Both the position numbers and the translations under genes were made by a program. A DNA stretch of 64,000 bases from Clostridium sp. AM22-11AC (GTDB taxonomy: Bacteria; Bacillota; Clostridia; Lachnospirales; Lachnospiraceae): NCBI RefSeq assembly GCF_003473545.1, contig NZ_QUCM01000005.1, positions 1-64,000 on the forward strand. Reading direction: 5' to 3'. How positions within the stretch are numbered: position 1 is the stretch's first letter; each line of letters starts with the position of its first letter. This document shows, piece after piece, positions 1 to 64,000 of the stretch. The notes beneath the pieces were generated by a model. The model saw nothing but the letters and a program-made list of their open reading frames with translations. It did no database searches and had not been told where the DNA came from.

Positions 1-45
1 GTAATGCATGGAGCTGACTGATACTAATCGGTCGAGGGCTTGACC
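1..45 (+). rRNA. 23S rRNA, 3' end (partial)
   Basis: The first bases match the highly conserved 3' terminus of bacterial 23S rRNA, including ACTAATCGGTCGAGGGC followed by TTGACC. The gene begins outside the window. The exact mature 3' end is estimated from this conserved motif. Confidence 0.95.
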
Positions 46-268
46 AATAAGGTCTGAGAGAGCGGCGGAAGGATTACAGAGGAGACCGTTGAAAGTTTAC
101 TTTCATAAGGTCGGATCTGGAAGACTTCAGACATTGGCGAAGTCAATGACATGAGGAAAATCGAAGATTTTTCGAATGACCACCGCAGAGTTGGATAACA
201 AAGGTTGTAAAGTATTCGGAATGATGATCATTAGTCAATATGTGGTTTTGAAGGTATGTATAGATGTA
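46..268 (+). other. rRNA operon trailer without a recognisable 5S gene
   Basis: About 220 bases separate the 23S end from the terminator. In Clostridia a 5S gene normally follows 23S. None of the conserved 5S blocks (the CCCGTTCCCATTCCGAACACG-like region or the GGTAGT loop) could be found here on either strand. The stretch has short self-complementary pieces such as the inverted pair around 151-176, which may be processing stems. No tRNA-like cloverleaf was seen. Confidence 0.55.
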
Positions 269-306
269 AGGGAACCGTCGGTTTGTGTCTGATGGTTCCC
301 TTTTTT
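269..306 (+). terminator. Intrinsic terminator of the rRNA operon
   Basis: An inverted repeat (AAGGGAACC ... GGTTCCCTT) is followed directly by a run of T residues. It closes the rRNA transcript before the next coding region. Confidence 0.85.
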
Positions 307-448
307 GTCTTTAAGCATACCAAGTATATCGGACCATGCGCCTGTATACTGGAAATGCTGTCCTCTGTTAAGCCGCAGAGAAGGGGTGTTTCAAAGAGAA
401 AAATACCTGATGTACATTCTCCTGTGCCAGGTAAGATTGGAGGAAAAA

Positions 449-1960
449 ATGGAGAAGAAAAAGTTTCAGATGCCCCATACTTATATCATCATTTTTGGGG
501 TTATCCTGGTAGCTGCATTGCTGACCTGTTTCATTCCGTTAGGAAAGTATGATACAAAAGAGATCACCTATACGGTTAATGGATCAGAAAAAACAAGAAC
601 CGTTGTTGATCCGGACAGTTTCCAGTATATTCTGGATGAAAACGGCAACAAGGTGACCCAGGCTGCACCGATCTTTGGTACTGAAGATTTTGGCGGCCGC
701 GGCGGTATCGTCAACTATGTATTTGAAGGTATGACTGCAGGAAGCAGGGGCGGCGGAGCCGTAGCCATTATCGCATTTACCCTGGTAGTGGGCGGTGCTT
801 TTGGTATCGTTCTCAGAACCGGTGCTGTTGAAGGTGGTATCATGCGTGTTATCAGCCTGACAAATGGTAAAGAGATCATCCTGATCCCGATCCTGATCAC
901 ACTGTTCTCCTTAGGCGGTGCTGTATTTGGAATGGGCGAAGAGGCGATCCCATTTGTTATGATCCTGGTTCCTATGTTCATTGCTATGGGATATGATGCA
1001 GTTGTAGGTATCATGTGCAGTTACGTGGCAACCCAGATCGGTTTCGGTAGCTCCTGGCAGAACCCATTTGGTCTGGCAGTTGCACAGGGCGTTGCAGGTA
1101 TCCCTGTTATGTCAGGTGCATGGTTCCGTATTCCGTTATGGATCTTCTTTACCGGTTTAACCATTGTATTTACCATGCGCTATGCAGTAAAGGTTAAAAA
1201 GAATCCGACCATGTCTGTTGCATATGAATCTGACCGTGAATACAGAGAAGATTTTAAAAATAATGAAAACGAAGAAAAGCCATTTACTTTAGGTCACAAA
1301 CTGGTTCTTTTAGATATCCTTGTATGTATGATCTGGACTGTTTGGGGCGTTGTAAAAGATGGATACTATATTCCTGAGATTGCTTCCCAGTTCTTCGTAA
1401 TGGGTCTGGTTGCCGGTGTGATCGGACTGATCTTCCGTCTGAATGATATGCACTTAAATGATATCCCGGCAGCATTCAATCAGGGTGCAGCTGATCTGTT
1501 AGGTGCAGCAATGTGCGTAGGTATGGCACAGGGTATCATCATTATCTTAGGTGGAACCGATGCTTCCTCCGGAACTGTATTAAACACCATTCTCCACAGC
1601 CTTAGCGGTGCAATGCAGAACTTCCCGCCAGTAGTTTCCGCATGGCTTATGTACGTATTCCAGTCCGTATTCAACTTCTTCGTTGTATCCGGTTCCGGAC
1701 AGGCAGCACTTACCATGCCGATCATGGCACCTTTGGCGGATCTGGTAGGCGTAGAGCGTCAGGTAGCTGTTCTTGCATTCCAGCTTGGTGATGCATTTAC
1801 AAACTTTATCGTACCTACTTCCGGCTGTCTGTTAGGCGCATTGGCTGCAGCAAAACTGGAGTGGGGGAGTTGGGCAAAGTTCCAGATCAAGTTCCAGGCA
1901 GTCCTGGTTGTATTTGCTTCCCTGGCAGTGGTCCTTGGCGTTGTCATCGGACTGTCATAA
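449..1960 (+). CDS. YfcC family membrane transporter
   Basis: A 503-residue polytopic membrane protein beginning MEKKKFQMPHTYIIIFGVIL, with about a dozen hydrophobic segments. The length and sequence style, including the GMGEEAIPF and SSWQNPFG motifs and an early hydrophilic extracytoplasmic loop, fit the YfcC family (C4-dicarboxylate/amino-acid carriers related to DcuC/ArcD). The substrate cannot be read from sequence. The open frame extends up to 305, but the start at 449 is preferred because GGAGG lies 5 bases upstream and the earlier residues are not transporter-like. It stands alone between the rRNA terminator and the DarA-like gene. No convincing promoter was identified. Confidence 0.85.
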   Translation: MEKKKFQMPHTYIIIFGVILVAALLTCFIPLGKYDTKEITYTVNGSEKTRTVVDPDSFQYILDENGNKVTQAAPIFGTEDFGGRGGIVNYVFEGMTAGSRGGGAVAIIAFTLVVGGAFGIVLRTGAVEGGIMRVISLTNGKEIILIPILITLFSLGGAVFGMGEEAIPFVMILVPMFIAMGYDAVVGIMCSYVATQIGFGSSWQNPFGLAVAQGVAGIPVMSGAWFRIPLWIFFTGLTIVFTMRYAVKVKKNPTMSVAYESDREYREDFKNNENEEKPFTLGHKLVLLDILVCMIWTVWGVVKDGYYIPEIASQFFVMGLVAGVIGLIFRLNDMHLNDIPAAFNQGAADLLGAAMCVGMAQGIIIILGGTDASSGTVLNTILHSLSGAMQNFPPVVSAWLMYVFQSVFNFFVVSGSGQAALTMPIMAPLADLVGVERQVAVLAFQLGDAFTNFIVPTSGCLLGALAAAKLEWGSWAKFQIKFQAVLVVFASLAVVLGVVIGLS

Positions 1961-1961
1961 T

Positions 1962-1980
1962 GTTACAGTTCAACTGTAAC
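1962..1980. repeat. 19-bp perfect palindrome
   Basis: GTTACAGTT-C-AACTGTAAC lies just after the YfcC stop codon. No T-tract follows, so it is not a normal terminator. It could be a 3' stabilising stem or an operator. It is about 28 bp upstream of the -35 of the next promoter. Confidence 0.6.
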
Positions 1981-2008
1981 GTCATAATTGCCATAACAAA
2001 AGCTTAAC

Positions 2009-2037
2009 TTGCTTATCCATTTTACTGAGATTATAAT
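2009..2037 (+). promoter_or_regulatory. Sigma-A promoter for the cyclic-di-AMP receptor-like gene
   Basis: TTGCTT (2009-2014), 17-bp spacer, TATAAT (2032-2037). The predicted start near 2044 gives a leader of about 40 nt before the ATG at 2087. Confidence 0.75.
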
Positions 2038-2086
2038 ATTCCTTAAACGTCCGCAAAAGGCGGAAACGTGAAAGGAGTGCAGCAAA

Positions 2087-2407
2087 ATGGAGTTGATGAT
2101 CATTATTGTTCAGGAACAGGATTATCCAAAGCTTTCAAGTACTTTTATCCACAATCGTGTGATGGCAACGAAGTTTAGTACAGAAGGACTGTATCTGAAT
2201 AAGAAAAATATCACATTGATGGTATGCATTGAAAAAGAGCGGGAAGAGGAGATCCTGGATTATATCCGCCAGAGCTGTACAGAACGAATGGAAGAACGTC
2301 AGGTTTGCGAATATAATGGAATGACTATGGTAGATGTTACCAAAGGCGTAAAGGTAGGCGGTGCCATTGTATTTTTCCTGGATGTTGACCGGATGATGAA
2401 GTATTAA
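2087..2407 (+). CDS. Cyclic-di-AMP receptor-like protein (DarA/YaaQ family)
   Basis: A 106-residue PII-like protein. The N-terminal MIIIVQEQDYPKLSSTFI, the middle ATKFSTEG and the C-terminal VKVGGAIVFFLDVD align by eye with Bacillus YaaQ/DarA (VVQDQD, TKLATTGGF, VEVGGATVFVLPV). The family forms trimers that bind cyclic-di-AMP in the cytoplasm. Here the glycine-rich GGFLRAGNTT segment is changed to EGLYLNKKNIT, and the region before the last strand is shorter than in YaaQ, so ligand binding may differ. The start is set by AAGGAG 9 bases upstream. It is a single-gene unit with its own promoter and a terminator. Confidence 0.85.
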   Translation: MELMIIIVQEQDYPKLSSTFIHNRVMATKFSTEGLYLNKKNITLMVCIEKEREEEILDYIRQSCTERMEERQVCEYNGMTMVDVTKGVKVGGAIVFFLDVDRMMKY

Positions 2408-2428
2408 ATTATAAATAGTGAAAGAGAG

Positions 2429-2465
2429 ATCCACCTTGCGAGGCTGTTGCAGGGTGGATTTTTTT
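2429..2465 (+). terminator. Intrinsic terminator after the DarA-like gene
   Basis: ATCCACCT ... AGGGTGGAT stem followed by seven T residues. Confidence 0.88.
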
Positions 2466-2473
2466 GGCACCGC

Positions 2474-2502
2474 TTGTTTTTCTCCTGCACTCATTATATA
2501 AT
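2474..2502 (+). promoter_or_regulatory. Sigma-A promoter for the Crp/Fnr gene
   Basis: TTGTTT (2474-2479), 17-bp spacer, TATAAT (2497-2502). It begins directly after the preceding terminator and sits about 56 bp upstream of the chosen start codon. Confidence 0.75.
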
Positions 2503-2557
2503 GTTACCAAAAAGTTGTAAAAACAACGAAAAGCGAAAGACTGCGAGGAAAAGACAC

Positions 2558-3226
2558 ATGGAAGAAGCATTAAGTTGTATTGGGAAGATGCCTATATTTA
2601 GTGGGATCAGGGAAGAAGAGCTGTATACACTGATCAAATGCTGTGACGGACAGATGGCAGTATTTGAAAAAGACCAGTGGATCTTTCAGGCAGGAGAAGA
2701 ACTGGGATATATCATGGTTGTTTTAAAGGGACGCCTGGCGATCATTCAGGAAGATTTCTGGCATCAGCAAAAAGAGACGATCCATATTATGCCGGGAGAG
2801 ATATTCGGTGAAAATTACGCCAGCGCAGGCAGTAAAATATTGCCTGTAGGTATTAAAGCAGCAGAAAACAGCGAAGTCCTGTTTTTAGATTATGAACGTT
2901 CCCTTACTTTCTGCACGATGGCATGCCCGTTTCACAGCATGATGGTCCATAATCTGATCAGGATCATGAGTGCAAACAAAGGCCGTGCAGAAGAAAAATT
3001 GGAACATATATCCCAGAAGACTACCAGGGATAAACTGCGTTCCTATTTATCACGCAAAGCTTTACAGGAAGGCAGCTACAGCTTTGATATACCCTATAAC
3101 CGTCAGGAACTGGCTGACTATTTAGGCGTAGACCGCAGCGCCATGTCCAGTGAACTGGGAAAAATGAAAGCAGAAGGGATCCTGGAATTTAAGAAAAATC
3201 ATTTTATATTAAATAAATTAAAATAA
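2558..3226 (+). CDS. Crp/Fnr family transcriptional regulator
   Basis: 222 residues. An N-terminal cyclic-nucleotide-binding-type beta roll (about 15-130, with MPGEIFGE) is followed by a C-terminal Crp-type winged helix (about 150-220, with YNRQELADYLGVDRSAMSSE as the recognition region). No FNR-type N-terminal four-cysteine cluster is present, so oxygen sensing through such a cluster is not supported. The ligand is unknown. The open frame continues upstream to 2447, but the start at 2558 is chosen because of a GAGGAA site and because the promoter at 2474-2502 lies inside the longer version. It is monocistronic and ends in a bidirectional terminator. Confidence 0.88.
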   Translation: MEEALSCIGKMPIFSGIREEELYTLIKCCDGQMAVFEKDQWIFQAGEELGYIMVVLKGRLAIIQEDFWHQQKETIHIMPGEIFGENYASAGSKILPVGIKAAENSEVLFLDYERSLTFCTMACPFHSMMVHNLIRIMSANKGRAEEKLEHISQKTTRDKLRSYLSRKALQEGSYSFDIPYNRQELADYLGVDRSAMSSELGKMKAEGILEFKKNHFILNKLK

Positions 3227-3240
3227 GATCGATGCATAAA

Positions 3241-3292
3241 AATACCCCGGAGCGATTGGATCATTCAGATCTCGCTACGGGGTATTGATTTT
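3241..3292. terminator. Bidirectional terminator between the crp-like gene and argG
   Basis: A long stem AATACCCCGGAGCGA ... TCGCTACGGGGTATT, with one mismatch, has T-rich flanks on both strands. It serves the convergent Crp/Fnr gene and argG. Confidence 0.85.
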
Positions 3293-3343
3293 CATATTCA
3301 GATCAATTCAGACCAACTGTATGGCATTTGCCTGACAGTAAAA

Positions 3344-4576
3344 TTACTTCTGATTATTCTCTTTCTTCAGCTCAGCTAACTTCATAGCGCGAACCTTTAA
3401 TGGAAGTCCGAACAGAGTGATGAAGCCGTCTGCATCGTGGTGGTCGTAAAGGTCACCGGTTGTGAAGGATGCTAAGGACTCGCTGTATAAGGAGTATGGA
3501 GAAGTGGTTCCGGCTTTGATGATGTTGCCCTTGTAAAGTTTGAACTTAACTTCACCGGTTACATATTCCTGGGTGGACTCTACGAATGCCTTTACAGCGT
3601 CGCAAAGAGGAGTAAACCATTTTCCTTCGTAAACGATCTGAGCCAGCTTATTGCCCATATCCTTCTTAACTTCCATAGTAGCACGGTCAAGAACCAGCTC
3701 TTCCAGCTGTCTGTGAGCTGCCATTAAGATAGTTCCGCCTGGAGTCTCATAAACGCCACGGGATTTCATACCTACTACACGGTTCTCAACGATATCTACA
3801 ATACCGATACCATGCTTTCCGCCCAGCTCATTTAACTTGCGGATAATATCAGAAACTTTCATCTTAACGCCGTTTACGCTGGTAGGAACACCTTTTTCAA
3901 AGGTCATAGTAACATATTCATCCTCATCTGGTGCCTGTTCCGGGGTGACACCCATAACCAGCATGTTGGAGAAGTTTGGCTCTAAGGAAGGATCTTCCAG
4001 TTCCAGACCTTCGTGGCTTACATGCCAGATGTTGCTGTCACGGCTGTAGCTGTGGCTGTGGTCAAATGGAAGGTCAATGCCATGCTGTTTGCAGTATTCG
4101 ATCTCATCCTCACGGGACTGCATGGTCCATACGTCAGTCATACGCCATGGAGCGATGATCTTGATGTCCGGAGCCAGTGCCTTGATAGACAGCTCAAAAC
4201 GGATCTGGTCATTTCCCTTACCGGTAGCACCGTGGCAGATGGCAACAGCGCCTTCTTTACGTGCGATATCAACCAGTCTCTTTGCGATTGCAGGACGAGC
4301 CATGGAAGTACCTAATAAGTATTCATTTTCGTAAACTGCATTTGCCTTTACACATGGCATAATGTAGTTGTCGCAGAAATCATCTACTAAATCTTCAATA
4401 TATAATTTAGAAGCGCCGGACAGCTTTGCTCTTTCTTCCAGTCCCTCTAATTCTTTTCCCTGTCCACAGTCGATACAGCAGCAAACAACATCATAGTTGA
4501 AATGCTCCTTTAACCACGGAATGATAGCGGTGGTATCCAGACCGCCTGAATATGCTAAAACTACTTTCTCTTTCAT
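3344..4576 (-). CDS. argG: Argininosuccinate synthase
   Basis: 410 residues, full length. It joins citrulline and aspartate with ATP to make argininosuccinate in the cytoplasm. The N-terminal ATP-pyrophosphatase loop SGGLDTT (residues 10-16), the GATGKGNDQIRFE segment and the HSYSRDSNIWH stretch are family signatures. A GGAGG ribosome site precedes the ATG. It is transcribed divergently from argC-GNAT-argJBD across a roughly 315-bp control region, and the shared location suggests common arginine control. Neither argH nor argF is in the window. Confidence 0.97.
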   Translation of the reverse strand: MKEKVVLAYSGGLDTTAIIPWLKEHFNYDVVCCCIDCGQGKELEGLEERAKLSGASKLYIEDLVDDFCDNYIMPCVKANAVYENEYLLGTSMARPAIAKRLVDIARKEGAVAICHGATGKGNDQIRFELSIKALAPDIKIIAPWRMTDVWTMQSREDEIEYCKQHGIDLPFDHSHSYSRDSNIWHVSHEGLELEDPSLEPNFSNMLVMGVTPEQAPDEDEYVTMTFEKGVPTSVNGVKMKVSDIIRKLNELGGKHGIGIVDIVENRVVGMKSRGVYETPGGTILMAAHRQLEELVLDRATMEVKKDMGNKLAQIVYEGKWFTPLCDAVKAFVESTQEYVTGEVKFKLYKGNIIKAGTTSPYSLYSESLASFTTGDLYDHHDADGFITLFGLPLKVRAMKLAELKKENNQK

Positions 4577-4643
4577 CAGTACATCCTCCTGAAAATTGCT
4601 TTGATATTTGTTTTGATCATGTTTTAATCACTAAGCTTTCATA

Positions 4644-4672
4644 AATATACAACATAATACAGGAAAATGCAA
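4644..4672 (-). promoter_or_regulatory. argG promoter
   Basis: Read on the minus strand: TTGCAT (4672-4667), 17-bp spacer, TATATT (4649-4644). It points to argG with a leader of about 60 nt. Confidence 0.65.
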
Positions 4673-4700
4673 GCCTTAAAATAGAAATTTCAAAAAAGTA

Positions 4701-4729
4701 TTGCATATTATGCATTGGAGATGTATAAT
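4701..4729 (+). promoter_or_regulatory. argC operon promoter with overlapping palindrome
   Basis: TTGCAT (4701-4706), 17-bp spacer, TATAAT (4724-4729). A 13-bp palindrome, TGCATATTATGCA (4702-4714), overlaps the -35 and early spacer. It resembles the TGnAT...ATnCA pattern of ArgR (ARG box) half-sites but is one base shorter than the E. coli consensus. The resulting leader is about 155 nt. Confidence 0.65.
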
Positions 4730-4777
4730 TATGAAATCTTATACAGAGAAAAAATAAAAAACCTTATGAAAACACAC

Positions 4778-4806
4778 TTTTCAATTAAGGAAAAAGTAAC
4801 TATAAT
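4778..4806 (+). promoter_or_regulatory. Possible second argC promoter
   Basis: TTTTCA (4778-4783), 17-bp spacer, TATAAT (4801-4806). The -35 is weak. It may be an alternative start inside the leader of the promoter at 4701. No riboswitch or T-box was recognised between here and argC. Confidence 0.35.
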
Positions 4807-4891
4807 AAGGTAACAGGCTTTAGCACTGTAGTAGGTTGCAGTTTATAAAAATGACTAAATAATGAAAATATATACAGAGGAGAGTAAGGAT

Positions 4892-5932
4892 ATGATAAAA
4901 GCAGGTATTATCGGATCTACAGGTTATGCAGGCGGGGAACTGGCAAGGCTGCTGCTGCAGAGAGATGACGTAGAGATCAAATGGTATGGTTCCAGAAGTT
5001 ATATCGATCAGAAATATGCTTCCATTTACCAGAACATGTTCAAGATCGTAGATGATAAATGTATGGATGATAATATGAAGGAACTGGCTGACCAGGTAGA
5101 TGTAATCTTCACTGCAACGCCTCAGGGCCTTTGCTCCACATTAGTAAACGAAGAGATTCTTTCTAAAGTAAAGATCATCGACTTAAGCGCTGACTTCCGT
5201 ATTAAAGATGTAGCAGTTTATGAAAAATGGTACAAGCTGACCCACGGATCACCAGAATATATTAAGGAAGCTGTATACGGACTTCCGGAAGTAAACAGAG
5301 AAAAGATCAAGAATGCAAGGATCATTGCAAATCCGGGATGCTTCCCAACCTGCTCCTTCTTATCTACTTATCCTTTAGTAAAAGAAGGTCTCATTGATCC
5401 AAACACCATTATCATTGATGCAAAATCCGGTACCTCCGGCGCAGGCAGAAGCGCGAAAGTAGACAGCCTTTTCTGCGAGGTCAATGAAAATATCAAGGCA
5501 TACGGCGTAGCTTCCCACAGACATACACCGGAGATCGAAGAGCAGCTGTCCTATGCAGCAGGAAAGCCGGTTGTGATCAGCTTCACCCCTCATCTGGTTC
5601 CAATGAACAGAGGCATCCTGGTAACTGCTTATGCTTCCCTTACAAAAGAAGTGACCTGGGAAGAGGTAAGAGCCGCTTACGACAAGTATTATAAGGATGA
5701 ATATTTTGTACGTGTTCTGGACAAGGACGTAGTTCCTCAGACACGCTGGGTAGAAGGAAGCAACTTTGCAGATGTAAACTTCAAGATCGACCCAAGAACC
5801 AACCGCATCGTTATGATGGGCGCAATTGACAATATGGTAAAAGGTGCTGCAGGACAGGCCATCCAGAACATGAACTTACTGTTCGGTCTTCCAGAGAATA
5901 CAGGATTAAAGCAGATCCCGATGTTCCCATAA
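4892..5932 (+). CDS. argC: N-acetyl-gamma-glutamyl-phosphate reductase
   Basis: 346 residues. It reduces N-acetylglutamyl phosphate to the semialdehyde with NADPH, step 3 of ornithine synthesis. The N-terminal dinucleotide loop GSTGYAGGE and the catalytic cysteine in NPGCFPT (Cys150) are visible, followed by SHRHTPEI. A longer frame starts at 4862, but the start at 4892 is chosen because AGAGGAG lies 9 bases upstream and family members begin MIKAGIIG. It is the first gene of argC-GNAT-argJ-argB-argD. Confidence 0.96.
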   Translation: MIKAGIIGSTGYAGGELARLLLQRDDVEIKWYGSRSYIDQKYASIYQNMFKIVDDKCMDDNMKELADQVDVIFTATPQGLCSTLVNEEILSKVKIIDLSADFRIKDVAVYEKWYKLTHGSPEYIKEAVYGLPEVNREKIKNARIIANPGCFPTCSFLSTYPLVKEGLIDPNTIIIDAKSGTSGAGRSAKVDSLFCEVNENIKAYGVASHRHTPEIEEQLSYAAGKPVVISFTPHLVPMNRGILVTAYASLTKEVTWEEVRAAYDKYYKDEYFVRVLDKDVVPQTRWVEGSNFADVNFKIDPRTNRIVMMGAIDNMVKGAAGQAIQNMNLLFGLPENTGLKQIPMFP

Positions 5933-5957
5933 GATAAGCAGCCGGAAAGGAATAAAA

Positions 5958-6422
5958 ATGGCAGGGACAATGGATATCCTGGTTCGGGAAATGACCATGG
6001 AAGATTACGATCAGGTATATAAATTATGGACGAAGATATCAGGCTTCCGTATCCGGAGCATTGATGATTCAAGAGAAGGGGTGGAACGCTTCTTAAAGCG
6101 AAATCCGACCACCAGCGTAGTGGCAGTCCAGAACGGGCATATCGTTGGAAATATCCTCTGCGGACATGACGGACGTACCGGCTGTTTCTATCATGTATGT
6201 GTGGAAGACGGCTACCGTCATCATGGAATTGGCTACAAAATGGTACGTGCAGCCATCAAGGCCATGCAGAAAGAGGGAGTGAGCAAGATCTCCCTGGTGG
6301 CCTTTAAAGACAACCACATTGGAAATGCGTTCTGGCAGGGCATCGGCTGGACAGAGCGTGAAGATTTTAACAGTTATGAGTTTATTTTAAATGAAGAAAA
6401 TATAATTCGGTTTGTGAAGTAA
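5958..6422 (+). CDS. GNAT family N-acetyltransferase in the arginine operon
   Basis: 154 residues, a single GNAT fold. The acetyl-CoA pyrophosphate loop RHHGIG is at residues 87-92, and NAFWQGIGW is the usual C-terminal GNAT motif. It lies 25 bp after argC and 53 bp before argJ on the same strand, so it is almost certainly cotranscribed with arginine genes. Short GNAT proteins acting as N-acetylglutamate synthase are known (mycobacterial ArgA type), which makes a priming role plausible, but this is inference. A generic acetyltransferase is the alternative. The ATG at 5958 follows AAAGGA; a second ATG at 5970 is possible. Confidence 0.8.
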   Translation: MAGTMDILVREMTMEDYDQVYKLWTKISGFRIRSIDDSREGVERFLKRNPTTSVVAVQNGHIVGNILCGHDGRTGCFYHVCVEDGYRHHGIGYKMVRAAIKAMQKEGVSKISLVAFKDNHIGNAFWQGIGWTEREDFNSYEFILNEENIIRFVK

Positions 6423-6475
6423 AGTGGCGCAGAGAAAAACAAACAGTTGCGAAGCAGAAAAGAGGGAATAATATT

Positions 6476-7711
6476 ATGAACGAAAAGATAAAAATGATCG
6501 AAGGCGGCGTTACCGCAGCCAAAGGCTTTATGGCAGCATCTACAGCAGCAGGCATTAAATACAAAAACCGTCAGGATATGGCGATGATCTACAGTAAAGA
6601 ACCTTGTAAAAGTGCAGGAACCTTTACCACCAACCTGGTAAAAGCAGCTCCTGTAAAATGGGACAAGAACCAGGTGACAAGCGGCGCTGACGCACAGGCA
6701 GTGATCATTAACGCAGGTATTGCAAATGCATGTACCGGTGAAGAAGGAATGGGCTACTGCGCACAGACGGCAAAGGCTGCAGCAGAAACCTTAGGCGTGG
6801 CAGCAGACGGCGTTTTAGTTGCTTCTACCGGTGTCATCGGTATGCAGCTTCCAATCGACAAGATCGCAGCAGGTGTAAAGGCCATGGCGCCACTGCTTGG
6901 TGACAGCCTGGAGAAAGGCACCGAGGCTTCCAAGGCTATTATGACTACCGATACAAAGAACAAGCAGGTAGCAGTACAGATCGACATGAACGGAACCACC
7001 GTTACTATTGGCGGTATGTGCAAAGGTTCCGGCATGATCCATCCAAATATGTGTACCATGTTAAGCTTTGTTACTACGGACGCAGCCATCAGCAAAGAAC
7101 TGCTTCAGGAAGCATTAAGCGAAGACATTAAAGATACCTACAATATGATTTCTGTAGATGGTGATACTTCCACCAATGATACCGTTCTCCTTCTGGCAAA
7201 TGGCCTTGCAGGAAACAAGGAAATTACAGAGAAAAATGAAGATTACGCATTATTCTGCGAAGCATTAAACTACATCAACGAAACTCTGGCTAAGAAAATG
7301 GCCGGTGACGGAGAAGGCTGCACCGCTTTATTTGAAGTAAAGATCGTAGGCGCAGAAACGAAGGATCAGGCGAAAGTTTTAGCAAAATCTGTTATCACAT
7401 CCAGCCTGACAAAGGCAGCTATTTTCGGACATGACGCAAACTGGGGCCGTATCCTTTGCGCAATGGGCTACTCAGGGGCACAGTTTGATCCGGAAAAGGT
7501 AGATCTGTTCTTTGAAAGCGCAGCTGGACATATGCAGATCATCAAAGACGGCGTTGCAGTGGACTACAGCGAAGAAGAGGCAACCAAGATCCTTTCTGAG
7601 CCGGAAGTTACCGCCATTGCAGACATTAAAATGGGTGATGCCCAGGCAACTGCATGGGGCTGCGACCTGACCTTTGATTATGTAAAGATCAATGCAGATT
7701 ACCGTTCATAA
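6476..7711 (+). CDS. argJ: Glutamate N-acetyltransferase / amino-acid acetyltransferase
   Basis: 411 residues. ArgJ moves the acetyl group from N-acetylornithine to glutamate, and bifunctional forms also use acetyl-CoA. The signature KGSGMIHPNM (183-192) precedes the self-cleavage site. The usual Ala-Thr is Cys193-Thr194 here, and Thr194 would become the N-terminal nucleophile of the beta chain. Later, GHDANWGRI is conserved. It sits between the GNAT gene and argB. Whether it is mono- or bifunctional cannot be told from sequence. Confidence 0.95.
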   Translation: MNEKIKMIEGGVTAAKGFMAASTAAGIKYKNRQDMAMIYSKEPCKSAGTFTTNLVKAAPVKWDKNQVTSGADAQAVIINAGIANACTGEEGMGYCAQTAKAAAETLGVAADGVLVASTGVIGMQLPIDKIAAGVKAMAPLLGDSLEKGTEASKAIMTTDTKNKQVAVQIDMNGTTVTIGGMCKGSGMIHPNMCTMLSFVTTDAAISKELLQEALSEDIKDTYNMISVDGDTSTNDTVLLLANGLAGNKEITEKNEDYALFCEALNYINETLAKKMAGDGEGCTALFEVKIVGAETKDQAKVLAKSVITSSLTKAAIFGHDANWGRILCAMGYSGAQFDPEKVDLFFESAAGHMQIIKDGVAVDYSEEEATKILSEPEVTAIADIKMGDAQATAWGCDLTFDYVKINADYRS

Positions 7712-7804
7712 ACAGTTTTGATATAAAAAACACAATAAAAAAGCATCCCGAAATGTACCCCATGAACATTTGGACGTACACAAAACATACAGGAGGAACC
7801 AAAC

Positions 7805-8695
7805 ATGAACCTTGAACCAATGCAAAAAGCAGCGGTGCTCATTGAGGCACTGCCATACATACAGCGTTTTAACCGAAAGATCGTCGTTGTAAAATACGGC
7901 GGCAGCGCCATGGTAGACGAAGAATTAAAGAAAAAAGTCATCCAGGACGTAGTACTGTTGAAATTAGTAGGATTTAAACCGATCATCGTACACGGCGGCG
8001 GCAAGGAGATCAGCCGCTGGGTTGGAAAAGTAGGCATGGAGCCACATTTTGTCAATGGTCTTCGTGTAACCGATGAGCCAACCATGGAAATTGCAGAAAT
8101 GGTATTAAATAAAGTCAATAAGAGCCTGGTACAGCTGGTAAATGAGCTGGGCATCAAGGCAGTAGGCATCAGCGGCAAAGACGGCATGATGTTAAAATGC
8201 CACAAGAAGCTTTCCAAGGGAGGAGATATCGGCTTTGTAGGGGAAGTAGATGAGGTAGATCCTCAGGTCATCTATGATCTGTTAGAGAAAGATTTCCTTC
8301 CGATCATCTGCCCAATTGGATATGACGAGAATTTCTTAAGCTATAACATTAACGCAGATGACGCAGCCTGTGCCATTGCAAGAGCTGTAAAAGCAGAAAA
8401 GCTGGCTTTCTTAACAGACGTAGAAGGGGTATACAAGGATTTTGAGGACAAGAGTTCCCTTATCTCTGAAATGACCGTAGAAGAGGCTCAGGCCTTTGTA
8501 GACAGCGGAAGCTTAGGCGGCGGCATGCTTCCAAAGCTGCAGAACTGTATTGATGCCATTGAAAATGGTGTTTCCAGAGTACATATCTTAGACGGACGTA
8601 TTCCACACTGCCTGCTTCTGGAGATCTTTACAGATAAAGGTATTGGTACTGCTATTTATAATTCAAAGGAAGATGTGAGGTATTATCATGGCTGA
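7805..8695 (+). CDS. argB: Acetylglutamate kinase
   Basis: 296 residues. It phosphorylates N-acetylglutamate, the second and often feedback-controlled step of ornithine synthesis. VVKYGGSAM near the N terminus and HGGGKEIS are the nucleotide and substrate glycine motifs, and NINADDAA is the conserved C-terminal motif. AGGAGG lies upstream of the ATG. The 3' end overlaps argD by 8 bp, consistent with translational coupling. Confidence 0.96.
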
Positions 8696-9926
8696 TGAGA
8701 AAATGATCGATCGGGCAGAACATGTCCTGTATAAAACATATAACCGGTTTCCTGTAGTATTTGACCATGGAAAAGGCATAACCTTGTGGGATACAGAAGG
8801 AAATGAATACCTGGATTTTGGTGCAGGTATTGCAGTTATGGGACTGGGATACTGTGATGAAGAGTATACAAATGCAGTAAAGGCCCAGATGGATAAGCTG
8901 ACCCATATCTCCAATCTGTTTTATAACCAGCCTTCTATCAGTGCGGGCGAAAAGCTGTTAAAGGTATCCGGAATGGATAAGGTATTCTTTACCAACAGCG
9001 GTACAGAGGCTATTGAAGGCGCATTAAAGATCGCAAAGAGATATCATTATAATAAACTTCATGAGACCATGGGAGACGGCTGCGATGGCTGTGAGGAAAA
9101 AGAAGTGGACATGACTGGTGAGATCATTGCCATGAACCATTCCTTCCACGGAAGAAGTATAGGTGCTTTGTCTGTAACTGGAAATGCACATTACAGAACT
9201 CCGTTTAATCCACTGCTTCCAGGTGTACGTTTTGCCAACTTTAATGATCTGGACAGCGTAAAGGCACAGATTACAGACAAGACCTGCGCTATCATTATGG
9301 AGACTATCCAGGGCGAAGGCGGAATTTATCCTGCAACAGAAGAATTCTTAAAGGGTGTCCGTGCTCTCTGCGATGAACATGATCTGCTGCTTATCTTAGA
9401 TGAGATCCAGTGTGGTATGGGACGTTCCGGAGAAATGTTTGCATGGCAGAAATATGGCGTAAAACCAGATGTAATGACCGTTGCAAAGGCTTTGGGAAAT
9501 GGTGTTCCGATCGGTGCATTCTTAGCCTGCGGTAAGGCAGCTACTGCTATGGTCCCAGGTGACCATGGAACTACCTATGGCGGAAATCCACTGGTAACAG
9601 CTGCAGCAGACGCAGTTCTGGATATTTTTGAAAAACGCCACATTGCAGACCATGTAAAGGAAGTTGGTGCTTATCTCTATGAAAAGCTGGAAGGCTTAAA
9701 GGATAAGTATGATGTAGTAAAAGACCACCGTGGTGTTGGTCTGATCCAGGGTCTGGAATTTACAGTTCCTGTAGGTCCGATCGTGTCCAAGGCATTATTA
9801 GAGCAGAAGCTGGTGCTCATCAGTGCAGGCGCCAATATTATCCGTTTCGTTCCGCCGCTGATCATTGAAAAGAGCGATGTAGACGAAATGGTTAAGAGAC
9901 TGGAAGCTGTGATCAAAGAAATGTAG
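8688..9926 (+). CDS. argD: Acetylornithine aminotransferase
   Basis: 412 residues, a class-III PLP aminotransferase that makes N-acetylornithine from the semialdehyde and glutamate. The PLP lysine is Lys267 in TVAKALGNG, and [10 protein letters not shown] and HGTTYGGNP are family motifs. An extra Cys- and acid-rich insertion ([18 protein letters not shown]) precedes the usual [14 protein letters not shown] segment and is longer than in typical ArgD. It is the last gene of the operon and is followed by the unusual hairpin at 10049-10100. Confidence 0.95.
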
Positions 9927-10041
9927 TGAAAAAGTTCTCATAACGAACGCAAAGAGTCCGGTAGTTGAGAAAAAGTGGCAAAAATGCACGAATAATGAAC
10001 TACATAGTTCAGAAAATACGACAAAATAACAAAAAATACAG

Positions 10042-10100
10042 TTTTTTCCCCTCCTGATTTCTGGTAGACTTAAGTCAACAGAAAAGACAGGAGGGTTTTT
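10042..10100 (+). promoter_or_regulatory. Hairpin combining terminator, hidden ribosome site and promoter
   Basis: CCCTCCTG (10049-10056) pairs perfectly with CAGGAGGG (10088-10095), and TTTCTG (10058-10063) pairs with CAGAAA (10079-10084). The right arm is followed by TTTTT, so the element looks like an intrinsic terminator. That arm also contains the AGGAGG ribosome site of the gene at 10104. The loop carries TGG-TAGACT (10062-10070), an extended -10 candidate; its -35 position is only TTTTTT. RNA started there would lack the left arm and leave the ribosome site free. Confidence 0.6.
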
Positions 10101-10103
10101 ATT

Positions 10104-11288
10104 ATGAAGAAAAAACTTGCATTGTTACTGGCTTGTACCATGGCGTTAGGCCTGACAGCATGTGGCGGTTCCAAACCTGCAGCAGCTCCGGAGACAACTG
10201 CAGCAGCAACCGGAGCAGCCGCAGAAAGCAGCGAAGAGAGCAAAGCTGATGAGAAGACAGAAGCAGCCGGCGGGGATATGGATGCTCTGATCGAAGCAGC
10301 TAAGGCTGAGGGCGAATTAACTGTATATGGTTCCTGCGAAGAGGAATACTTATCAGCAGCCTGCCAGAACTTTGAAAAACTCTACGGAATTAAGACAAAA
10401 TACCAGAGACTTTCTACTTCAGAAGTTTACACCAAGGTTTCTGAAGAAGCTGGAAAGCCTTCAGCAGATGTATGGTTCGGCGGAACCATGGATCCTTACA
10501 ACGAAGCAGTTGCAGCTGGTCTGCTGGAACCATATGACGCGATCAACGCTGTAAACCTGATCGGTGATGAGTACAAAGATTCTACCAACTGCTGGTATGG
10601 TATCTACAAAGGCATCCTGGGCTTCATGGTCAATACAGAAGAGCTGGAGCGTTTAGGTCTGGAAGCACCTAAGACATGGGATGATCTGACCAAGGAAGAG
10701 TACAAGGGCCTGATCATGATGTCCAACCCGAATACCGCTGGTACTGCTAAACTGATCATCAACACCATGATCCAGATGAAGGGCCATGACGAAGCTATGG
10801 AATACTTCAAGGCTCTGGACAAGAACATTGCCCAGTACACCAAGTCCGGTTCCGGTCCTTCCAAGATGGTTGGCCCTGGCGAGTGTGTAATCGCTATTGG
10901 TTTCTTACATGATGGTATTTATCAGATCCTTCAGGGATATGACAACATCCAGCTGATCGTTCCAGAAGACGGAACATCCTTCGAAGTTGGTGCAACCGCT
11001 ATCTTAAAGGGCGCTTCTCATCCAAATGCAGCAAAACTGTGGATCGAGTATGCATTATCTCCTGACTGTGTAGACCATGCAAAAGAGAATGGTTCTTATC
11101 AGTTCCTGGTATTAAAGAACGCAACTCAGCCAGAAGAAGCTGAAAAGTTCGGTCTGGATATGACCAATACCATTGACTATGACTTTGAAGATGCAAAAGA
11201 GAACAGTGCTAAGTATGTAGAAGACTTCTTCGAAGCATTAGGAAGCACATCTGAAGGCGCTGACTCCAGCCGTTTCTTAACTGAGTAA
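10104..11288 (+). CDS. ABC transporter substrate-binding lipoprotein (AfuA/FbpA-like)
   Basis: 394 residues. It has a signal peptide with lipobox LTAC (Cys20), an Ala/Glu-rich linker, then a class-II periplasmic-binding fold (AEGELTVYGSCEEEY, PSADVWFGG, GLIMMSNPNTAGTA). This fits the iron/AfuA/phosphonate binding-protein family. The paired tyrosines that hold Fe3+ in FbpA are not seen; the equivalent region reads GFLHDGIYQ. An organic ligand is therefore as likely as iron; AfuA itself binds hexose phosphates. It is the first gene of a binding protein-permease-ATPase operon. Confidence 0.85.
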   Translation: MKKKLALLLACTMALGLTACGGSKPAAAPETTAAATGAAAESSEESKADEKTEAAGGDMDALIEAAKAEGELTVYGSCEEEYLSAACQNFEKLYGIKTKYQRLSTSEVYTKVSEEAGKPSADVWFGGTMDPYNEAVAAGLLEPYDAINAVNLIGDEYKDSTNCWYGIYKGILGFMVNTEELERLGLEAPKTWDDLTKEEYKGLIMMSNPNTAGTAKLIINTMIQMKGHDEAMEYFKALDKNIAQYTKSGSGPSKMVGPGECVIAIGFLHDGIYQILQGYDNIQLIVPEDGTSFEVGATAILKGASHPNAAKLWIEYALSPDCVDHAKENGSYQFLVLKNATQPEEAEKFGLDMTNTIDYDFEDAKENSAKYVEDFFEALGSTSEGADSSRFLTE

Positions 11289-11360
11289 TCAGAATAATAG
11301 ACGGACTGCAAAAAGTCATTCTTAAAAAGAAAGTAAAGCTTATATAAAGTAAGCTAAGCA

Positions 11361-11401
11361 GAAAATGCTGCGTAATGGAATAAACATTGCGCAGCATTTT
11401 C
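11361..11401 (+). other. Intercistronic hairpin between binding protein and permease
   Basis: GAAAATGCTGCG-(T)-AATG pairs with CATTGCGCAGCATTTTC. There is no T-tract after it. Such stems commonly protect the binding-protein mRNA or reduce read-through, giving more binding protein than permease. That role is inferred. Confidence 0.65.
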
Positions 11402-11459
11402 AAATCAAAGACAGAATTGGTTGTAAAATTCATAGTAAATTATAAAAGGGGGTCTCGCA

Positions 11460-13169
11460 ATGGCCGGAAAACAAAGTGCACAGCTGGAACGGAAGAAATT
11501 TTTTGCTGACCCGATCATGGTCTCAATGATTGTTGTCCTTCTGGTTTTTTTGGCGCTGTTTATTCTGTATCCGCTGTTAATGCTGTTAGTAGACAGCTTT
11601 TATGCAGAGGGAACCATTACACTGGATGTATTTAAGCGTGTTTTAAATCTGGAACGTTTCCGCAATGCGTTTAAAAACACACTGACACTTGGATTTATCG
11701 TAGGTTTTGCTTCTACAGCCATTGGTTTATTATTTGCTTATGTAGAAGTATATGTTAAATTGAAAACAAAGATACTGGAAAAGTTATTTGGTCTGGTATC
11801 GATGCTTCCTGTTGTATCTCCGCCATTCGTACTGTCTCTGTCCATGATCATGCTGTTCGGACGAAGCGGTATCATCACCCGTTCCCTTTTAGGTATCTAC
11901 GACTCTAATATTTACGGACTGTTAGGTATCTCCGTTGTTCAGACACTTACATTCTTCCCTGTATGCTATCTGATGTTAAAGGGACTGTTAAAGAACATTG
12001 ACCCGTCACTGGAAGAAGCGACCAGAGATATGGGAGCTACCCGTTGGAAAGTATTCACAAGCGTAACTTTCCCGCTTCTGCTTCCAGGTCTTGGAAATGC
12101 ATTCCTGGTAACCTTTATTGAGTCTGTAGCAGACTTTGCAAACCCGATGCTGATCGGTGGTTCCTACGATACTCTGGCAACTACCATTTATCTGCAGGTA
12201 ACAGGTGCTTACGACTCCACCGGTGCAGCAGCCATGTCTGTGGTCCTGCTTTCACTGACTGTTATTCTGTTCCTGATCCAGAAATATTACCTGGAGAAGA
12301 AAACAGCTGCTACTCTTACTGGTAAAGCTTCCCGTATGAGAATGCTTATCGAAGATAAGAGCGTAACCGTTCCGCTGACTATTTTCTGCGGCGTGGTAGC
12401 AGCTTTCGTACTTTTGATGTACATCATGGTTCCTTTCGGCGCACTGTTTACCCTTTGGGGCAGAGATTACAGCTTAAGCCTTAAATGGTTCCAGTACATG
12501 TTTAAGACCAGCGGACTGAAGGCATTTAAAGACTCCTTTGTTCTGTCCCTGATCGCAGCTCCTCTTACTGCATTCTTATCCATGGTCATTTCCTATCTGG
12601 TTGTTAAGAAGCGCTTTAAAGGAAGAAACTTCATTGAATTCGTATCTATGTTAGCAATGGCTGTACCTGGTACGGTTCTTGGTATCGGATATATCCGTGG
12701 TTATGCAAACGGTCTGTTCCGAAGCGGCTTTATGAGCGGCCTTTATGGAACCGGCGCTATCCTGATCATTGTATTTATTGTTCGAAGCCTTCCTACCGGT
12801 ACACGAAGCGGTATCTCCGCTCTGCGCCAGATCGATAAATCCATTGAAGAGTCTGCCTACGACATGGGTGCAAACTCAGCAAGAGTATTTATGACTGTTA
12901 CATTACCCCTTATTAAGGATTCCTTCTTCAGCGGCCTGGTAACTGCGTTTGTCCGCAGTATTACCGCTATTTCAGCCATCATCCTGTTAGTAACTCCTGA
13001 CTTCCTGCTGATCACCTGTCAGATCAACGAGCAGGCAGAAAAAGGAAACTACGGTGTTGCCTGCGCTTATGCAACCGTACTGATCATCATTACCTACGGT
13101 GCAGTGCTGATCATGAACACGCTGATGAAATTCTTCGGAGTCAGCAGAAAAATCAAAACGGAGGAATAG
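11460..13169 (+). CDS. ABC transporter permease, fused double-domain type (FbpB/AfuB-like)
   Basis: 569 residues. Two MetI-type permease domains in one chain, each with an EAA loop contacting the ATPase: LEEATRDMGATRWKVF in the first half and IEESAYDMGANSARVF in the second. This two-in-one arrangement is typical of FbpB/AfuB-type importers. The start follows GGGGGT 7 bases upstream. The stop is 3 bp before the ATPase gene. Confidence 0.93.
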   Translation: MAGKQSAQLERKKFFADPIMVSMIVVLLVFLALFILYPLLMLLVDSFYAEGTITLDVFKRVLNLERFRNAFKNTLTLGFIVGFASTAIGLLFAYVEVYVKLKTKILEKLFGLVSMLPVVSPPFVLSLSMIMLFGRSGIITRSLLGIYDSNIYGLLGISVVQTLTFFPVCYLMLKGLLKNIDPSLEEATRDMGATRWKVFTSVTFPLLLPGLGNAFLVTFIESVADFANPMLIGGSYDTLATTIYLQVTGAYDSTGAAAMSVVLLSLTVILFLIQKYYLEKKTAATLTGKASRMRMLIEDKSVTVPLTIFCGVVAAFVLLMYIMVPFGALFTLWGRDYSLSLKWFQYMFKTSGLKAFKDSFVLSLIAAPLTAFLSMVISYLVVKKRFKGRNFIEFVSMLAMAVPGTVLGIGYIRGYANGLFRSGFMSGLYGTGAILIIVFIVRSLPTGTRSGISALRQIDKSIEESAYDMGANSARVFMTVTLPLIKDSFFSGLVTAFVRSITAISAIILLVTPDFLLITCQINEQAEKGNYGVACAYATVLIIITYGAVLIMNTLMKFFGVSRKIKTEE

Positions 13170-13172
13170 GTT

Positions 13173-14249
13173 ATGGAAAAGCAGAAAAAAGGTGTTCGTC
13201 TGGAACATATTTCTAAAATATATAATGATCCTAAAACAGGAAAAGAGTTTTATGCAGTCCAGGATACCACACTGGATATTGAACCAGGTACATTTGTTAC
13301 CTTACTGGGACCTTCCGGCTGCGGAAAAACGACTACACTGCGTATGATCGCAGGTTTTGAAAGCCCGGATGAAGGCGAGATCTACTTAGGTGATGAGGCC
13401 ATCAACAGCCTGACACCAAATAAACGTGATACTGCAATGGTATTCCAGAGCTACGCTCTGCTGCCACATTACAATGTATTTGATAACGTAGCTTACGGCT
13501 TAAAGATCCGCAAGGTGCCAAAGGAAGAGATCAGAGAGAGAGTTTTAAACATCCTGAAACTGGTAGAAATGGACGGAATGGAGTCACGTATGACCAACCA
13601 GCTTTCCGGTGGACAGCAGCAGCGAGTTGCTCTGGCCCGGGCTCTGGTCATTGAACCAAGTGTTTTGCTTTTTGATGAGCCTTTAAGTAACCTGGATGCA
13701 AAGCTGCGTGTGACCATGCGTACTGAGATCCGTAAGATCCAGCAGAAGGTGGGAATTACCGCTATCTATGTAACCCATGATCAGTCAGAGGCAATGAGTA
13801 TTTCTGACAAGATCATTATCATGAGCAAGGGCAAAGTAGAGCAGATCGGTACTCCAAGAGAGATCTACTATCATCCAAAGAGCCGTTTCGTAGCAGACTT
13901 TATTGGTGAAGCCAACTTCTTAAAGGCAAAAGTTAAGTCTGTGAATGGAGAAAAGGCTGTGATCGATGTAATCGGTGAAGAGATCGAAGTCAACAACTAT
14001 GGTGAGAAGGTTGCTGGTGAGGAAGCAAGCCTGGTTCTCCGTCCGGAAGCAGTTGTTCTTTCTGAAAAAGGACTTCTGGAAGGAACTGTTACACTGTCAA
14101 CCTTCATGGGTTCCTATCAGTATTACCAGGTAATGGTAGGTGATATGGAGATCCAGATCACAGACTACAATCCTGTAAACCGCCGGATCTATGAAGTAGG
14201 TGAAAAGGCATATCTGGACTTTGATCCTCATGGTGTTTATATCCTGTAA
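13173..14249 (+). CDS. ABC transporter ATP-binding protein (FbpC/PotA-like)
   Basis: 358 residues. Walker A GPSGCGKT (46-53), signature LSGGQQQR, Walker B VLLFDEP, the H-loop in VTHDQSEA, and a C-terminal TOBE-like domain (about 290-358). It powers the permease immediately upstream. The family includes iron, hexose-phosphate, aminoethylphosphonate and polyamine importers. It ends the operon, with a terminator 22 bp downstream. Confidence 0.93.
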   Translation: MEKQKKGVRLEHISKIYNDPKTGKEFYAVQDTTLDIEPGTFVTLLGPSGCGKTTTLRMIAGFESPDEGEIYLGDEAINSLTPNKRDTAMVFQSYALLPHYNVFDNVAYGLKIRKVPKEEIRERVLNILKLVEMDGMESRMTNQLSGGQQQRVALARALVIEPSVLLFDEPLSNLDAKLRVTMRTEIRKIQQKVGITAIYVTHDQSEAMSISDKIIIMSKGKVEQIGTPREIYYHPKSRFVADFIGEANFLKAKVKSVNGEKAVIDVIGEEIEVNNYGEKVAGEEASLVLRPEAVVLSEKGLLEGTVTLSTFMGSYQYYQVMVGDMEIQITDYNPVNRRIYEVGEKAYLDFDPHGVYIL

Positions 14250-14270
14250 AATAGTAATCTAGCGACTTAT

Positions 14271-14314
14271 AAAAGCGTATCCTGAGAAAATATAAACTTT
14301 GGATACGCTTTTTT
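14271..14314 (+). terminator. Intrinsic terminator after the AfuABC-like operon
   Basis: AAAAGCGTATCC ... GGATACGCTTTTTT, a 12-bp stem with a T-run. Confidence 0.9.
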
Positions 14315-14348
14315 ATTGCCACCCCGAATTGCTATGTATCTAAAAACA

Positions 14349-14414
14349 TGATAAACCTGATATATATTTTCTGAAATCTGATAAATATTAAAACAGATGG
14401 TTTTTCTGTATAAT
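14349..14414 (+). promoter_or_regulatory. Candidate activator-dependent promoter with TGATAWA repeats
   Basis: TGATAAA (14349), TGATATA (14358) and TGATAAA (14379) lie upstream of TATAAT (14409-14414). The last two repeats share CTGATAWATA and are exactly 21 bp apart, two helical turns. The -35 position (14386-14391) is poor and is abutted by the proximal repeat. This fits activation by an AraC-type response regulator such as the one at 19870. The remainder of the 218-bp leader to 14632 shows nothing recognisable. Confidence 0.45.
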
Positions 14415-14632
14415 AAGAACTATCAAAGAAATCAGAAATATTAATAAATGTCCTCTCGAAGTCTTTACTGCACCTGCCTTTGTGGCCGATTTTCCGCCAG
14501 TCGCACCCGAATTTCATCAACGTACGCACCGCGTACGCCTCAGAAATTTGGGAACAACTGACAAAAAATCTTCTCACAAAATCAGGCACAGAAAGATTCC
14601 GAGAGAACATAGTAAGAAGGAGGAAATAAAGT

Positions 14633-15991
14633 ATGTTGAAAAAGTCATTGGCAATAGGGCTGAGTGTGGTTATGGCGGCAGAGGTACTTACCGGTTGTTC
14701 CGGCGGCTCTGGCACAACAGAGACCAAGGCAGCTGATACTGGAAAAACAGAAGCAGCAAGCGAGGCAGCAACAGAAGGCGGTTCAGGAGAAGAAAAGACT
14801 CTTACTGTGTTCCACTATATGGGACAGTCCGTGAAACAGCAGGGTCTTGAAAAACTGGAAGAAGAATTTAAGAAAACACATCCAAACATTACCTTTGAAA
14901 ATATCTTCTATAATCAGGGAACCGATTACTTCCCACAGTTATCCACAGCTTTGGCATCTGGAGAACAGCCTGATATTATCATGGGTAACCCGGCTACCTA
15001 TCCGGATCTGATCGAAAACGGATATGCAATGGATCTGACGGATAATGATGTGATCAAGAATTTAAATGTTTCCCCGGAAGATCTAAATGATGCTTCCGCA
15101 AACGGAAAAGTATATGCAGTACCTATTGACTTTAAGGCATCCGGCTTTTTCTACAATGTAAAGATGTTTAAGGAAAATGGTCTGGAACTTCCAAAGACCC
15201 TTACAGAATTTGACCAGTTAGTTGAAACATTACACAGCAAAGGCATTGATCCATTTATCGACCTGTACGGAGAAGGTTCTACCGGTGATATTGAAACAAG
15301 AGGTATCATTGTTCCAAGAGCTGTAGCTGCCGGTGATCTGGATCTGTATGAGAAGCTGATGAGCGGTGAAAAGAAGCTGACGGATTACGATTACATGGAT
15401 GAAGCATTAAGCGTATGGGATAAGAGAATGACTTATCCACGTATGGATGCAATGGCAAACAACCAGGATAAAGCTCTGGAGCTGTTCGTAACCGGACAGG
15501 GGGCAATGATCTTTACCGGAAACTGGAATATTGGTGAAATGCTTGCTAAATCCGAAGGAACTGATTTTGAATTTGATTTCTTCCTGCCTCCGATCGACGA
15601 TGAAGGAAGCGCAAAGCTGTGTACAATGGTAGACCAGTCCTTTATGGTGAATCCAAATTCTGATTGTGCAGAAGAGGCTGTTGAATTTTTAGAGTATTGG
15701 GTAACAGATGGTGCTTTAACGTGGTCTGAAACAACCATGATGCCTCTGATCACCGGTGAGTCTTCTGATAAGCTTCTTCCGGTGGTTAAATCCATGGCAG
15801 AATTGAAGGCAAACAGCTCTATTTCCCAGGGAATCTTTACAAAACCATTTAACACAGAATTTGTAAATGCATGGAGAAAAGGACTTATCTCTTATGCAGA
15901 GAGCGTATGCACAGGCAAGCCGATGACTCACGAAGAGTGTCTGAACAATATTCAGTCCCTGTTTGATGATATTATCGCAACAAGCAAATAA
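14633..15991 (+). CDS. Sugar ABC transporter substrate-binding lipoprotein (family 1)
   Basis: 452 residues. Signal peptide with lipobox LTGC (Cys22), an Ala/Thr/Glu-rich linker, then a family-1 solute-binding fold (TVFHYMGQSVKQQGLEKLEEEFKKTHPNI in its first strands, later FVTGQGAMIFTGNW). This group binds oligosaccharides outside the membrane. A strong AAGGAGG lies upstream of the ATG. Its permeases are at 18142 and 19008, separated from it by two enzyme genes. No ATPase is in the operon, so a shared MsmX-type ATPase encoded elsewhere is expected. Confidence 0.92.
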   Translation: MLKKSLAIGLSVVMAAEVLTGCSGGSGTTETKAADTGKTEAASEAATEGGSGEEKTLTVFHYMGQSVKQQGLEKLEEEFKKTHPNITFENIFYNQGTDYFPQLSTALASGEQPDIIMGNPATYPDLIENGYAMDLTDNDVIKNLNVSPEDLNDASANGKVYAVPIDFKASGFFYNVKMFKENGLELPKTLTEFDQLVETLHSKGIDPFIDLYGEGSTGDIETRGIIVPRAVAAGDLDLYEKLMSGEKKLTDYDYMDEALSVWDKRMTYPRMDAMANNQDKALELFVTGQGAMIFTGNWNIGEMLAKSEGTDFEFDFFLPPIDDEGSAKLCTMVDQSFMVNPNSDCAEEAVEFLEYWVTDGALTWSETTMMPLITGESSDKLLPVVKSMAELKANSSISQGIFTKPFNTEFVNAWRKGLISYAESVCTGKPMTHEECLNNIQSLFDDIIATSK

Positions 15992-16026
15992 GTAAAATAA
16001 GCAGAAAATAATAAGTGTAGATGCTA

Positions 16027-16078
16027 AACAGGGGCTGCTGCAGGATCTTAGGAGATCGTATTGCAGCGGCCTCTGTTC
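16027..16078 (+). other. Intercistronic hairpin after the sugar-binding protein
   Basis: AACAGGGGCTGCTGCA pairs, with G-U pairs, with TGCAGCGGCCTCTGTT. No T-tract follows. It is probably an mRNA-stabilising or attenuating stem between the highly expressed binding protein and the enzyme genes. Confidence 0.65.
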
Positions 16079-16097
16079 AGAAGAAAGGAAATCTTAC

Positions 16098-17051
16098 ATG
16101 GATAAAATAGAGAGAGTGACAAGGGCATTTAAAGGGGAAGAGGTGGATCATATTCCGGTGTGTTTGTGGAAACACATTCCGCCTACTTTATGGAAAGATG
16201 AGTTGTTTATCAAGGCGCAGATGGATTTTTACAAGGAAACAGATGTTGATTTTATCAAACTTTCCGCAGATAAATATTTCTGCTGGCCGGCACCTGTGTT
16301 AAAAGATATCCAGTCTGCAAAACAGCTTTATGATATAAAGCCGTTGGGAGCCCATCATCCACACATCAGAGGCCAGATCAACCGTACAAAGAAGATCATG
16401 GAAGAGATCAATGGTGAGTGCCTGGCATTTTATCTGATCTTCTGCCCGTTATCTTATTTACGTCTGGAGATCGGATATCCGAAAATGATGCAGTTTATGG
16501 AAGAAGATCCGGAAGCTGTATTATATGCGGAAAATGTGATTGCCCAGGATGTAAAGGTCCTTGTAAAAGGGATCATAGAAGAGGCAAAGGTTGCAGGTAT
16601 CTTCTACAGCGTACAGAATGCAGAAGAAAACCGCTTTACATATGAGACATACAGAAAATACATCACTCCGCCGGAGAAAGAAGTTTTAGATTATGCCAAT
16701 ACATTAAGTGATATGAACGTGCTCCACTGCTGTGGATGGGAAGGTATTCCAAACCGCTTAGAGGACTGGGCGGACTATAAGACAGCAGTAGTAAGCTGGG
16801 CAAGATATATTGAAGGTCTGGATGTAAAAGAAGCAAAAGAAAAATTCGGACGGACTGTATGGGGCGGCTTTGACAACCGGCCGGGAAGTCTGATCTACAC
16901 AGGAACAAAAGAAGAAATCGAGGCAGAAGTAAAACGTCTGGTTGAGGCAAGCGGCAAGAGAGGCTATATTATCGGACCGGACTGCAGCATCCATGATGAA
17001 CTTCCGGAAGAACGCATTAAATGGATCGTAGACGCAGCAAGAAAGCTCTGA
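16098..17051 (+). CDS. Uroporphyrinogen-decarboxylase-family protein with methyltransferase zinc triad
   Basis: 317 residues, a TIM-barrel of the UroD/MtaA superfamily. VLHCCG places His210 and Cys212 as an H-x-C pair, and GPDCSIH supplies Cys296. This matches the His-x-Cys...Cys zinc site of corrinoid methyltransferases such as MtaA, not the catalytic residues of heme UroD. It lies inside a sugar ABC operon, next to an aldo/keto reductase and far from heme genes. A role in removing or moving a methyl group on the imported compound is inference. No corrinoid-binding partner gene is nearby. AAAGGAAA precedes the ATG. Confidence 0.8.
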   Translation: MDKIERVTRAFKGEEVDHIPVCLWKHIPPTLWKDELFIKAQMDFYKETDVDFIKLSADKYFCWPAPVLKDIQSAKQLYDIKPLGAHHPHIRGQINRTKKIMEEINGECLAFYLIFCPLSYLRLEIGYPKMMQFMEEDPEAVLYAENVIAQDVKVLVKGIIEEAKVAGIFYSVQNAEENRFTYETYRKYITPPEKEVLDYANTLSDMNVLHCCGWEGIPNRLEDWADYKTAVVSWARYIEGLDVKEAKEKFGRTVWGGFDNRPGSLIYTGTKEEIEAEVKRLVEASGKRGYIIGPDCSIHDELPEERIKWIVDAARKL

Positions 17052-17090
17052 TAAGTTCTTAAAAAGTATAGATATAAAAAGGAGAATTTT

Positions 17091-18101
17091 ATGTATTACG
17101 TTGATGAATATAAGGCAGACAGAAAAAGATATGAGACCATGCAGTACAATCGCTGCGGCAAAAGCGGACTGAAGCTTCCGGCAGTATCTTTAGGACTGTG
17201 GCACAATTTCGGTTCCAAAGATAACTATGACATGATGAAGAACCTTTGCTTTACAGCTTTTGACAATGGTATTACTCATTTTGACCTGGCAAATAACTAT
17301 GGCCCAATCTACGGATCTGCAGAGGAAAACTTTGGACGGATCATGCGTGATTTTTTACGTCCATACAGAAATGAACTGATCATCAGTACAAAAGCCGGAT
17401 ATGACATGTGGGATGGCCCTTACGGAAACTGGGGTTCCAGAAAATATCTCATTGCCAGCCTGGATGAGTCTTTAAAGAGAATGCAATTAGACTATGTGGA
17501 TATTTTCTACCATCACAGAATGGACCCGGAGACACCATTAGAGGAAACGATCCTGGCTTTAGATCAGATCGTCCGCTCCGGAAAAGCATTGTATGCAGGA
17601 ATTTCCAATTATGACGGGGAACATGCAAAGAAGGCATTAGAGATCGCAAAAGAGATCCACCTGCCGCTGATCATCAATCAGAACCGTTACAACATTTTTG
17701 ATCGTACAGTGGAGAAAAATGGCTTAAAAGATTATGCACGTGAGTCAGGAATGGGTCTGATCTGCTTTAGTCCTCTGGCACAGGGAATGTTATCAGAAAA
17801 ATACATTAACGGTATCCCAGCTGACAGCCGTGTGGCAAGAGACGGAAGATTTCTCCATGCATCAGACATTACTCCGGAAAAGATCGAAAAGATTAAGAAG
17901 CTGGATGCTCTTGCAAAAGAAAGAGGACAGAGCCTTCCACAGATGGCACTTTCCTGGCTGTTAAAAGACAGTGATGTTACCAGTGTACTTATCGGTGCGT
18001 CTAAGCCGGAGCAGATATTAAGTAATATTGGAATTGTGGGACATACAACATTTGCAAAAGAAGAACTGGATCTGATCGACCAGATCTCCAAAGAGCAGTA
18101 A
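17091..18101 (+). CDS. yghZ: Aldo/keto reductase, YghZ-like (L-glyceraldehyde 3-phosphate reductase family)
   Basis: 336 residues. By eye it is close to E. coli YghZ over most of its length: MQYNRCGKSGLKLPA near the N terminus, SLGLWHNFG, THFDLANNYGP, ISTKAGYDMW and SWLLKDSDVTSVLIGAS. The tetrad Asp/Tyr (in FDLANNY), Lys (in STKAG) and His (in YHHRMD) is present. The NADPH-dependent cytoplasmic enzyme probably acts on a phosphorylated or free aldehyde from the imported sugar; the exact substrate is unknown. It sits in the sugar ABC operon between the UroD-family gene and the permeases. Confidence 0.9.
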   Translation: MYYVDEYKADRKRYETMQYNRCGKSGLKLPAVSLGLWHNFGSKDNYDMMKNLCFTAFDNGITHFDLANNYGPIYGSAEENFGRIMRDFLRPYRNELIISTKAGYDMWDGPYGNWGSRKYLIASLDESLKRMQLDYVDIFYHHRMDPETPLEETILALDQIVRSGKALYAGISNYDGEHAKKALEIAKEIHLPLIINQNRYNIFDRTVEKNGLKDYARESGMGLICFSPLAQGMLSEKYINGIPADSRVARDGRFLHASDITPEKIEKIKKLDALAKERGQSLPQMALSWLLKDSDVTSVLIGASKPEQILSNIGIVGHTTFAKEELDLIDQISKEQ

Positions 18102-18141
18102 GTGATCAAGCAGGAATAAAAAGAGAGGCGGGGAAAAGATA

Positions 18142-19008
18142 ATGAAACAGAAAAGATCGGTGAAGAAGTTGCGAACTCATGCAGGGAATTTCTTATTTCT
18201 TTTTCCCGCCATGTTGTTGTACTGTTTTGTAGTGATCGTTCCATTTATACAGGGTATTCCTTATTCATTTACAAACCGTGCCAGTGTAGTGAGCCAGAGT
18301 TATGATTTTGTAGGTCTGAGAAACTACATGGAACTGATCACAAACAAGTATTTCCAGCAGGCATTTTTTCATACCGTCCAGTTTACCGTTATCTATGTGA
18401 TCGGGGCCAATGTGCTGGGACTGGCATTAGCACTGATGCTATCAAGATCTTCCAGGTTTAATAACCTGGCAAGGACCATTATGTTTATTCCATTTACAGT
18501 AGCCCTTACCAGTGGTGCTATCGTATGGAGTTATGTATTTACAGATGTATATTCTCCTCTGTTTCAGAAAATGAGTCCTTTGGGACTTTCTTCCCAGGTA
18601 GTTCCAGCTATGGCCATTATCGCCATCTGGAGAGATATGGGTTACTGCATGCTGATCTATCTGGCTGGGCTTCAGTCTATTTCCGGAGAATATTATGAGG
18701 CAGCAAAAGTAGACGGCGCTACCTGGTGGCAGAGAACAAGACTGATCACCTTCCCCCTGATCCTTCCGGCGATCGTTTCTAATGTGACACTGCTGATCGC
18801 CTGGGGCCTTAAATGTTTTGATTATCCAATGGCAGTAGCAAGAAATATGGAGGCAGCACAGACTGTATCCATGTATGTATATGATTACATATTTGGCTTT
18901 AACAAGGCAGGCATTGGTCAGGCAGCAGCGATCATCATAACCGTAGTGCTGGTGGTCATTACCCAGTGCATTACATCCATAGGAGCTAAATTGGAGGTGG
19001 ATCAATAA
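18142..19008 (+). CDS. Sugar ABC transporter permease (MalF/UgpA type)
   Basis: 288 residues, six predicted membrane segments starting FLFLFPAMLLYCFVVIVPF. The EAA loop is YYEAAKVDGATWWQRTRLITFPLI. It pairs with the permease that starts in its own stop codon (TAATG), so the two are translationally coupled. Part of the operon 14633-19847. Confidence 0.94.
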   Translation: MKQKRSVKKLRTHAGNFLFLFPAMLLYCFVVIVPFIQGIPYSFTNRASVVSQSYDFVGLRNYMELITNKYFQQAFFHTVQFTVIYVIGANVLGLALALMLSRSSRFNNLARTIMFIPFTVALTSGAIVWSYVFTDVYSPLFQKMSPLGLSSQVVPAMAIIAIWRDMGYCMLIYLAGLQSISGEYYEAAKVDGATWWQRTRLITFPLILPAIVSNVTLLIAWGLKCFDYPMAVARNMEAAQTVSMYVYDYIFGFNKAGIGQAAAIIITVVLVVITQCITSIGAKLEVDQ

Positions 19009-19847
19009 TGGGAACTACGAAAAAAAGACATTTATTATCTGTAATACAGAAAGTTCTGATCACATGTGTCATGCTGGTCGTGATCTCACCTTTTTATATC
19101 AGTATCGTATATGCGCTGAAAAATAAAAATGACCTTACGATCAACCGCCTGGCATGGCCGACACATCCTACCTTGATGAATTTCCAGCGTGTGATCACGG
19201 AAAATGACCAGTTCCTTACAGGATATAAAAACAGTATCCTGACTACGGTGCCGGTAGTGGTCCTTCTGATGCTGATCACATCCATGGCAGCTTATGTGCT
19301 GGCACGATATACGACCAGGGTATATAAATGGATCTATCTTATTTTTATATCCGGTATGCTGATCCCGATCCAGTGTATCATGCTTCCATTTTATATTAAC
19401 TTTTTCAAACTGAACCTTACAAACTCCAATTTAGGCTTTGTGATCGCAAGGACCGGACTGCAGATCCCTATCAGCATCCTGGTAGTGACCGGTTTTGTGA
19501 AGGCGATCCCCTTAGATCTGGAAGAGTCAGCAAGGATCGATGGATGTAACCGTTTTAAAATGTTCTGGAAAGTTGTTTTCCCGTTAATGAAGCCGGTAAA
19601 TGCAACCCAGCTGGTATTAAACACACTGTTTGTATGGAATGATTATACAACAGCCATCATCCTTTTAAGAAAGCCGTTTGCCAGAACACTGATCCTTGCC
19701 CAGATGGCTTACTTTAATGAATATACTTCCGATCTGAACCTTGCATTTGCCTTTTTTATCCTGGCGACATTACCGATCCTGATCGTATATTTCAGTATGC
19801 AGAAGTATGTGGTAGGTGGTATAATGATGGGAGCAGTAAAAGGGTGA
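19008..19847 (+). CDS. Sugar ABC transporter permease (MalG/UgpE type)
   Basis: 279 residues, six membrane segments. The EAA loop is LEESARIDGCNRFKMFWKVVFPLM. The C terminus VGGIMMGAVKG is characteristic of MalG-type permeases. The gene starts inside the stop codon of the partner permease and is followed after 22 bp by the response regulator. Confidence 0.95.
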   Translation: MGTTKKRHLLSVIQKVLITCVMLVVISPFYISIVYALKNKNDLTINRLAWPTHPTLMNFQRVITENDQFLTGYKNSILTTVPVVVLLMLITSMAAYVLARYTTRVYKWIYLIFISGMLIPIQCIMLPFYINFFKLNLTNSNLGFVIARTGLQIPISILVVTGFVKAIPLDLEESARIDGCNRFKMFWKVVFPLMKPVNATQLVLNTLFVWNDYTTAIILLRKPFARTLILAQMAYFNEYTSDLNLAFAFFILATLPILIVYFSMQKYVVGGIMMGAVKG

Positions 19848-19869
19848 TGACAGGATAAAGGGAGAAAAT

Positions 19870-21309
19870 ATGGCCTATAAAGCAGTTTTGATCGACGATA
19901 ATAAAAATACGGTTCTTTCCCTTGAATATTCCCTTGAATGGGAAAATTTGGGGATCGAACTTGCGGGAACTGCTTATGATGGAAGAAGCGGTAAAGAGCT
20001 GATCGAGAAAACGGATCCGGATATTATCATCAGTGATATTAATATGCCATATCTGGATGGATTTACCATGGTGGAGGAGTCCGGTAAGGCAGAAGACAGG
20101 ATCATAATTGTGATCACGGGATATGATAAATTCCAGTATGCATCCCGCGCCATTAAACTGGCTGTATTTGATTATATTTTAAAACCCATTGATGATGAGG
20201 AATTAAATGACAGTTTGAAGCGGGCTGTGCGTAAGCTGGATAAAAAGCACAGCCTGGAAAACCAGAAGATCAATACAGTAAAGGCAATGATGACAGTAGC
20301 CATCACAAACCACCGGGATGATACGGTGGGCAATATCACAGAAAGTGAAAAGGAACCAGTAAAAAGGGGCTTGGTGATGATCGGCGCTCTGAAAGGAGAG
20401 CCATCCAAGGCCCTTTTGGAGCGTGTTGAAACACTGACTTTATTATCTTCCGGAAATGCTTATTCCATTGTAACAGAAGAACGGATCATCCTGTTAGTCA
20501 CGGAAAAAAGGGAAAACAGTGGCTGGCAGGCAGAAATAGAAAAATTAAAAGAGAAGTTAACCACGTTGGAGGAACTGTCTGCCCTTGGTATCAGCAGTGA
20601 GAAAGAGGAGACAGCTTCCTTCTATTCGTTATATTTAGAGGCATATGAGGATCTTCTGAAGAAAAGTAAAAAAGAAAATCATATGCAGGTCTCTGATCTG
20701 CAGGAAAATGCCCTCCGCCTTGCAGACAGTATAAAAGGAATGGAAGATTATGAACGGATCATCGAAGAATTCCTTATGTGTACCTCAGGAAGCTATGTTG
20801 CCATACAGATCATGGCTCTTTTCTTTTGCGGCCGTATTATGGAGGAACACAAGACCTGGAGAGGGGAATTGGATCATCTGTCCTTTGAGGTGGCAGGTAT
20901 TACTTCACAGAAAATGTTTGCCAGCTGGTTAAAGACGTTTCTGGCAAAGATTGACGAGATCCGGGAAAAAAGCAGCGGAAAGTCAGAACTGGTACTGCTG
21001 GCAGTAAGATATATAAAAAATCACTGTCTGGAAAGCCTGAGGCTGGAAACTGTGGCGGAAGAACTGGCAGTCAGCCCCAATTATCTTTCTACGATCATAA
21101 AGAAAGAAACGGGGATCACATTCCAGCAGCATATGATCCAGGAAAAGTTAAATATAGCAAGAAAACTTTTAGATGATACCAGAATGACCATTGATGAAAT
21201 ATCCATAGCAGTGGGATATGAAAACTATATCAGTTTTTATAATGCTTTCCGCAAAAATGTGCATATGACACCCAGTGAATACAGAATGAAAAAAGGAAAT
21301 TGTCAATGA
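19870..21309 (+). CDS. Response regulator, YesN/AraC type
   Basis: 479 residues. N-terminal receiver domain with the phospho-acceptor Asp in ISDINMPYLDG, a long linker, and a C-terminal AraC double helix-turn-helix (about 375-475: VAEELAVSPNYLSTIIKKETG and IDEISIAVGYENYISFYNAFRK). It is predicted to be phosphorylated by the kinase encoded next, which overlaps its stop codon (ATGA). Its position directly after the sugar permeases suggests it controls that transporter, perhaps through the repeats at 14349-14385. Confidence 0.92.
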   Translation: MAYKAVLIDDNKNTVLSLEYSLEWENLGIELAGTAYDGRSGKELIEKTDPDIIISDINMPYLDGFTMVEESGKAEDRIIIVITGYDKFQYASRAIKLAVFDYILKPIDDEELNDSLKRAVRKLDKKHSLENQKINTVKAMMTVAITNHRDDTVGNITESEKEPVKRGLVMIGALKGEPSKALLERVETLTLLSSGNAYSIVTEERIILLVTEKRENSGWQAEIEKLKEKLTTLEELSALGISSEKEETASFYSLYLEAYEDLLKKSKKENHMQVSDLQENALRLADSIKGMEDYERIIEEFLMCTSGSYVAIQIMALFFCGRIMEEHKTWRGELDHLSFEVAGITSQKMFASWLKTFLAKIDEIREKSSGKSELVLLAVRYIKNHCLESLRLETVAEELAVSPNYLSTIIKKETGITFQQHMIQEKLNIARKLLDDTRMTIDEISIAVGYENYISFYNAFRKNVHMTPSEYRMKKGNCQ

Positions 21310-23096
21310 ACCAGTTAAAAAGATATGAAGACCTGCCGTTTCAGAAAAAACTGTTTTTTGTATTTGGGTTCAGTTTGGTATTTTGTATTGTAGTAGCTGT
21401 GTTTGTGCTTACGGATTACTGTACCAGGATCCTGGTGCGCAATAATATTGATAATCTTACCGTGATCAGCCAGCAGGCCGGGATCGATTTTAACCGGCGG
21501 GTGTCTGATACAGAAAAACAGCTGTTTAATAATATTACCATGTTTCAGATCCCGGACAGTATAGCAGCCTGTGATGCAGATAAAAGTGATTATAAAAAGA
21601 GAGAACTGAAATACCGTTTAAACCAGATCGTTGCGGAAAATACATATTTTGATTATGCCTGTCTGGTTACAGATGGTGGCTATACCTGTGATACCATTGA
21701 GAAGATAGGAAAAAACAAAGGCGAGATACGTACATTTTCCCAGGATGCTTTGGAGAATTATAAAAAAAATACCATGAAAAACGGGTATGTATGGATCTCA
21801 GATGAAGATAACCGTATTTATCTGATGCACAGTGTCAGGCAGAGAAGTACATTAAAACATGAAGGATATCTGATCGTGCGGATCAAGGACCGGGCTTTTA
21901 AACTGGCAGAAGTCTTAAGTCAGGGGATCGGACTTGTATTTTACGACAGGGACCAAAACTGCGTCCATGTGGAGACAAACAGTGAAGAACTGGCAGACAA
22001 GATCCGGGAAGATGGGCTGGAAAACGGGTATCAGAAGATAGCCGGACAATCCTATTATATTGTAGAAAACAGTATAAAAAACAGTGAATGGAGTGTGATC
22101 GGTATTACGCCCATCAGCAGCATTTATCATATGCGCCTGAAAGTACAGATCGTTGCGGCAGTTCTTACAGTAGTCACTTTAATTTGTGGCTGTATATTAA
22201 TGCAGTATCTTACCAGAAAAGTAAGCCGACAGATCAATGCCCTTTCAGATACCATCCAGAATGCGGCAAAAGGTGAGATCGGCATCCAGGCACCGGTCTA
22301 TATGAATGATGACATTGGAAAAATAGCCAGACGTTTTAATGAAATGTCCCTGCAGAATAAGAAGCTGATCGAAGAGCTGGTGCAGGCAGAGGCACAGAAA
22401 AACAGCGCAAAAATGGAGGCAGTGGATTACAAGTACCGTTTCCTCCATACACAGATTAATCCCCATTTTATCTATAACAGTCTGGAGACTATCAATGCCA
22501 TTGCAAAGGTGAACCATACACCGGAAGTCAGCCGCATTGTACAGCTCATTGGAAAATATTTCCGCAATATCACAAAATATTCAGATCATCAGTTTATTGC
22601 CCTGGAAAAAGAATTTGAACTGCTGCAGTGTTTTATTGATATTTATAAAAATATCAGAGGCAGCAATATTGAGATCCGTCTGGACTATCCCCAGGAACTG
22701 AAAAGTGTGGAGATACCAACTATGCTGCTGCAGCCAATCGTGGAAAACAGCTTCGTCCACGGTATGCGGGGAATGGACGAATTGTTTATTGTCTGCCTGT
22801 CTGCAAAGGGGATCAGGGATGAACAGGGAAAACTTTCAGAAATGATCCTGTCAGTGGAAGATAATGGGATCGGAATGGATGAAGAGGCAGTAGAAAGGCT
22901 GACAAAAGGAAAACGGACAGAGCCGGATGAAAAGGACCGGAAGAAAGTATTTCGCAATATCGGAGTTCCAAATATCATAGAACGTCTGAAAATGCTTTAT
23001 GGAGACCGGGCGAAACTTACCGTTACAAGCGGAGAAAATGGAACGACCATCCAGATCCGGCTGCCGGCAGACGGTGAGAAGAAAGAGATCATTTGA
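21306..23096 (+). CDS. Sensor histidine kinase, YesM type
   Basis: 596 residues. Two membrane segments (about 17-37 and 275-297) enclose a large extracellular sensor, followed by a HAMP region, a His_kinase domain with the phospho-acceptor in HTQINPHFIYNSLETI, and a HATPase domain (VEDNGIGMD). The ATG at 21306 overlaps the preceding regulator stop and follows AAAGGAAA; the upstream TTG at 21300 is less likely. The cognate partner is the regulator at 19870. Confidence 0.92.
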   Translation: MNQLKRYEDLPFQKKLFFVFGFSLVFCIVVAVFVLTDYCTRILVRNNIDNLTVISQQAGIDFNRRVSDTEKQLFNNITMFQIPDSIAACDADKSDYKKRELKYRLNQIVAENTYFDYACLVTDGGYTCDTIEKIGKNKGEIRTFSQDALENYKKNTMKNGYVWISDEDNRIYLMHSVRQRSTLKHEGYLIVRIKDRAFKLAEVLSQGIGLVFYDRDQNCVHVETNSEELADKIREDGLENGYQKIAGQSYYIVENSIKNSEWSVIGITPISSIYHMRLKVQIVAAVLTVVTLICGCILMQYLTRKVSRQINALSDTIQNAAKGEIGIQAPVYMNDDIGKIARRFNEMSLQNKKLIEELVQAEAQKNSAKMEAVDYKYRFLHTQINPHFIYNSLETINAIAKVNHTPEVSRIVQLIGKYFRNITKYSDHQFIALEKEFELLQCFIDIYKNIRGSNIEIRLDYPQELKSVEIPTMLLQPIVENSFVHGMRGMDELFIVCLSAKGIRDEQGKLSEMILSVEDNGIGMDEEAVERLTKGKRTEPDEKDRKKVFRNIGVPNIIERLKMLYGDRAKLTVTSGENGTTIQIRLPADGEKKEII

Positions 23097-23121
23097 ATAG
23101 GATGAAAGAGGGGGATAGGGA

Positions 23122-24192
23122 ATGTTTAAAAAAGGTCACAAAAATAAAAGAATACATTTATTACGTCTGGCAGTGATGGCAGCTTCCCTATCCGTTTGCC
23201 TTTTTGGATGCAGTGGGTTACATGCTGTGAAAAACCGGGGAAGAAGCGCTGAAATGGATACAGACAGCCTGGTTGTATACAGCCCTCATCCTTTGGATTT
23301 TATTAACCCGATCGTATCTGAATTTGAGTCCCAGACAGGAATTCCTGTACAGGTGCGTACCGGGGGAACCGGAGAACTTTTAAAGTGGGCGAAAGAAGGG
23401 GACGAGCCGGTATGTGATGTGTTCTGGGGCGGTTCTCTATATACAGCGGGAGCAGGAAAAGACATATTTGAGCCTTATATCAGTGAAAATGAAGAATATG
23501 TCCGGGAGGAATTTAAAAACAAAGAGGGAAATATGACCCGTTTTACAGACATCCCCAGTGTGCTTATGGTCAATACCAATCTTCTTGGAGGTATGAAGAT
23601 CCAGGGATATGAAGACCTGTTAGATGAACGGTTAAAGGGAAAGATCGCCATGTGCGACCCGTCCACTTCTTCATCTGCCAGTGAGCATCTGATCAACATG
23701 CTTTATGCTATGGGAGATGGTGATCCGGAAAAAGGCTGGGATTATGTAAGAAAGTTTTGTGAAAATCTGGATGGTGTGCTTTTAAAAAGTTCCTCAGAAG
23801 TTTACCAGGGAGTGGCAGAGGGACGATACGCAGCAGGTCTTACCTTTGAAGAAGGCGGTGCCGGTTATGTGTCAAAGGGCGCGCCTGTAAAGCTGGTTTA
23901 CATGAAAGAGGGAGTTATTTCTACTCCGGATGTGGTATGTATCGTAAAAGGAAGCAAACATAAAAAAGAGGCAGAAGAATATGTGGATTTTGTTACAGGA
24001 AAAGCTGCCCAGACTGTGATCGCAGACAGCCTGGACCGCCGCTCTGTGCGAAAGGATGTAGAAGCAGCTGCCTATCTTCCGGATAAAGAGGAGATTCATA
24101 TGATCACAGCGGATGAAGCACTGGTCAATGAAAAGAAGGAGCAGTGGCAGAACAGGTTTGTAGATATTTTCAGGGAGGTGTCCGGGAAATGA
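23122..24192 (+). CDS. Substrate-binding lipoprotein of a three-component sensor (HptA-like)
   Basis: 356 residues. Lipobox LFGC (Cys30), then a class-II binding-protein fold of the same broad family as the protein at 10104 (VVYSPHPLDFINPIVSEFESQTG, PVCDVFWGG, GKIAMCDPSTSSSASEHL). It lacks permease or ATPase neighbours and directly precedes a YesM kinase and YesN regulator. That order matches Staphylococcus HptA-HptS-HptR, in which the binding protein presents sugar phosphate to the kinase. Ligand sensing rather than transport is therefore likely; the ligand itself is not shown by sequence. Confidence 0.82.
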   Translation: MFKKGHKNKRIHLLRLAVMAASLSVCLFGCSGLHAVKNRGRSAEMDTDSLVVYSPHPLDFINPIVSEFESQTGIPVQVRTGGTGELLKWAKEGDEPVCDVFWGGSLYTAGAGKDIFEPYISENEEYVREEFKNKEGNMTRFTDIPSVLMVNTNLLGGMKIQGYEDLLDERLKGKIAMCDPSTSSSASEHLINMLYAMGDGDPEKGWDYVRKFCENLDGVLLKSSSEVYQGVAEGRYAAGLTFEEGGAGYVSKGAPVKLVYMKEGVISTPDVVCIVKGSKHKKEAEEYVDFVTGKAAQTVIADSLDRRSVRKDVEAAAYLPDKEEIHMITADEALVNEKKEQWQNRFVDIFREVSGK

Positions 24193-25937
24193 AACGGGAA
24201 CGTTATTTTCGGGATGAATTATGGCGGATGTTTGCCATTTATGCCATCCTTCCAGCAGTGCTGTTTACATTTTTCTGCGGGATTCTTTTTATGGCAGTTC
24301 TGCTTCATGGGAGAGAACGGGCCAACCGGGACTATCTGGCTTATGTGACTGGACGGGTAAAACAGACAGTGGAAAGCTGTGAACAGGGGATTGAAACGCT
24401 GGCAGAACTTCCTCAGGCAGTATCGGGCCCAGGTTATGTACTGGAGCGAAACCGCATTTTCCAGATCTTTTATGGGATCTCTGAACAGGCGGGATATGAA
24501 CCGGAACTGTATTTAGTAGACCAGAGAGGAAGGCTGCTTTTATCGAATAAAGAGAAACTGCCCTCTTATCTTAACAAGAGACAGGAAGTAGAGTGGGGAA
24601 TTTATGCAGCTATGGATGCCAGACCGGGACAAACGGCCTTCCGGCTGATGAATGGCTGGGACAGCGGGGCAAGTACAGCTGTTTTCGGGCGCTGGGTAGG
24701 TTCAGAAGATGGAAACGGACGTTATATCATTCTTGCAGTTCCGGGAAGCGGGCTTTTAAGGACCCTTGCCCGGTCAGGAGAACAGGTGGCAGTGACAGAC
24801 CGCTATGGCTGGGCGTATTTTTGCAATAATGGCCTGTTCCTTACAGACAGCAATCAGGTACGGCCGGCAGTAAAAGAAGCAGGAGCTTACATGCGCTTGG
24901 ACCAGAAGACTTATTTTACATCACAAAATAACCTGGAAAACGGCCGTTTTCATATTTATGTTATGTCCGATGTGCAAAATGTGCTTACATCTTTGGTCTT
25001 TGCTGGTATACTGGTAGCAGTGGCCTTGCTTTTGATGACTGCCTGGGTACTGTTCCAGTCCAAACAGGTGACAGAGCGAAAGACGGAAGATCTGTATAAA
25101 CTGTTAGATGGAATGGAACTTGCCAGACAGGGAAATCTGGAACGGACAGGAGCTATTGACCGTGACAATGAATTTAAGATGATCGCGGAAGCCTACAATG
25201 AGACCATTACCAGCCTGAAAGAGCAGATGGAGAACAACCAGAAAATGACAGAACTTCTGGCTCTGGCCCAGACAAAGCAGCTGGAATCCCAGTTTAATCC
25301 CCATTTTCTCTATAATACACTGGAAAATATCCGGTATATGTGTAAACTGGAACCTGCAACTGCAGAACGCATGGTATTTTCATTATCCAAGCTTTTGCGT
25401 TACAGCCTGGATGGCAGCAGGGAGCAGGTTACTTTGGAAGAGGACCTGGGACATTTAAATAATTATCTGTCCATTCTGGAAATGCGTTTTGGAAGCAGGT
25501 TTGAATATAAGATCGATATTGCGCCGGAGTGTATGCAATGTCTGATCCCAAAGCTGGTGTTGCAGCCTATGATCGAAAATTCTGTAAAATATGGCTTTGG
25601 CAATCAGTTAAATCTTCATGTAGAGTTAAAGGCATACATCCATGAGGAAAAACTGATGATGATCTGCCGGGATGACGGAGTGGGAATGAGTGCTGCTATG
25701 GTTGAAAAACTGTGTGCTCTTATGAACCAGAAAGAAGCGCCGGGAAGACATTCCGGACTTTATAATATACACCGCAGGATCCAGCTTCTCTATGGATATC
25801 CTTATGGTGTGGAAATACGCAGCCTGGAAGGCCATGGAACCACTTTGGTAGTCACACTTCCGGCAGTAGCAGAAAAAAATGTGCATTCAGTACAGGGGGA
25901 TAATAACGATGCTTCGGGTAATGATAGTGGAAGATGA
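24189..25937 (+). CDS. Sensor histidine kinase, YesM type (HptS-like)
   Basis: 582 residues. Membrane segments at about 16-37 and 275-296 flank an extracytoplasmic domain. A HAMP-like region follows, then the His_kinase motif SQFNPHFLYNTLENI and the HATPase motif CRDDGVGMS. The start at 24189 (ATGA overlap with the binding protein stop) is preferred to the in-frame start at 24144. The end overlaps the regulator gene by 29 bp, so binding protein, kinase and regulator are tightly coupled. Confidence 0.92.
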   Translation: MKRERYFRDELWRMFAIYAILPAVLFTFFCGILFMAVLLHGRERANRDYLAYVTGRVKQTVESCEQGIETLAELPQAVSGPGYVLERNRIFQIFYGISEQAGYEPELYLVDQRGRLLLSNKEKLPSYLNKRQEVEWGIYAAMDARPGQTAFRLMNGWDSGASTAVFGRWVGSEDGNGRYIILAVPGSGLLRTLARSGEQVAVTDRYGWAYFCNNGLFLTDSNQVRPAVKEAGAYMRLDQKTYFTSQNNLENGRFHIYVMSDVQNVLTSLVFAGILVAVALLLMTAWVLFQSKQVTERKTEDLYKLLDGMELARQGNLERTGAIDRDNEFKMIAEAYNETITSLKEQMENNQKMTELLALAQTKQLESQFNPHFLYNTLENIRYMCKLEPATAERMVFSLSKLLRYSLDGSREQVTLEEDLGHLNNYLSILEMRFGSRFEYKIDIAPECMQCLIPKLVLQPMIENSVKYGFGNQLNLHVELKAYIHEEKLMMICRDDGVGMSAAMVEKLCALMNQKEAPGRHSGLYNIHRRIQLLYGYPYGVEIRSLEGHGTTLVVTLPAVAEKNVHSVQGDNNDASGNDSGR

Positions 25938-26685
25938 GGACATGATACGAAAGGGTCTTGTATTTACCATAGACTGGCTTTCCATGGACTGTGTGGTAGT
26001 GGCAGAGGCTTCCAATGGACAGGAAGGCTATGAACGGATCCTGGAGTACAAGCCGGATGTGGTGATCGCTGATATCTGTATGCCTTTTATGGATGGTATT
26101 GAAATGATACAGAAGGCATCAGAAAAAGTAAAGTTTAAAAGCATCCTTCTTACCAGCTATGCAGAGTTTGACTATGCCAGAAGGGCTATTGAGGCAAGAG
26201 TCTGCGAGTATCTGTTAAAGCCGGTAGATGAAGAAAAGCTGGCCCAGATCATGAAAAAACTGGGAGAAGAGATCACCAGCGTGCGTCAGGTAGAATATGC
26301 CATGGAACAGGCAGAGTTAGAAGGCGGCAACCTGAACCTGGAATATTATATGAAACTGGACCGTTCAGAAAATGGTTATGTTTCAAAGCTGTTGGAAGCC
26401 ATCCGGACGCGGTATGGAGAGAAGCTGAGTATTGAGTCCATTTCCGAAGAAATGGGAGTCAGCGCCAGCTATTTAAGCCGTAAGTTTAAAGAGATCACAG
26501 GACAGACCTTCCTTGATTTCCTGAACAAATACCGGGTACAGCAGGCGATCACCCTGTTAAACACCAAAGAATACCGGATCAGTGAGATCTCAGAAGCAGT
26601 GGGATTTTCCGATTATAAACATTTCTGCTCTGTATTTAAGAAATATACCTTAAAATCACCTACAAAATTTGTAAAGGGAGGCTGA
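25909..26685 (+). CDS. Response regulator, short YesN/AraC type (HptR-like)
   Basis: 258 residues. Receiver domain with phospho-Asp in IADICMPFMDG joined by only a short linker to an AraC helix-turn-helix pair (ISEEMGVSASYLSRKFKEITG; ISEISEAVGFSDYKHFCSVFKKY). It is much shorter than the 479-residue regulator at 19870, and close to HptR in size. The start at 25909 is chosen for the GGGGGA site and the MLRVMIVEDED receiver start. The stop codon lies inside a hairpin shared with the convergent gene. Confidence 0.92.
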   Translation: MLRVMIVEDEDMIRKGLVFTIDWLSMDCVVVAEASNGQEGYERILEYKPDVVIADICMPFMDGIEMIQKASEKVKFKSILLTSYAEFDYARRAIEARVCEYLLKPVDEEKLAQIMKKLGEEITSVRQVEYAMEQAELEGGNLNLEYYMKLDRSENGYVSKLLEAIRTRYGEKLSIESISEEMGVSASYLSRKFKEITGQTFLDFLNKYRVQQAITLLNTKEYRISEISEAVGFSDYKHFCSVFKKYTLKSPTKFVKGG

Positions 26686-26703
26686 CGTATTCATCAGTCT
26701 CCC
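26676..26703. terminator. Shared hairpin holding the stop codons of two convergent genes
   Basis: GGGAG-g-CTGA (26676-26685) pairs with TCAG-t-CTCCC (26694-26703). The regulator stop (26683-26685) is in one arm and the stop of the opposing gene (26694-26696) is in the other. T-rich sequence follows on the plus strand and, more weakly, on the minus strand. Confidence 0.65.
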
Positions 26704-27065
26704 TGTTTCTTATCTTTGTCTTTATTTTTCTTTTTGCTCTTCTTTTTATTCTTTTTATCGCTTTTTTCCGTTTTGTCACTTTTATCCGGCTTTTCACTTT
26801 TGGTGACTTTTTTAGAAGGAACCGGGCTGGTCTGATCCGGCTCTGGGTCAGGCAAATGTTCTCCGCCATCGGGTATGTAGGTAACAATATCTTCAATGCG
26901 GCAGGAGAGCAGCCGGCACAGGGTATCTAAAGTCTGGGTGGAAACGGTCTGGTTATTTTTCAGACGTCCGATCTGTCCGGCACTGAATTTCTCACGTTTG
27001 ATCAGATGATACTGGGTAATGCCCCGCTTTTTCATTGTTTCCCATAAACGTTGGTAAGTGATCAT
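26694..27065 (-). CDS. HTH (XRE/Cro-type) protein with lysine-rich tail
   Basis: 123 residues. Residues 1-66 form an XRE-type helix-turn-helix (ITQYHLIKREKFSAGQIGRL, then TLDTLCRLLSCRIEDIVTYI). From about 80 onward the protein is low complexity, built almost only from Lys, Ser, Asp, Thr and Glu. Such tails can bind nucleic acid or acidic partners nonspecifically; the function here is unknown. It is the last gene of the metallophosphoesterase-scpA-scpB unit, 10 bp after scpB, so a chromosome-organising role is possible but unproven. Confidence 0.8.
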   Translation of the reverse strand: MITYQRLWETMKKRGITQYHLIKREKFSAGQIGRLKNNQTVSTQTLDTLCRLLSCRIEDIVTYIPDGGEHLPDPEPDQTSPVPSKKVTKSEKPDKSDKTEKSDKKNKKKSKKKNKDKDKKQGD

Positions 27066-27075
27066 GGTAAGCCTC

Positions 27076-27759
27076 CTATTCTTTTTCCTGCTCCTGTTCC
27101 TTTGTTACAGCAGCTTCCAACAGTTCCTGCGCCTCTTCGGTTGCATTGGAACTTCCAAGTTCTTCTAATTTAAACTTAAGTTCTTCTTCCACTGCTGTCC
27201 GGATCTCGTCTTCCTGTTCCGGATCCATATTTGGAAGATCGCTTAAGGTACCAATGCCGAAGCGGCGCATAAATTCTTCCGTAGTGGCGAAGAGCGCCGG
27301 ACGTCCCGGTGCATCCAAACGGCCTGCCTCATAAACCAGGTTGTATTCCACCAGACGGTTGACTGCGTGGTCCGATTTGACGCCGCGGATCTTCTCAATC
27401 TCCAGCTTGGTCACAGGCTGACGGTAGGCAATGATGGAAAGTGTCTCTAAAACAATATCAGAAAGCACCTGCTTTTTAGGGGCAGAGGCAATACGGATCA
27501 GGTTGGAGTAGTATTTTGACTGGGTACACATCTGGTAGCTGTCTTCTAACTGTAAGATTTCCATGCCATGTTTGCCGGTCTGATAGCGTTTCATCAGCCG
27601 TTCCACCGCTGCTTTTGCTGTTTCTTTATCCTGTCCGATGGCAGTAGCCAGCTGTTTTAATTCTACGGCGCTGCCCATGGTAAACAGGACGGCTTCAATA
27701 ACGGCTTCCTGGTCTTTTTCGTTGGTTACAGGTGTATTGTCTATGGTTAATTCTTCCAA
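27076..27759 (-). CDS. scpB: Segregation and condensation protein B
   Basis: 227 residues. It is the kleisin-associated subunit of the SMC-ScpAB condensin. Two winged-helix domains are visible, with the conserved LSIIAYRQPVTKLEIEKIRGV stretch and FGIGTLSDLP near the C terminus. The C-terminal tail is Glu-rich. It follows scpA by 53 bp. The smc gene is not in the window. Confidence 0.95.
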   Translation of the reverse strand: MEELTIDNTPVTNEKDQEAVIEAVLFTMGSAVELKQLATAIGQDKETAKAAVERLMKRYQTGKHGMEILQLEDSYQMCTQSKYYSNLIRIASAPKKQVLSDIVLETLSIIAYRQPVTKLEIEKIRGVKSDHAVNRLVEYNLVYEAGRLDAPGRPALFATTEEFMRRFGIGTLSDLPNMDPEQEDEIRTAVEEELKFKLEELGSSNATEEAQELLEAAVTKEQEQEKE

Positions 27760-27812
27760 TTTATGTCCTCCTGGGGCAGATATCTGTTGTGTGGCAGCCG
27801 GGGATTGCGGCG

Positions 27813-28610
27813 CTACACAAGGTCGCTTACCTGCTCTAAGTTTAAGTCTTCTTCCTGACCTTCCGGTTCTATGGTCTCAATGTCCATTTCCCCGAAAGTT
27901 TCTTCCTGGGTTAAATGGATCTTTCCAATTTTCATTAATTCAAGGACCGCTAAAAATGTAACGACTACTTCCAGTTTATCCGTCTGTTTCTCAAGAAGCT
28001 GGCGGAAACTGAAACGGCGGGCTTTTCTTGCATAATCCATAACAGAGGTGATCTTCTGTTCCAGACTGACCGGTTCCCGGTGAATGGTGCCGAATTTGCT
28101 TCGGATGGGGTCTACTTTGTATTCTTTGCGCTTCATTGCCTGCTCAAAAATACGCTGTAATTTTGCAAGGGTAAGACCATCAAGCAGTTCATCTAAATCT
28201 GTAGGCGGCCGGTATTTAGCTACTTCCGGCGGAAGAGAAGATGCCTTGTAAAAATGACCGGCAGCGTTTTCCTCACGGTCTGCCAGTTCTTCTGCCAGTA
28301 TCTTATAGCGTTTATATTCTAACAGGCGGGCTACCAGCTCTGCACGGGGATCCACTTCTTCTCCTTCTTCATCCACCTCTTTTGGAAGGAGCATTTTTGC
28401 TTTAATATCTAACAGTGTGGCTGCCATAACAAGGAATTCGCTGACGAGGTTTAAGTCTTCCCGTTCCATGTTACGCACATATTCCAGATACTGGGCGGTG
28501 ATCTCTACAATGGGAATATCGTAGATATCCACTTTGTTTTTCTCAATCAAATGAAGGAGCAGGTCCAGAGGACCTTCAAAATGCTCCAGTTTATAGGTAA
28601 TGGTTTCCAT
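27813..28610 (-). CDS. scpA: Segregation and condensation protein A (kleisin)
   Basis: 265 residues. The N terminus YKLEHFEGPLDLLLHLIEKNKVDIYDIPI is the ScpA hallmark that binds the SMC neck, and the C-terminal winged helix (FLAVLELMKIGKIHLTQEE) binds the SMC head. It bridges SMC and ScpB in chromosome segregation. It begins 1 bp after the metallophosphoesterase stop. Confidence 0.97.
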   Translation of the reverse strand: METITYKLEHFEGPLDLLLHLIEKNKVDIYDIPIVEITAQYLEYVRNMEREDLNLVSEFLVMAATLLDIKAKMLLPKEVDEEGEEVDPRAELVARLLEYKRYKILAEELADREENAAGHFYKASSLPPEVAKYRPPTDLDELLDGLTLAKLQRIFEQAMKRKEYKVDPIRSKFGTIHREPVSLEQKITSVMDYARKARRFSFRQLLEKQTDKLEVVVTFLAVLELMKIGKIHLTQEETFGEMDIETIEPEGQEEDLNLEQVSDLV

Positions 28611-28611
28611 T

Positions 28612-29520
28612 TTATAATATCCTTTTCAGGGTGGGCTTTGCACAGCTTCCCTCTTTTGGGTGACAGATGCGGATCACTAAAAGCTGTGGCCGGTTGTTTA
28701 AACGTATGTTGATGGAATGGGTTCCAAGACCGCGGCTTACTGCCATGTAATGCCCCTGTTTTTCAAAGATCCCGGCGCACCAGGGAAGGAAAAACTGATA
28801 TTGAGGGGTCATAACACCGCCAAGTCCGGGAAGCCGTATGGTCCCTCCGTGAAAATGGCCTGACAGGGTAAGATCAGCGCCCCATTTTGCACAGGCATCG
28901 AAATATAAAGGAGAGTGGGCTAACAGGATCTGAAAATGATCCGGGTCCGCTTTTCCAGCTTTTTTTTCTATGTAATCAGAAGGCATGGAAGGAAGAGGAT
29001 GGAACAATGCTTTTCCATAAAATGGATGATCCAGATCCAGTCCTGTTATTTCTATCTCATGGTCAAATAAGGCAGACTGGTCTTTCAGGCAGATAGCCCC
29101 TGCTTTTTTTAATTCCTTCCGGTATTGGCTTCCGGATACACCATAAGTTTCCGGCTCCCAGTCGATCCGGTTTTCATGGTTTCCTTCCCCGCAGTAAACA
29201 GGATAGCGGGTGGCAAGTTCTTTTATAAGGGAAAGGGCATGCCTGGTCTTTGCATGTTTTCCTTTTGTGACAATAAGATCGCCGCCGTTTAAGATAGCAT
29301 CCGGCCGTATTTTATCAATAGCCCGGATCAGTTTTTCATTGTCCGGTCCAAAGGTGTTTTCATGGAGATCGGACAGAAAAATAAAGGTACGGTCTTTGGA
29401 TACTTTGTCACTATAAAGGTTCATTTCCTCCACAGACAGAGCCTTCTTTTCATATTCTGATCTGCCAAGGCATATGGCAGCAACTGCACAGGCGGTAGCA
29501 GTCAGATAGGTGATCAGCAT
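28612..29520 (-). CDS. Membrane-anchored metallophosphoesterase (YkuE-like)
   Basis: 302 residues. An N-terminal hydrophobic segment is followed by the five calcineurin-type metal motifs: SDLHENTFG, LNGGDL, GEGNHEN, LLAHSP and SGHFHGG. The family hydrolyses phosphoesters with a dinuclear metal; YkuE-type members act at the cell surface. The substrate is unknown. It is first in the unit with scpA, scpB and the HTH gene. Repeat copy A lies in sense orientation about 35 bases upstream of its start. Confidence 0.87.
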   Translation of the reverse strand: MLITYLTATACAVAAICLGRSEYEKKALSVEEMNLYSDKVSKDRTFIFLSDLHENTFGPDNEKLIRAIDKIRPDAILNGGDLIVTKGKHAKTRHALSLIKELATRYPVYCGEGNHENRIDWEPETYGVSGSQYRKELKKAGAICLKDQSALFDHEIEITGLDLDHPFYGKALFHPLPSMPSDYIEKKAGKADPDHFQILLAHSPLYFDACAKWGADLTLSGHFHGGTIRLPGLGGVMTPQYQFFLPWCAGIFEKQGHYMAVSRGLGTHSINIRLNNRPQLLVIRICHPKEGSCAKPTLKRIL

Positions 29521-29555
29521 GTTGTCTCCTTACTCGTTTTTTGTTTTGCTCAGTA

Positions 29556-29612
29556 AACTCACAAACCCCGCGCTATCGCGCTCCACTGTCTGCTATCGCA
29601 GACGGTTTGCTC
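29556..29612 (-). repeat. Three-way-junction repeat, copy A
   Basis: On the minus strand it reads an outer stem CAAAC...GTTTG enclosing hairpin 1 GTCTGC-GATA-GCAGAC and hairpin 2 built on GCGC-GATA-GCGC. It lies in the leader of the metallophosphoesterase gene, in its sense orientation. Four relatives occur at 31984, 32044, 45345 and 53755. Confidence 0.8.
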
Positions 29613-29668
29613 CTTACATTATATCTTTTATAGTTATTATTTTCAAGAAAATAGTGAAAACGTGGGTC

Positions 29669-29697
29669 TTGACGGACGGAAACAGGCATGATACGAT
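29669..29697 (+). promoter_or_regulatory. nrdD promoter
   Basis: TTGACG (29669-29674), 17-bp spacer, TACGAT (29692-29697). The predicted start near 29704 is immediately upstream of the first NrdR box. Confidence 0.6.
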
Positions 29698-29709
29698 AAC
29701 ATACGCGAG

Positions 29710-29757
29710 AAAAGATATATAGTATATAAAAGATAAATGAAACACAATATATAGTAT
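29710..29757 (+). promoter_or_regulatory. Two NrdR boxes
   Basis: ACACAATATATAGTAT at 29742-29757 fits the NrdR consensus (ACAC-w-AtATaT-w-GtgT) at nearly every position. A second, weaker box with the same ATATATAGTATA core starts at 29710. The cores at 29715 and 29747 are 32 bp apart, three helical turns, as is typical of NrdR-controlled ribonucleotide reductase genes. Confidence 0.8.
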
Positions 29758-29790
29758 ACAAGCAAAAAAACAGACAGGAAAGGTGAAAGA

Positions 29791-31923
29791 ATGGACTGCA
29801 GTAAGATAAAGGTTGTAAAAAAAGACGGTACCAGGGAAGATTTTAATGTGCAGAAGGTGCTTTCTGCTATCAGCAAGTCAGCAGAGAGAGCCATGATCAC
29901 ATTTTCAAGGGCAGAGCGGAATTTTATCTGTGAATTTGTGGAAGAAAAGGCAGAGGAGATGGACCAGGAACTGATCCCCATCGCTCAGATGCACAACATT
30001 GTAGAAGGAGCGCTGGAAAAGGTCAATCCGCTGGTTGCAAAAAGTTACCGGGACTACCGCAATTATAAGCAGGATTTTGTGCGGATGCTGGATGATGTAT
30101 ACAAGAAAAGCCAGTCCATTATGTACATTGGAGATAAGGAAAACAGCAATACAGACAGTGCTCTGGTTTCCACCAAGCGCAGTCTGATCTTTAATGAGCT
30201 GAATAAATCCCTTTATCAGAAGTTTTTTATGACAGTAGAAGAACTGCAGGCGTGCAGGGAAGGTTATATCTACATTCACGATATGTCTGCCAGAAGAGAT
30301 ACTATGAACTGCTGTCTCTTTGATGTAAAATCTGTGCTTACCGGCGGTTTTGAAATGGGAAATCTGTGGTACAATGAGCCGAAAACACTGGATGTAGCCT
30401 TTGACGTGATCGGTGATATTGTTTTAAGTGCAGCCAGCCAGCAGTATGGCGGTTTTACAGTGCCAAGTGTGGAGAATATCCTGGCGCCTTATGCAGAAAA
30501 GTCTTATGCAAAATATCTTGAAAAGTACAGAAAATTGGGATTGCCGGAAGAAAAAGTAGAAGAAGTTGCCTGGGCAGATGTACAGAGAGATATGGAACAG
30601 GGATTTCAGGGATGGGAATACAAGTTTAACTCCGTTTCTTCCAGCCGCGGTGACTATCCGTTTATCACAATGACTGCAGGTACAGGAACCAGCCGCTTTG
30701 CAAAAATGGCGACCATGACCATGTTAAAAGTGCGAAAAGGCGGACAGGGAAAAGCAGGCCACAAAAAGCCGGTACTGTTCCCGAAAGTGGTATTTCTCTA
30801 TGATGAAAAGCTTCACGGACCAGGCGGTGAGTTAGAGGATGTATTTGAGGCAGGTATTGACTGCTCCAGCAAGACCATGTATCCGGACTGGCTTTCCCTT
30901 ACAGGAGAAGGCTATATTGCCAGCATGTACAAAAAATACGGAAAGATCATCTCTCCAATGGGCTGTCGTGCGTTCCTGTCACCGTGGTATGAAAGAGGGG
31001 GCATGCATCCGGCAGATGACAAAGACGAGCCCGTATTTGAAGGACGTTTTAATATCGGTGTAGTCAGCCTTCATCTTCCTATGATTCTGGCAAAGGCAAG
31101 ACAGGAAAACCGTGATTTTTATGAGGTTTTAGATTACTATCTGGAACTGATCAGAAGGATCCATATCCGTACCTATGCATACTTAGGTGAGATGAAAGCT
31201 TCTACCAATCCGCTGGCATACTGTGAAGGCGGATTTTACGGCGGCCATTTAGGTCTTCACGACAAAATAAAACCATTATTAAAAACTGCTACTGCTTCCT
31301 TTGGTATTACAGCGTTTAATGAGCTGCAGCAGCTGTATAATAAGAAGTCTTTAGTAGAAGACGGTCAGTTTGCACTGGAAGTATTGGAGCATATCAATAA
31401 AAAGATCGATGAGTTTAAAGAAGAAGACGGCAATCTCTATGCCATCTATGCAACACCGGCAGAGAACCTTTGCGGCCTGCAGGTAAAGCAGTTCCGTAAA
31501 AAATACGGCATTATTGAAAATGTATCTGACAGAGAGTATGTAAGCAACGGCTTCCACTGCCACGTAACCGAAGATATCACCCCGATTGAAAAACAGGATC
31601 TGGAATACCGTTTCTGGGAGTTAAGCAACGGCGGCAAGATCCAGTATGTAAAATACCCCATCAGCTACAATAAAGAAGCCATCCGCACCCTGGTGCGCAG
31701 AGCCATGAGAATGGGATTTTACGAAGGCGTAAACCTGTCACTGGCTTACTGTGATGACTGCGGCCACGAAGAACTGGAAATGGATGTCTGCCCGGCCTGC
31801 GGCAGCAAAAACCTGACGAAGATCGACAGAATGAACGGATATTTAAGTTATTCAAGGGTCAAAGGCGATACAAGACTAAACGAATCCAAAATGGCCGAGA
31901 TCGCAGAGAGAGTAAGCATGTGA
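29791..31923 (+). CDS. nrdD: Anaerobic ribonucleoside-triphosphate reductase
   Basis: 710 residues, class III RNR, which makes dNTPs from NTPs without oxygen. An N-terminal ATP cone is visible (VVKKDGTREDFNVQKVLSAI, about 5-95). The C-terminal zinc site has Cys654, Cys657, Cys667 and Cys670, and the glycyl radical residue is Gly683 in RMNGYLS. NrdG, its activase, is at 33170, separated by a convergent HTH gene and mscL. AGGAAAGG precedes the ATG. NrdR boxes upstream predict repression when dATP is plentiful. Confidence 0.96.
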   Translation: MDCSKIKVVKKDGTREDFNVQKVLSAISKSAERAMITFSRAERNFICEFVEEKAEEMDQELIPIAQMHNIVEGALEKVNPLVAKSYRDYRNYKQDFVRMLDDVYKKSQSIMYIGDKENSNTDSALVSTKRSLIFNELNKSLYQKFFMTVEELQACREGYIYIHDMSARRDTMNCCLFDVKSVLTGGFEMGNLWYNEPKTLDVAFDVIGDIVLSAASQQYGGFTVPSVENILAPYAEKSYAKYLEKYRKLGLPEEKVEEVAWADVQRDMEQGFQGWEYKFNSVSSSRGDYPFITMTAGTGTSRFAKMATMTMLKVRKGGQGKAGHKKPVLFPKVVFLYDEKLHGPGGELEDVFEAGIDCSSKTMYPDWLSLTGEGYIASMYKKYGKIISPMGCRAFLSPWYERGGMHPADDKDEPVFEGRFNIGVVSLHLPMILAKARQENRDFYEVLDYYLELIRRIHIRTYAYLGEMKASTNPLAYCEGGFYGGHLGLHDKIKPLLKTATASFGITAFNELQQLYNKKSLVEDGQFALEVLEHINKKIDEFKEEDGNLYAIYATPAENLCGLQVKQFRKKYGIIENVSDREYVSNGFHCHVTEDITPIEKQDLEYRFWELSNGGKIQYVKYPISYNKEAIRTLVRRAMRMGFYEGVNLSLAYCDDCGHEELEMDVCPACGSKNLTKIDRMNGYLSYSRVKGDTRLNESKMAEIAERVSM

Positions 31924-31926
31924 TGA

Positions 31927-31979
31927 ACGCAGAAGAAAAACAAGCGCCGCCGAAAAGGCGGCATTTGTTTTTCTTGCGT
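31927..31979 (+). terminator. nrdD terminator, related to the hairpin before murC
   Basis: A long hairpin: ACGCA..AGAAAAACAA and GCCGCC pair with GGCGGC and TTGTTTTTCTTGCGT. Its core (ACAAGCGCCGC...GCGGCATTTGT) recurs at 53707-53744, again directly before a repeat copy. Confidence 0.8.
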
Positions 31980-31983
31980 CATC

Positions 31984-32042
31984 AACGAGCAAACTGCCTG
32001 CGATAGCAGGCGGTGGAGCGCGGTAGCGCGTGTTTGCGAGTC
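31984..32042 (+). repeat. Three-way-junction repeat, copy B
   Basis: Outer stem GCAAAC (31989-31994) with GTTTGC (32032-32037), hairpin 1 GCCTGC-GATA-GCAGGC, hairpin 2 GCGCGGTAGCGCG. Hairpin 1 differs from copy A by a paired change (T-A to C-G), a compensatory substitution. It lies downstream of nrdD. Confidence 0.82.
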
Positions 32043-32043
32043 T

Positions 32044-32101
32044 AACGAACGATCCGTTTGCGATAGCAGACAGTAGAGCACGCTAGCGCGTGTTTGCGAG
32101 T
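32044..32101 (+). repeat. Three-way-junction repeat, copy C
   Basis: A tandem neighbour of copy B. Outer stem CGAAC with GTTTG (one G-U), hairpin 1 GTTTGC-GATA-GCAGAC (one G-U), hairpin 2 around CACGCTAGCGCGTG. It ends in the same TGTTTGCGAGT sequence as copy B. Confidence 0.8.
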
Positions 32102-32126
32102 GGACCGTACACGAACAAAAGTACAC

Positions 32127-32169
32127 AAGAAAAAGACAGCCCGACAAAATCATCGGCTGTCTTTTTCTT
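32127..32169. terminator. Bidirectional terminator overlapping the 3' end of an HTH gene
   Basis: AAGAAAAAGACAGCC(C)GA pairs with TCGGCTGTCTTTTTCTT. On the minus strand one arm encodes the last residues (KDSR) of the HTH protein, and its stop codon falls at the edge of the loop. T-runs occur on both strands. Confidence 0.75.
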
Positions 32170-32512
32170 TCTCTTTTTTATTCCTTTTCTTCCGATAAGA
32201 CCCGTCAGCCAATCCTTCCAGATAAGATTCTGCCCGGATCTTATTAGACGGACCAAGCTGGTTATAAAGGTCAAGTACATATTTCTGTTGCTTGTTTAAG
32301 ATCGTCTGGCTGCCGTCTGTACTGTAAAACTCTCCCATGGAGATACCGAATACCTGGCATATATGGCGGAGTGTAGGAATACTGGGCACAGTGGTGCGGC
32401 GGAAAAGATTTCCTATGCTGTTTGGGGAAATATCCATTTCCTTTGCAAGGCGGTAATGGCTCCAACCACGGTCATTACACAGCTCCTCTATGCGGTCCAG
32501 TTCAAAACTCAT
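32150..32512 (-). CDS. HTH (XRE/Cro-type) transcriptional regulator
   Basis: 120 residues. XRE helix-turn-helix at about 5-60 (WSHYRLAKEMDISPNSIGNLFRR; IPTLRHICQVFGISMGEFY), then a helical segment and a charged tail (KKRNKKEKEKDSR). The start at 32512 follows AGAAGGAG; the frame continues to a TTG at 32530, which is less likely. It is convergent with nrdD and divergent from mscL. Targets are unknown. The tail is encoded in an A-rich arm of the terminator at 32127-32169. Confidence 0.85.
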   Translation of the reverse strand: MSFELDRIEELCNDRGWSHYRLAKEMDISPNSIGNLFRRTTVPSIPTLRHICQVFGISMGEFYSTDGSQTILNKQQKYVLDLYNQLGPSNKIRAESYLEGLADGSYRKKRNKKEKEKDSR

Positions 32513-32713
32513 AGCTTCTCCTTCTGTCAAGTACGATTATATTAGTATTTTATCCCAGTAACACAAAAAACATTAGCTTGAAAAAGAGTGTATAAATTAT
32601 GCATTAAATAGTGCATACAGAGCACATACAGGAAAATCAAGTGGAAAAATCCCCTGGATTATGATAGACTGATACCAACAGCATTACTGTAAATGAAAAT
32701 GGAGGCGGGACAG

Positions 32714-33166
32714 ATGAAAAAGTTTTTGGAAGAATTCAAAGCGTTTGCATTAAAGGGCAACATGATCGATCTGGCCGTAGGTATGATCATTGGCAGTGCA
32801 TTTACATCAATCGTTAATTCCCTTGTAAATGATATTTTTATGCCGGTATTAAGTATTTTCACTGGAAAGATCGATTTTTCCAACATGTTTATTGCCTTAG
32901 ACGGCAACAAATATCCAACACTGGCAGCAGCCAATGAAGTGACAGCTACCATTAATTATGGTTCTTTTATCACCCAGGCGATCAATTTCTTGCTGATGGC
33001 TTTTGTTGTATTTATGGTCATCAAGGCGATCAATAAACTGGAAAAAATTGGAAAGGCTTCGGAAGCACCAAAAGCGCCTACAGAGAAAGAATGCCCATAT
33101 TGCAAGAGCATGATTCCTATTAAGGCAGTTCGGTGTCCACATTGTACCTCAGAACTGGAGAAGTAA
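32714..33166 (+). CDS. mscL: Large-conductance mechanosensitive channel with C-terminal zinc ribbon
   Basis: 150 residues. The two MscL membrane helices are clear (about 15-45, with [20 protein letters not shown], and 83-105), with the N-terminal FKAFALKGN amphipathic helix. The C terminus carries Cys127-x2-Cys130 and Cys141-x2-Cys144, a zinc-ribbon-like knuckle absent from E. coli MscL. The channel releases solutes on osmotic downshock. GGAGG 8 bases upstream fixes the start at 32714. It is 3 bp before nrdG, so the two are probably cotranscribed. Confidence 0.93.
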
Positions 33167-33169
33167 GAT

Positions 33170-33661
33170 ATGCGTTACCATAACATAACGAAAGACGATA
33201 TGCTCAATGGAGAAGGGCTGCGGACTGTGCTTTGGGTGGCAGGCTGCAGCCATCATTGTCCTCAGTGCCATAATCCTGTTACATGGGATATTAATGGCGG
33301 ACTGGTTTTTGATGAGCAGGCAAAAGAAGAATTATTTGAAGAACTGAAAAAAGACTATGTTTCCGGTGTGACTTTCAGCGGCGGCGATCCCTTTCATCTG
33401 GAAAACAGGGAAGAGATCGGGGCACTTGCAAAAGAGATCCGGGAAAAATTTCCAGATAAGACCATCTGGCTGTATACCGGTTATGAATGGGAAGAGATCT
33501 GCCATCTGTCATTTCTTTCCAATATAGATGTGATCGTAGACGGGAAATTTAAGATCGAAGAAAAAGACAATAATCTTCACTGGAAAGGCAGTGCCAACCA
33601 GCGTGTGATCGATGTAAAAGCATCCCTTCGCGCAGGAGAGGTCCGTCTTTACCAGGAGTAA
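33170..33661 (+). CDS. nrdG: Anaerobic ribonucleotide reductase activating protein
   Basis: 163 residues, a radical SAM activase that installs the glycyl radical on NrdD. The iron-sulfur motif is Cys26-x3-Cys30-x2-Cys33 (CSHHCPQC), preceded by GEGLRTVLWVAG and followed by TFSGGDP, the SAM-binding region. It is separated from nrdD by about 1.2 kb (HTH gene, mscL), unlike the common nrdDG arrangement. It is followed by dut. Confidence 0.96.
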   Translation: MRYHNITKDDMLNGEGLRTVLWVAGCSHHCPQCHNPVTWDINGGLVFDEQAKEELFEELKKDYVSGVTFSGGDPFHLENREEIGALAKEIREKFPDKTIWLYTGYEWEEICHLSFLSNIDVIVDGKFKIEEKDNNLHWKGSANQRVIDVKASLRAGEVRLYQE

Positions 33662-33706
33662 TGAAAAGAAGAAAAGCAGCATAGAAAGACAGGAGTAAAC
33701 ACACAC

Positions 33707-34228
33707 ATGGAAAGAATTGCAAAATTTCATAAAGTAAGTTATGAACAGTTTGAAGGTGACTGGAAAGATACCTTCGGTCCCATTGAAACAGAAGAGATCA
33801 AAAGAATTTATGAAGGGATCCGTCTGCCTGCAAGGGCAACTGCAGGATCCGCAGGTTATGATTTTTATACACCGGTAGCTGTGACCATCCGTCCGGGTGA
33901 GATCGTTAAGATCCCTACAGGCATCCGTGCAGAGATGAATGAGGGCTGGGTACTTGCTGTATTCCCAAGAAGCAGCCTTGGATTTAAGTACCGTCTGCAG
34001 TTAAATAATACAGTTGGCATCATTGACAGTGACTATTTCTTCTCTGATAATGAGGGTCATATTTTTATCAAACTGACCAATGATACAAAGGAAGACAAGA
34101 CCGTAGAACTGTCAGAAGGTGCAGGATTTGCCCAGGGAATTTTCTTCCCATTTGGAATTACAGAAGATGATGACTGCAGCGAACAGAGAAACGGCGGTTT
34201 TGGCAGTACAGACAGTAAAAGAGGTTAG
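33707..34228 (+). CDS. dut: dUTP diphosphatase (trimeric type)
   Basis: 173 residues with the five dUTPase motifs in order: AGYDFYT (49-55), PRSSLGFK (87-94), NTVGIIDSDY (101-110), GAGFAQGIF (138-146) and the C-terminal arm RNGGFGSTDS (161-170). It hydrolyses dUTP to dUMP, the substrate of ThyA, and keeps uracil out of DNA. An insertion after motif 3 (FFSDNEGH) and an N-terminal extension of about 35 residues distinguish it from the short E. coli form. It groups with nrdG in a nucleotide-supply stretch. Confidence 0.9.
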   Translation: MERIAKFHKVSYEQFEGDWKDTFGPIETEEIKRIYEGIRLPARATAGSAGYDFYTPVAVTIRPGEIVKIPTGIRAEMNEGWVLAVFPRSSLGFKYRLQLNNTVGIIDSDYFFSDNEGHIFIKLTNDTKEDKTVELSEGAGFAQGIFFPFGITEDDDCSEQRNGGFGSTDSKRG

Positions 34229-34232
34229 TAAT

Positions 34233-35234
34233 ATGGGAAACAGACCTGTAAACAGAAGCAGGAGAAGCGCAGGGAGAGGAAGATATTCCAGTGGAAGGAG
34301 CAGATCCAGTACCCTTAGAAGGCGCAGAAGGAACAGGCGCCTGAAAAATGTTCTTATTGGACTTTGCTGTATCCTTTTAGTGGTCCTTCTGGTATTTGGC
34401 GTTGGAAAACTGGTGGAAAGATTTGCCGGTCCCGGAAAGACACAGCTGAGAAAAGAGGGAATTGAAAAATTAAATTCCGGTGACTTAGAAGGCGCTGTGG
34501 CTGATTTTGACCAGGCTCTTGAAAAGGCAGGAAACAAGTCAAATAAAGCCTCTGCATTTAATGCAGATGTGTTGTGGTACCGGGCAGAAGCGGAAATGTT
34601 TCTGGCAGACTATGAGGCAGCTTCCCACACCTATGACCTGGTAGCAGAGCAGGGCGGAGATAAGATCTCCAGCCTGTATATGAAGGCGGTCTGCGCAGGA
34701 AAGTTAGAGGACAAGGATCAGGCAGTTTCTTATTACAGAGAAGCACTGGGAATGGAAAAAGAAGGCGTCCGTTCACCGGGATATGAAGAGGCACTGATTG
34801 CTGCAGGTTCTGCCTGCGTAAAGGCACAGGACTCTGAAACAGCAAAAAGTCTTTATGAAGAGGCATTAAACAGTGGAAAAACGGGAGAAAAACTGGAAAG
34901 CAGGATTTATAATCAGCTGGGTCTATGCCAGATGGCTGAAGAGGATTATGAAACAGCTGCTGATACGTTTGACAAGGGATATAATGCCCTGATCACCGGA
35001 TATAAAGCAGGAACCGGGGCAGAACTGGATCAGGCAGCTGCTGCGATCCCGAAAGAAGATACCCAGGGACTTACACTTTTAAAAGAACTGGCTTATAACA
35101 AGGCAGTCTGCCTGGAATACAGACAGCAGTACCGTCAGGCACAGGCAGAATTTGAGACTTATATCAAGGTATTTGGGGATGATGAAGACGCCCGGCATGA
35201 GATCGACTTTTTAAAGACCAGACAGGAGGAATAA
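34233..35234 (+). CDS. Membrane-anchored TPR protein
   Basis: 333 residues. The N terminus is strongly basic (RSRRSAGRGRYSSGRSR, then RRRRRNRRLK), followed by one membrane helix (about 38-60, VLIGLCCILLVVLLVFGVGKL) and a long tetratricopeptide-repeat region. TPR units such as EKLNSGDLEGAVADFDQALEKAG and GLCQMAEEDYETAADTFDKGY are visible. It probably scaffolds proteins at the membrane; the partners are unknown. The start is 4 bp after dut. The frame is open back to 34119 inside dut, but that region is not TPR-like. Confidence 0.8.
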   Translation: MGNRPVNRSRRSAGRGRYSSGRSRSSTLRRRRRNRRLKNVLIGLCCILLVVLLVFGVGKLVERFAGPGKTQLRKEGIEKLNSGDLEGAVADFDQALEKAGNKSNKASAFNADVLWYRAEAEMFLADYEAASHTYDLVAEQGGDKISSLYMKAVCAGKLEDKDQAVSYYREALGMEKEGVRSPGYEEALIAAGSACVKAQDSETAKSLYEEALNSGKTGEKLESRIYNQLGLCQMAEEDYETAADTFDKGYNALITGYKAGTGAELDQAAAAIPKEDTQGLTLLKELAYNKAVCLEYRQQYRQAQAEFETYIKVFGDDEDARHEIDFLKTRQEE

Positions 35235-35241
35235 TACACCG

Positions 35242-36510
35242 GTGATTGATTTAAAGGAACTGGAAGAACGGGTAATACTGGCAGCAGTAAGTACCAGTGA
35301 AACAGATATGGCAGAACGCTCTTTAGATGAGTTAAAAGAACTGGCAGATACAGCCGGGGCAAAGACTGTAGGCCGTGTGATCCAGAACCGGGAAAGCGTT
35401 CATCCGGGAACCTATCTGGGAAAAGGAAAACTGCAGGAACTGCGGGAGATGCTTTACGAAACAGGGGCTACAGGCGTGATCTGTGACGATGAACTTTCCC
35501 CTGCACAGCTCAAAAATCTGGAAGATATACTGGATACAAAGGTGATGGACCGTACCATGGTCATCCTGGATATCTTTGCAGCCAGAGCCAATACAAGGGA
35601 AGGCAAGATCCAGGTAGAACTGGCCCAGTTAAAATACCGTGCCATCCGTCTGGTGGGAATGCGTTCCTCTCTTTCCAGACTGGGAGGCGGTATCGGTACA
35701 AGAGGACCTGGTGAGAAAAAACTGGAAACAGACCGCCGTCTTATTCACCAGCGCATTGGTCAGTTAAAGAAAGAGCTGGAAGATGTAAAACGCCACCGGG
35801 AAGTGACCAGACAGCAACGTGGAAAAGACCATGCGTTGACAGCTGCGATCGTAGGCTATACCAATGCAGGAAAGTCCACGTTGTTAAATCGTCTTACTGG
35901 AGCGGGGATCCTGGCAGAGGATAAACTTTTTGCTACGCTGGACCCAACGACCCGCAGTTTTACACTGGGAGACGGACAGCAGATCCTTCTTACAGATACC
36001 GTTGGTTTTATCAACAAACTGCCCCACCATCTGGTAGAAGCATTTAAAAGTACCCTGGAAGAGGCACGCTACAGTGATATCGTCCTTCATGTAGTGGACT
36101 GTTCCAATCCCCAGATGGATATGCATATGCATGTTGTAAAAGAAACTTTGCGGGAACTGGGGATCACAGATAAGACCATCGTTACTGTGTTTAATAAAAC
36201 AGACCGTTTAGAAGAAAGCGGCCTGCCGATTCCAAGGGATTTCTCCGCAGATTACCAGGTGCGTATTTCTGCTAAAAACGGGGATGGTTTAAAAGAATTA
36301 GAGGAGATACTGGGTAATATCATCCGCAGCAGGAGAGTTTATCTGGAAAAGACCTATTCTTATTCCCAGGCAGGAAAGCTGCAGACCATCCGCAAATATG
36401 GACAGCTGCTTTCAGAAGAATATACAGAAGAGGGGATCAAAGTAACGGCCTATGTGCCGGCAGAACTGTTTGCAGGACTGTATGGGGATGGACCGGAAGA
36501 AAAGGAATGA
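35242..36510 (+). CDS. hflX: GTPase HflX
   Basis: 422 residues. The N-terminal HflX domain (HPGTYLGKGKLQEL; RLGGGIGTRGPGEKKLETDRR) is followed by a GTPase domain with G1 GYTNAGKST (205-213), G3 DTVGF and G4 NKTD. HflX binds ribosomes and rescues stalled or hibernating 70S. The start is GTG at 35242, with AGGAGG located in the 3' end of the preceding gene, suggesting coupling. Confidence 0.95.
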   Translation: MIDLKELEERVILAAVSTSETDMAERSLDELKELADTAGAKTVGRVIQNRESVHPGTYLGKGKLQELREMLYETGATGVICDDELSPAQLKNLEDILDTKVMDRTMVILDIFAARANTREGKIQVELAQLKYRAIRLVGMRSSLSRLGGGIGTRGPGEKKLETDRRLIHQRIGQLKKELEDVKRHREVTRQQRGKDHALTAAIVGYTNAGKSTLLNRLTGAGILAEDKLFATLDPTTRSFTLGDGQQILLTDTVGFINKLPHHLVEAFKSTLEEARYSDIVLHVVDCSNPQMDMHMHVVKETLRELGITDKTIVTVFNKTDRLEESGLPIPRDFSADYQVRISAKNGDGLKELEEILGNIIRSRRVYLEKTYSYSQAGKLQTIRKYGQLLSEEYTEEGIKVTAYVPAELFAGLYGDGPEEKE

Positions 36511-36514
36511 TGAG

Positions 36515-36560
36515 AAAAAGGCTGCCGCAAGAGGAAGAAGATCTTTGCGGCGGCCTTTTT
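36515..36560. terminator. Bidirectional terminator after hflX
   Basis: AAAAAGGC-GCCGCAAGA-type stem pairing with TCTTTGCGGCGGCCTTTTT. It serves hflX and the convergent gene at 36593. Confidence 0.88.
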
Positions 36561-36592
36561 GCAGATTTTGGATAGGTTTGTGCCGGTTTTTC

Positions 36593-37018
36593 TTATTCCC
36601 TGGCTTTTTCAAGGGCATTGTCTACTGCTTTTAAAAGTGTCATACAGGTATAACGGGAAGACTCAGGGAACGTAAGGTCTTTGGTAGACTGGGTGTTTAA
36701 GATCTGGGGCGCAAGTTCATTCATAGAAGGCTGCATTAAAGGGTACATGGTTGAAACTGCTTCGTTTAAATGGACCAGGCTTACATCCAGGATCTGGTCA
36801 GCGTCTACAGTGACTTCCACATTTACATGTTCATTTCCAAGAGTGAGGCTGGCACTGTATTTGCCGGGTATGTACGTGCTGGCAGAAGGATCGGCCTTTT
36901 TTTCAGGACGGAACATAATAAAGCACAGGATGAGAAGAAGGATGGCCAGACCTACGAAAATGGCAGTGTAGATCACTTCTTTCATCCGCAGCACTACGAT
37001 TTTTGTCTTGGAGCTCAT
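36593..37018 (-). CDS. Small membrane-anchored protein, FMN-binding-domain-like
   Basis: 141 residues. One N-terminal membrane helix (about 13-37), then a soluble domain: GKYSASLTLGNEHVNVEVTVDADQILDVSLVHLNE and a C-terminal helix LLKAVDNALEKARE. The pattern resembles the FMN_bind domain of Rnf/Nqr-associated proteins. The usual flavin-attachment motif (S/T-G-A-T/S) is not clear; the region reads PESSRYTCMT. Covalent flavin is therefore doubtful. It is divergent from addB. Function unknown. Confidence 0.65.
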   Translation of the reverse strand: MSSKTKIVVLRMKEVIYTAIFVGLAILLLILCFIMFRPEKKADPSASTYIPGKYSASLTLGNEHVNVEVTVDADQILDVSLVHLNEAVSTMYPLMQPSMNELAPQILNTQSTKDLTFPESSRYTCMTLLKAVDNALEKARE

Positions 37019-37071
37019 GATCAGGACCTCTGGTAGAATTTGTTACAGCATATGAAAGGAAAGGTGAAAAT

Positions 37072-40000
37072 ATGTCATTGCAGTTTATTGCAGGGGGCAG
37101 CGGCTCCGGAAAAACAAGGTATCTTTACGAAAAGGTGATAAAAGAGTCCGAAGAACATCCGGACATACAGTATCTTTTTATTGTGCCGGAACAGTATACC
37201 ATGCAGACCCAGAAAGAACTGGTGCGCTTACACCCCAGACATGGACTTCTTAATATTGATGTTTTAAGCTTTAAACGTCTTGCATACAGGGTTTTTGAAG
37301 ATCTGGGAGTACAGCTGCCCCAGGTTTTAGATGATATGGGAAAATCCATGGTCATCCGAAAGGTAGCGGGAAAACTGAAAAAAGAACTGAAACTGTACGG
37401 AGGCCATCTGGAACAGCCAGGCTTTATCAACCAGTTAAAATCCCAGATCTCGGAGCTTTGTCAGTACGGGGTAAGCGTAGAAGACCTGGCAATGGTAGAG
37501 GAAGAAACAGACCGTGTGCTGTTAAAAGATAAACTGAGGGATCTGAAGACGGTTTATGGGGGATTTAAAGATTATATTGAGTCTCATTATATTACGGCAG
37601 AAGAGATCCTGGATATTCTGTGCAGAAAACTGCCACAGTGGGAACCTTTAAAAAACAGCGTGATCCTTTTGGATGGTTATACCGGTTTTACGCCGGTGCA
37701 GTACCGTCTTGCAGAACTGTTTATGATCCACAGCAGGGAGGTGATCTGCTGTGTTACTGCAGATCCAAGGGAAATGCTTTATAAAGAATGTACCATGCAG
37801 CATTTATTTTACATGGGACGGCATACTGTATGCAGGCTGAGAAAAATGGCAGAGGAACATCATATTCCTGTTTTAAAGGAAGTATGGTGTGATAACCGCC
37901 CGGCCTGGCGTTTTAAGGAAAGCCCCCAGCTGGATTTTTTGGAGCAGAATTTATACCGTTATAATGGGAAAATATGGAAAAATGATCCTCAGGACATTCA
38001 GATCTTCCGGGGAAAAAATCCGGCAGAAGAGACGGAATATGTGTGCAGCTGCATTAATGAAAAAGTGCAGAAGGAAGGCATGCGCTACCGGGATCTGGCA
38101 GTAGTCACAGGAGATCTGGCTTCTTATGGAAAAGAGATCGCCCACCGGTTTGATGAGGCAGGGATCCCGTATTTTCTGGATGATAAAAAGAGTATTCTGG
38201 AAAATCCTTTTATCGAGCTTATAAGGGCTGCGTTAGATGGTGTAAAAGATGCTTCTTACGAAAGCATTTTCCGTTATCTGAAAACAGGTTTTGTCTATGA
38301 TGAAACCTATTCCAGGGAGGAAGCACAGGTTCTTACAGACCGGATGGAAAACTATGCAAGAGCCCTGGGGATCAAAGGCTGGAAAAACTGGGATATGACC
38401 TGGGAAAAGCCATGCAGAGGCGGGGAACGGCTGAGTCTGGAAGAACTGAACCAGTACCGTCAGTGGATGTTAGAACCTTTAAAGGTCCTGCGCCAGGCTT
38501 TTAAAGAGGAAAATGCCACCATTTCTTCTGTTACCACGGTTTTGCGCCAGGTCCTTGAAAGCATGAAGCTGGAAGAAAAGCTGGAAAGTTTCAGCAACTA
38601 TTTTCTGGAGCGGAAGGAACCGGGAGATGAGAACCGGGCCAGAGAATACAGCCAGGTCTATGAGCGGGTCATGGAGCTGTTAGAACGGTTAGAGGGCCTT
38701 TTAGGGGACGAAAAGGCGGATATGAAAAATTATATCCAGATCCTGGATGCAGGTTTTGAAGAGATCAAGATCGGTGTCCTTCCTGCAACAGCAGACCAGG
38801 TGATGATCGGAGATATTACCCGAAGCCGTCTGGAGTCTGTAAAAGTATTATTTTTCACAGGTGTGAACGAAGGCATTGTTCCTCAGAGAAAGGCGGGAGG
38901 AAGCCTGTTAAATGACGGGGACAGAGAAGTGTTTAAGAGCCTTCATATGGAACTTGCACCTACTGCAAGGGAAGAGGGCTGTATCCAGAAATTCTATCTG
39001 TATCTCATGCTTTCCAAGCCTTCCAGGCAGCTGGTGATCACCTATGCGGCTATGAATGGTCAGGGCAAAAGCTGCCATCCTTCCAGTCTGATCGGGGAGA
39101 TCCGCAGACTGTTCCCGGAAATGGTGCCAAGGGAAAAGCGGGAAGAGGAATGGCCGGTATGGACAGCGGAAGATGGTTTAAAAAAGCTGATGGCAGGACT
39201 GCGGGAAGCAGGAGATAAAAATCTGGAACAGTTAAAAGAAGCCCAGGGAACCTTTCTGGAATTGTTCCGTCGTTTTTATGGACAGGAAGAGTACAGGAAA
39301 CTGGTAGAAAAACTGACAGATGCAGCCTTTTTTGTTTATGAAGATAAGGGAATCGGCCGTGCGGCAGCCAGAGCCCTTTACGGACAGAAACTTCAGGGAA
39401 GTGTTACCAGGTTAGAGCAGTTTGCTGCCTGCGCCTATGCTCATTTCTTGAAATACGGTCTGGAATTAATGGAACGTCAGGAGTACCAGTTAGAGGCAGT
39501 GGATATGGGAAATCTGTTCCACCAGTCCTTAGACCAGTGTTTTGAGGTGATCCATGAAAATGGGATGGACTGGAGCAATATTACAGAAGAAGAACGAAAA
39601 GAACTGGTGAAAAAATGTGTGGACCAGGTGACATCCCAGTACGGAAATACCATTATGTCCAGTTCTGCCAGAAATACTTATCTGGCAAAGCGTGTGGAGC
39701 GGATTACCGACCGTACCATCTGGGCGCTGGCAGAGCAGGTGAAGAAAGGGGATTTTGTGCCCTCCGGTTTTGAAGTGTCCTTTTCTGCTATTGACAATTT
39801 AAAGGCAATGAAGATCCGCCTGTCAGAGGATGAAGAACTGCTGTTAAAGGGCCGGATCGACCGTCTGGATCTCTGTGAAGATGAAAAACATGTGTATGTA
39901 AAGATCATTGACTATAAATCAGGAAATACCTCCTTTGATCTGGCAGCACTGTACTATGGCCTGCAGCTTCAGCTGGTGGTATATATGGATGCGGCCCTGG

Positions 40001-40548
40001 AAATGGAAGAACGGAAAAATCCGGAAAAAACCGCAGTTCCGGCAGGAATTTTCTATTACAATATCAAAGACCCCATGATCAAAAAAGAAGGGGAAATGAC
40101 ACCGGAGGAGATCGAAAAACAGATCTTAAAGCAGCTTCGTATGAACGGACTGGTAAACAGCGATCTGGAGGTGATCCATCACCTGGATCGTGAGATCCAG
40201 AAGGAGTCAGACGTAATACCCGTTGCTGTAAAAGACGGTTATGTACAGGAAGCAAAATCCAGTGTGGCAGGAGAAGCACGTTTCCAGGCTCTTCGCCGAT
40301 TTGTGGGAAAACGGTTAAAACAGTCCGGACAGGCTATTTTAAAAGGTGAAAATGGACTGGCACCTTATAAAGACGGAGACAGAACGGCCTGTGATTACTG
40401 CCCGTACCATGCAGTCTGCGGTTTTGATACGAAAACGGCGGGCTATGGTTTCAGGCGGCTTCACTCTATGAAGCCGGAGGAAGTATGGCAGGAAATCGAG
40501 GAAAAGGGTGGCATGAAGGAAGATAAAAACGGGGAAGGGGATGAATAA
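37072..40548 (+). CDS. addB: ATP-dependent helicase/nuclease subunit B
   Basis: 1158 residues. With AddA it resects double-strand breaks and loads RecA in Firmicutes. A Walker A-like loop GGSGSGKT is at 8-15. Cys787, Cys1107, Cys1110 and Cys1116 match the four cysteines of the AddB iron-sulfur cluster by spacing (x2 then x5 in the last three). The nuclease motif IIDYKSG lies at about residue 945. It is 3 bp before addA. Confidence 0.95.
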   Translation: MSLQFIAGGSGSGKTRYLYEKVIKESEEHPDIQYLFIVPEQYTMQTQKELVRLHPRHGLLNIDVLSFKRLAYRVFEDLGVQLPQVLDDMGKSMVIRKVAGKLKKELKLYGGHLEQPGFINQLKSQISELCQYGVSVEDLAMVEEETDRVLLKDKLRDLKTVYGGFKDYIESHYITAEEILDILCRKLPQWEPLKNSVILLDGYTGFTPVQYRLAELFMIHSREVICCVTADPREMLYKECTMQHLFYMGRHTVCRLRKMAEEHHIPVLKEVWCDNRPAWRFKESPQLDFLEQNLYRYNGKIWKNDPQDIQIFRGKNPAEETEYVCSCINEKVQKEGMRYRDLAVVTGDLASYGKEIAHRFDEAGIPYFLDDKKSILENPFIELIRAALDGVKDASYESIFRYLKTGFVYDETYSREEAQVLTDRMENYARALGIKGWKNWDMTWEKPCRGGERLSLEELNQYRQWMLEPLKVLRQAFKEENATISSVTTVLRQVLESMKLEEKLESFSNYFLERKEPGDENRAREYSQVYERVMELLERLEGLLGDEKADMKNYIQILDAGFEEIKIGVLPATADQVMIGDITRSRLESVKVLFFTGVNEGIVPQRKAGGSLLNDGDREVFKSLHMELAPTAREEGCIQKFYLYLMLSKPSRQLVITYAAMNGQGKSCHPSSLIGEIRRLFPEMVPREKREEEWPVWTAEDGLKKLMAGLREAGDKNLEQLKEAQGTFLELFRRFYGQEEYRKLVEKLTDAAFFVYEDKGIGRAAARALYGQKLQGSVTRLEQFAACAYAHFLKYGLELMERQEYQLEAVDMGNLFHQSLDQCFEVIHENGMDWSNITEEERKELVKKCVDQVTSQYGNTIMSSSARNTYLAKRVERITDRTIWALAEQVKKGDFVPSGFEVSFSAIDNLKAMKIRLSEDEELLLKGRIDRLDLCEDEKHVYVKIIDYKSGNTSFDLAALYYGLQLQLVVYMDAALEMEERKNPEKTAVPAGIFYYNIKDPMIKKEGEMTPEEIEKQILKQLRMNGLVNSDLEVIHHLDREIQKESDVIPVAVKDGYVQEAKSSVAGEARFQALRRFVGKRLKQSGQAILKGENGLAPYKDGDRTACDYCPYHAVCGFDTKTAGYGFRRLHSMKPEEVWQEIEEKGGMKEDKNGEGDE

Positions 40549-40551
40549 AAG

Positions 40552-43500
40552 ATGAAATGGACAGAAAAACAGCAGCAGGTTATAGACAGCAGAAACAGAA
40601 ACCTGCTGGTATCTGCAGCAGCAGGAAGCGGAAAAACAGCGGTGCTGGTTGAAAGGATCATTTCCATGATCAGTGAAGGAACCCATCCTTTAAATATTGA
40701 CCAGCTTCTTGTTATGACTTTTACCAATGCGGCAGCTTCTGAGATGCGGGAGCGGATCGGGGCAGCTGTGGAAAAAAAGCTGAAAGAAGATCCTGGAAAT
40801 GAGCACCTGTGGCTTCAGTCAGCCCTGATCCCCCAGGCAAAGATCATGACCATTGACAGTTTCTGCCTGGATCTGATCCGGAACCATTATAATGCACTGG
40901 ATATTGACCCGGCTTTCCGCATTGGAGATGAAGGAGAACTGACTCTTTTAAAAGGGGATGTAATGGAGCAGGTCTTAGAAGAATGTTACGAAACTGCAGA
41001 TGACGGCTTTTTACAGTTTTCGGAGCAGTTTGGAAGTGGAAAATCAGATAAGGCAATGGAAGATGTGATCCTTCAGGCATGGACCTTTTCCCAGAGCCAT
41101 CCCTGGCCGGACCAGTGGTTAGATCAGTGCAGACAGCAGATGGAAAAAGAAGCAGAGGGGGATCTGGACTCCAGTGAGTGGATGAGATTTCTTTTAAGGG
41201 ATATCAGCCTTCAGATGGGAGAACTGGCTGCCCAGGCAGAAGAAGCCCTGGAGGTGGCAAGGGAAGAAAATGGTCCTTTTGTCTATGAACCGATGCTGAT
41301 GAATGATGTGAGCCGGTTAAAAAAGATCAGGGAAGCAGCAGCTTCCGGCTCTTATGAGGCTTTTTATCATGCAGTATCAGAACTGACCTTTGACCGTCTG
41401 GCAGCAGCCAGAAGCAAGGAAATCGATCCGGAGAAAAAGGCCTATGTAAGTGATCTGCGCATCAGGGTGAAAAAAGCGGCAGAAAAATGCAGGGATACCT
41501 ATGGAAGCCAGTCACCGGAAGCAGCAATAGAGGGGATCAGAAATACCAGAATTGTAATCCAGGTTCTTTTAGATATGGTAAAGCGTTTTGACGCAGCCTA
41601 CACAGAAGCAAAAAGAGAGCGGAATGTGCTGGATTTTAATGACCTGGAACATCTTACGCTGCAGGTGCTTACAGTAGAAGAGGAAGATGGGACCCGGGTT
41701 CCTTCACAGGCAGCCGGGGAGTTAAGCGGACAATACGAAGAAATACTGGTAGATGAGTATCAGGACAGCAATCTGGTACAGGAGACATTGATCCAGAGTA
41801 TTTCCAGGGAACGGCTGGGCCAGCCAAATGTATTTATGGTCGGTGATGTAAAACAGAGTATCTACCGTTTCCGTCTGGCAAGGCCGGAGTTATTTATGGA
41901 AAAATATGATACTTACAGCAGGGAAGAAAGCAGTCATCAGATGATCGAGCTGCAGCAGAACTTCCGCAGCCGTGCCAGTGTACTTACCTGTATCAATGAT
42001 ATTTTCTATCAGATCATGACGAAAAATCTGGGAGGCATCCGTTATACAGAAGAAACGGCCCTTTATCCGGGAGCTGCGTTTGAAGAGACAGAGAAAAAAG
42101 CGGGGATCCCGGTCCAGTTTCTTGTGGCAGATACGGGAACAGAAGCTTTTAAGCAGCTAGACGAAGAGGCAGCAGATTATACAGCCAGGGAACTGGAAGC
42201 AAAAATGATCGCAGAACAGATCAAAAGCTTTACAGATGAAAAAAACGGTCTGTATGTGTGGGATAAGGACGGGCAGAGTTACAGAAAAGCCTGCTATAAG
42301 GATATGGTGATCCTGCTGCGCAGTATGAGTGGCTGGTCTGAGGTCTTTGTAAATGTTCTGATGAATGAAGGAATACCGGCAACTGCCCAGACAAGGACCG
42401 GATATTTTGCAACAGCGGAAGTGGAAACCGTACTCAGCCTTCTGTCTGTGATCGATAATCCTATGCAGGATATTCCTATGGCAGCTGTTTTGCGCTCCCC
42501 TATGGTCGGGATGACGGATGATGAAATGGCATGGATGATCGCTGCCTATAAACGGTATCTCCAGAAAAAACAGGACCGTGGGGTATATGGTGCCTGGAAA
42601 TTGTGGGAGGAGATCTATCCACAGGCTGTTTCTGATGAAAATCCGGATGAAGATGAAAAGAAAGATCCGGAAACAGAGCAGATCCGGATCGGCCAGGTAG
42701 AGATCCCGAAAGCAACCGCTAAATCTATCTGGAAAAAACTGGAATATTTTGCAGCTTTTACAGAAGAACTGCGCCAGGACAGCCGGTATCTGCCTGTCCA
42801 TGAGCTTCTTTATCAGATCTACCGGAAAACAGGATATTATGATTATGTGTCCTCCATGCCGGCAGGAGAGACAAGAAAGGCCAATCTGGATATGCTGGCA
42901 GAAAAAGCGGCAGCCTATGCTTCCACCAGCTACAGAGGCTTATTTCATTTTGTAAGATACATTGAAAAGCTGAAAAAATATGATACAGACTTTGGAGAAG
43001 CCTCTTTAGGAGATGAAAGCAATTCTGTGCGGATCATGAGTATCCACAAAAGTAAGGGTCTGGAATTTCCAGTTGTATTTTTAGCCGGAATGGGAAAGAA
43101 ATTTAACAAGCAGGATGCCTATGGCCAGCTGCTTTTAGATGCAGATCTGGGGGCAGCTGCAGATGAAATGGATCTGAACCTGCGCACCAAGGCGCCTACT
43201 CTTAAAAAAATGGCCATCAGACGGCGGATGGAACTGGAGTCTATGGGAGAAGAGTTGAGAGTTCTTTATGTTGCCATGACCCGTGCAAAGGAAGTGCTGG
43301 TCATGACAGGAACAGACCGTTCCCTAGAAAATAAACTGGAAAAATGGGATCAGCTCTCCTTAACAGATGGACAGATCCCCTATACAGTCCTGTCCGGGGC
43401 AAATTCATTTTTAGACTGGGTGCTTATGGCAAAAGCAGCAGTTCCCGCTGGACATATGGAAGTAAAACAGGTGCAGCTTACCCATCTGATCGGCAGAGAA

Positions 43501-44349
43501 CTGCAGCGGCAGCTGGAAAAGAAAAATGTAAAAGAAGAGTTGTTAAAACTGGATACAAAACAGGTTTACGATGAACAGATGAAAGAGCAGCTGGATCAGG
43601 CGCTAAGTTATGAGTATCCTTATCTGGAAGATACAGGCCTGTATACACAGATGTCCGTGTCGGAACTGAAAAAACAGAGTCAGATCGGGCGTGAAGAAGA
43701 AAATATCGGAACAGAACGAAAGGACCTGTCCGAAGTCAGACTGGACCACGAACATGAAATGGAACCGGAAAGCAGTGAAGCAGAAGATGGCAAAAAACAG
43801 ACAGAAACTGGAAAGAAAGGTGCATTCAGAGGAACGGCTTATCACCGTGCCTTAGAATGTCTGGATCTGCTTGCTGTTACAGACCAGAGAAAACTGGAAG
43901 GGGATCTGTTAGACCTGTTTCAGCGAGGCTTTCTTACAGAAGAAGCCTATGAGTCCATCTTTCCATGGGATATATGGAAATTTCTGGAAAGTCCTCTGGG
44001 TAAGCGGATGAAACAGGCTGAAAAGGAAGGAAAACTTTACAGGGAGCGCCAGTTTATGGTAGGTATCCCTGCCAGTGAAATGGGAAAAGGGCTGCAGTCT
44101 GAGGAACTGGTGCTGATCCAGGGAGTGATCGACGCTTATATAGAAGAAGCCGATGGATTTATCCTCATTGACTACAAAACAGATTATGTACCCAAAGAAG
44201 ATACACAAAAAGGAGAAGAACTGTTAAAAGAACGGTATCAGGTGCAGTTAGATTACTATGGAAGAGCCCTGACCCAGCTCACAGGAAAGAAAGTAAAAGA
44301 AAAATGGATCTATTCCTTTGGATTAAGAAAAGCAATCCAGTTGGGATAG
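40552..44349 (+). CDS. addA: ATP-dependent helicase/nuclease subunit A
   Basis: 1265 residues, a UvrD-family helicase fused to a RecB-type nuclease. Walker A AAAGSGKT (22-29), VDEYQDSN (helicase motif II), SIHKSKGLEFPVVF, YVAMTRAKE, and the nuclease core LIDYKTD with Asp1207 and Lys1209. It unwinds and cuts DNA ends as the AddAB complex. The gene ends at a bidirectional terminator. Confidence 0.96.
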   Translation: MKWTEKQQQVIDSRNRNLLVSAAAGSGKTAVLVERIISMISEGTHPLNIDQLLVMTFTNAAASEMRERIGAAVEKKLKEDPGNEHLWLQSALIPQAKIMTIDSFCLDLIRNHYNALDIDPAFRIGDEGELTLLKGDVMEQVLEECYETADDGFLQFSEQFGSGKSDKAMEDVILQAWTFSQSHPWPDQWLDQCRQQMEKEAEGDLDSSEWMRFLLRDISLQMGELAAQAEEALEVAREENGPFVYEPMLMNDVSRLKKIREAAASGSYEAFYHAVSELTFDRLAAARSKEIDPEKKAYVSDLRIRVKKAAEKCRDTYGSQSPEAAIEGIRNTRIVIQVLLDMVKRFDAAYTEAKRERNVLDFNDLEHLTLQVLTVEEEDGTRVPSQAAGELSGQYEEILVDEYQDSNLVQETLIQSISRERLGQPNVFMVGDVKQSIYRFRLARPELFMEKYDTYSREESSHQMIELQQNFRSRASVLTCINDIFYQIMTKNLGGIRYTEETALYPGAAFEETEKKAGIPVQFLVADTGTEAFKQLDEEAADYTARELEAKMIAEQIKSFTDEKNGLYVWDKDGQSYRKACYKDMVILLRSMSGWSEVFVNVLMNEGIPATAQTRTGYFATAEVETVLSLLSVIDNPMQDIPMAAVLRSPMVGMTDDEMAWMIAAYKRYLQKKQDRGVYGAWKLWEEIYPQAVSDENPDEDEKKDPETEQIRIGQVEIPKATAKSIWKKLEYFAAFTEELRQDSRYLPVHELLYQIYRKTGYYDYVSSMPAGETRKANLDMLAEKAAAYASTSYRGLFHFVRYIEKLKKYDTDFGEASLGDESNSVRIMSIHKSKGLEFPVVFLAGMGKKFNKQDAYGQLLLDADLGAAADEMDLNLRTKAPTLKKMAIRRRMELESMGEELRVLYVAMTRAKEVLVMTGTDRSLENKLEKWDQLSLTDGQIPYTVLSGANSFLDWVLMAKAAVPAGHMEVKQVQLTHLIGRELQRQLEKKNVKEELLKLDTKQVYDEQMKEQLDQALSYEYPYLEDTGLYTQMSVSELKKQSQIGREEENIGTERKDLSEVRLDHEHEMEPESSEAEDGKKQTETGKKGAFRGTAYHRALECLDLLAVTDQRKLEGDLLDLFQRGFLTEEAYESIFPWDIWKFLESPLGKRMKQAEKEGKLYRERQFMVGIPASEMGKGLQSEELVLIQGVIDAYIEEADGFILIDYKTDYVPKEDTQKGEELLKERYQVQLDYYGRALTQLTGKKVKEKWIYSFGLRKAIQLG

Positions 44350-44390
44350 TAAGATGTAATGGTTAAACAGTAACGATAATAGAAAACCAG

Positions 44391-44437
44391 AAAACCGCCC
44401 TGTCATCTGAATGTAAAAGATGGCAGGGCGGTTTTAG
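44391..44437. terminator. Bidirectional terminator between addA and thyA
   Basis: AAAACCGCCCTG(T)CATCT pairs with AGATGGCAGGGCGGTTTT. Short T-runs flank both sides. Confidence 0.85.
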
Positions 44438-44472
44438 ACTGTAAGCCTAACGGCGTATTTTTAAATTGCTGA

Positions 44473-45303
44473 TCAGATCGCTACAGGAACTTTATGATCA
44501 AACGGATGATACTGGTAATTTTCCAGCTTGAAGCTGTCTGTTGTAAACTGGTAGAAATCTTTTACCTCCGGATCGACCCATAAAGTTGGTCCCGGCAAAG
44601 GCTCTTTTTTCAGAAGTTCTTCTACCATAGGAATGTGGCGGTCATAAATATGGGCGTCTGCGATCACATGGACCAGTTCTCCTACTTTTAAGCCGCTTGC
44701 CTGAGCGAACATGTGCATCAGGACTGCGTACTGGCATACATTCCAGCTGTTTGCAGTAAGCATATCCTGGGAACGCTGGTTTAAGATACCGTTTAAGGTA
44801 TCGCCGGATACATTAAAGGTCATGCTGTAGGCACATGGATACAGGTGCATTTCGCTTAAATCATGGTGATTGTAGATATTGGACATAATGCGGCGGCTTA
44901 AAGGATTGTGCTTTAAATCATAAAGGATACGGTCTACCTGGTCGAAATCCCCTTCTTTATAATGATGCTTCACGCCCAGCTGGTATCCGTAGGCTTTTCC
45001 GATACTGCCGGTCTCATCAGCCCAGGAGTCCCAGATATGGCTCTTTAAGTCATGTACATTGTTGGACTTTTTCTGCCAGATCCACAGCAGCTCATCCACT
45101 GCGGATTTAAAATAAGTGCGGCGCAGTGTGATCACCGGAAACTCTTTTCTTAAGTCGTATCGGTTTACAATGCCGAATTTTTTAATGGTGTGAGCCGGAG
45201 TGCCGTCTTCCCATACAGGGCGCACTTCATGGTCAGTATCCCAGACTCCGTTTGTAAGAATGTCTTTGCAATTTTGTATAAAAAGCTGATCTGCGTAACT
45301 CAT
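44473..45303 (-). CDS. thyA: Thymidylate synthase
   Basis: 276 residues. It methylates dUMP to dTMP using methylene-tetrahydrofolate. The catalytic Cys157 is in LYPCAYS, where most ThyA have PCH, so the residue after the nucleophile is Ala and not His. RRIMSNIYN holds the phosphate arginine, and LNQRSQDM and HIYDRH are conserved. The start at 45303 is chosen because MSYADQ follows AAGGAG; the frame is open to 45354. It is divergent from folA, which regenerates its cofactor. Repeat copy D lies upstream in sense orientation. Confidence 0.94.
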   Translation of the reverse strand: MSYADQLFIQNCKDILTNGVWDTDHEVRPVWEDGTPAHTIKKFGIVNRYDLRKEFPVITLRRTYFKSAVDELLWIWQKKSNNVHDLKSHIWDSWADETGSIGKAYGYQLGVKHHYKEGDFDQVDRILYDLKHNPLSRRIMSNIYNHHDLSEMHLYPCAYSMTFNVSGDTLNGILNQRSQDMLTANSWNVCQYAVLMHMFAQASGLKVGELVHVIADAHIYDRHIPMVEELLKKEPLPGPTLWVDPEVKDFYQFTTDSFKLENYQYHPFDHKVPVAI

Positions 45304-45344
45304 GTGGTTTTGTGTCTCCTTTTGCGATGGCATAGAATATAGAC

Positions 45345-45397
45345 TTATGGACACGCGCGGGCGCGCTCTGTTGTCTGCTTACGCAGACGGTCCATTA
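45345..45397 (-). repeat. Three-way-junction repeat, copy D
   Basis: Outer stem ATGGAC (45347-45352) with GTCCAT (45390-45395), replacing the CAAAC/GTTTG stem of copies A and B by compensatory changes. On the minus strand hairpin 1 is GTCTGC-GTAA-GCAGAC (a GNRA-type loop) and hairpin 2 pairs CGCG with CGCG. It lies in the thyA leader, in its sense orientation. Confidence 0.8.
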
Positions 45398-45545
45398 CCT
45401 AGTATAGCAAATCTCAGACATGCAGTACAGCAAAACTGTAACAAATTTCAGCAAAAGGTATCTAAAAGGTATTGGTATCTTCCAATTTTAAAAACTACGT
45501 GTTATAATTCTTCTGGTAGTTAAAATATAAACAAGGGGTTTGGAC

Positions 45546-46058
45546 ATGAATTTGATCGCAGCAGCAGATGAAAACTGGGGAATTGGAAAAAATGGCGGAC
45601 TTTTAGCCCATATTTCCGGTGACATGAAATATTTCCGTGAGACTACAAAAGGAAAAATAGTAGTCATGGGACGAAAGACTCTGGAAAGTTTTCCAGGGGG
45701 AAAGCCATTAAAGAACCGTGTGAACATTGTCCTTACCGGAAATAAGGATTTTGTGCCGGAAGGTGTGGTCATCTGCCACAGCGTAGAAGAGACACTTGAA
45801 AAATTAAAGGAATATCCCAAAGAAGATGTTTTCATCATTGGCGGTGGCATGATCTACAAAGCCTTCCTGCCATGGTGTGAAAAAGCGTATATTACCCACG
45901 TTTACCATACATTTGAGGCAGATACCTATCTGCCGGATTTAGAAAAGCAGGCAGGCTGGAAGTTAACATCTGTCAGTGACAGATATACCAATGAACCAGA
46001 AGGCGAACAGCCTGCAATGGACTATGAATTCAGGATCTACGAAAGGCAGAATGGATGA
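45546..46058 (+). CDS. folA: Dihydrofolate reductase
   Basis: 170 residues. It reduces dihydrofolate to tetrahydrofolate with NADPH. The catalytic acid is Asp26 in SGDMKYF, MGRKTLES is the NADPH motif, and FIIGGGMIYKAFLP is the second glycine motif. The start at 45546 follows AAGGGG; the TTG at 45540 is unlikely. A TATAAT at 45503-45508 is the likely -10, with a poor -35. It overlaps the second DHFR gene by 4 bp and is divergent from thyA. Confidence 0.93.
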   Translation: MNLIAAADENWGIGKNGGLLAHISGDMKYFRETTKGKIVVMGRKTLESFPGGKPLKNRVNIVLTGNKDFVPEGVVICHSVEETLEKLKEYPKEDVFIIGGGMIYKAFLPWCEKAYITHVYHTFEADTYLPDLEKQAGWKLTSVSDRYTNEPEGEQPAMDYEFRIYERQNG

Positions 46059-46552
46059 AATTTCTTGTAACAGCTGATAACAATGGGGCTATTGGCAGAG
46101 GAGCACAGCCCTTAGTGACGATTCCGGCTATGCAGCAGAGTTTCTTAAAAGAGACTCAGGGCAAAGTAGTGGTCATGGGACGAAAGACTCTGGAAGGACT
46201 TCCCGGTGGACAGCCTCTTGGAAACCGCGTCAATGTGGTACTTTCAGAAAATCCGGCCTATAAGATAAAAGGCGCTGTTGTATGTCACAATATTGATGAA
46301 GCACTGGAATATTTAAAACAGTTTTCTTCTGAGGATATATATGTGATCGGCGGAGAAAGCATTTTCCGACAGTTCCTGCCTTATTGCAATACCGTTTATC
46401 TGACTCATATTGATTATGAATATGATGCAGATGTAAAGTTTCCTGTAAATTTATGGAAATCCCAGGAATGGGAGATGGTGGAAGAAGGAGAAGAACAGAC
46501 TTATTTCAGTCTGTGTTATACACCGGAAATTTTTGTAAGAAAGCAGGTCTGA
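46055..46552 (+). CDS. Divergent dihydrofolate reductase paralog lacking the catalytic acid
   Basis: 165 residues, clearly a paralog of the upstream FolA: VVVMGRKTLEGLPGGQPLGNRVNVVLSE, YVIGGESIFRQFLP and VYLTHIDYEYDAD match it closely. Aligned without gaps, Asp26 of FolA becomes Met26 here (PAMQQSF), and the preceding substrate loop is changed. NADPH-binding motifs are kept. It starts in ATGA overlap with folA. It may be a regulatory or structural partner, act on another pterin, or be decaying; the intact frame argues against simple decay. Confidence 0.88.
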   Translation: MKFLVTADNNGAIGRGAQPLVTIPAMQQSFLKETQGKVVVMGRKTLEGLPGGQPLGNRVNVVLSENPAYKIKGAVVCHNIDEALEYLKQFSSEDIYVIGGESIFRQFLPYCNTVYLTHIDYEYDADVKFPVNLWKSQEWEMVEEGEEQTYFSLCYTPEIFVRKQV

Positions 46553-46583
46553 TGTAAAAATTTGATATTGGGGGGAGAAAAAC

Positions 46584-47495
46584 ATGAAAAGTGACGGCAG
46601 CGTGTTTACACTGGAAAACGAAGAACTTCTGATCATGGTTGAGCGTCATGGTTCTCAGCTTTCCAGGATCTATGATAAAAAAGCAGACAGGGAGATCCTG
46701 TGGAGCGCAGACCCGGCAGTATGGAACCGTCATTCACCTATCCTTTTTCCATTTATTGCCAAATCTGTAAATGGAAAATACCGCTATGAGGGAAAGGAAT
46801 ACAATATTTCTTCTCATGGATTTGCAAGAGATATGGACTTTGAGCCGGTCCTTTGCGATATGGATGAGTGTACATACGTATTAAAAGACACGCCGGAGAC
46901 AATGGAAAAATATCCGTTCCATTTTGAACTGGAGATCACACACCGTTTAAAAGGACGTACCATTGAAACGTCCTGGAAAGTGACCAACTTAAATGGAAAA
47001 GAAATGCTGTTTATGATCGGTGGTCATCCGGCATTTCAGGTTCCGGAAGGAAAGAACATTTACGATTATACCCTTGTATTTAACAAAGAAGGGGTAAAAG
47101 CAGGGGAACATCAGGACAGTCTTCATTATCAGGCTCCTAATGCAGAGGGATATGAGGACCGTTCTCTTCAGGGTGATCTGAAACTTACAGATGGAAAAGT
47201 TCCTGTAACACCAGGATTTTTCGATACAGCACTGACTTATATGTTCGATCATGAGCAGATCAGCAGTGTAGGACTTTTGACAGATGGAAAGCCATATGTT
47301 ACAGTATTATGCGACGGATTTCCTTTTGTAGGAGTCTGGACCATAGAAAAGACACACCCCTTTGTATGTCTTGAACCATGGTATGGAGTATGTGACTCAA
47401 AGAATTTTACCGGAGAGTTAAAAGAAAGACAGGGCATCCAGAGCTTAAAAGCATGGGAGACCTGGGAAAAAGGTTACAGCATCAGGATAGAGTGA
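46584..47495 (+). CDS. Aldose 1-epimerase family protein (LacX-like)
   Basis: 303 residues, a galactose-mutarotase beta-sandwich. HSPILFPFIAKSVNGKYRYEGKEYNI, SSHGFARDMDF (with the conserved His) and GGHPAFQVP are LacX/aldose-epimerase features, and CLEPWYG holds the C-terminal acid. It interconverts sugar anomers; the specific sugar is unknown. A strong GGGGGGA precedes the ATG. It follows the DHFR pair by 31 bp, which may be chance. Confidence 0.85.
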   Translation: MKSDGSVFTLENEELLIMVERHGSQLSRIYDKKADREILWSADPAVWNRHSPILFPFIAKSVNGKYRYEGKEYNISSHGFARDMDFEPVLCDMDECTYVLKDTPETMEKYPFHFELEITHRLKGRTIETSWKVTNLNGKEMLFMIGGHPAFQVPEGKNIYDYTLVFNKEGVKAGEHQDSLHYQAPNAEGYEDRSLQGDLKLTDGKVPVTPGFFDTALTYMFDHEQISSVGLLTDGKPYVTVLCDGFPFVGVWTIEKTHPFVCLEPWYGVCDSKNFTGELKERQGIQSLKAWETWEKGYSIRIE

Positions 47496-47559
47496 TCTGC
47501 CTGGTCTATAATAGAAAAAATAATGTCCACTGGACATAAAACATTTTAGGAGGGAAAAC

Positions 47560-48450
47560 ATGTACAAGATTGTAAATGCAGAATGTCTGGCAGACAAGAT
47601 CTATCTGATGGATGTGGAAGCACCCCGTGTAGCAAGAGCCTGTCAGCCAGGAGAATTCGTTATCGTTAAGATGGATGAAGTAGGAGAGAGAATTCCCCTT
47701 ACTATCTGCGATTTCGACCGTGAGAAGGGTCTGGTAACCATCGTATTCCAGATCGTAGGTGCTTCTACCATGCGTATGGCAGAACTGAAAGCCGGAGATT
47801 ATTTCCAGGATTTCGTAGGTCCTTTAGGACAGCCATCTGAGTTTGTAAAAGAAGACTTAGAAGAAGTTAAGAAGAGAAAATACCTGTTCGTAGCAGGTGG
47901 TGTTGGTTCTGCTCCTGTTTACCCGCAGGTTAAGTGGATGCATGAACATGGCATTGATGTAGATGTAATTGAAGGTTCCAAGACCAAGAGTCTTTTAATT
48001 CTGGAAGATAAGTTAAAAGCAGTTGCAGGAAATCTGTACGTAACTACAGATGATGGTTCTTACGAGCGTAAGGGCATGGTAACTGAGGTTATCAAAGACC
48101 TGGTTGAAAATCAGGGTAAAAAGTACGATGTATGTGTTGCCATCGGACCAATGATCATGATGAAATTCGTATGTAAGCTGACCAAGGAACTGGGAATTCC
48201 AACTATCGTCAGCCTGAACCCGATCATGGTAGATGGAACTGGTATGTGTGGAGCATGCCGTGTTTCTGTAGGCGGTGAAGTGAAGTTCGCATGTGTAGAC
48301 GGACCTGAGTTTGACGGACATCTGGTAGATTTCGACCAGGCTATGAAACGTCAGCAGATGTATAAGACAGAAGAAGGCCGTGCGATCCTGAAATTCCAGG
48401 AAGGCAAGACACATCACGGCGGATGCGGAAACTGCGGAGGTGAAGAATAA
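47560..48450 (+). CDS. nfnA: NfnA-type ferredoxin-NADP reductase subunit alpha
   Basis: 296 residues. An FAD domain (GERIPLTICDFDREKGLVTIVFQ), an NAD domain (FVAGGVGSAPVYPQ) and a C-terminal iron-sulfur region (GTGMCGACRVSVGGEVKFACVDGPEFDGH). With NfnB it forms the electron-bifurcating NADH-dependent ferredoxin:NADP oxidoreductase of anaerobes, in the cytoplasm. The C terminus is Cys-rich (HHGGCGNCGG), somewhat longer than needed. It overlaps nfnB by one base. Confidence 0.9.
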   Translation: MYKIVNAECLADKIYLMDVEAPRVARACQPGEFVIVKMDEVGERIPLTICDFDREKGLVTIVFQIVGASTMRMAELKAGDYFQDFVGPLGQPSEFVKEDLEEVKKRKYLFVAGGVGSAPVYPQVKWMHEHGIDVDVIEGSKTKSLLILEDKLKAVAGNLYVTTDDGSYERKGMVTEVIKDLVENQGKKYDVCVAIGPMIMMKFVCKLTKELGIPTIVSLNPIMVDGTGMCGACRVSVGGEVKFACVDGPEFDGHLVDFDQAMKRQQMYKTEEGRAILKFQEGKTHHGGCGNCGGEE

Positions 48451-49838
48451 TGGACGTATTAAAGAGAGTACCTGTAAGAGAACAGGATCCAAAGGTAAGA
48501 GCTACTAATTTTGAGGAAGTATGTCTTGGATATAACCAGGAAGAAGCACAGGAAGAAGCAACCCGCTGCTTAAACTGCAAGAACGCACAGTGCGTTAAGG
48601 GCTGCCCTGTATCTATCAACATTCCAAAATTCATTTCAGAAGTAAAAGAAGGCAAGTTCAAAGACGCAGCAGCAACTATCGCTGAGTCCAGTGCACTGCC
48701 AGCAGTCTGCGGACGTGTTTGTCCACAGGAGAGCCAGTGTGAAGGAAAATGTATCCGCGGCTTTAAGGGCGATCCTATTTCCATCGGTAAACTGGAGCGT
48801 TTCGTAGCAGACTGGTCCAGAGAGAACGGCGTTGTACCGGCTAAGCCAGAGACCACCAATGGTATCAAGGTAGCTGTGATCGGTTCCGGTCCTTCCGGTC
48901 TGACCTGTGCAGGAGATCTTGCAAAACTGGGCTACGAAGTAACCATTTTCGAGGCACTTCATGAGCCAGGCGGCGTTCTTACTTATGGTATTCCTGAGTT
49001 CCGTCTTCCAAAGACCAGAGTTGTACGTCCGGAAGTAGAGAACGTTAAGAAATTAGGCGTTAAGATCGAAACAGACGTTATCATCGGCAAGTCCGTTACC
49101 ATTGACGAACTGATGGAAGAGGAAGGCTTCAAGGCTGTATTTATCGGTTCCGGTGCCGGACTTCCTAAGTTCATGGGTATCCCTGGTGAGAACGCAAACG
49201 GCGTATTATCCGCAAATGAGTACCTGACCAGAAGCAACCTGATGAAGGCATTCCGCGATGACTATGACACCCCGATCTACTTAGGCAAGAAAGTTGCCAT
49301 CGTAGGCGGCGGAAACGTAGCAATGGATGCTGCAAGAACCGCTCTTCGTCTGGGCGCAGAAGTACATGTTGTATACAGAAGAAGTGAAGCAGAGCTTCCA
49401 GCCCGTGCTGAGGAAGTTCATCATGCAAAAGAAGAAGGCGTTATCTTCGACCTTCTGACCAACCCTGTAGAAATCTTAACTGATGAAAATGACTGGGTAA
49501 CCGGCATGGTAGTACGTAAGATGGAACTGGGCGAGCCAGATGCTTCCGGACGCCGCAGACCAGTAGAGGTAGAAGGTTCTGATTACACCATCGACGTAGA
49601 TACCGTTATCATGTCCCTTGGTACTTCTCCAAACCCACTGATCTCCTCTACCACAGAAGGACTGGAGACCAACAAGTGGAAATGCATCATCGCTGATGAA
49701 ACCAACGGCAAGACCACCAAGGAAGGCGTATACGCAGGCGGCGACGCTGTAACAGGCGCAGCAACCGTTATCCTTGCAATGGAAGCTGGTAAAGCAGGCG
49801 CCAGAGGTATTGATGAGTACTTGAAAGGCAATAAGTAA
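48450..49838 (+). CDS. nfnB: NfnB-type NADPH-dependent oxidoreductase subunit beta (GltD-like)
   Basis: 462 residues. The N terminus holds the two [4Fe-4S] ligand groups (CLNCKNAQCVKGCPV; CGRVCPQESQCEGKC), followed by FAD (VAVIGSGPSGLTCAGDL) and NADPH (KVAIVGGGNVAMDAARTALRLGAEV) binding domains. It is often annotated as glutamate synthase small subunit, but its partner nfnA directly upstream indicates the NfnAB transhydrogenase. A terminator follows. Confidence 0.9.
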   Translation: MDVLKRVPVREQDPKVRATNFEEVCLGYNQEEAQEEATRCLNCKNAQCVKGCPVSINIPKFISEVKEGKFKDAAATIAESSALPAVCGRVCPQESQCEGKCIRGFKGDPISIGKLERFVADWSRENGVVPAKPETTNGIKVAVIGSGPSGLTCAGDLAKLGYEVTIFEALHEPGGVLTYGIPEFRLPKTRVVRPEVENVKKLGVKIETDVIIGKSVTIDELMEEEGFKAVFIGSGAGLPKFMGIPGENANGVLSANEYLTRSNLMKAFRDDYDTPIYLGKKVAIVGGGNVAMDAARTALRLGAEVHVVYRRSEAELPARAEEVHHAKEEGVIFDLLTNPVEILTDENDWVTGMVVRKMELGEPDASGRRRPVEVEGSDYTIDVDTVIMSLGTSPNPLISSTTEGLETNKWKCIIADETNGKTTKEGVYAGGDAVTGAATVILAMEAGKAGARGIDEYLKGNK

Positions 49839-49869
49839 TATTTTCTAAATCCTATTTGAATTAAAAACA

Positions 49870-49920
49870 GATATCCCTTTGCAGTTGATCGTTAAGAGGC
49901 TGCAGAGGGGTATTTTTTTA
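49870..49920 (+). terminator. Terminator after nfnAB
   Basis: ATATCCCTTTGCAG pairs with CTGCAGAGGGGTAT, followed by a T-run. Confidence 0.85.
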
Positions 49921-50036
49921 TTTTTAATTTATAAAATTTAACAGGATTTTTATATTTTCAACAAGTAAAGATTGTGCTAATATAAATACATAAAAAGCGG
50001 CTCTTAATACGGGGGCGTACATAGGAGGTAATGTGT

Positions 50037-51494
50037 ATGGGAACTAACATTATTGTAACGGCTATTGTGGTCGTGTATCTTCTGTTTATGTTATGGATCG
50101 GCTGGTATTCTTCCACCAAGATCACAAGCAACACAGACTTTATGGTAGCAGGAAGACGATTAGGTCCCCTTTTAATGGCAGGAACACTGGCTGCAACGGA
50201 GATCGGCGGTGGCAGTTCCCTGGGTGTTGTACAGAATGGTATGTCCGGCTTTGGACTGAGTGCTTCCTGGTATATTACCACCATGGGTATTGCCTTTGTA
50301 ATCTTAAGTTTTATTGCACCGAAATTCCGTGCGGCTACTGTTAAGACCGTTCCGGAATATTTCCGCAGACGTTATGGCAAGGAATGTGGTCTGATCACAG
50401 CGATCATCATGCTGCTTCCTTTGGTAGGACTGACAGCAGGACAGTTTATTGCCTCAGCGGTTATCCTTTCCACCATGTTAAATATTGATTACCAGGTGGC
50501 AGTTGTGATCGTGGCAGTGGTAGTTACTGCTTATTCCATTATGGGCGGCTTGTGGAGTGTTACACTGACTGACTTTGTGCAGGTATTCCTGATCGTCATC
50601 GGTATGATCATTGCAATTCCTTTCGCATTAAATTACGCAGGTGGCTGGAGCAGCGTAACTGCAAACATTGAGCCGGGAACATTGAGCATGTTTAAGGGCT
50701 ATGATGTATTTGGCATTATTTCCCTGGTTGTTATGTATACAGCAACCTTCTCTGTTGGACAGGAAGCAGTATCCCGTTTCTATGCTGCAAAAGATGAGAA
50801 AGCAGCAAAGGGCGGCGCATGGCTGGCAGCTCTTGTAAACTTTATTTACGCATTTGTTCCTACTATTTTAGGTATCATTACACTGGCACTGATCAACATG
50901 GGCAAGTTCAGCGCAGATAAATTTGCTTCTGTAGGCGCCCGTTACGCCCTTCCGGTACTGGCTATGAACACCATGCCGGCACTGATCTGCGGTCTGCTGT
51001 TTGCAGGCATCATTTCCGCAACCATGTCCAGTTCCGACTCTGACCTGTTAGGTGCCGGATCTATTTTCGCAAATGATATTTACAAAGCAGTATTAAAACC
51101 GGATGCTTCCAGCCAGTCTGTTATGAACGTAACAAAGATCGTTATGTGTCTGGTAGGCGTTGCATCTATGTTTATTGCACTGTTTAATACCCAGAGCATT
51201 GTTTCTATCCTGATGTTCTGCTTTACCTTACGTGCAGCCGGTTCCTTCTTCCCATATGTTATGGGACATTACTGGAAGAAAGCTTCCAAGGCAGGAACCA
51301 TTGCATCCCTGCTTGCAGGAACAATCGTTGTTGTTTATCTGGAGCATATTTCCGGAGGCGTGCTCTTTGGCATTAAGTTCAGCCAGCCGATCATTCCTGG
51401 CCTGGTAGCAGCTTTCATCGGATTTATCGTATTTTCTAAGATCATGCCTCCTGAGCATGAGACAACGGAATTAGCACCGGAAGAGGATGACTAA
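50037..51494 (+). CDS. Sodium:solute symporter family transporter
   Basis: 485 residues, about 13 hydrophobic helices. DFMVAGRRLGPLLMAGTLAATEIGGGSSLG, YSIMGGLWSVTLTDFVQ and FAGIISATMSSSDSDLL are SSS-family signatures (the last includes the Na+-site serines). The substrate is not evident. The start at 50037 is preferred to the ATG at 50031 because AGGAGG lies 8 bases from the former and only 2 from the latter. Single-gene unit. Confidence 0.9.
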   Translation: MGTNIIVTAIVVVYLLFMLWIGWYSSTKITSNTDFMVAGRRLGPLLMAGTLAATEIGGGSSLGVVQNGMSGFGLSASWYITTMGIAFVILSFIAPKFRAATVKTVPEYFRRRYGKECGLITAIIMLLPLVGLTAGQFIASAVILSTMLNIDYQVAVVIVAVVVTAYSIMGGLWSVTLTDFVQVFLIVIGMIIAIPFALNYAGGWSSVTANIEPGTLSMFKGYDVFGIISLVVMYTATFSVGQEAVSRFYAAKDEKAAKGGAWLAALVNFIYAFVPTILGIITLALINMGKFSADKFASVGARYALPVLAMNTMPALICGLLFAGIISATMSSSDSDLLGAGSIFANDIYKAVLKPDASSQSVMNVTKIVMCLVGVASMFIALFNTQSIVSILMFCFTLRAAGSFFPYVMGHYWKKASKAGTIASLLAGTIVVVYLEHISGGVLFGIKFSQPIIPGLVAAFIGFIVFSKIMPPEHETTELAPEEDD

Positions 51495-51502
51495 GGTATA
51501 AA

Positions 51503-51540
51503 AATATCCCCCGTCTGTGATCTGCAGGCGGGGGAAAATA
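51503..51540 (-). terminator. Terminator for the minus-strand P1 peptidase
   Basis: TCCCCCG (51507-51513) pairs with CGGGGGA (51529-51535). On the minus strand it is followed by a short T-rich tract (ATATTTTTATA). Confidence 0.6.
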
Positions 51541-51555
51541 TATGAGATTTGTTTG

Positions 51556-51576
51556 AAACCGCCACTGGCGGTTTTT
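51556..51576 (+). terminator. Terminator for the symporter gene
   Basis: AAACCGCC-ACT-GGCGGTTT compact hairpin followed by T-rich sequence. Confidence 0.75.
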
Positions 51577-51590
51577 GTGTTTTAGAAGGG

Positions 51591-52544
51591 TTATTTCGCA
51601 GCTTTTACAGCGATCTGGATCGCTTCTGCCATTACTTCAGCAGCCAGAGTTCCAGTCATATTTACATCTGCAGTCACTCTTGGGCCGCAGGAAGCAGCGT
51701 AGATAGAGTCGCCGTCTGCCATGGTTCCTACCGGGTTGATACAGCGTGAATAGGCGCTGCGGGTCATGGAAGCGATCTTATTTAATTCAGCCTTGGAGAA
51801 ATCACCATTTGTGATAATAGCACCAATGGTAGTATTGGAATTTTTAGCACGGAACAGATCGGTCTGCTGGCTCAGTTTGTAAAGTGCTTCTCTGGAGTCT
51901 GCAAAGCCGTCCATACCAGGAAGTTTTGGTCCTGCGATCTTTTCGCCGGTAGATGGATCATAAATATCACCCAGGGCATTTAAAACAACGACAGCGGCAA
52001 CTTTCAGGCTTCCTGCGCTGACAGCATAAATTCCAAGACCTGTTTTTGTGGCATATTCCCGTCCACAGATCTTTCCAACACTGGCGCCTGTTCCTGCGCC
52101 GGTGATACCGCTTTCCGGATGGTTCTTTTCCGCATCTTCACATGCCGCATATCCCATGGCAGCATCCGGCCGCACATCTGCCCGGCCGATCCCCAGGTCA
52201 TAAATACAGGACTGGCATACTAAGGGTACTTTTGCAAAGCCGGTATCATAGCCAATTCCATGTTCCTCCAGATAACGCATAACACCGTCACTGGCAGCCA
52301 GTCCAAAAGCAGAGCCGCCGGATAATACAATGGCATTAATGGGATTATCAGCAGTAACAGGAGAAGTAAGAGGTGTTTCCCTGGAAGCCGGACCACCGCC
52401 GCTGATATCGCAGCCGGCCTTGGCTCCCTCATCAAAACGAAGCACAGTGACACCAGTCATGGCATTTAAGTCCTGGGCATTTCCTATGCGGAGCCCTTCA
52501 ATTTCGGTAATAGAAATCTCTTTCAAAGGCGGAAATAATTTCAT
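51591..52544 (-). CDS. P1 family peptidase (DmpA/NylC-like)
   Basis: 317 residues, an N-terminal-nucleophile hydrolase that cleaves itself. The processing site is most likely Asn237-Thr238 in NSNTTIGAI, which would make Thr238 the nucleophile. SGGSAFGLAASDGV, VRPDAAMGY and GAGTGASVGKI are family motifs. Members hydrolyse beta- or D-amino-acid amides and nylon oligomers. The start at 52544 follows AAGGAGA. It is cotranscribed with the ECF S component 85 bp upstream on the same strand, suggesting the two act on related small amides. Confidence 0.88.
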   Translation of the reverse strand: MKLFPPLKEISITEIEGLRIGNAQDLNAMTGVTVLRFDEGAKAGCDISGGGPASRETPLTSPVTADNPINAIVLSGGSAFGLAASDGVMRYLEEHGIGYDTGFAKVPLVCQSCIYDLGIGRADVRPDAAMGYAACEDAEKNHPESGITGAGTGASVGKICGREYATKTGLGIYAVSAGSLKVAAVVVLNALGDIYDPSTGEKIAGPKLPGMDGFADSREALYKLSQQTDLFRAKNSNTTIGAIITNGDFSKAELNKIASMTRSAYSRCINPVGTMADGDSIYAASCGPRVTADVNMTGTLAAEVMAEAIQIAVKAAK

Positions 52545-52628
52545 AATAAACAAATCTCCTTATACATCTTTATAATATTTTTCCCGGACAAAACTGCCCG
52601 GGAAATCGTATTTTCATGTTAAATTAAG

Positions 52629-53261
52629 TTATTTCTTTAAAGCAGCTGTCAGTGCTCTGGAAACAGCACTTCCAAGAATGGTGCATACAACAGCTTCAAT
52701 AGCACCCTGAATACCTACAAACAGGACAACAAAGAACAGTGGATTGGAAGTTCCAAGCCCGGAAGCAATGTTCTGGATGTATTCTGTATGGAAGAAGAAC
52801 AGTACCAGGGAACTCATAAACAGCAGGGTGTTTAACAGCGGGCAGGAAAGGCTTGCAATAACGAAAGCTCCGTTTTTGGAAACTTTCTTAAGAGCAGCGA
52901 AGATCAGGCCGCACAGCCATCCCTCCAGGATACGGGGAACTAATAAAGTAAATAAAAGACCAAATGGGTTGATCTGTAATAAAGCTGCGCTGAAAGCAGA
53001 ACCACCGGTAAGAGCCATAATGGCACTGGTCAGACCAAAAGCGCCGCCGCAGATGGCGCCGGCTGTTGGACCAAGGATAATGGCGCCTACAGCAACAGGC
53101 ACAGTTAAAAAGGTAATGGTAAGTCCCGGGGTACGCAGATAACCAAGAGGTGAAAATGCCATGACAAAGATAATGGCAACCATAAGAGCTAACTTCACCA
53201 TAAAAGTGGTCCGTGAACGGGACATCTCAGAAGTTACGGGATTTGCAGTTGTTGTTTTCAT
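52629..53261 (-). CDS. ECF transporter substrate-binding S component
   Basis: 210 residues with about six hydrophobic segments. TVPVAVGAIILGPTAGAICGGAFGLTSAI is the conserved S-component region following the N-terminal helix. S components capture a vitamin or related molecule for import with the shared EcfAAT module, which is not in the window. The vitamin is not identifiable by eye; pantothenate-type S components look most similar, but this is weak. The N-terminal 22 residues are polar. AGGAGA precedes the ATG. Confidence 0.82.
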   Translation of the reverse strand: MKTTTANPVTSEMSRSRTTFMVKLALMVAIIFVMAFSPLGYLRTPGLTITFLTVPVAVGAIILGPTAGAICGGAFGLTSAIMALTGGSAFSAALLQINPFGLLFTLLVPRILEGWLCGLIFAALKKVSKNGAFVIASLSCPLLNTLLFMSSLVLFFFHTEYIQNIASGLGTSNPLFFVVLFVGIQGAIEAVVCTILGSAVSRALTAALKK

Positions 53262-53704
53262 TGTGTTCTCCTTTTTCGCTGATAAAACGGCACTGGTTCT
53301 ATCTGCATATCTGCAGTTTCACAGCTCCCCCTGTTTTTCAGCCTTTATTTAGTTTGTTTTGGGGATACAATGAACGGAAACTTAAGAGTAAAAAGCTCAG
53401 TTCCAGACCATAAGATCATAGAAAATCAAGTAGAATAAAGTTGTATACATGATACAGGTAAAAAGCATCTGGTTACAGCCATAAAAGGTCTGCACGGGCA
53501 AATTCCTGCAAAGTATATAATTTATAAAAAGGTCTGATCATGATACATTTTCCTAAGAATAACGTTCAAATTTAATATAGCATAAATCTGGAAAACAGCA
53601 AGTTTTTATGCAGGTACAAAGGAAAAAAGCATAAAGCTGGCAGTACATTTGACAGAAAATCCAGTAGCATTTCAGGGTAAATGTGGTTATAATGTAATGG
53701 GTGC
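53262..53704. other. Long intergenic region between ECF S gene and murC
   Basis: About 440 AT-rich bases without a credible gene. On the plus strand TATAAT (53688-53693) is a -10 candidate for murC with a weak -35; TTGACA at 53649-53654 is 33 bp away, too far to pair with it. On the minus strand the 5' leader of the ECF S gene holds a CTGCA-GATA-TGCAG hairpin near 53300. TPP, FMN, preQ1, folate and cobalamin riboswitch cores were looked for and not found. Confidence 0.5.
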
Positions 53705-53706
53705 CG

Positions 53707-53744
53707 AAAAAAACAAGCGCCGCGAAAGCGGCATTTGTTTTTTT
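53707..53744 (+). terminator. Terminator-like hairpin in the murC leader
   Basis: AAAAAACAA..GCCGC-GAAA-GCGGC..TTGTTTTTT. It has the core of the nrdD terminator at 31927-31979 and, like it, sits just before a repeat copy. It lies between the -10 candidate at 53688 and murC, so it could attenuate murC. Confidence 0.7.
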
Positions 53745-53754
53745 CAAGCCCATT

Positions 53755-53794
53755 AACGAACAACCCGTCTGCGAAGCAGACAGTAGAGCGCGTA
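53755..53794 (+). repeat. Three-way-junction repeat, copy E (truncated)
   Basis: CGAAC then hairpin 1 GTCTGC-GAA-GCAGAC, then CAGTAGAGCGCG, where similarity stops before the second arm of hairpin 2. It ends 13 bases before the murC start codon, next to the ribosome site. Confidence 0.75.
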
Positions 53795-53807
53795 GAAAGG
53801 ACACACC

Positions 53808-55193
53808 ATGTATCAAATAGATTTCACCACCCCGATCCACATCCATTTCATCGGCATCGGCGGTATCAGTATGAGCGGTCTTGCTGAGATCCTCTTAGAA
53901 GAAGGCTTCACTATTACCGGTTCCGACTCAAAAGAGTCCCCTTTAACCCGTCACCTGGAAGAAAAGGGCGCCAGAATTTACTACGGCCAGAAAGCCTCTA
54001 ACATTGAAGCCGAGCCAGGCATCCAGGTTGTAGTCTATACTGCAGCTATCCACCCGGACAATCCGGAATTCAAGGCAGCAAAAGACAAGAACATCCCAAT
54101 GCTTACCAGAGCAGAACTCTTAGGCGAATTAATGCGCAACTACAAAGAGTCTGTTGCAGTTTCCGGAACCCATGGAAAGACAACTACCACATCCATGATC
54201 ACAGACATCCTGTTAGCAGCTGATACAGACCCTACCATTTCCGTAGGCGGTATTTTAAAAGACATCGGCGGCAACATCCGTGTAGGCGGACCGGACCTGT
54301 TTGTAACAGAAGCCTGCGAGTACACCAACAGCTTCTTATCCTTCTATCCAACCATAGAAGTGATCTTGAACATTGAAGAAGACCACTTGGACTTCTTCAA
54401 AGACATTAACGACATCCGTCATTCCTTCCGCTTATTTGCAGAAAAACTTCCAAAAGGCGGACTTTTAGTCATCAACAGCAGTATCGAAAACATAAACGAA
54501 ATCACATCCGGCTTACCATGCCGTATCGTAACCTTCGGAAAAGACCTTTCCAGCATGTATACAGCCCAGAATATCACCTATGATGAATTTGCAAGACCTT
54601 CCTACGACCTGGTTGTCCAGGGTGAGATCGTCAACCGCATTACCTTAGGTGTAACAGGCGAGCACAATGTATACAATTCCCTGGCAGCCATTGCAGTAGC
54701 TATGGAACTGGGCATTGGCTTTGACGCTATTATGTCCGGTCTTAAAAACTTTAAGGGAACAGACCGCAGATTTGAGAAAAAAGGTGAGATCGGCGGCGTG
54801 ACCATTATCGATGATTACGCACACCATCCACAGGAGATTGCGGCTACACTGTCAGCGGCTAAAAATTATCCGCACAAGAAACTGTGGTGTGTATTCCAGC
54901 CACATACCTATACCCGTACAAAGGCATTTTTAGACGAATTTGCCCAGGCGCTTTCCGCAGCAGATGAAGTGATCCTGGCAGACATCTATGCAGCCAGAGA
55001 GACAGATACCTTAGGTGTAAGCTCTGCTGATATTGCTTCCAGGATCGAAAAACTGGGAACACCAGCCCACTATATCCCATCTTTTGATGAAATTGAAACA
55101 TTTATCCTTGAACATTGTATGCAGGGTGATGTGTTGATAACTATGGGGGCCGGAGATATCGTAAGAGTGGGAGAAAAGCTCCTTGGAGAGTGA
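53808..55193 (+). CDS. murC: UDP-N-acetylmuramate--L-alanine ligase
   Basis: 461 residues. It adds L-alanine to UDP-MurNAc in peptidoglycan synthesis. The N-terminal HFIGIGGISMSGLAEIL binds UDP-MurNAc, GTHGKTTTT (120-128) is the ATP loop, and EACEYTNSFLSFYPT and DDYAHHPQEI are catalytic and Mur-ligase motifs. AGAAAGGA precedes the ATG. No other mur genes are nearby. Confidence 0.97.
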   Translation: MYQIDFTTPIHIHFIGIGGISMSGLAEILLEEGFTITGSDSKESPLTRHLEEKGARIYYGQKASNIEAEPGIQVVVYTAAIHPDNPEFKAAKDKNIPMLTRAELLGELMRNYKESVAVSGTHGKTTTTSMITDILLAADTDPTISVGGILKDIGGNIRVGGPDLFVTEACEYTNSFLSFYPTIEVILNIEEDHLDFFKDINDIRHSFRLFAEKLPKGGLLVINSSIENINEITSGLPCRIVTFGKDLSSMYTAQNITYDEFARPSYDLVVQGEIVNRITLGVTGEHNVYNSLAAIAVAMELGIGFDAIMSGLKNFKGTDRRFEKKGEIGGVTIIDDYAHHPQEIAATLSAAKNYPHKKLWCVFQPHTYTRTKAFLDEFAQALSAADEVILADIYAARETDTLGVSSADIASRIEKLGTPAHYIPSFDEIETFILEHCMQGDVLITMGAGDIVRVGEKLLGE

Positions 55194-55205
55194 TGTACTC
55201 TCGAT

Positions 55206-55436
55206 TTGTCCACAATATCCACAGCGTTTTCAACATTTTTCAGAACGAAAAAATGTGGATTTCCAGATTAACATAATATAATGTCGCACGATTTAAAAAC
55301 ATAAGGTTTTATGCGGAGAAGACAGGTGTATGTCAGTGTGGCAGCAGGAAAAACGGAAACCGCTGTCCACATTATCCACAATATCCACATTTGTGGATGT
55401 GTAAAAATGCACCTGTTTTCTTTTTTATGTGGATGT
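55206..55436. promoter_or_regulatory. Cluster of eight DnaA boxes upstream of dnaD-dnaI
   Basis: Plus-strand boxes: TTGTCCACA (55206), ATATCCACA (55215), CTGTCCACA (55363), TTATCCACA (55372, exact consensus), ATATCCACA (55381). Minus-strand boxes: AAATCCACA (55254-55262), ACATCCACA (55392-55400 and 55428-55436). Boxes at 55206/55215 and 55363/55372/55381 are contiguous 9-bp tandem repeats. The last box lies between a candidate -35 (55416) and TATGAT (55439-55444) of dnaD, so DnaA binding there should block transcription. Confidence 0.85.
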
Positions 55437-55467
55437 GTTATGATGAAAACAATGAGGAGTGGTAAGG

Positions 55468-56547
55468 ATGAGCAGGATTTTTAAGGACCGGTTAAGTACA
55501 GGTGTGACCCCTGTAGCCGATGCATTTATTGATAATTATATGGCAGCTGCCAACGGGGAGTATGTAAAAGTTTATCTTTACATTCTTCGCCATCAAAACC
55601 AGGAAGATCTGACGTTAGAACAGATCGCAGATGCCCTAAACCATACAGAAGCAGATGTAAAAAGAGCCATTAATTACTGGCAGAAGGCCGGGGTCTTAGA
55701 AAATGTACAGGATAATACCTTGGAAGGTATATCAGCAGAACAAAATCGTACTAGCTGGTCTATAGATATAGAAGTACCCCCGGCGGCATCAAAGGAAACA
55801 GCTGCATCCCAGGCACCTGTTTCAGCTCCTGCCTATTCTGCAGAACAGGTAAGCCGTTTAAATAAGGATGAGGAATTTTCACAGCTTTTATACATTGCAC
55901 AGAAGTTTTTAAACAAAGCGTTTACGCCCAGGGATTGTCAGGTATTTGCCTATCTTTATGACACTCTCGGTATGAATATCGGCTTGTTAGAGTATCTGGC
56001 AGAATACTGTGCCCAGAATGGCCATACATCGGTGCGCTATCTGGAAACAGTAGCCTTAAACTGGCATGAAAAAGGAATACGCACAGCCGAAGAAGCCCAG
56101 GAATACAGTACTGCGTATACAAAAGACGCTTTTGCGGTCATGAAAGCTTTTGGTTTAAACAGCCGCAAACCGGCAGTCCCAGAGCAGAAGATCATGGAAA
56201 AATGGTTTAAGGATTATGGCTTTGACCGTGAACTGGTCTTAGAAGCATGCAGTCGTACCATTAATGCGATCCATACCCCAAGTTTTCAGTATGCAGACTC
56301 CATTCTTACAGACTGGAAGAAAGCGGGCGTGAAAACCTTAGCAGATGTAAAGGGAATGGATGCCCGCAGGGCGGAACGTGCCCAAAATGGTGCTGTTAAG
56401 CGGCTTCAGAGTTATGGAAACGGGGCAGCAGCACAAAATAACAGAAAAACTTCCCAAAATCAGTTTCACAATTTTAAACAGAGGGATACAGATTATGACG
56501 CCCTGATGCTTCAGAATGTGAAAGAATGGATGGACAGTCCGGAATAA
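55468..56547 (+). CDS. dnaD: DnaD domain protein (primosome component)
   Basis: 359 residues. An N-terminal winged-helix domain (AANGEYVKVYLYILRHQNQEDLTLEQIADALNHTEADVKRAINYW), a Pro/Ala-rich linker, then one or two DnaB_2/DnaD-type helical domains. The second contains the YxxxIxxxW-like pattern (SFQYADSILTDWKKAGVKTLADV). In Firmicutes DnaD bridges DnaA and helicase loading. The start at 55468 follows GAGGAG; the in-frame GTG at 55459 is inside that site. It is 15 bp before dnaI. Confidence 0.92.
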   Translation: MSRIFKDRLSTGVTPVADAFIDNYMAAANGEYVKVYLYILRHQNQEDLTLEQIADALNHTEADVKRAINYWQKAGVLENVQDNTLEGISAEQNRTSWSIDIEVPPAASKETAASQAPVSAPAYSAEQVSRLNKDEEFSQLLYIAQKFLNKAFTPRDCQVFAYLYDTLGMNIGLLEYLAEYCAQNGHTSVRYLETVALNWHEKGIRTAEEAQEYSTAYTKDAFAVMKAFGLNSRKPAVPEQKIMEKWFKDYGFDRELVLEACSRTINAIHTPSFQYADSILTDWKKAGVKTLADVKGMDARRAERAQNGAVKRLQSYGNGAAAQNNRKTSQNQFHNFKQRDTDYDALMLQNVKEWMDSPE

Positions 56548-56562
56548 TAAGGAGACAGACTT

Positions 56563-57540
56563 ATGGCATTGAGCAATTCTCAGTATGACGCCATTATGAG
56601 AGAATATGGAAAACAGCAGATGGAAAACCAGCACAGTCAGGAAGCGCGGAAAAAAGAGATCTATCAAAAAGTTCCGGCTGTAAAGGAATTAGAGGCAGAG
56701 ATCGCGGAGCGGTCCGTTGCCTGTGCCAGAAAACTTTTAGAGGGAAATCAGGAAGCAATCTACGAACTTCGGGAAAAGCTGGCAGATCTGAAGGAACAGA
56801 AGGCCCTTCTTATCAAGGCAGCTGGTTATTCGGATGATTATTTAGAACTCCATTACCGCTGTAAAGACTGCAGGGATACCGGCTGGGTGGATGGCCACAA
56901 GTGCCATTGCTTTTTGCGGGCCCAGATGAAACTGCTTTATGCCCAGTCTAATCTGGAACGTGTGCTGGAACAGGAAAATTTTGATCATCTTACATTTCAG
57001 TATTATGATAACAGCCAGATCATTCCGGAGATTGGTATGACCAATGCAGATTATATGCGCCGGGTGGTAAAAAGCTGTATGGAATTTGCACAGAATTTTG
57101 ACAGTCACCAGGACAACCTGCTTTTTACAGGAAGCACAGGAGTGGGAAAAACATTTCTCACCAACTGCATTGCCAGAAAGCTGATGGATACCTATCATTC
57201 CGTGATCTATTTTTCTGCCAGTGATCTCTTTGAAGTGTTTTCAAGAAACAAATTTGATTATGATCAGGCAGAAGAGATGAAGGACACTTACCGGTATATC
57301 CTGGATTGTGACCTTCTGATCATTGATGATCTGGGAACCGAATTAAACAACAGTTTTACTTCCTCCCAGTTATTTTACTGCATCAATGAGAGAATGAATA
57401 TGAACCGTTCCACTATCATTTCCACCAATCTTTCCCTGACCCAGCTGCGTGACTCCTATACGGACCGTGTGACTTCCCGTATCATGCGTTACCGTATTAT
57501 CCCTCTTTACGGCAGGGATATCCGTCTGTTAAAAAGATAA
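56563..57540 (+). CDS. dnaI: Helicase loader ATPase (DnaI/DnaC-like)
   Basis: 325 residues. An N-terminal helicase-binding region with a zinc-type Cys set (Cys100, Cys103, Cys114, Cys116 in CKDCRDTGWVDGHKCHC), then an AAA+ domain with Walker A GSTGVGKT (190-197) and Walker B LLIIDDLG. It loads the replicative helicase. Cotranscribed with dnaD behind the DnaA boxes. Confidence 0.93.
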   Translation: MALSNSQYDAIMREYGKQQMENQHSQEARKKEIYQKVPAVKELEAEIAERSVACARKLLEGNQEAIYELREKLADLKEQKALLIKAAGYSDDYLELHYRCKDCRDTGWVDGHKCHCFLRAQMKLLYAQSNLERVLEQENFDHLTFQYYDNSQIIPEIGMTNADYMRRVVKSCMEFAQNFDSHQDNLLFTGSTGVGKTFLTNCIARKLMDTYHSVIYFSASDLFEVFSRNKFDYDQAEEMKDTYRYILDCDLLIIDDLGTELNNSFTSSQLFYCINERMNMNRSTIISTNLSLTQLRDSYTDRVTSRIMRYRIIPLYGRDIRLLKR

Positions 57541-57553
57541 CCCTTAAGATATC

Positions 57554-57583
57554 TTGACGGATACAAACGAAAAATGGTATAAA
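57554..57583 (+). promoter_or_regulatory. prs promoter
   Basis: TTGACG (57554-57559), 18-bp spacer, TATAAA (57578-57583), with a leader of about 58 nt. Confidence 0.65.
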
Positions 57584-57647
57584 GATATATGCTGGCATTC
57601 GTATGAGATAACAAGGCAATGCCGGTTAAAACAGGAGGATAAATATC

Positions 57648-58850
57648 ATGTTATATGAGGAAAAAATCATTGAAACAATTCCGGTAGGTCCTTTAGGCCT
57701 TATTCCTTTAAAGAGCTGCACAGGTCTTGGAAAAAAGGTGGACGATTATCTGGTAGAGTGGAGAAGAGAGAGAGAAAGCGAACATAAGTCAACTATCGCA
57801 TTTTCCGGATATCAGAGAGATTCCTATATTCTGGAAGCAAACACACCAAGGTTTGGTTCCGGTGAAGGAAAAGGAACAATTGAAGAATCTGTCAGAGGTG
57901 ATGACCTCTATATTATGGTAGATGTATGTAATTACAGTCTGACCTATTCACTGTTTGGAATGACAAATCATATGTCTCCAGATGATCATTTCCAGGATCT
58001 GAAGAGAATTATCGCTGCAGCAGCAGGCAAGGCACGCAGAATTAACGTTATCATGCCATTCCTGTATGAAAGCCGTCAGCATAAGCGTTCCGGAAGAGAG
58101 TCCTTAGACTGTGCAATGGCTCTTCAGGAACTTGTAAATATGGGTGTTGAAAACATCATTACTTTCGATGCACATGACCCAAGAGTACAGAATTCAATTC
58201 CGTTAAAGGGATTTGAGACTGTACAGCCGATCTATCAGTTCTTAAAGCATCTGTTAAAGAATGAGCCGGATCTGCAGATCGACAGCGACCACATGATGGT
58301 CATCAGCCCGGATGAAGGCGGTACCAGCCGTGCCATCTACTTCGCAAATATGCTGGGACTGGATATGGGTATGTTCTATAAGCGCCGTGATTACACCAAG
58401 ATCGTAAACGGCAGAAACCCGATCGTTGCTCATGAGTTCTTAGGTTCCAGCGTAGAAGGAAAAGACGTACTGATCATTGATGATATGATCTCTTCCGGCG
58501 AGAGCATGTTAGATGTTGCAAAGGAATTAAAGCGCAGAAAAGCAAGAAAAGTATTTATCTGTGCTACTTTCGGTCTGTTCACCGGCGGACTTGCAAAGTT
58601 TGACCAGTATTATCAGGATGGTCTCATTGACCGTATCCTTACTACCAACCTGGTATACCAGACACCAGATCTGTTAAGCAGACCATACTATATTGATGTA
58701 GATATGAGCAAGTACATTGCCCTTATCATTGATAACCTGAACCATGACGCATCCTTAAGCGATCTGCTGACACCTACCAAGAGGATCAACAAGCTTCTTG
58801 AAAGATATAAAGAGCAGCAGGCAGCTAAAAACAGCGAAAATAATGCTTAA
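57648..58850 (+). CDS. prs: Ribose-phosphate diphosphokinase (PRPP synthetase), long divergent class
   Basis: 400 residues, against about 315 for the classical enzyme. It makes PRPP from ribose 5-phosphate and ATP. The PRPP loop VLIIDDMISSGESM (274-287) is intact, as are FDAHDPRV and SPDEGGTSRA. The ATP region reads YESRQHKRSGRESLDC, not the usual YARQDRK, and there are extensions at both ends plus an insert near GSGEGKGTIEES. Regulation may differ from the classical form. AGGAGG precedes the ATG. Confidence 0.93.
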   Translation: MLYEEKIIETIPVGPLGLIPLKSCTGLGKKVDDYLVEWRRERESEHKSTIAFSGYQRDSYILEANTPRFGSGEGKGTIEESVRGDDLYIMVDVCNYSLTYSLFGMTNHMSPDDHFQDLKRIIAAAAGKARRINVIMPFLYESRQHKRSGRESLDCAMALQELVNMGVENIITFDAHDPRVQNSIPLKGFETVQPIYQFLKHLLKNEPDLQIDSDHMMVISPDEGGTSRAIYFANMLGLDMGMFYKRRDYTKIVNGRNPIVAHEFLGSSVEGKDVLIIDDMISSGESMLDVAKELKRRKARKVFICATFGLFTGGLAKFDQYYQDGLIDRILTTNLVYQTPDLLSRPYYIDVDMSKYIALIIDNLNHDASLSDLLTPTKRINKLLERYKEQQAAKNSENNA

Positions 58851-58889
58851 CCAGGAGCGCTGATCCAGTTATATAACATATAAGTTTAC

Positions 58890-58940
58890 AGGGGCTGTGA
58901 CAAAATAGCAGGAAACAAGCTGTTTTGCATGGCCCCTTTT
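58890..58940 (+). terminator. Terminator after prs
   Basis: AGGGGC..CAAAATAGC pairs with GCTGTTTTG..GGCCCCT, ending in TTTT. Confidence 0.8.
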
Positions 58941-58962
58941 GGCAGAAAGTTGGAAAAAAGAT

Positions 58963-60006
58963 ATGAGGGAAAAATGGTTTCGGGAACATATCTGGTGGAT
59001 GAGTTTTATCCTCAGCCTGATGGTGGTATGGGTCCATTCTGAAAATACAGAGTTGTTTTTAGGGGAATTAGGAAGGGAAACAATGGTTTACAGGCTGGAG
59101 TTCTTTTTCGCTCAGACCTTAGGACAGATCGCAGTTCCCGGCTTTTTCATGATCTCTGCCTATCTTTTTTACAGAAATTTCCAGTTTTCAAAAACAGTTT
59201 CCAAATGGAAGAGCCGGTGCAAAAGCCTTCTTCTTCCTTATGTTTTGTGGAATATTCTTTATTATCTGGGTTACGTTGTAGTCACAAGGCTTTCTTTTGT
59301 GAAAAAGATCATTGGAAAAGAGCCGGTTGCTTTTGGTTTAAAAGAACTGTTTCAGGCGGTAGCATATTATAAATATAATCCCGTGTTCTGGTATCTGTTC
59401 CAGCTGCTGCTTTTAGTGGTTCTGGCGCCTTTTCTGTACTGGATCATCTGCCGGAAATGGAGCGGTCTGTTATGGTTGCTCCTTCTTATAACTGCTCTGT
59501 GGAAAAATGTAAGTTTACCCATCTTAAATCTGGATGCTCTGTTCTACTACAGTGCAGCCGGGTATGCTGTGCTTTTTTCTGAAAAGGTGGAAGGAGAAAA
59601 TACATCTTCCGGGAAAAAAATCTGGTTTGCCATTCTTATTCTTTGCTGGCTTACCCTATGGTTTCTTGGAAGACCTGGAGCAACTTTACATTTTACACCG
59701 GTCCATACTGTTCTGACCCGTTTACTGGGAGTGCTTATTTTCTACAGTATTTTAAAAGAAATACCCTTCAGACCAGCCACTTCTACAGTAAAAAACAGCT
59801 TTTTCCTTTATGCCATCCATTTTCCATGGGCCCGTTTCTTTAACAAAGCCGGAGCTGTACTTTTTAAAGGAAATCAGGGGGCTGCAGCAGTATTTTTCCT
59901 GACTATGCCTTTTCTGATCCTTGGTATAAGCAAGGTCCTGGGAGAGCTGTTAAAACATACAGTTCCCGGAATTTATGAAATTCTTTCCGGCGGCCGCGGA
60001 CAGTAA
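58963..60006 (+). CDS. Acyltransferase 3 family membrane protein
   Basis: 347 residues with about ten hydrophobic helices. The early VVWVHSEN, the GQIAVPGFFMISAYLFYRN stretch, LLPYVLWNILYY and the late SFFLYAIHFP fit the Acyl_transf_3 (OafA/WecH-like) family, which adds acyl groups to surface polymers at the membrane. The acceptor is unknown. The start is uncertain: the ATG at 58963 has only a weak GGAAAA site, and the frame runs back to a TTG at 58939. Confidence 0.82.
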   Translation: MREKWFREHIWWMSFILSLMVVWVHSENTELFLGELGRETMVYRLEFFFAQTLGQIAVPGFFMISAYLFYRNFQFSKTVSKWKSRCKSLLLPYVLWNILYYLGYVVVTRLSFVKKIIGKEPVAFGLKELFQAVAYYKYNPVFWYLFQLLLLVVLAPFLYWIICRKWSGLLWLLLLITALWKNVSLPILNLDALFYYSAAGYAVLFSEKVEGENTSSGKKIWFAILILCWLTLWFLGRPGATLHFTPVHTVLTRLLGVLIFYSILKEIPFRPATSTVKNSFFLYAIHFPWARFFNKAGAVLFKGNQGAAAVFFLTMPFLILGISKVLGELLKHTVPGIYEILSGGRGQ

Positions 60007-60060
60007 AATGCCTGATATTGTGCATTGATGATAAATTTTTTATATAAGAAAGATGAAAGG

Positions 60061-60089
60061 TTGTACTTTTTTTATGAATATGTTAAAAT
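60061..60089 (+). promoter_or_regulatory. Promoter of the GntR gene
   Basis: TTGTAC (60061-60066), 17-bp spacer, TAAAAT (60084-60089). Downstream, ATTATAAC and the short palindrome CTTGTTACAAG lie in the leader; the former resembles a half of the operator at 61044-61063, suggesting possible self-control. Confidence 0.6.
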
Positions 60090-60150
60090 CAGTATAAGAT
60101 GTATTATAACAACTATGTTCTTGTTACAAGGACAGAAATGAGGGAATGAT

Positions 60151-60867
60151 ATGGCTATTAATAAAGAATATTCTACTCCATTGTATCAGCAGCTTGTGGA
60201 TTCAGTAAAAGCACAGATTAGAGATGGCATTTTAAAAGAAGATGACCGTTTAGGCTCAGAGCAGGATATCAGCAGAGAATATAATGTCAGCCGTATCACG
60301 GTGCGTAAAGCATTCGAGATCTTGGCAGACGAAGGCTATGTAACAAAACGTCAGGGAATCGGAACTTTCGTTTCAGCCAGGAAATTAAATAATTTTAACG
60401 AAGGGCAGATGAGAGGATTTACAGAAATGTGTATTAAGGATGGTAAGGTACCGTCTTCAGAATTGATATCTGCAGGATGGGTCAGTAATTTGCCGTCTAT
60501 CAGCCATCACCTTCATGTTCCAGAGGAAGAACCGATTTTAAGAGTGCTTCGTGTACGCAAATGTGATGGGGTACCTGTGATGGTGGAAGATGGTTATTTT
60601 CCGAAACGTTTTTCTTATTTGATGAGCGAAGATCTTTGTGGTTCTACGTTTGAAATATTCCGTCGACACGGGACGGAACCAAGCCATTTTAGTAAAATTA
60701 TGGATATTTGCTATGCTACAAAGTTCGAGGCACAAAAGCTGGAAGTGCGTGAACGTCAGGCATTGATTTTACAGAAAGATATGGCATTTGATCAAAATGG
60801 GGATGCGATTCATTATACAAAGTTGGTAATCAATCCGGAACGGTATAAATTAACAATTATAATGTGA
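60151..60867 (+). CDS. GntR family transcriptional regulator (HutC/UTRA type)
   Basis: 238 residues. N-terminal GntR winged helix (about 8-72: PLYQQLVDSVKAQIRDGILKEDDRLGSEQDISREYNVSRITVRKAFEILADEGYV) and a C-terminal UTRA ligand domain (about 95-235). This subtype often senses phosphorylated sugars or amines made from the imported substrate. It lies directly upstream of the kinase operon and probably represses it through the 20-bp palindrome at 61044-61063. Confidence 0.92.
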   Translation: MAINKEYSTPLYQQLVDSVKAQIRDGILKEDDRLGSEQDISREYNVSRITVRKAFEILADEGYVTKRQGIGTFVSARKLNNFNEGQMRGFTEMCIKDGKVPSSELISAGWVSNLPSISHHLHVPEEEPILRVLRVRKCDGVPVMVEDGYFPKRFSYLMSEDLCGSTFEIFRRHGTEPSHFSKIMDICYATKFEAQKLEVRERQALILQKDMAFDQNGDAIHYTKLVINPERYKLTIIM

Positions 60868-60914
60868 TCTTTATAAAATAAAAATAAAGGTGAATTTAGT
60901 AAAGTAAAAGGAAT

Positions 60915-60961
60915 AGATATCGTAAGTTACAAAATTGATAACTTTACGGTATCTTTTTTTA
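60915..60961 (+). terminator. Terminator after the GntR gene
   Basis: AGATATCGTAA-GTTA pairs with TAACTTTACGGTATCT, followed by a T-run. Confidence 0.85.
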
Positions 60962-61034
60962 TACCTTGACACTGCAAAATGCACAAAAAATAATAATTAA
61001 ATACCACAAAAATCACAAAAATGTAAAAACGCTA

Positions 61035-61063
61035 TTGCCAAACATTATATAACGTTATATAAT
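61035..61063 (+). promoter_or_regulatory. Promoter with overlapping 20-bp palindromic operator
   Basis: TTGCCA (61035-61040), 17-bp spacer, TATAAT (61058-61063). ATTATATAAC-GTTATATAAT (61044-61063) is a perfect 20-bp palindrome that covers the spacer and the -10. It is the likely operator of the GntR protein encoded just upstream. The leader is about 60 nt. Confidence 0.75.
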
Positions 61064-61131
61064 GACATCAAGCTGATACGAGATGTATCTAGAACAGAAA
61101 CAAGATGTTATAAAAAGAAAGTGAGGGTAAT

Positions 61132-61941
61132 ATGGTAAAATTTGCAGCAGCAGGTTATGTATGCGTTGATTATTATCCGGATTTTAACAATCGTTATTAC
61201 ATAACGGGTAATGGGGTAGATGTGCTATTCAATCTGCTGGACATAAAAAAAGGAAAAGATATGGAAGCATCCATTATTTCCGCTGTATCTGATGATGAAT
61301 ACGGAAAAGAAGCGGTAAAAATGTTCCACGAAAGAAATATCGATTGCTCTCATCTGGAAGTAATACCAGGAGGTATGACACCAAGAGTACCTTTACATTT
61401 GGTGGACAATGACCGGGTACACGGAACTCCTGTACGGGGGATCATGCAGGATTATGAGTTTTCAGAAGAAACTCTGGAATATATCTGCCGCCATGATATG
61501 ATGCACAGTGATTTTACGGGACGTTTAAATCACAGGTTGGGAGATATACGAAAAAGTGGTACAAAAGTATTTTTTGATCTTGGGAATAATCTGAAACATC
61601 CTGATTTGGAAGAGGTGATTCAAAATATTGACTGTGGTCTGGTATCTTTTGGGAATGACTTTGAAGAAGGAAAAGCATTTCTTAAGTATGCACATTCAAA
61701 AGGTGTAAAACTGATGATCGCTACATTTGGAAAGCTTGGTTCTATTGCCTATGACGGTTCAACATTTTATAAAGGCGAGATCGTTCCCGTGGAACATGTT
61801 GTAAATACGGTAGGTGCAGGTGATTCTTATTTTGCAGGATTTATAAGCGGCATAATAGACGGAAAGAGTATACAGGAATGTATGAGAAGAGGCGCTGAAC
61901 AATCCGCAAAAGTGATTTCTACATTTAATCCATATCTGTAA
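61132..61941 (+). CDS. PfkB family sugar kinase, fructoselysine 6-kinase-like
   Basis: 269 residues. The closest family by eye is FrlD: VCVDYYPDFNNRYYITGNGVDVLFN, VSDDEYGKEAV, LVDNDRVHGTPVRGIMQDYEFSEE and TVGAGDSYFAGFISG all have FrlD counterparts. Asp231 is the catalytic base. FrlD phosphorylates fructosamines (Amadori products); the substrate here may be similar but is unproven, and no FrlB-type deglycase is in the window. It is the first gene of the operon behind the operator. Confidence 0.85.
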   Translation: MVKFAAAGYVCVDYYPDFNNRYYITGNGVDVLFNLLDIKKGKDMEASIISAVSDDEYGKEAVKMFHERNIDCSHLEVIPGGMTPRVPLHLVDNDRVHGTPVRGIMQDYEFSEETLEYICRHDMMHSDFTGRLNHRLGDIRKSGTKVFFDLGNNLKHPDLEEVIQNIDCGLVSFGNDFEEGKAFLKYAHSKGVKLMIATFGKLGSIAYDGSTFYKGEIVPVEHVVNTVGAGDSYFAGFISGIIDGKSIQECMRRGAEQSAKVISTFNPYL

Positions 61942-61966
61942 AAAATATGAAAAGGAGTATAAATTT

Positions 61967-62818
61967 ATGATTATTGATATTCATGCCCATCCTGTTCTGC
62001 TTGATGTAATTAATGAAGATCCGGAAGATTTGAGCTTTCGTAAGCAGCAATTTGGAGTATTCAAATCAGGACGTAATCCTATTGAATTTGAGAAACTTTT
62101 AATTGATGATGCAAGGATTGATAAAGTTGTATGGCTTCCGGAAGACTATTCCACTCAGATGGGAAGACCCATTGTCAGCAATGAAGAGATGGAAAAGATC
62201 GTAGCTTCCTGTCCAGAACGTTTTATCGGATTTGCAAGTATAGATCCAAGAGATCCAAAGGCAAAAGAAAAATTAACATATGCTTTTGAAACACAGAAGC
62301 TTTTCGGACTTAAGTTAAATCTTTCACGCCTTCACATGTATGCAGACGATCCGCTGCTGGCACCGCTTTATGAAGTTTGTGAGGAGCATAACAAACCAAT
62401 CATGTTCCACGCTGGTTACAGTTGGGAACCGGATACTCCTTCCAAGTATTCAGAACCGATCCTTTTTGAAGATGTAGCAGTCAATTATCCTAACCTTCGC
62501 TTCTGTCTGGCTCACATGGGATGGCCATGGTGGGAAGAGACCATCATGATGTTAATGAAATATCCAAATGTATATGCGGATACTTCTATGGTCTATATGG
62601 ATTCTCCAAGGAATTATTATAGTCATCTGTTTTCTGTTAATATGAATTTAAACTGGCTTCAGAACTGCTTCCAGGATAAGGTTATGTTTGGTTCCAACAA
62701 TCCACGTTTCCGCCATGTAAGAAGTCTGGATGGTATCCTGAACCTGCCGCTTCGTGAAGATGTAAAAAAAGCTATTCTTGGAGAAAATGCAATTCGCTTT
62801 TTAGGACTGGAGGATTAA
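61967..62818 (+). CDS. Amidohydrolase family TIM-barrel protein (amidohydrolase_2)
   Basis: 283 residues. DIHAHP (His6, His8), IMFHAGYS, CLAHMGWPWWEE and MFGSNNPRFRHV follow the amidohydrolase_2 pattern, as in ACMSD-like decarboxylases and hydrolases. In that family the last motif is normally GSDYP; the metal/catalytic Asp is Asn244 here (GSNNP). The enzyme may use another acid or have altered chemistry. It sits between the kinase and the YjbQ-family gene, and its 3' end carries the ribosome site of the latter. Confidence 0.85.
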   Translation: MIIDIHAHPVLLDVINEDPEDLSFRKQQFGVFKSGRNPIEFEKLLIDDARIDKVVWLPEDYSTQMGRPIVSNEEMEKIVASCPERFIGFASIDPRDPKAKEKLTYAFETQKLFGLKLNLSRLHMYADDPLLAPLYEVCEEHNKPIMFHAGYSWEPDTPSKYSEPILFEDVAVNYPNLRFCLAHMGWPWWEETIMMLMKYPNVYADTSMVYMDSPRNYYSHLFSVNMNLNWLQNCFQDKVMFGSNNPRFRHVRSLDGILNLPLREDVKKAILGENAIRFLGLED

Positions 62819-62819
62819 C

Positions 62820-63248
62820 ATGGTAAAACTGTATGAAAACGAAGTTGTGACAAAACATGAATTTGATATGATCAACATCACAAATGAAGTGAAAAAAGCT
62901 GTAGCAGACAGCGGAATCAAAAACGGAATGGTTGCTGTTATCACCAAACATACAACTACCGGAATTATGATCAACGAAGCACTTCCTTGTGTAGAAAAAG
63001 ATATAGAAATGCAGCTGGAACGCATTGTTCCAAAAGATTTTCCTTACGTACATACCCATATGCTTCCAACTTATGGAACCTGTTCAGGAAATGCCCCGGG
63101 TCATTTAAAGTCCATGCTGGTAGGAAATCACTGTATTTTCCCGGTGATTGACGGGAAAATGATGACGGGCGGAGAACAGAACATATATTTTGCGGAACTG
63201 GATGGTTTACAGATCCGTCATTATTTCATTGAGGTAATGGGGGAATAG
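62820..63248 (+). CDS. YjbQ/UPF0047 family protein
   Basis: 142 residues, full length. KHTTTGIMINE, GTCSGNAPGHLKSMLVG and GGEQNIYFAELDG are the conserved motifs of the YjbQ family (secondary thiamine-phosphate synthase annotation). The family has a conserved His cluster and no settled role. It starts 1 bp after the amidohydrolase stop, so the two are translationally coupled. Its place in a kinase-transporter operon suggests it acts on the phosphorylated substrate; that is inference. Confidence 0.88.
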   Translation: MVKLYENEVVTKHEFDMINITNEVKKAVADSGIKNGMVAVITKHTTTGIMINEALPCVEKDIEMQLERIVPKDFPYVHTHMLPTYGTCSGNAPGHLKSMLVGNHCIFPVIDGKMMTGGEQNIYFAELDGLQIRHYFIEVMGE

Positions 63249-63271
63249 CATTTTTGTAAGGAGTGACCAAT

Positions 63272-63925
63272 ATGATCTTTGGACTGAATTTTACATTTTT
63301 ATCAAAATATTGGTTCTATTATATGGACGGCTTAAAAGTAACGCTTCAGCTGGCATTCTGGACTTTGATCCTTTCCAGTATAGTTGGTGTGATCATGGGC
63401 ATGATCCGTGTGCAGAACTATAAAATCATAAGTACGATCATTGACTGGTGGATTAATTTTATCCGCGGTGTTCCTATTATGGTACAGATATTCATTGTGT
63501 ACTACGGGATCGCAACGTCGCTTCCACAGTTCTGGGCGGCAGTTGTATCTTTGACAGTTAATAGTTCTGTGTACATTGCAGAACATACAAGAGCCGGAAT
63601 GCAGGCGGTAAACAAAGGCCAGATGGAAGCTGCCAGATGTATTGGAATGTCCAAACTACAGGCGAACTTTTACATCATCATTCCACAGGCAATTAAAAAT
63701 GTACTCCCGTCCCTGTGTAATGAATTCATCCTTCTTATTAAAAATACGTCCATTGTATCCGTTATTGCACTTCATGAGCTGACCTATACATCAAATTCAG
63801 TACGTGCTAATACGTTCCTGGCATTTGAGCCGTTGATCGTAACTGCCTTTATTTATTTTGTGATCACCTATGTCTTAAAGAAACTGGTAGGAATACTGGA
63901 GAGGAGGCTGCGTGCACATGACTGA
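63272..63925 (+). CDS. Polar amino-acid-type ABC transporter permease (HisM/GlnP family)
   Basis: 217 residues, about five hydrophobic helices. GLKVTLQLAFWTLILSSIVGVIMG is the family N terminus, and QMEAARCIGMSKLQANFYIIIPQAI is the EAA loop. The start at 63272 follows AAGGAG by 8 bases; the GTG at 63263 lies inside that site. It overlaps the ATPase gene by 8 bp. Together with the FrlD-like kinase it suggests uptake of an amine- or amino-acid-linked compound. Confidence 0.93.
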   Translation: MIFGLNFTFLSKYWFYYMDGLKVTLQLAFWTLILSSIVGVIMGMIRVQNYKIISTIIDWWINFIRGVPIMVQIFIVYYGIATSLPQFWAAVVSLTVNSSVYIAEHTRAGMQAVNKGQMEAARCIGMSKLQANFYIIIPQAIKNVLPSLCNEFILLIKNTSIVSVIALHELTYTSNSVRANTFLAFEPLIVTAFIYFVITYVLKKLVGILERRLRAHD

Positions 63926-64000
63926 TCAGAGAGAAGCCGTGATCCAGGTAAAAGGATTAAAGAAAAATTTTGGAAGTCTTGAAGTGTTAAAAGGCGTAGA
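63918..64000 (+). CDS. ABC transporter ATP-binding protein (GlnQ-like), 5' part only
   Basis: Only the first 27 residues are present, ending EVLKGV; the start reads MTDQREAVIQVKGLKKNFG, typical of polar amino-acid ABC ATPases just before Walker A. AGGAGG precedes the ATG. It is cut by the window edge. A binding protein is expected downstream. Confidence 0.85.
   Translation, partial: MTDQREAVIQVKGLKKNFGSLEVLKGV

Follow-up and report, generated by a model that had tools for sequence, protein, structure and literature searches.

A three-way-junction repeat present in five copies within the window (the whole 64,000-nt stretch of DNA analysed here) belongs to a structured nucleic acid family with compensatory changes in its stems. 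One form of the family, in which a hairpin termed P1 accompanies the junction, lies in the leaders of unrelated genes. Our preferred explanation, to which we assign a probability of roughly 60%, is a non-autonomous, modular mobile repeat, specific to the Lachnospiraceae lineage, whose units insert where transcripts begin or end and then form a structured leader of the RNA.

At its core, a unit of 61 nt folds into a three-way junction of two short hairpins and an outer stem, the latter containing a tandem G-A mismatch. This junction and the optional 5′ hairpin P1 (motif AAGCGR...RCATT, often directly 5′ of the junction) constitute two modules that occur singly, combined or in tandem; at one and the same site, genome G001 carries P1 plus a truncated junction and G010 carries P1 plus two junctions. 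An earlier note on this DNA had listed five related elements sharing one plan, and all five were located at the positions it gave (Table 1). Copies A–D scored 62–76 bits with R1, a covariance model built from 19 copies that include A–D, but not E, as seeds, the seeds having been found via a pattern fixed in both hairpins. The outer stem of C is partly broken and E is truncated: it retains the outer stem on the 5′ side alone, followed by hairpin 1 and the linker, and after the 5′ arm of hairpin 2 it runs into the murC start region, so that the junction cannot form. Copy C was scored separately because its match overlaps that of B by 2 nt. The note had overlooked the additional P1 hairpin before B and E. 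Allowing up to three mismatches, GCAGACNNNNGAGCGCG matched the window 14 times, as compared to a shuffle mean of 6.85 (largest value 12); the matches with zero or one mismatch numbered five and were precisely elements A–E. A consensus promoter scan reported no promoter-like site at the −10-like box of copy D or at the −10 box of copy E.

Table 1. Window copies A–E with their parts, promoter-like sequences and adjacent genes (window positions).
Feature	Positions	Strand	Score, family or remark
Metallophosphoesterase gene, downstream of copy A	28612..29520	-	PF00149
Copy A, three-way junction of 61 nt, immediately 3′ of the −10 box; leader of the metallophosphoesterase gene	29557..29617	-	75.2 bits
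TATAAT box of the copy A promoter-like site	29623-29618	-	
Promoter-like site of copy A: TTGAAA, 17 nt, TATAAT	29618..29646	-	11/12 consensus positions
nrdD, ending where P1 of copy B starts	29791..31923	+	PF13597
P1 hairpin of copy B, directly 3′ of the nrdD stop codon	31924..31982	+	
Copy B, three-way junction	31983..32044	+	75.6 bits (R1); with P1 111.8 bits (R2)
Copy C, in tandem, junction only; partly broken outer stem	32043..32104	+	64.4 bits
thyA	44473..45303	-	PF00303; start codon read off the sequence
Copy D, three-way junction directly 3′ of the −10-like box; thyA leader	45341..45400	-	61.8 bits
−10-like box TATACT before copy D	45401..45406	-	TGC ahead of the box
−10 box TATAAT ahead of copy E	53688..53693	+	without −35 match
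P1 hairpin of copy E	53695..53753	+	predicted pairing starts 1 nt past the −10 box
Copy E, truncated junction with an intact hairpin 1 but incomplete hairpin 2 and outer stem	53754..53803	+	28.1 bits
murC	53808..55193	+	PF01225, PF08245, PF02875

The covarying fold proposed for the window copies was borne out across the family. In alignment A3 (108 distinct rows, fitted to the structure under test), double-sided changes occurred at 18/18 model pairs and 97.9% of the cells were paired; slid pairings reached at most 45.2%, and none of 500 shuffles attained the observed values. Over 216 distinct cores, the pair cells comprised 3667 Watson-Crick, 69 G-U, 19 A-C and 61 other combinations, the model rewarding G-U and hence favouring it over A-C among its matches. 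G-U pairs are scarce for an RNA, which we counted against the preferred explanation. De-novo folding of 35 P1-form copies aligned with MAFFT (alignment A6, drawn from 53 boxed copies by allowing at most four per genome, which left 39, and removing four by hand) returned the same plan with 35 pairs, 27 of them showing double changes. The P1 stem contains an invariant G-U (35/35) adjoining a C-A position, and unpaired bases are conserved in the element.

Further copies occurred in many genomes: matches were present in 36/299 sampled Lachnospiraceae genomes, and the 13 genomes reached by a motif scan had from at least 1 to at least 24 copies each. In Lachnospiraceae bacterium LC2019, one of these 13, most copies end in GAAT, as in the sister type described below. 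One duplicate was removed (229 to 228 matches), and the copies used for context and covariation came from 178 sources selected from among the matches listed. Together with the covariation, these additional copies rule out a chance origin of the family; the sense bias of the P1 form, described below, points the same way, so that none of the conditions under which the note would have dismissed the family applies. Copies outside Lachnospiraceae were considered and rejected, since 6/22 pattern stretches lay in other taxa and the rest of the element was absent from them by eye; on these six genomes R1 gave a single weak match of 24.7 bits, to one of two genomes from uncultured Akkermansia. The pattern was absent from the viral contigs scanned.

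Inspecting gene context revealed a strong bias for the P1 form. Its 81 sites (79 when labelled by first copy; 23/184 sites were dropped for having no gene on one side) were codirectional sense in 43 cases, antisense in 4, divergent in 29 and convergent in 5 (p 3e-9 and 4e-5), and 72/81 had a sense downstream gene, with type labels derived from simple patterns and some of them wrong (e.g., L044, L045 and L076 among the P1 form). Across codirectional sense sites of all types, the coding start lay a median of 61 nt downstream. The downstream genes represented 84 Pfam families in 65 scanned proteins (of 70), with at most three proteins per family; we found no enrichment among these families and rejected a functional regulon. 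A sister architecture combines a GCTTGC- or GCTCGC-loop hairpin, a UGAG/CGAA stem and an outer closing stem, and its folding core is flanked by the terminal inverted repeats GTAACAGTTCAGCC/GGCTGAACTGTTAC (in G042, G080, G134 and G016); no such repeats were seen by eye in the P1 form or the window copies. With 4 sense and 11 antisense sites, it lacks a sense bias, so the orientation bias and gene-leader placement ascribed to the elements hold for the P1 form but not for the sister architecture.

Within leaders, the P1 form keeps a register to −10 boxes. An exact TATAAT occurred 46–78 nt ahead of the junction in 51/114 P1-form matches (shuffle mean 2.4, maximum 7), and predicted P1 pairing started 0–4 nt past the box in the 57/116 P1-form matches that were selected for TATAAT, TATACT, TAAAAT or TACAAT within the expected stretch. 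The −35 boxes were weak, with four or more matching positions in 18/51 cases versus 5/51 at control spacing. P1 pairing begins very near the −10 box, so a portion of the hairpin may escape transcription. Where a P1-form site had a sense upstream gene but lacked TATAAT, the called stop codon lay 42–75 nt before the junction in 14/22 cases, a distance of about one P1 length; gene calling followed a simple open-frame rule, and some stop codons therefore do not belong to real genes. TATAAT was also present at 3/9 P1-form sites without a sense downstream gene, and gene context and TATAAT presence showed no significant link (p 0.29); the element itself may therefore carry the −10 box.

Comparison with relatives pointed to one probable empty site. 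At the copy A site, the window reads GATATAAT, the 61-nt element and then TTACTGAGCA, and in G320 GATATAAT is followed directly by TTACTGAGCA; the metallophosphoesterase leader of G131 reads TTATAATTTACG. In these two genomes, the nearest found, the −10 box of this gene is kept and the element absent, and the G320 leader is probably an empty site, as judged from the sequences. An R1 search of 17 genomes of the genus of these relatives returned no copy. Of ten metallophosphoesterase leaders compared (from 15 relatives' loci), eight were other leaders without the box/flank junction. The motif TGCTATACT of the copy D site likewise precedes thyA in G320 and G131, being kept in these 2/10 thyA leaders compared and absent from eight. 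Automatic alignment of the window and relatives' leaders did not superpose the −10 boxes; the thyA case therefore rests on the shared motif and the metallophosphoesterase case on short flanks. No target duplication was seen at the copy A site; the other leaders were too diverged. Within the genera of G012 and G208 no empty site emerged, the best congener proteins being ~64% identical or the gene absent, and the nrdD 3′ region was not found in the stretches examined from relatives. The L121 site holds two copies in G001 and none in G010, with a −10-like box beside each by eye. The leaders of G001 and G010 at this site hardly align.

Copies also resemble their genome mates. For 58.6% of 220 matches, the most similar copy at another locus lay in the same genome, whereas 20 shuffles of the labels gave 6% on average and 9% at most. 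Close pairs of genomes (for instance G001/G010 and G003/G011) keep the same site, and few sites are common to more distant genomes of the set. The shared sites would suit a vertically inherited class of cis-regulatory leaders (attenuator- or riboswitch-like) answering one signal for one regulon, as would the conserved unpaired bases and the position of P1-form copies in leaders. However, the downstream genes are unrelated, distant genomes share few sites and copies are most alike within genomes; moreover, a terminator-like P1 ahead of the junction is the wrong order for a terminator-controlling aptamer, and we regard this class as an unlikely explanation. Movement of a REP-like palindrome by a RAYT/Y1 transposase would account for short imperfect palindromes that lie outside genes and are most alike within a genome. 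Yet Y1_Tnp matches were found in 11/25 element-bearing genomes and in none of the other 14 (draft genomes; the 14 include G001, G005, G006, G010, G189, G208 and G298), and the 29 Y1 loci contained 0 element matches. A RAYT mover is not supported by these counts, and we consider this origin very improbable.

The −10 box in fixed register to P1 could also belong to a multicopy, trans-acting sRNA with its own promoter. Sister forms match the Clostridiales-1 family (RF01699) below threshold, and passages of Weinberg 2010 (PMC2864571) rate Clostridiales-1 as a probable, non-cis-regulatory RNA. Against such an sRNA, the coding start is often near, and a called stop codon precedes many P1-form sites that have a sense upstream gene and no TATAAT; we consider it quite doubtful. 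We are just as sceptical that P1 is mainly an intrinsic terminator with the junction as an accessory, spread as terminator cassettes. Many P1 hairpins do begin at upstream stop codons, including that of nrdD in the window, and in copy E the scan shows P1 as a stem with a T-rich stretch after it, on either strand. Against this, most P1-form sites face a sense downstream gene, and TATAAT stands at the start of P1 in 51/114 matches; the invariant G-U beside C-A weakens the P1 stem, and A and D have no P1.

The note had left the choice between a mobile unit and a structured leader RNA; the two are compatible, as the element looks mobile and is placed as a leader. In the mobile-leader reading that we prefer, units would insert in a fixed register, either immediately 3′ of a −10 box or right behind the stop codon of an upstream gene, and sense transcription would make them the folded 5′ end of unrelated mRNAs or a segment between two cistrons. 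We infer that copies move, that something moves them and that the RNA is made and folded in the cell. The folded 5′ end might protect the mRNA from 5′-end-dependent decay or alter early elongation, the least certain step of this explanation. A speculative and rather improbable route is insertion into the single-stranded DNA of an open promoter complex, which would put the folded strand in sense orientation immediately 3′ of the −10 box, as the first nucleotides of the mRNA. Small folded bacterial repeats are often regarded as passive intergenic clutter; this family, which keeps a fixed register to −10 boxes and also sits at stop codons, would equip one unrelated gene after another with an identical kind of folded 5′ end. 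Should its mobility be confirmed, it would offer a natural series in which a single leader is combined with many promoters, a direct test of how a mobile repeat finds promoters, and a test of the effect of a structured 5′ end in gut Lachnospiraceae.

Like REP/RAYT palindromes, which are short hairpin repeats outside genes, the family consists of short hairpin-forming repeats outside genes; it differs in being unlinked to Y1 transposases and in forming a three-way junction rather than a single hairpin. The absence of a named family holds for the window copies, but the sister architecture is distantly related to Clostridiales-1, with scores below the threshold. The literature matches listed held no description of the window form, and some of the papers name Clostridiales-1. 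RF01699 had no match in the window at E up to 5; sister forms scored 32.6–42.1 bits (gathering cut-off 48) and one P1-form copy, L017, 24.6 bits (E 0.32). Both families are clostridial, the sister architecture shares with Clostridiales-1 its loop hairpin, UGAG/CGAA stem and outer closing stem, and contig L018 carries a full Clostridiales-1 copy (93.5 bits) as well as a junction copy. In contrast to the junction, the printed Clostridiales-1 structure has separate hairpins, and the P1 form carries a different 5′ hairpin; the 5′ hairpin with a GCUUGC loop is present in sister forms and absent by eye before copies A–E. With its terminal inverted repeats around a core, the sister architecture recalls MITEs such as the Correia elements, as described in passages of PMC3049150; by contrast, no terminal inverted repeat was seen in the P1 form, and no target duplication is seen at the probable empty site of copy A. 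Similar in description are the BOX elements of Streptococcus pneumoniae, which the abstract and passages of the same paper present as short, modular, structured and intergenic, with a variable number of modules, as thought to be non-autonomous and mobile, and as significantly over-represented between convergent genes, whereas P1-form copies occupy gene leaders and keep a register to a −10 box.

All five repeat elements that the earlier note had reported in the window were found at the positions claimed (table). The junction model R1 was seeded with 19 copies, window copies A–D among them, and the model of the junction with P1, an additional 5' hairpin, with 35 copies, all from other genomes (R2). 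Copies A and D consist of the junction only, P1 precedes B and E, and E is cut off before hairpin 2 can close. Rfam returned no match anywhere in the window at gathering scores; relaxing the limit to an E of 5 gave just six weak window matches, none on an element.

Window elements and a Clostridiales-1 RNA on a compared contig, with model scores in bits
Feature	Position	Strand	Gene context	R1	R2
A	29556	-	before metallophosphoesterase gene	75.2	42.8
B	31984	+	after nrdD	75.6	111.8 (B region)
C	32044	+	after nrdD	64.4 (searched alone)	
D	45345 (thyA-adjacent copy, 45341-45400)	-	before thyA	61.8	38.1
E	53755	+	before murC	28.1	49.3
Full Clostridiales-1 RNA (93.5 bits)	L018:597-766		~240 nt past junction copy, same contig		

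Copies from 178 sources gave 229 hits, or 228 after removal of one duplicate, with 216 distinct cores. In a model-fitted alignment with 108 distinct rows, both-sided changes occurred at 18/18 pairs and 97.9% of cells paired; none of 500 shuffles reached the observed measures. Over the 216 rows, the pair cells comprised 3667 Watson-Crick, 69 G-U, 19 A-C and 61 other combinations. The excess of G-U over A-C points to the sense strand, a direction in which the model itself is biased, and G-U pairs are unusually scarce for an RNA. By eye, both main forms carry a tandem G-A mismatch beneath the outer stem (ACGAGC/GCGAGT and ATGAGG/CCGAAT). De novo prediction on 35 full P1-form copies yielded 35 pairs, with double changes in 27. 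A single G-U pair in mid-P1 was kept in 35/35, and the adjoining position was C-A in 33/35 (A6 column pairs 25-43 and 26-42); this C-A pair could be pH-sensitive. Within genome G208, copy L164 has hairpin 1 loop TTT as against GAA or GCA in its siblings L158 and L160, and L161, L162 and L163 contain a nested inverted duplication within hairpin 1; template switching or inversion of the palindrome may have produced these variants.

A motif pattern matched 22 stretches of the species collection, of which 16 had Lachnospiraceae, Eubacterium or Blautia in the title and showed the whole fold by eye; the full fold was not seen by eye in the remaining six. The 16 loci belong to 13 genomes, for which R1 gave at least 1 to 24 matches per genome (at least 149 in total; E up to 0.01). 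It also matched at least 36 of 299 sampled Lachnospiraceae genomes (E up to 1e-4; 18 candidates scored per genome), two of the 36 being already known. Among the 299, the MurC closest to the window's (84%) was that of G131; an R1 search of 17 genomes in its genus gave no match.

The junction occurs in two architectures. The P1 form (for example, window B and E) ends mostly in GAGT. In G042, G080, G134 and G016, most copies shown have the junction inside a closed ~165-bp unit with ends GTAACAGTTCAGCC and GGCTGAACTGTTAC and a long hairpin, its loop often GCTTGC or GCTCGC. The closed-unit form is related to Clostridiales-1 (RF01699) at scores below the gathering cut-off of 48 bits: that family matched seven times at 32.6-36.6 bits in 6/11 closed-form loci tested, and at 33.1-42.1 bits in loci with the GCTTGC hairpin but without the GTAACAGTTCAGCC/GGCTGAACTGTTAC repeats. 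Nine P1-form loci tested gave no match; P1-form copy L017 had one (24.6 bits, E 0.32). Membership of the element in Clostridiales-1 was rejected by the features tested.

Of 184 sites, 161 were flanked by called genes at both ends, and gene contexts were counted at these. Codirectional sense, antisense, divergent and convergent placements numbered 43, 4, 29 and 5 for the P1 form; 4, 11, 10 and 3 for closed units; 9, 5, 5 and 6 for GCTTGC-type-loop units without inverted repeat; and 11, 5, 8 and 3 for all others. The leader bias is thus a property of the P1 form. An exact TATAAT lay 46-78 nt upstream of the junction in 51/114 P1-form hits, whereas shuffles averaged 2.4 and reached at most 7; TGnTATAAT was present in 34. 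Predicted P1 pairing starts 0-4 nt past a TATAAT-like box (57/116 hits, selected for a box in the expected stretch); where a P1-form site has a sense upstream gene but lacks TATAAT (22 sites), P1 starts near the called upstream stop codon in 14 cases. TATAAT also occurred at 3/9 P1-form sites without a sense downstream gene, and its link to context was not significant (p 0.29). Copies adjoin thyA or folA (DHFR) in four genomes—the window's, G001, G010 and G189 (loci L040, L113, L165)—of which G001 and G010 are close relatives. One junction sequence is shared by G003 (L003), where it lies between a tRNA gene and greA, and G011 (L016), where the context matches.

When each of 220 hits was paired with its most similar copy at a different locus, that copy came from the hit's own genome in 58.6% of cases (label-shuffle mean 6%). 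Of 44 tandem spacings of all types, 19 measured 62-98 nt (about the junction alone), 17 measured 110-137 nt (about junction plus a further hairpin) and 8 fell outside both ranges. Among 36 similar flanking-protein pairs, four were one protein viewed from two sites of one locus, and the strongest of the rest joined close species. The metallophosphoesterase leader reads GATATAAT, the 61-nt element and TTACTGAGCA in the window, GATATAAT then TTACTGAGCA in G320, and TTATAATTTACG in G131; 8 of 10 leaders listed (from 15 loci) differ. At thyA, TGCTATACT is kept in G320 and G131 and absent from 8 of 10 listed. Automatic alignment with the relatives' leaders did not superpose the metallophosphoesterase and thyA boxes.

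The family, its covarying fold, the leader placement of the P1 form, its -10 or stop-codon register and the within-genome likeness of copies are computed results. We infer that insertion caused the copy positions, that the adjacent -10 box would drive transcription of the element, and that the transcript would fold in the cell and might alter mRNA decay or early elongation. Given what is generally known of Gram-positive RNA decay, structure at the very start of a transcript suggests protection from 5'-end-dependent decay.

Y1 transposases were not supported as an explanation of the copies and, by the features tested, the element is neither a REP/RAYT member nor a typical MITE. A modular, structured and repeated build is common to it and to BOX elements, although the latter lie preferentially between convergent genes (PMC3049150).
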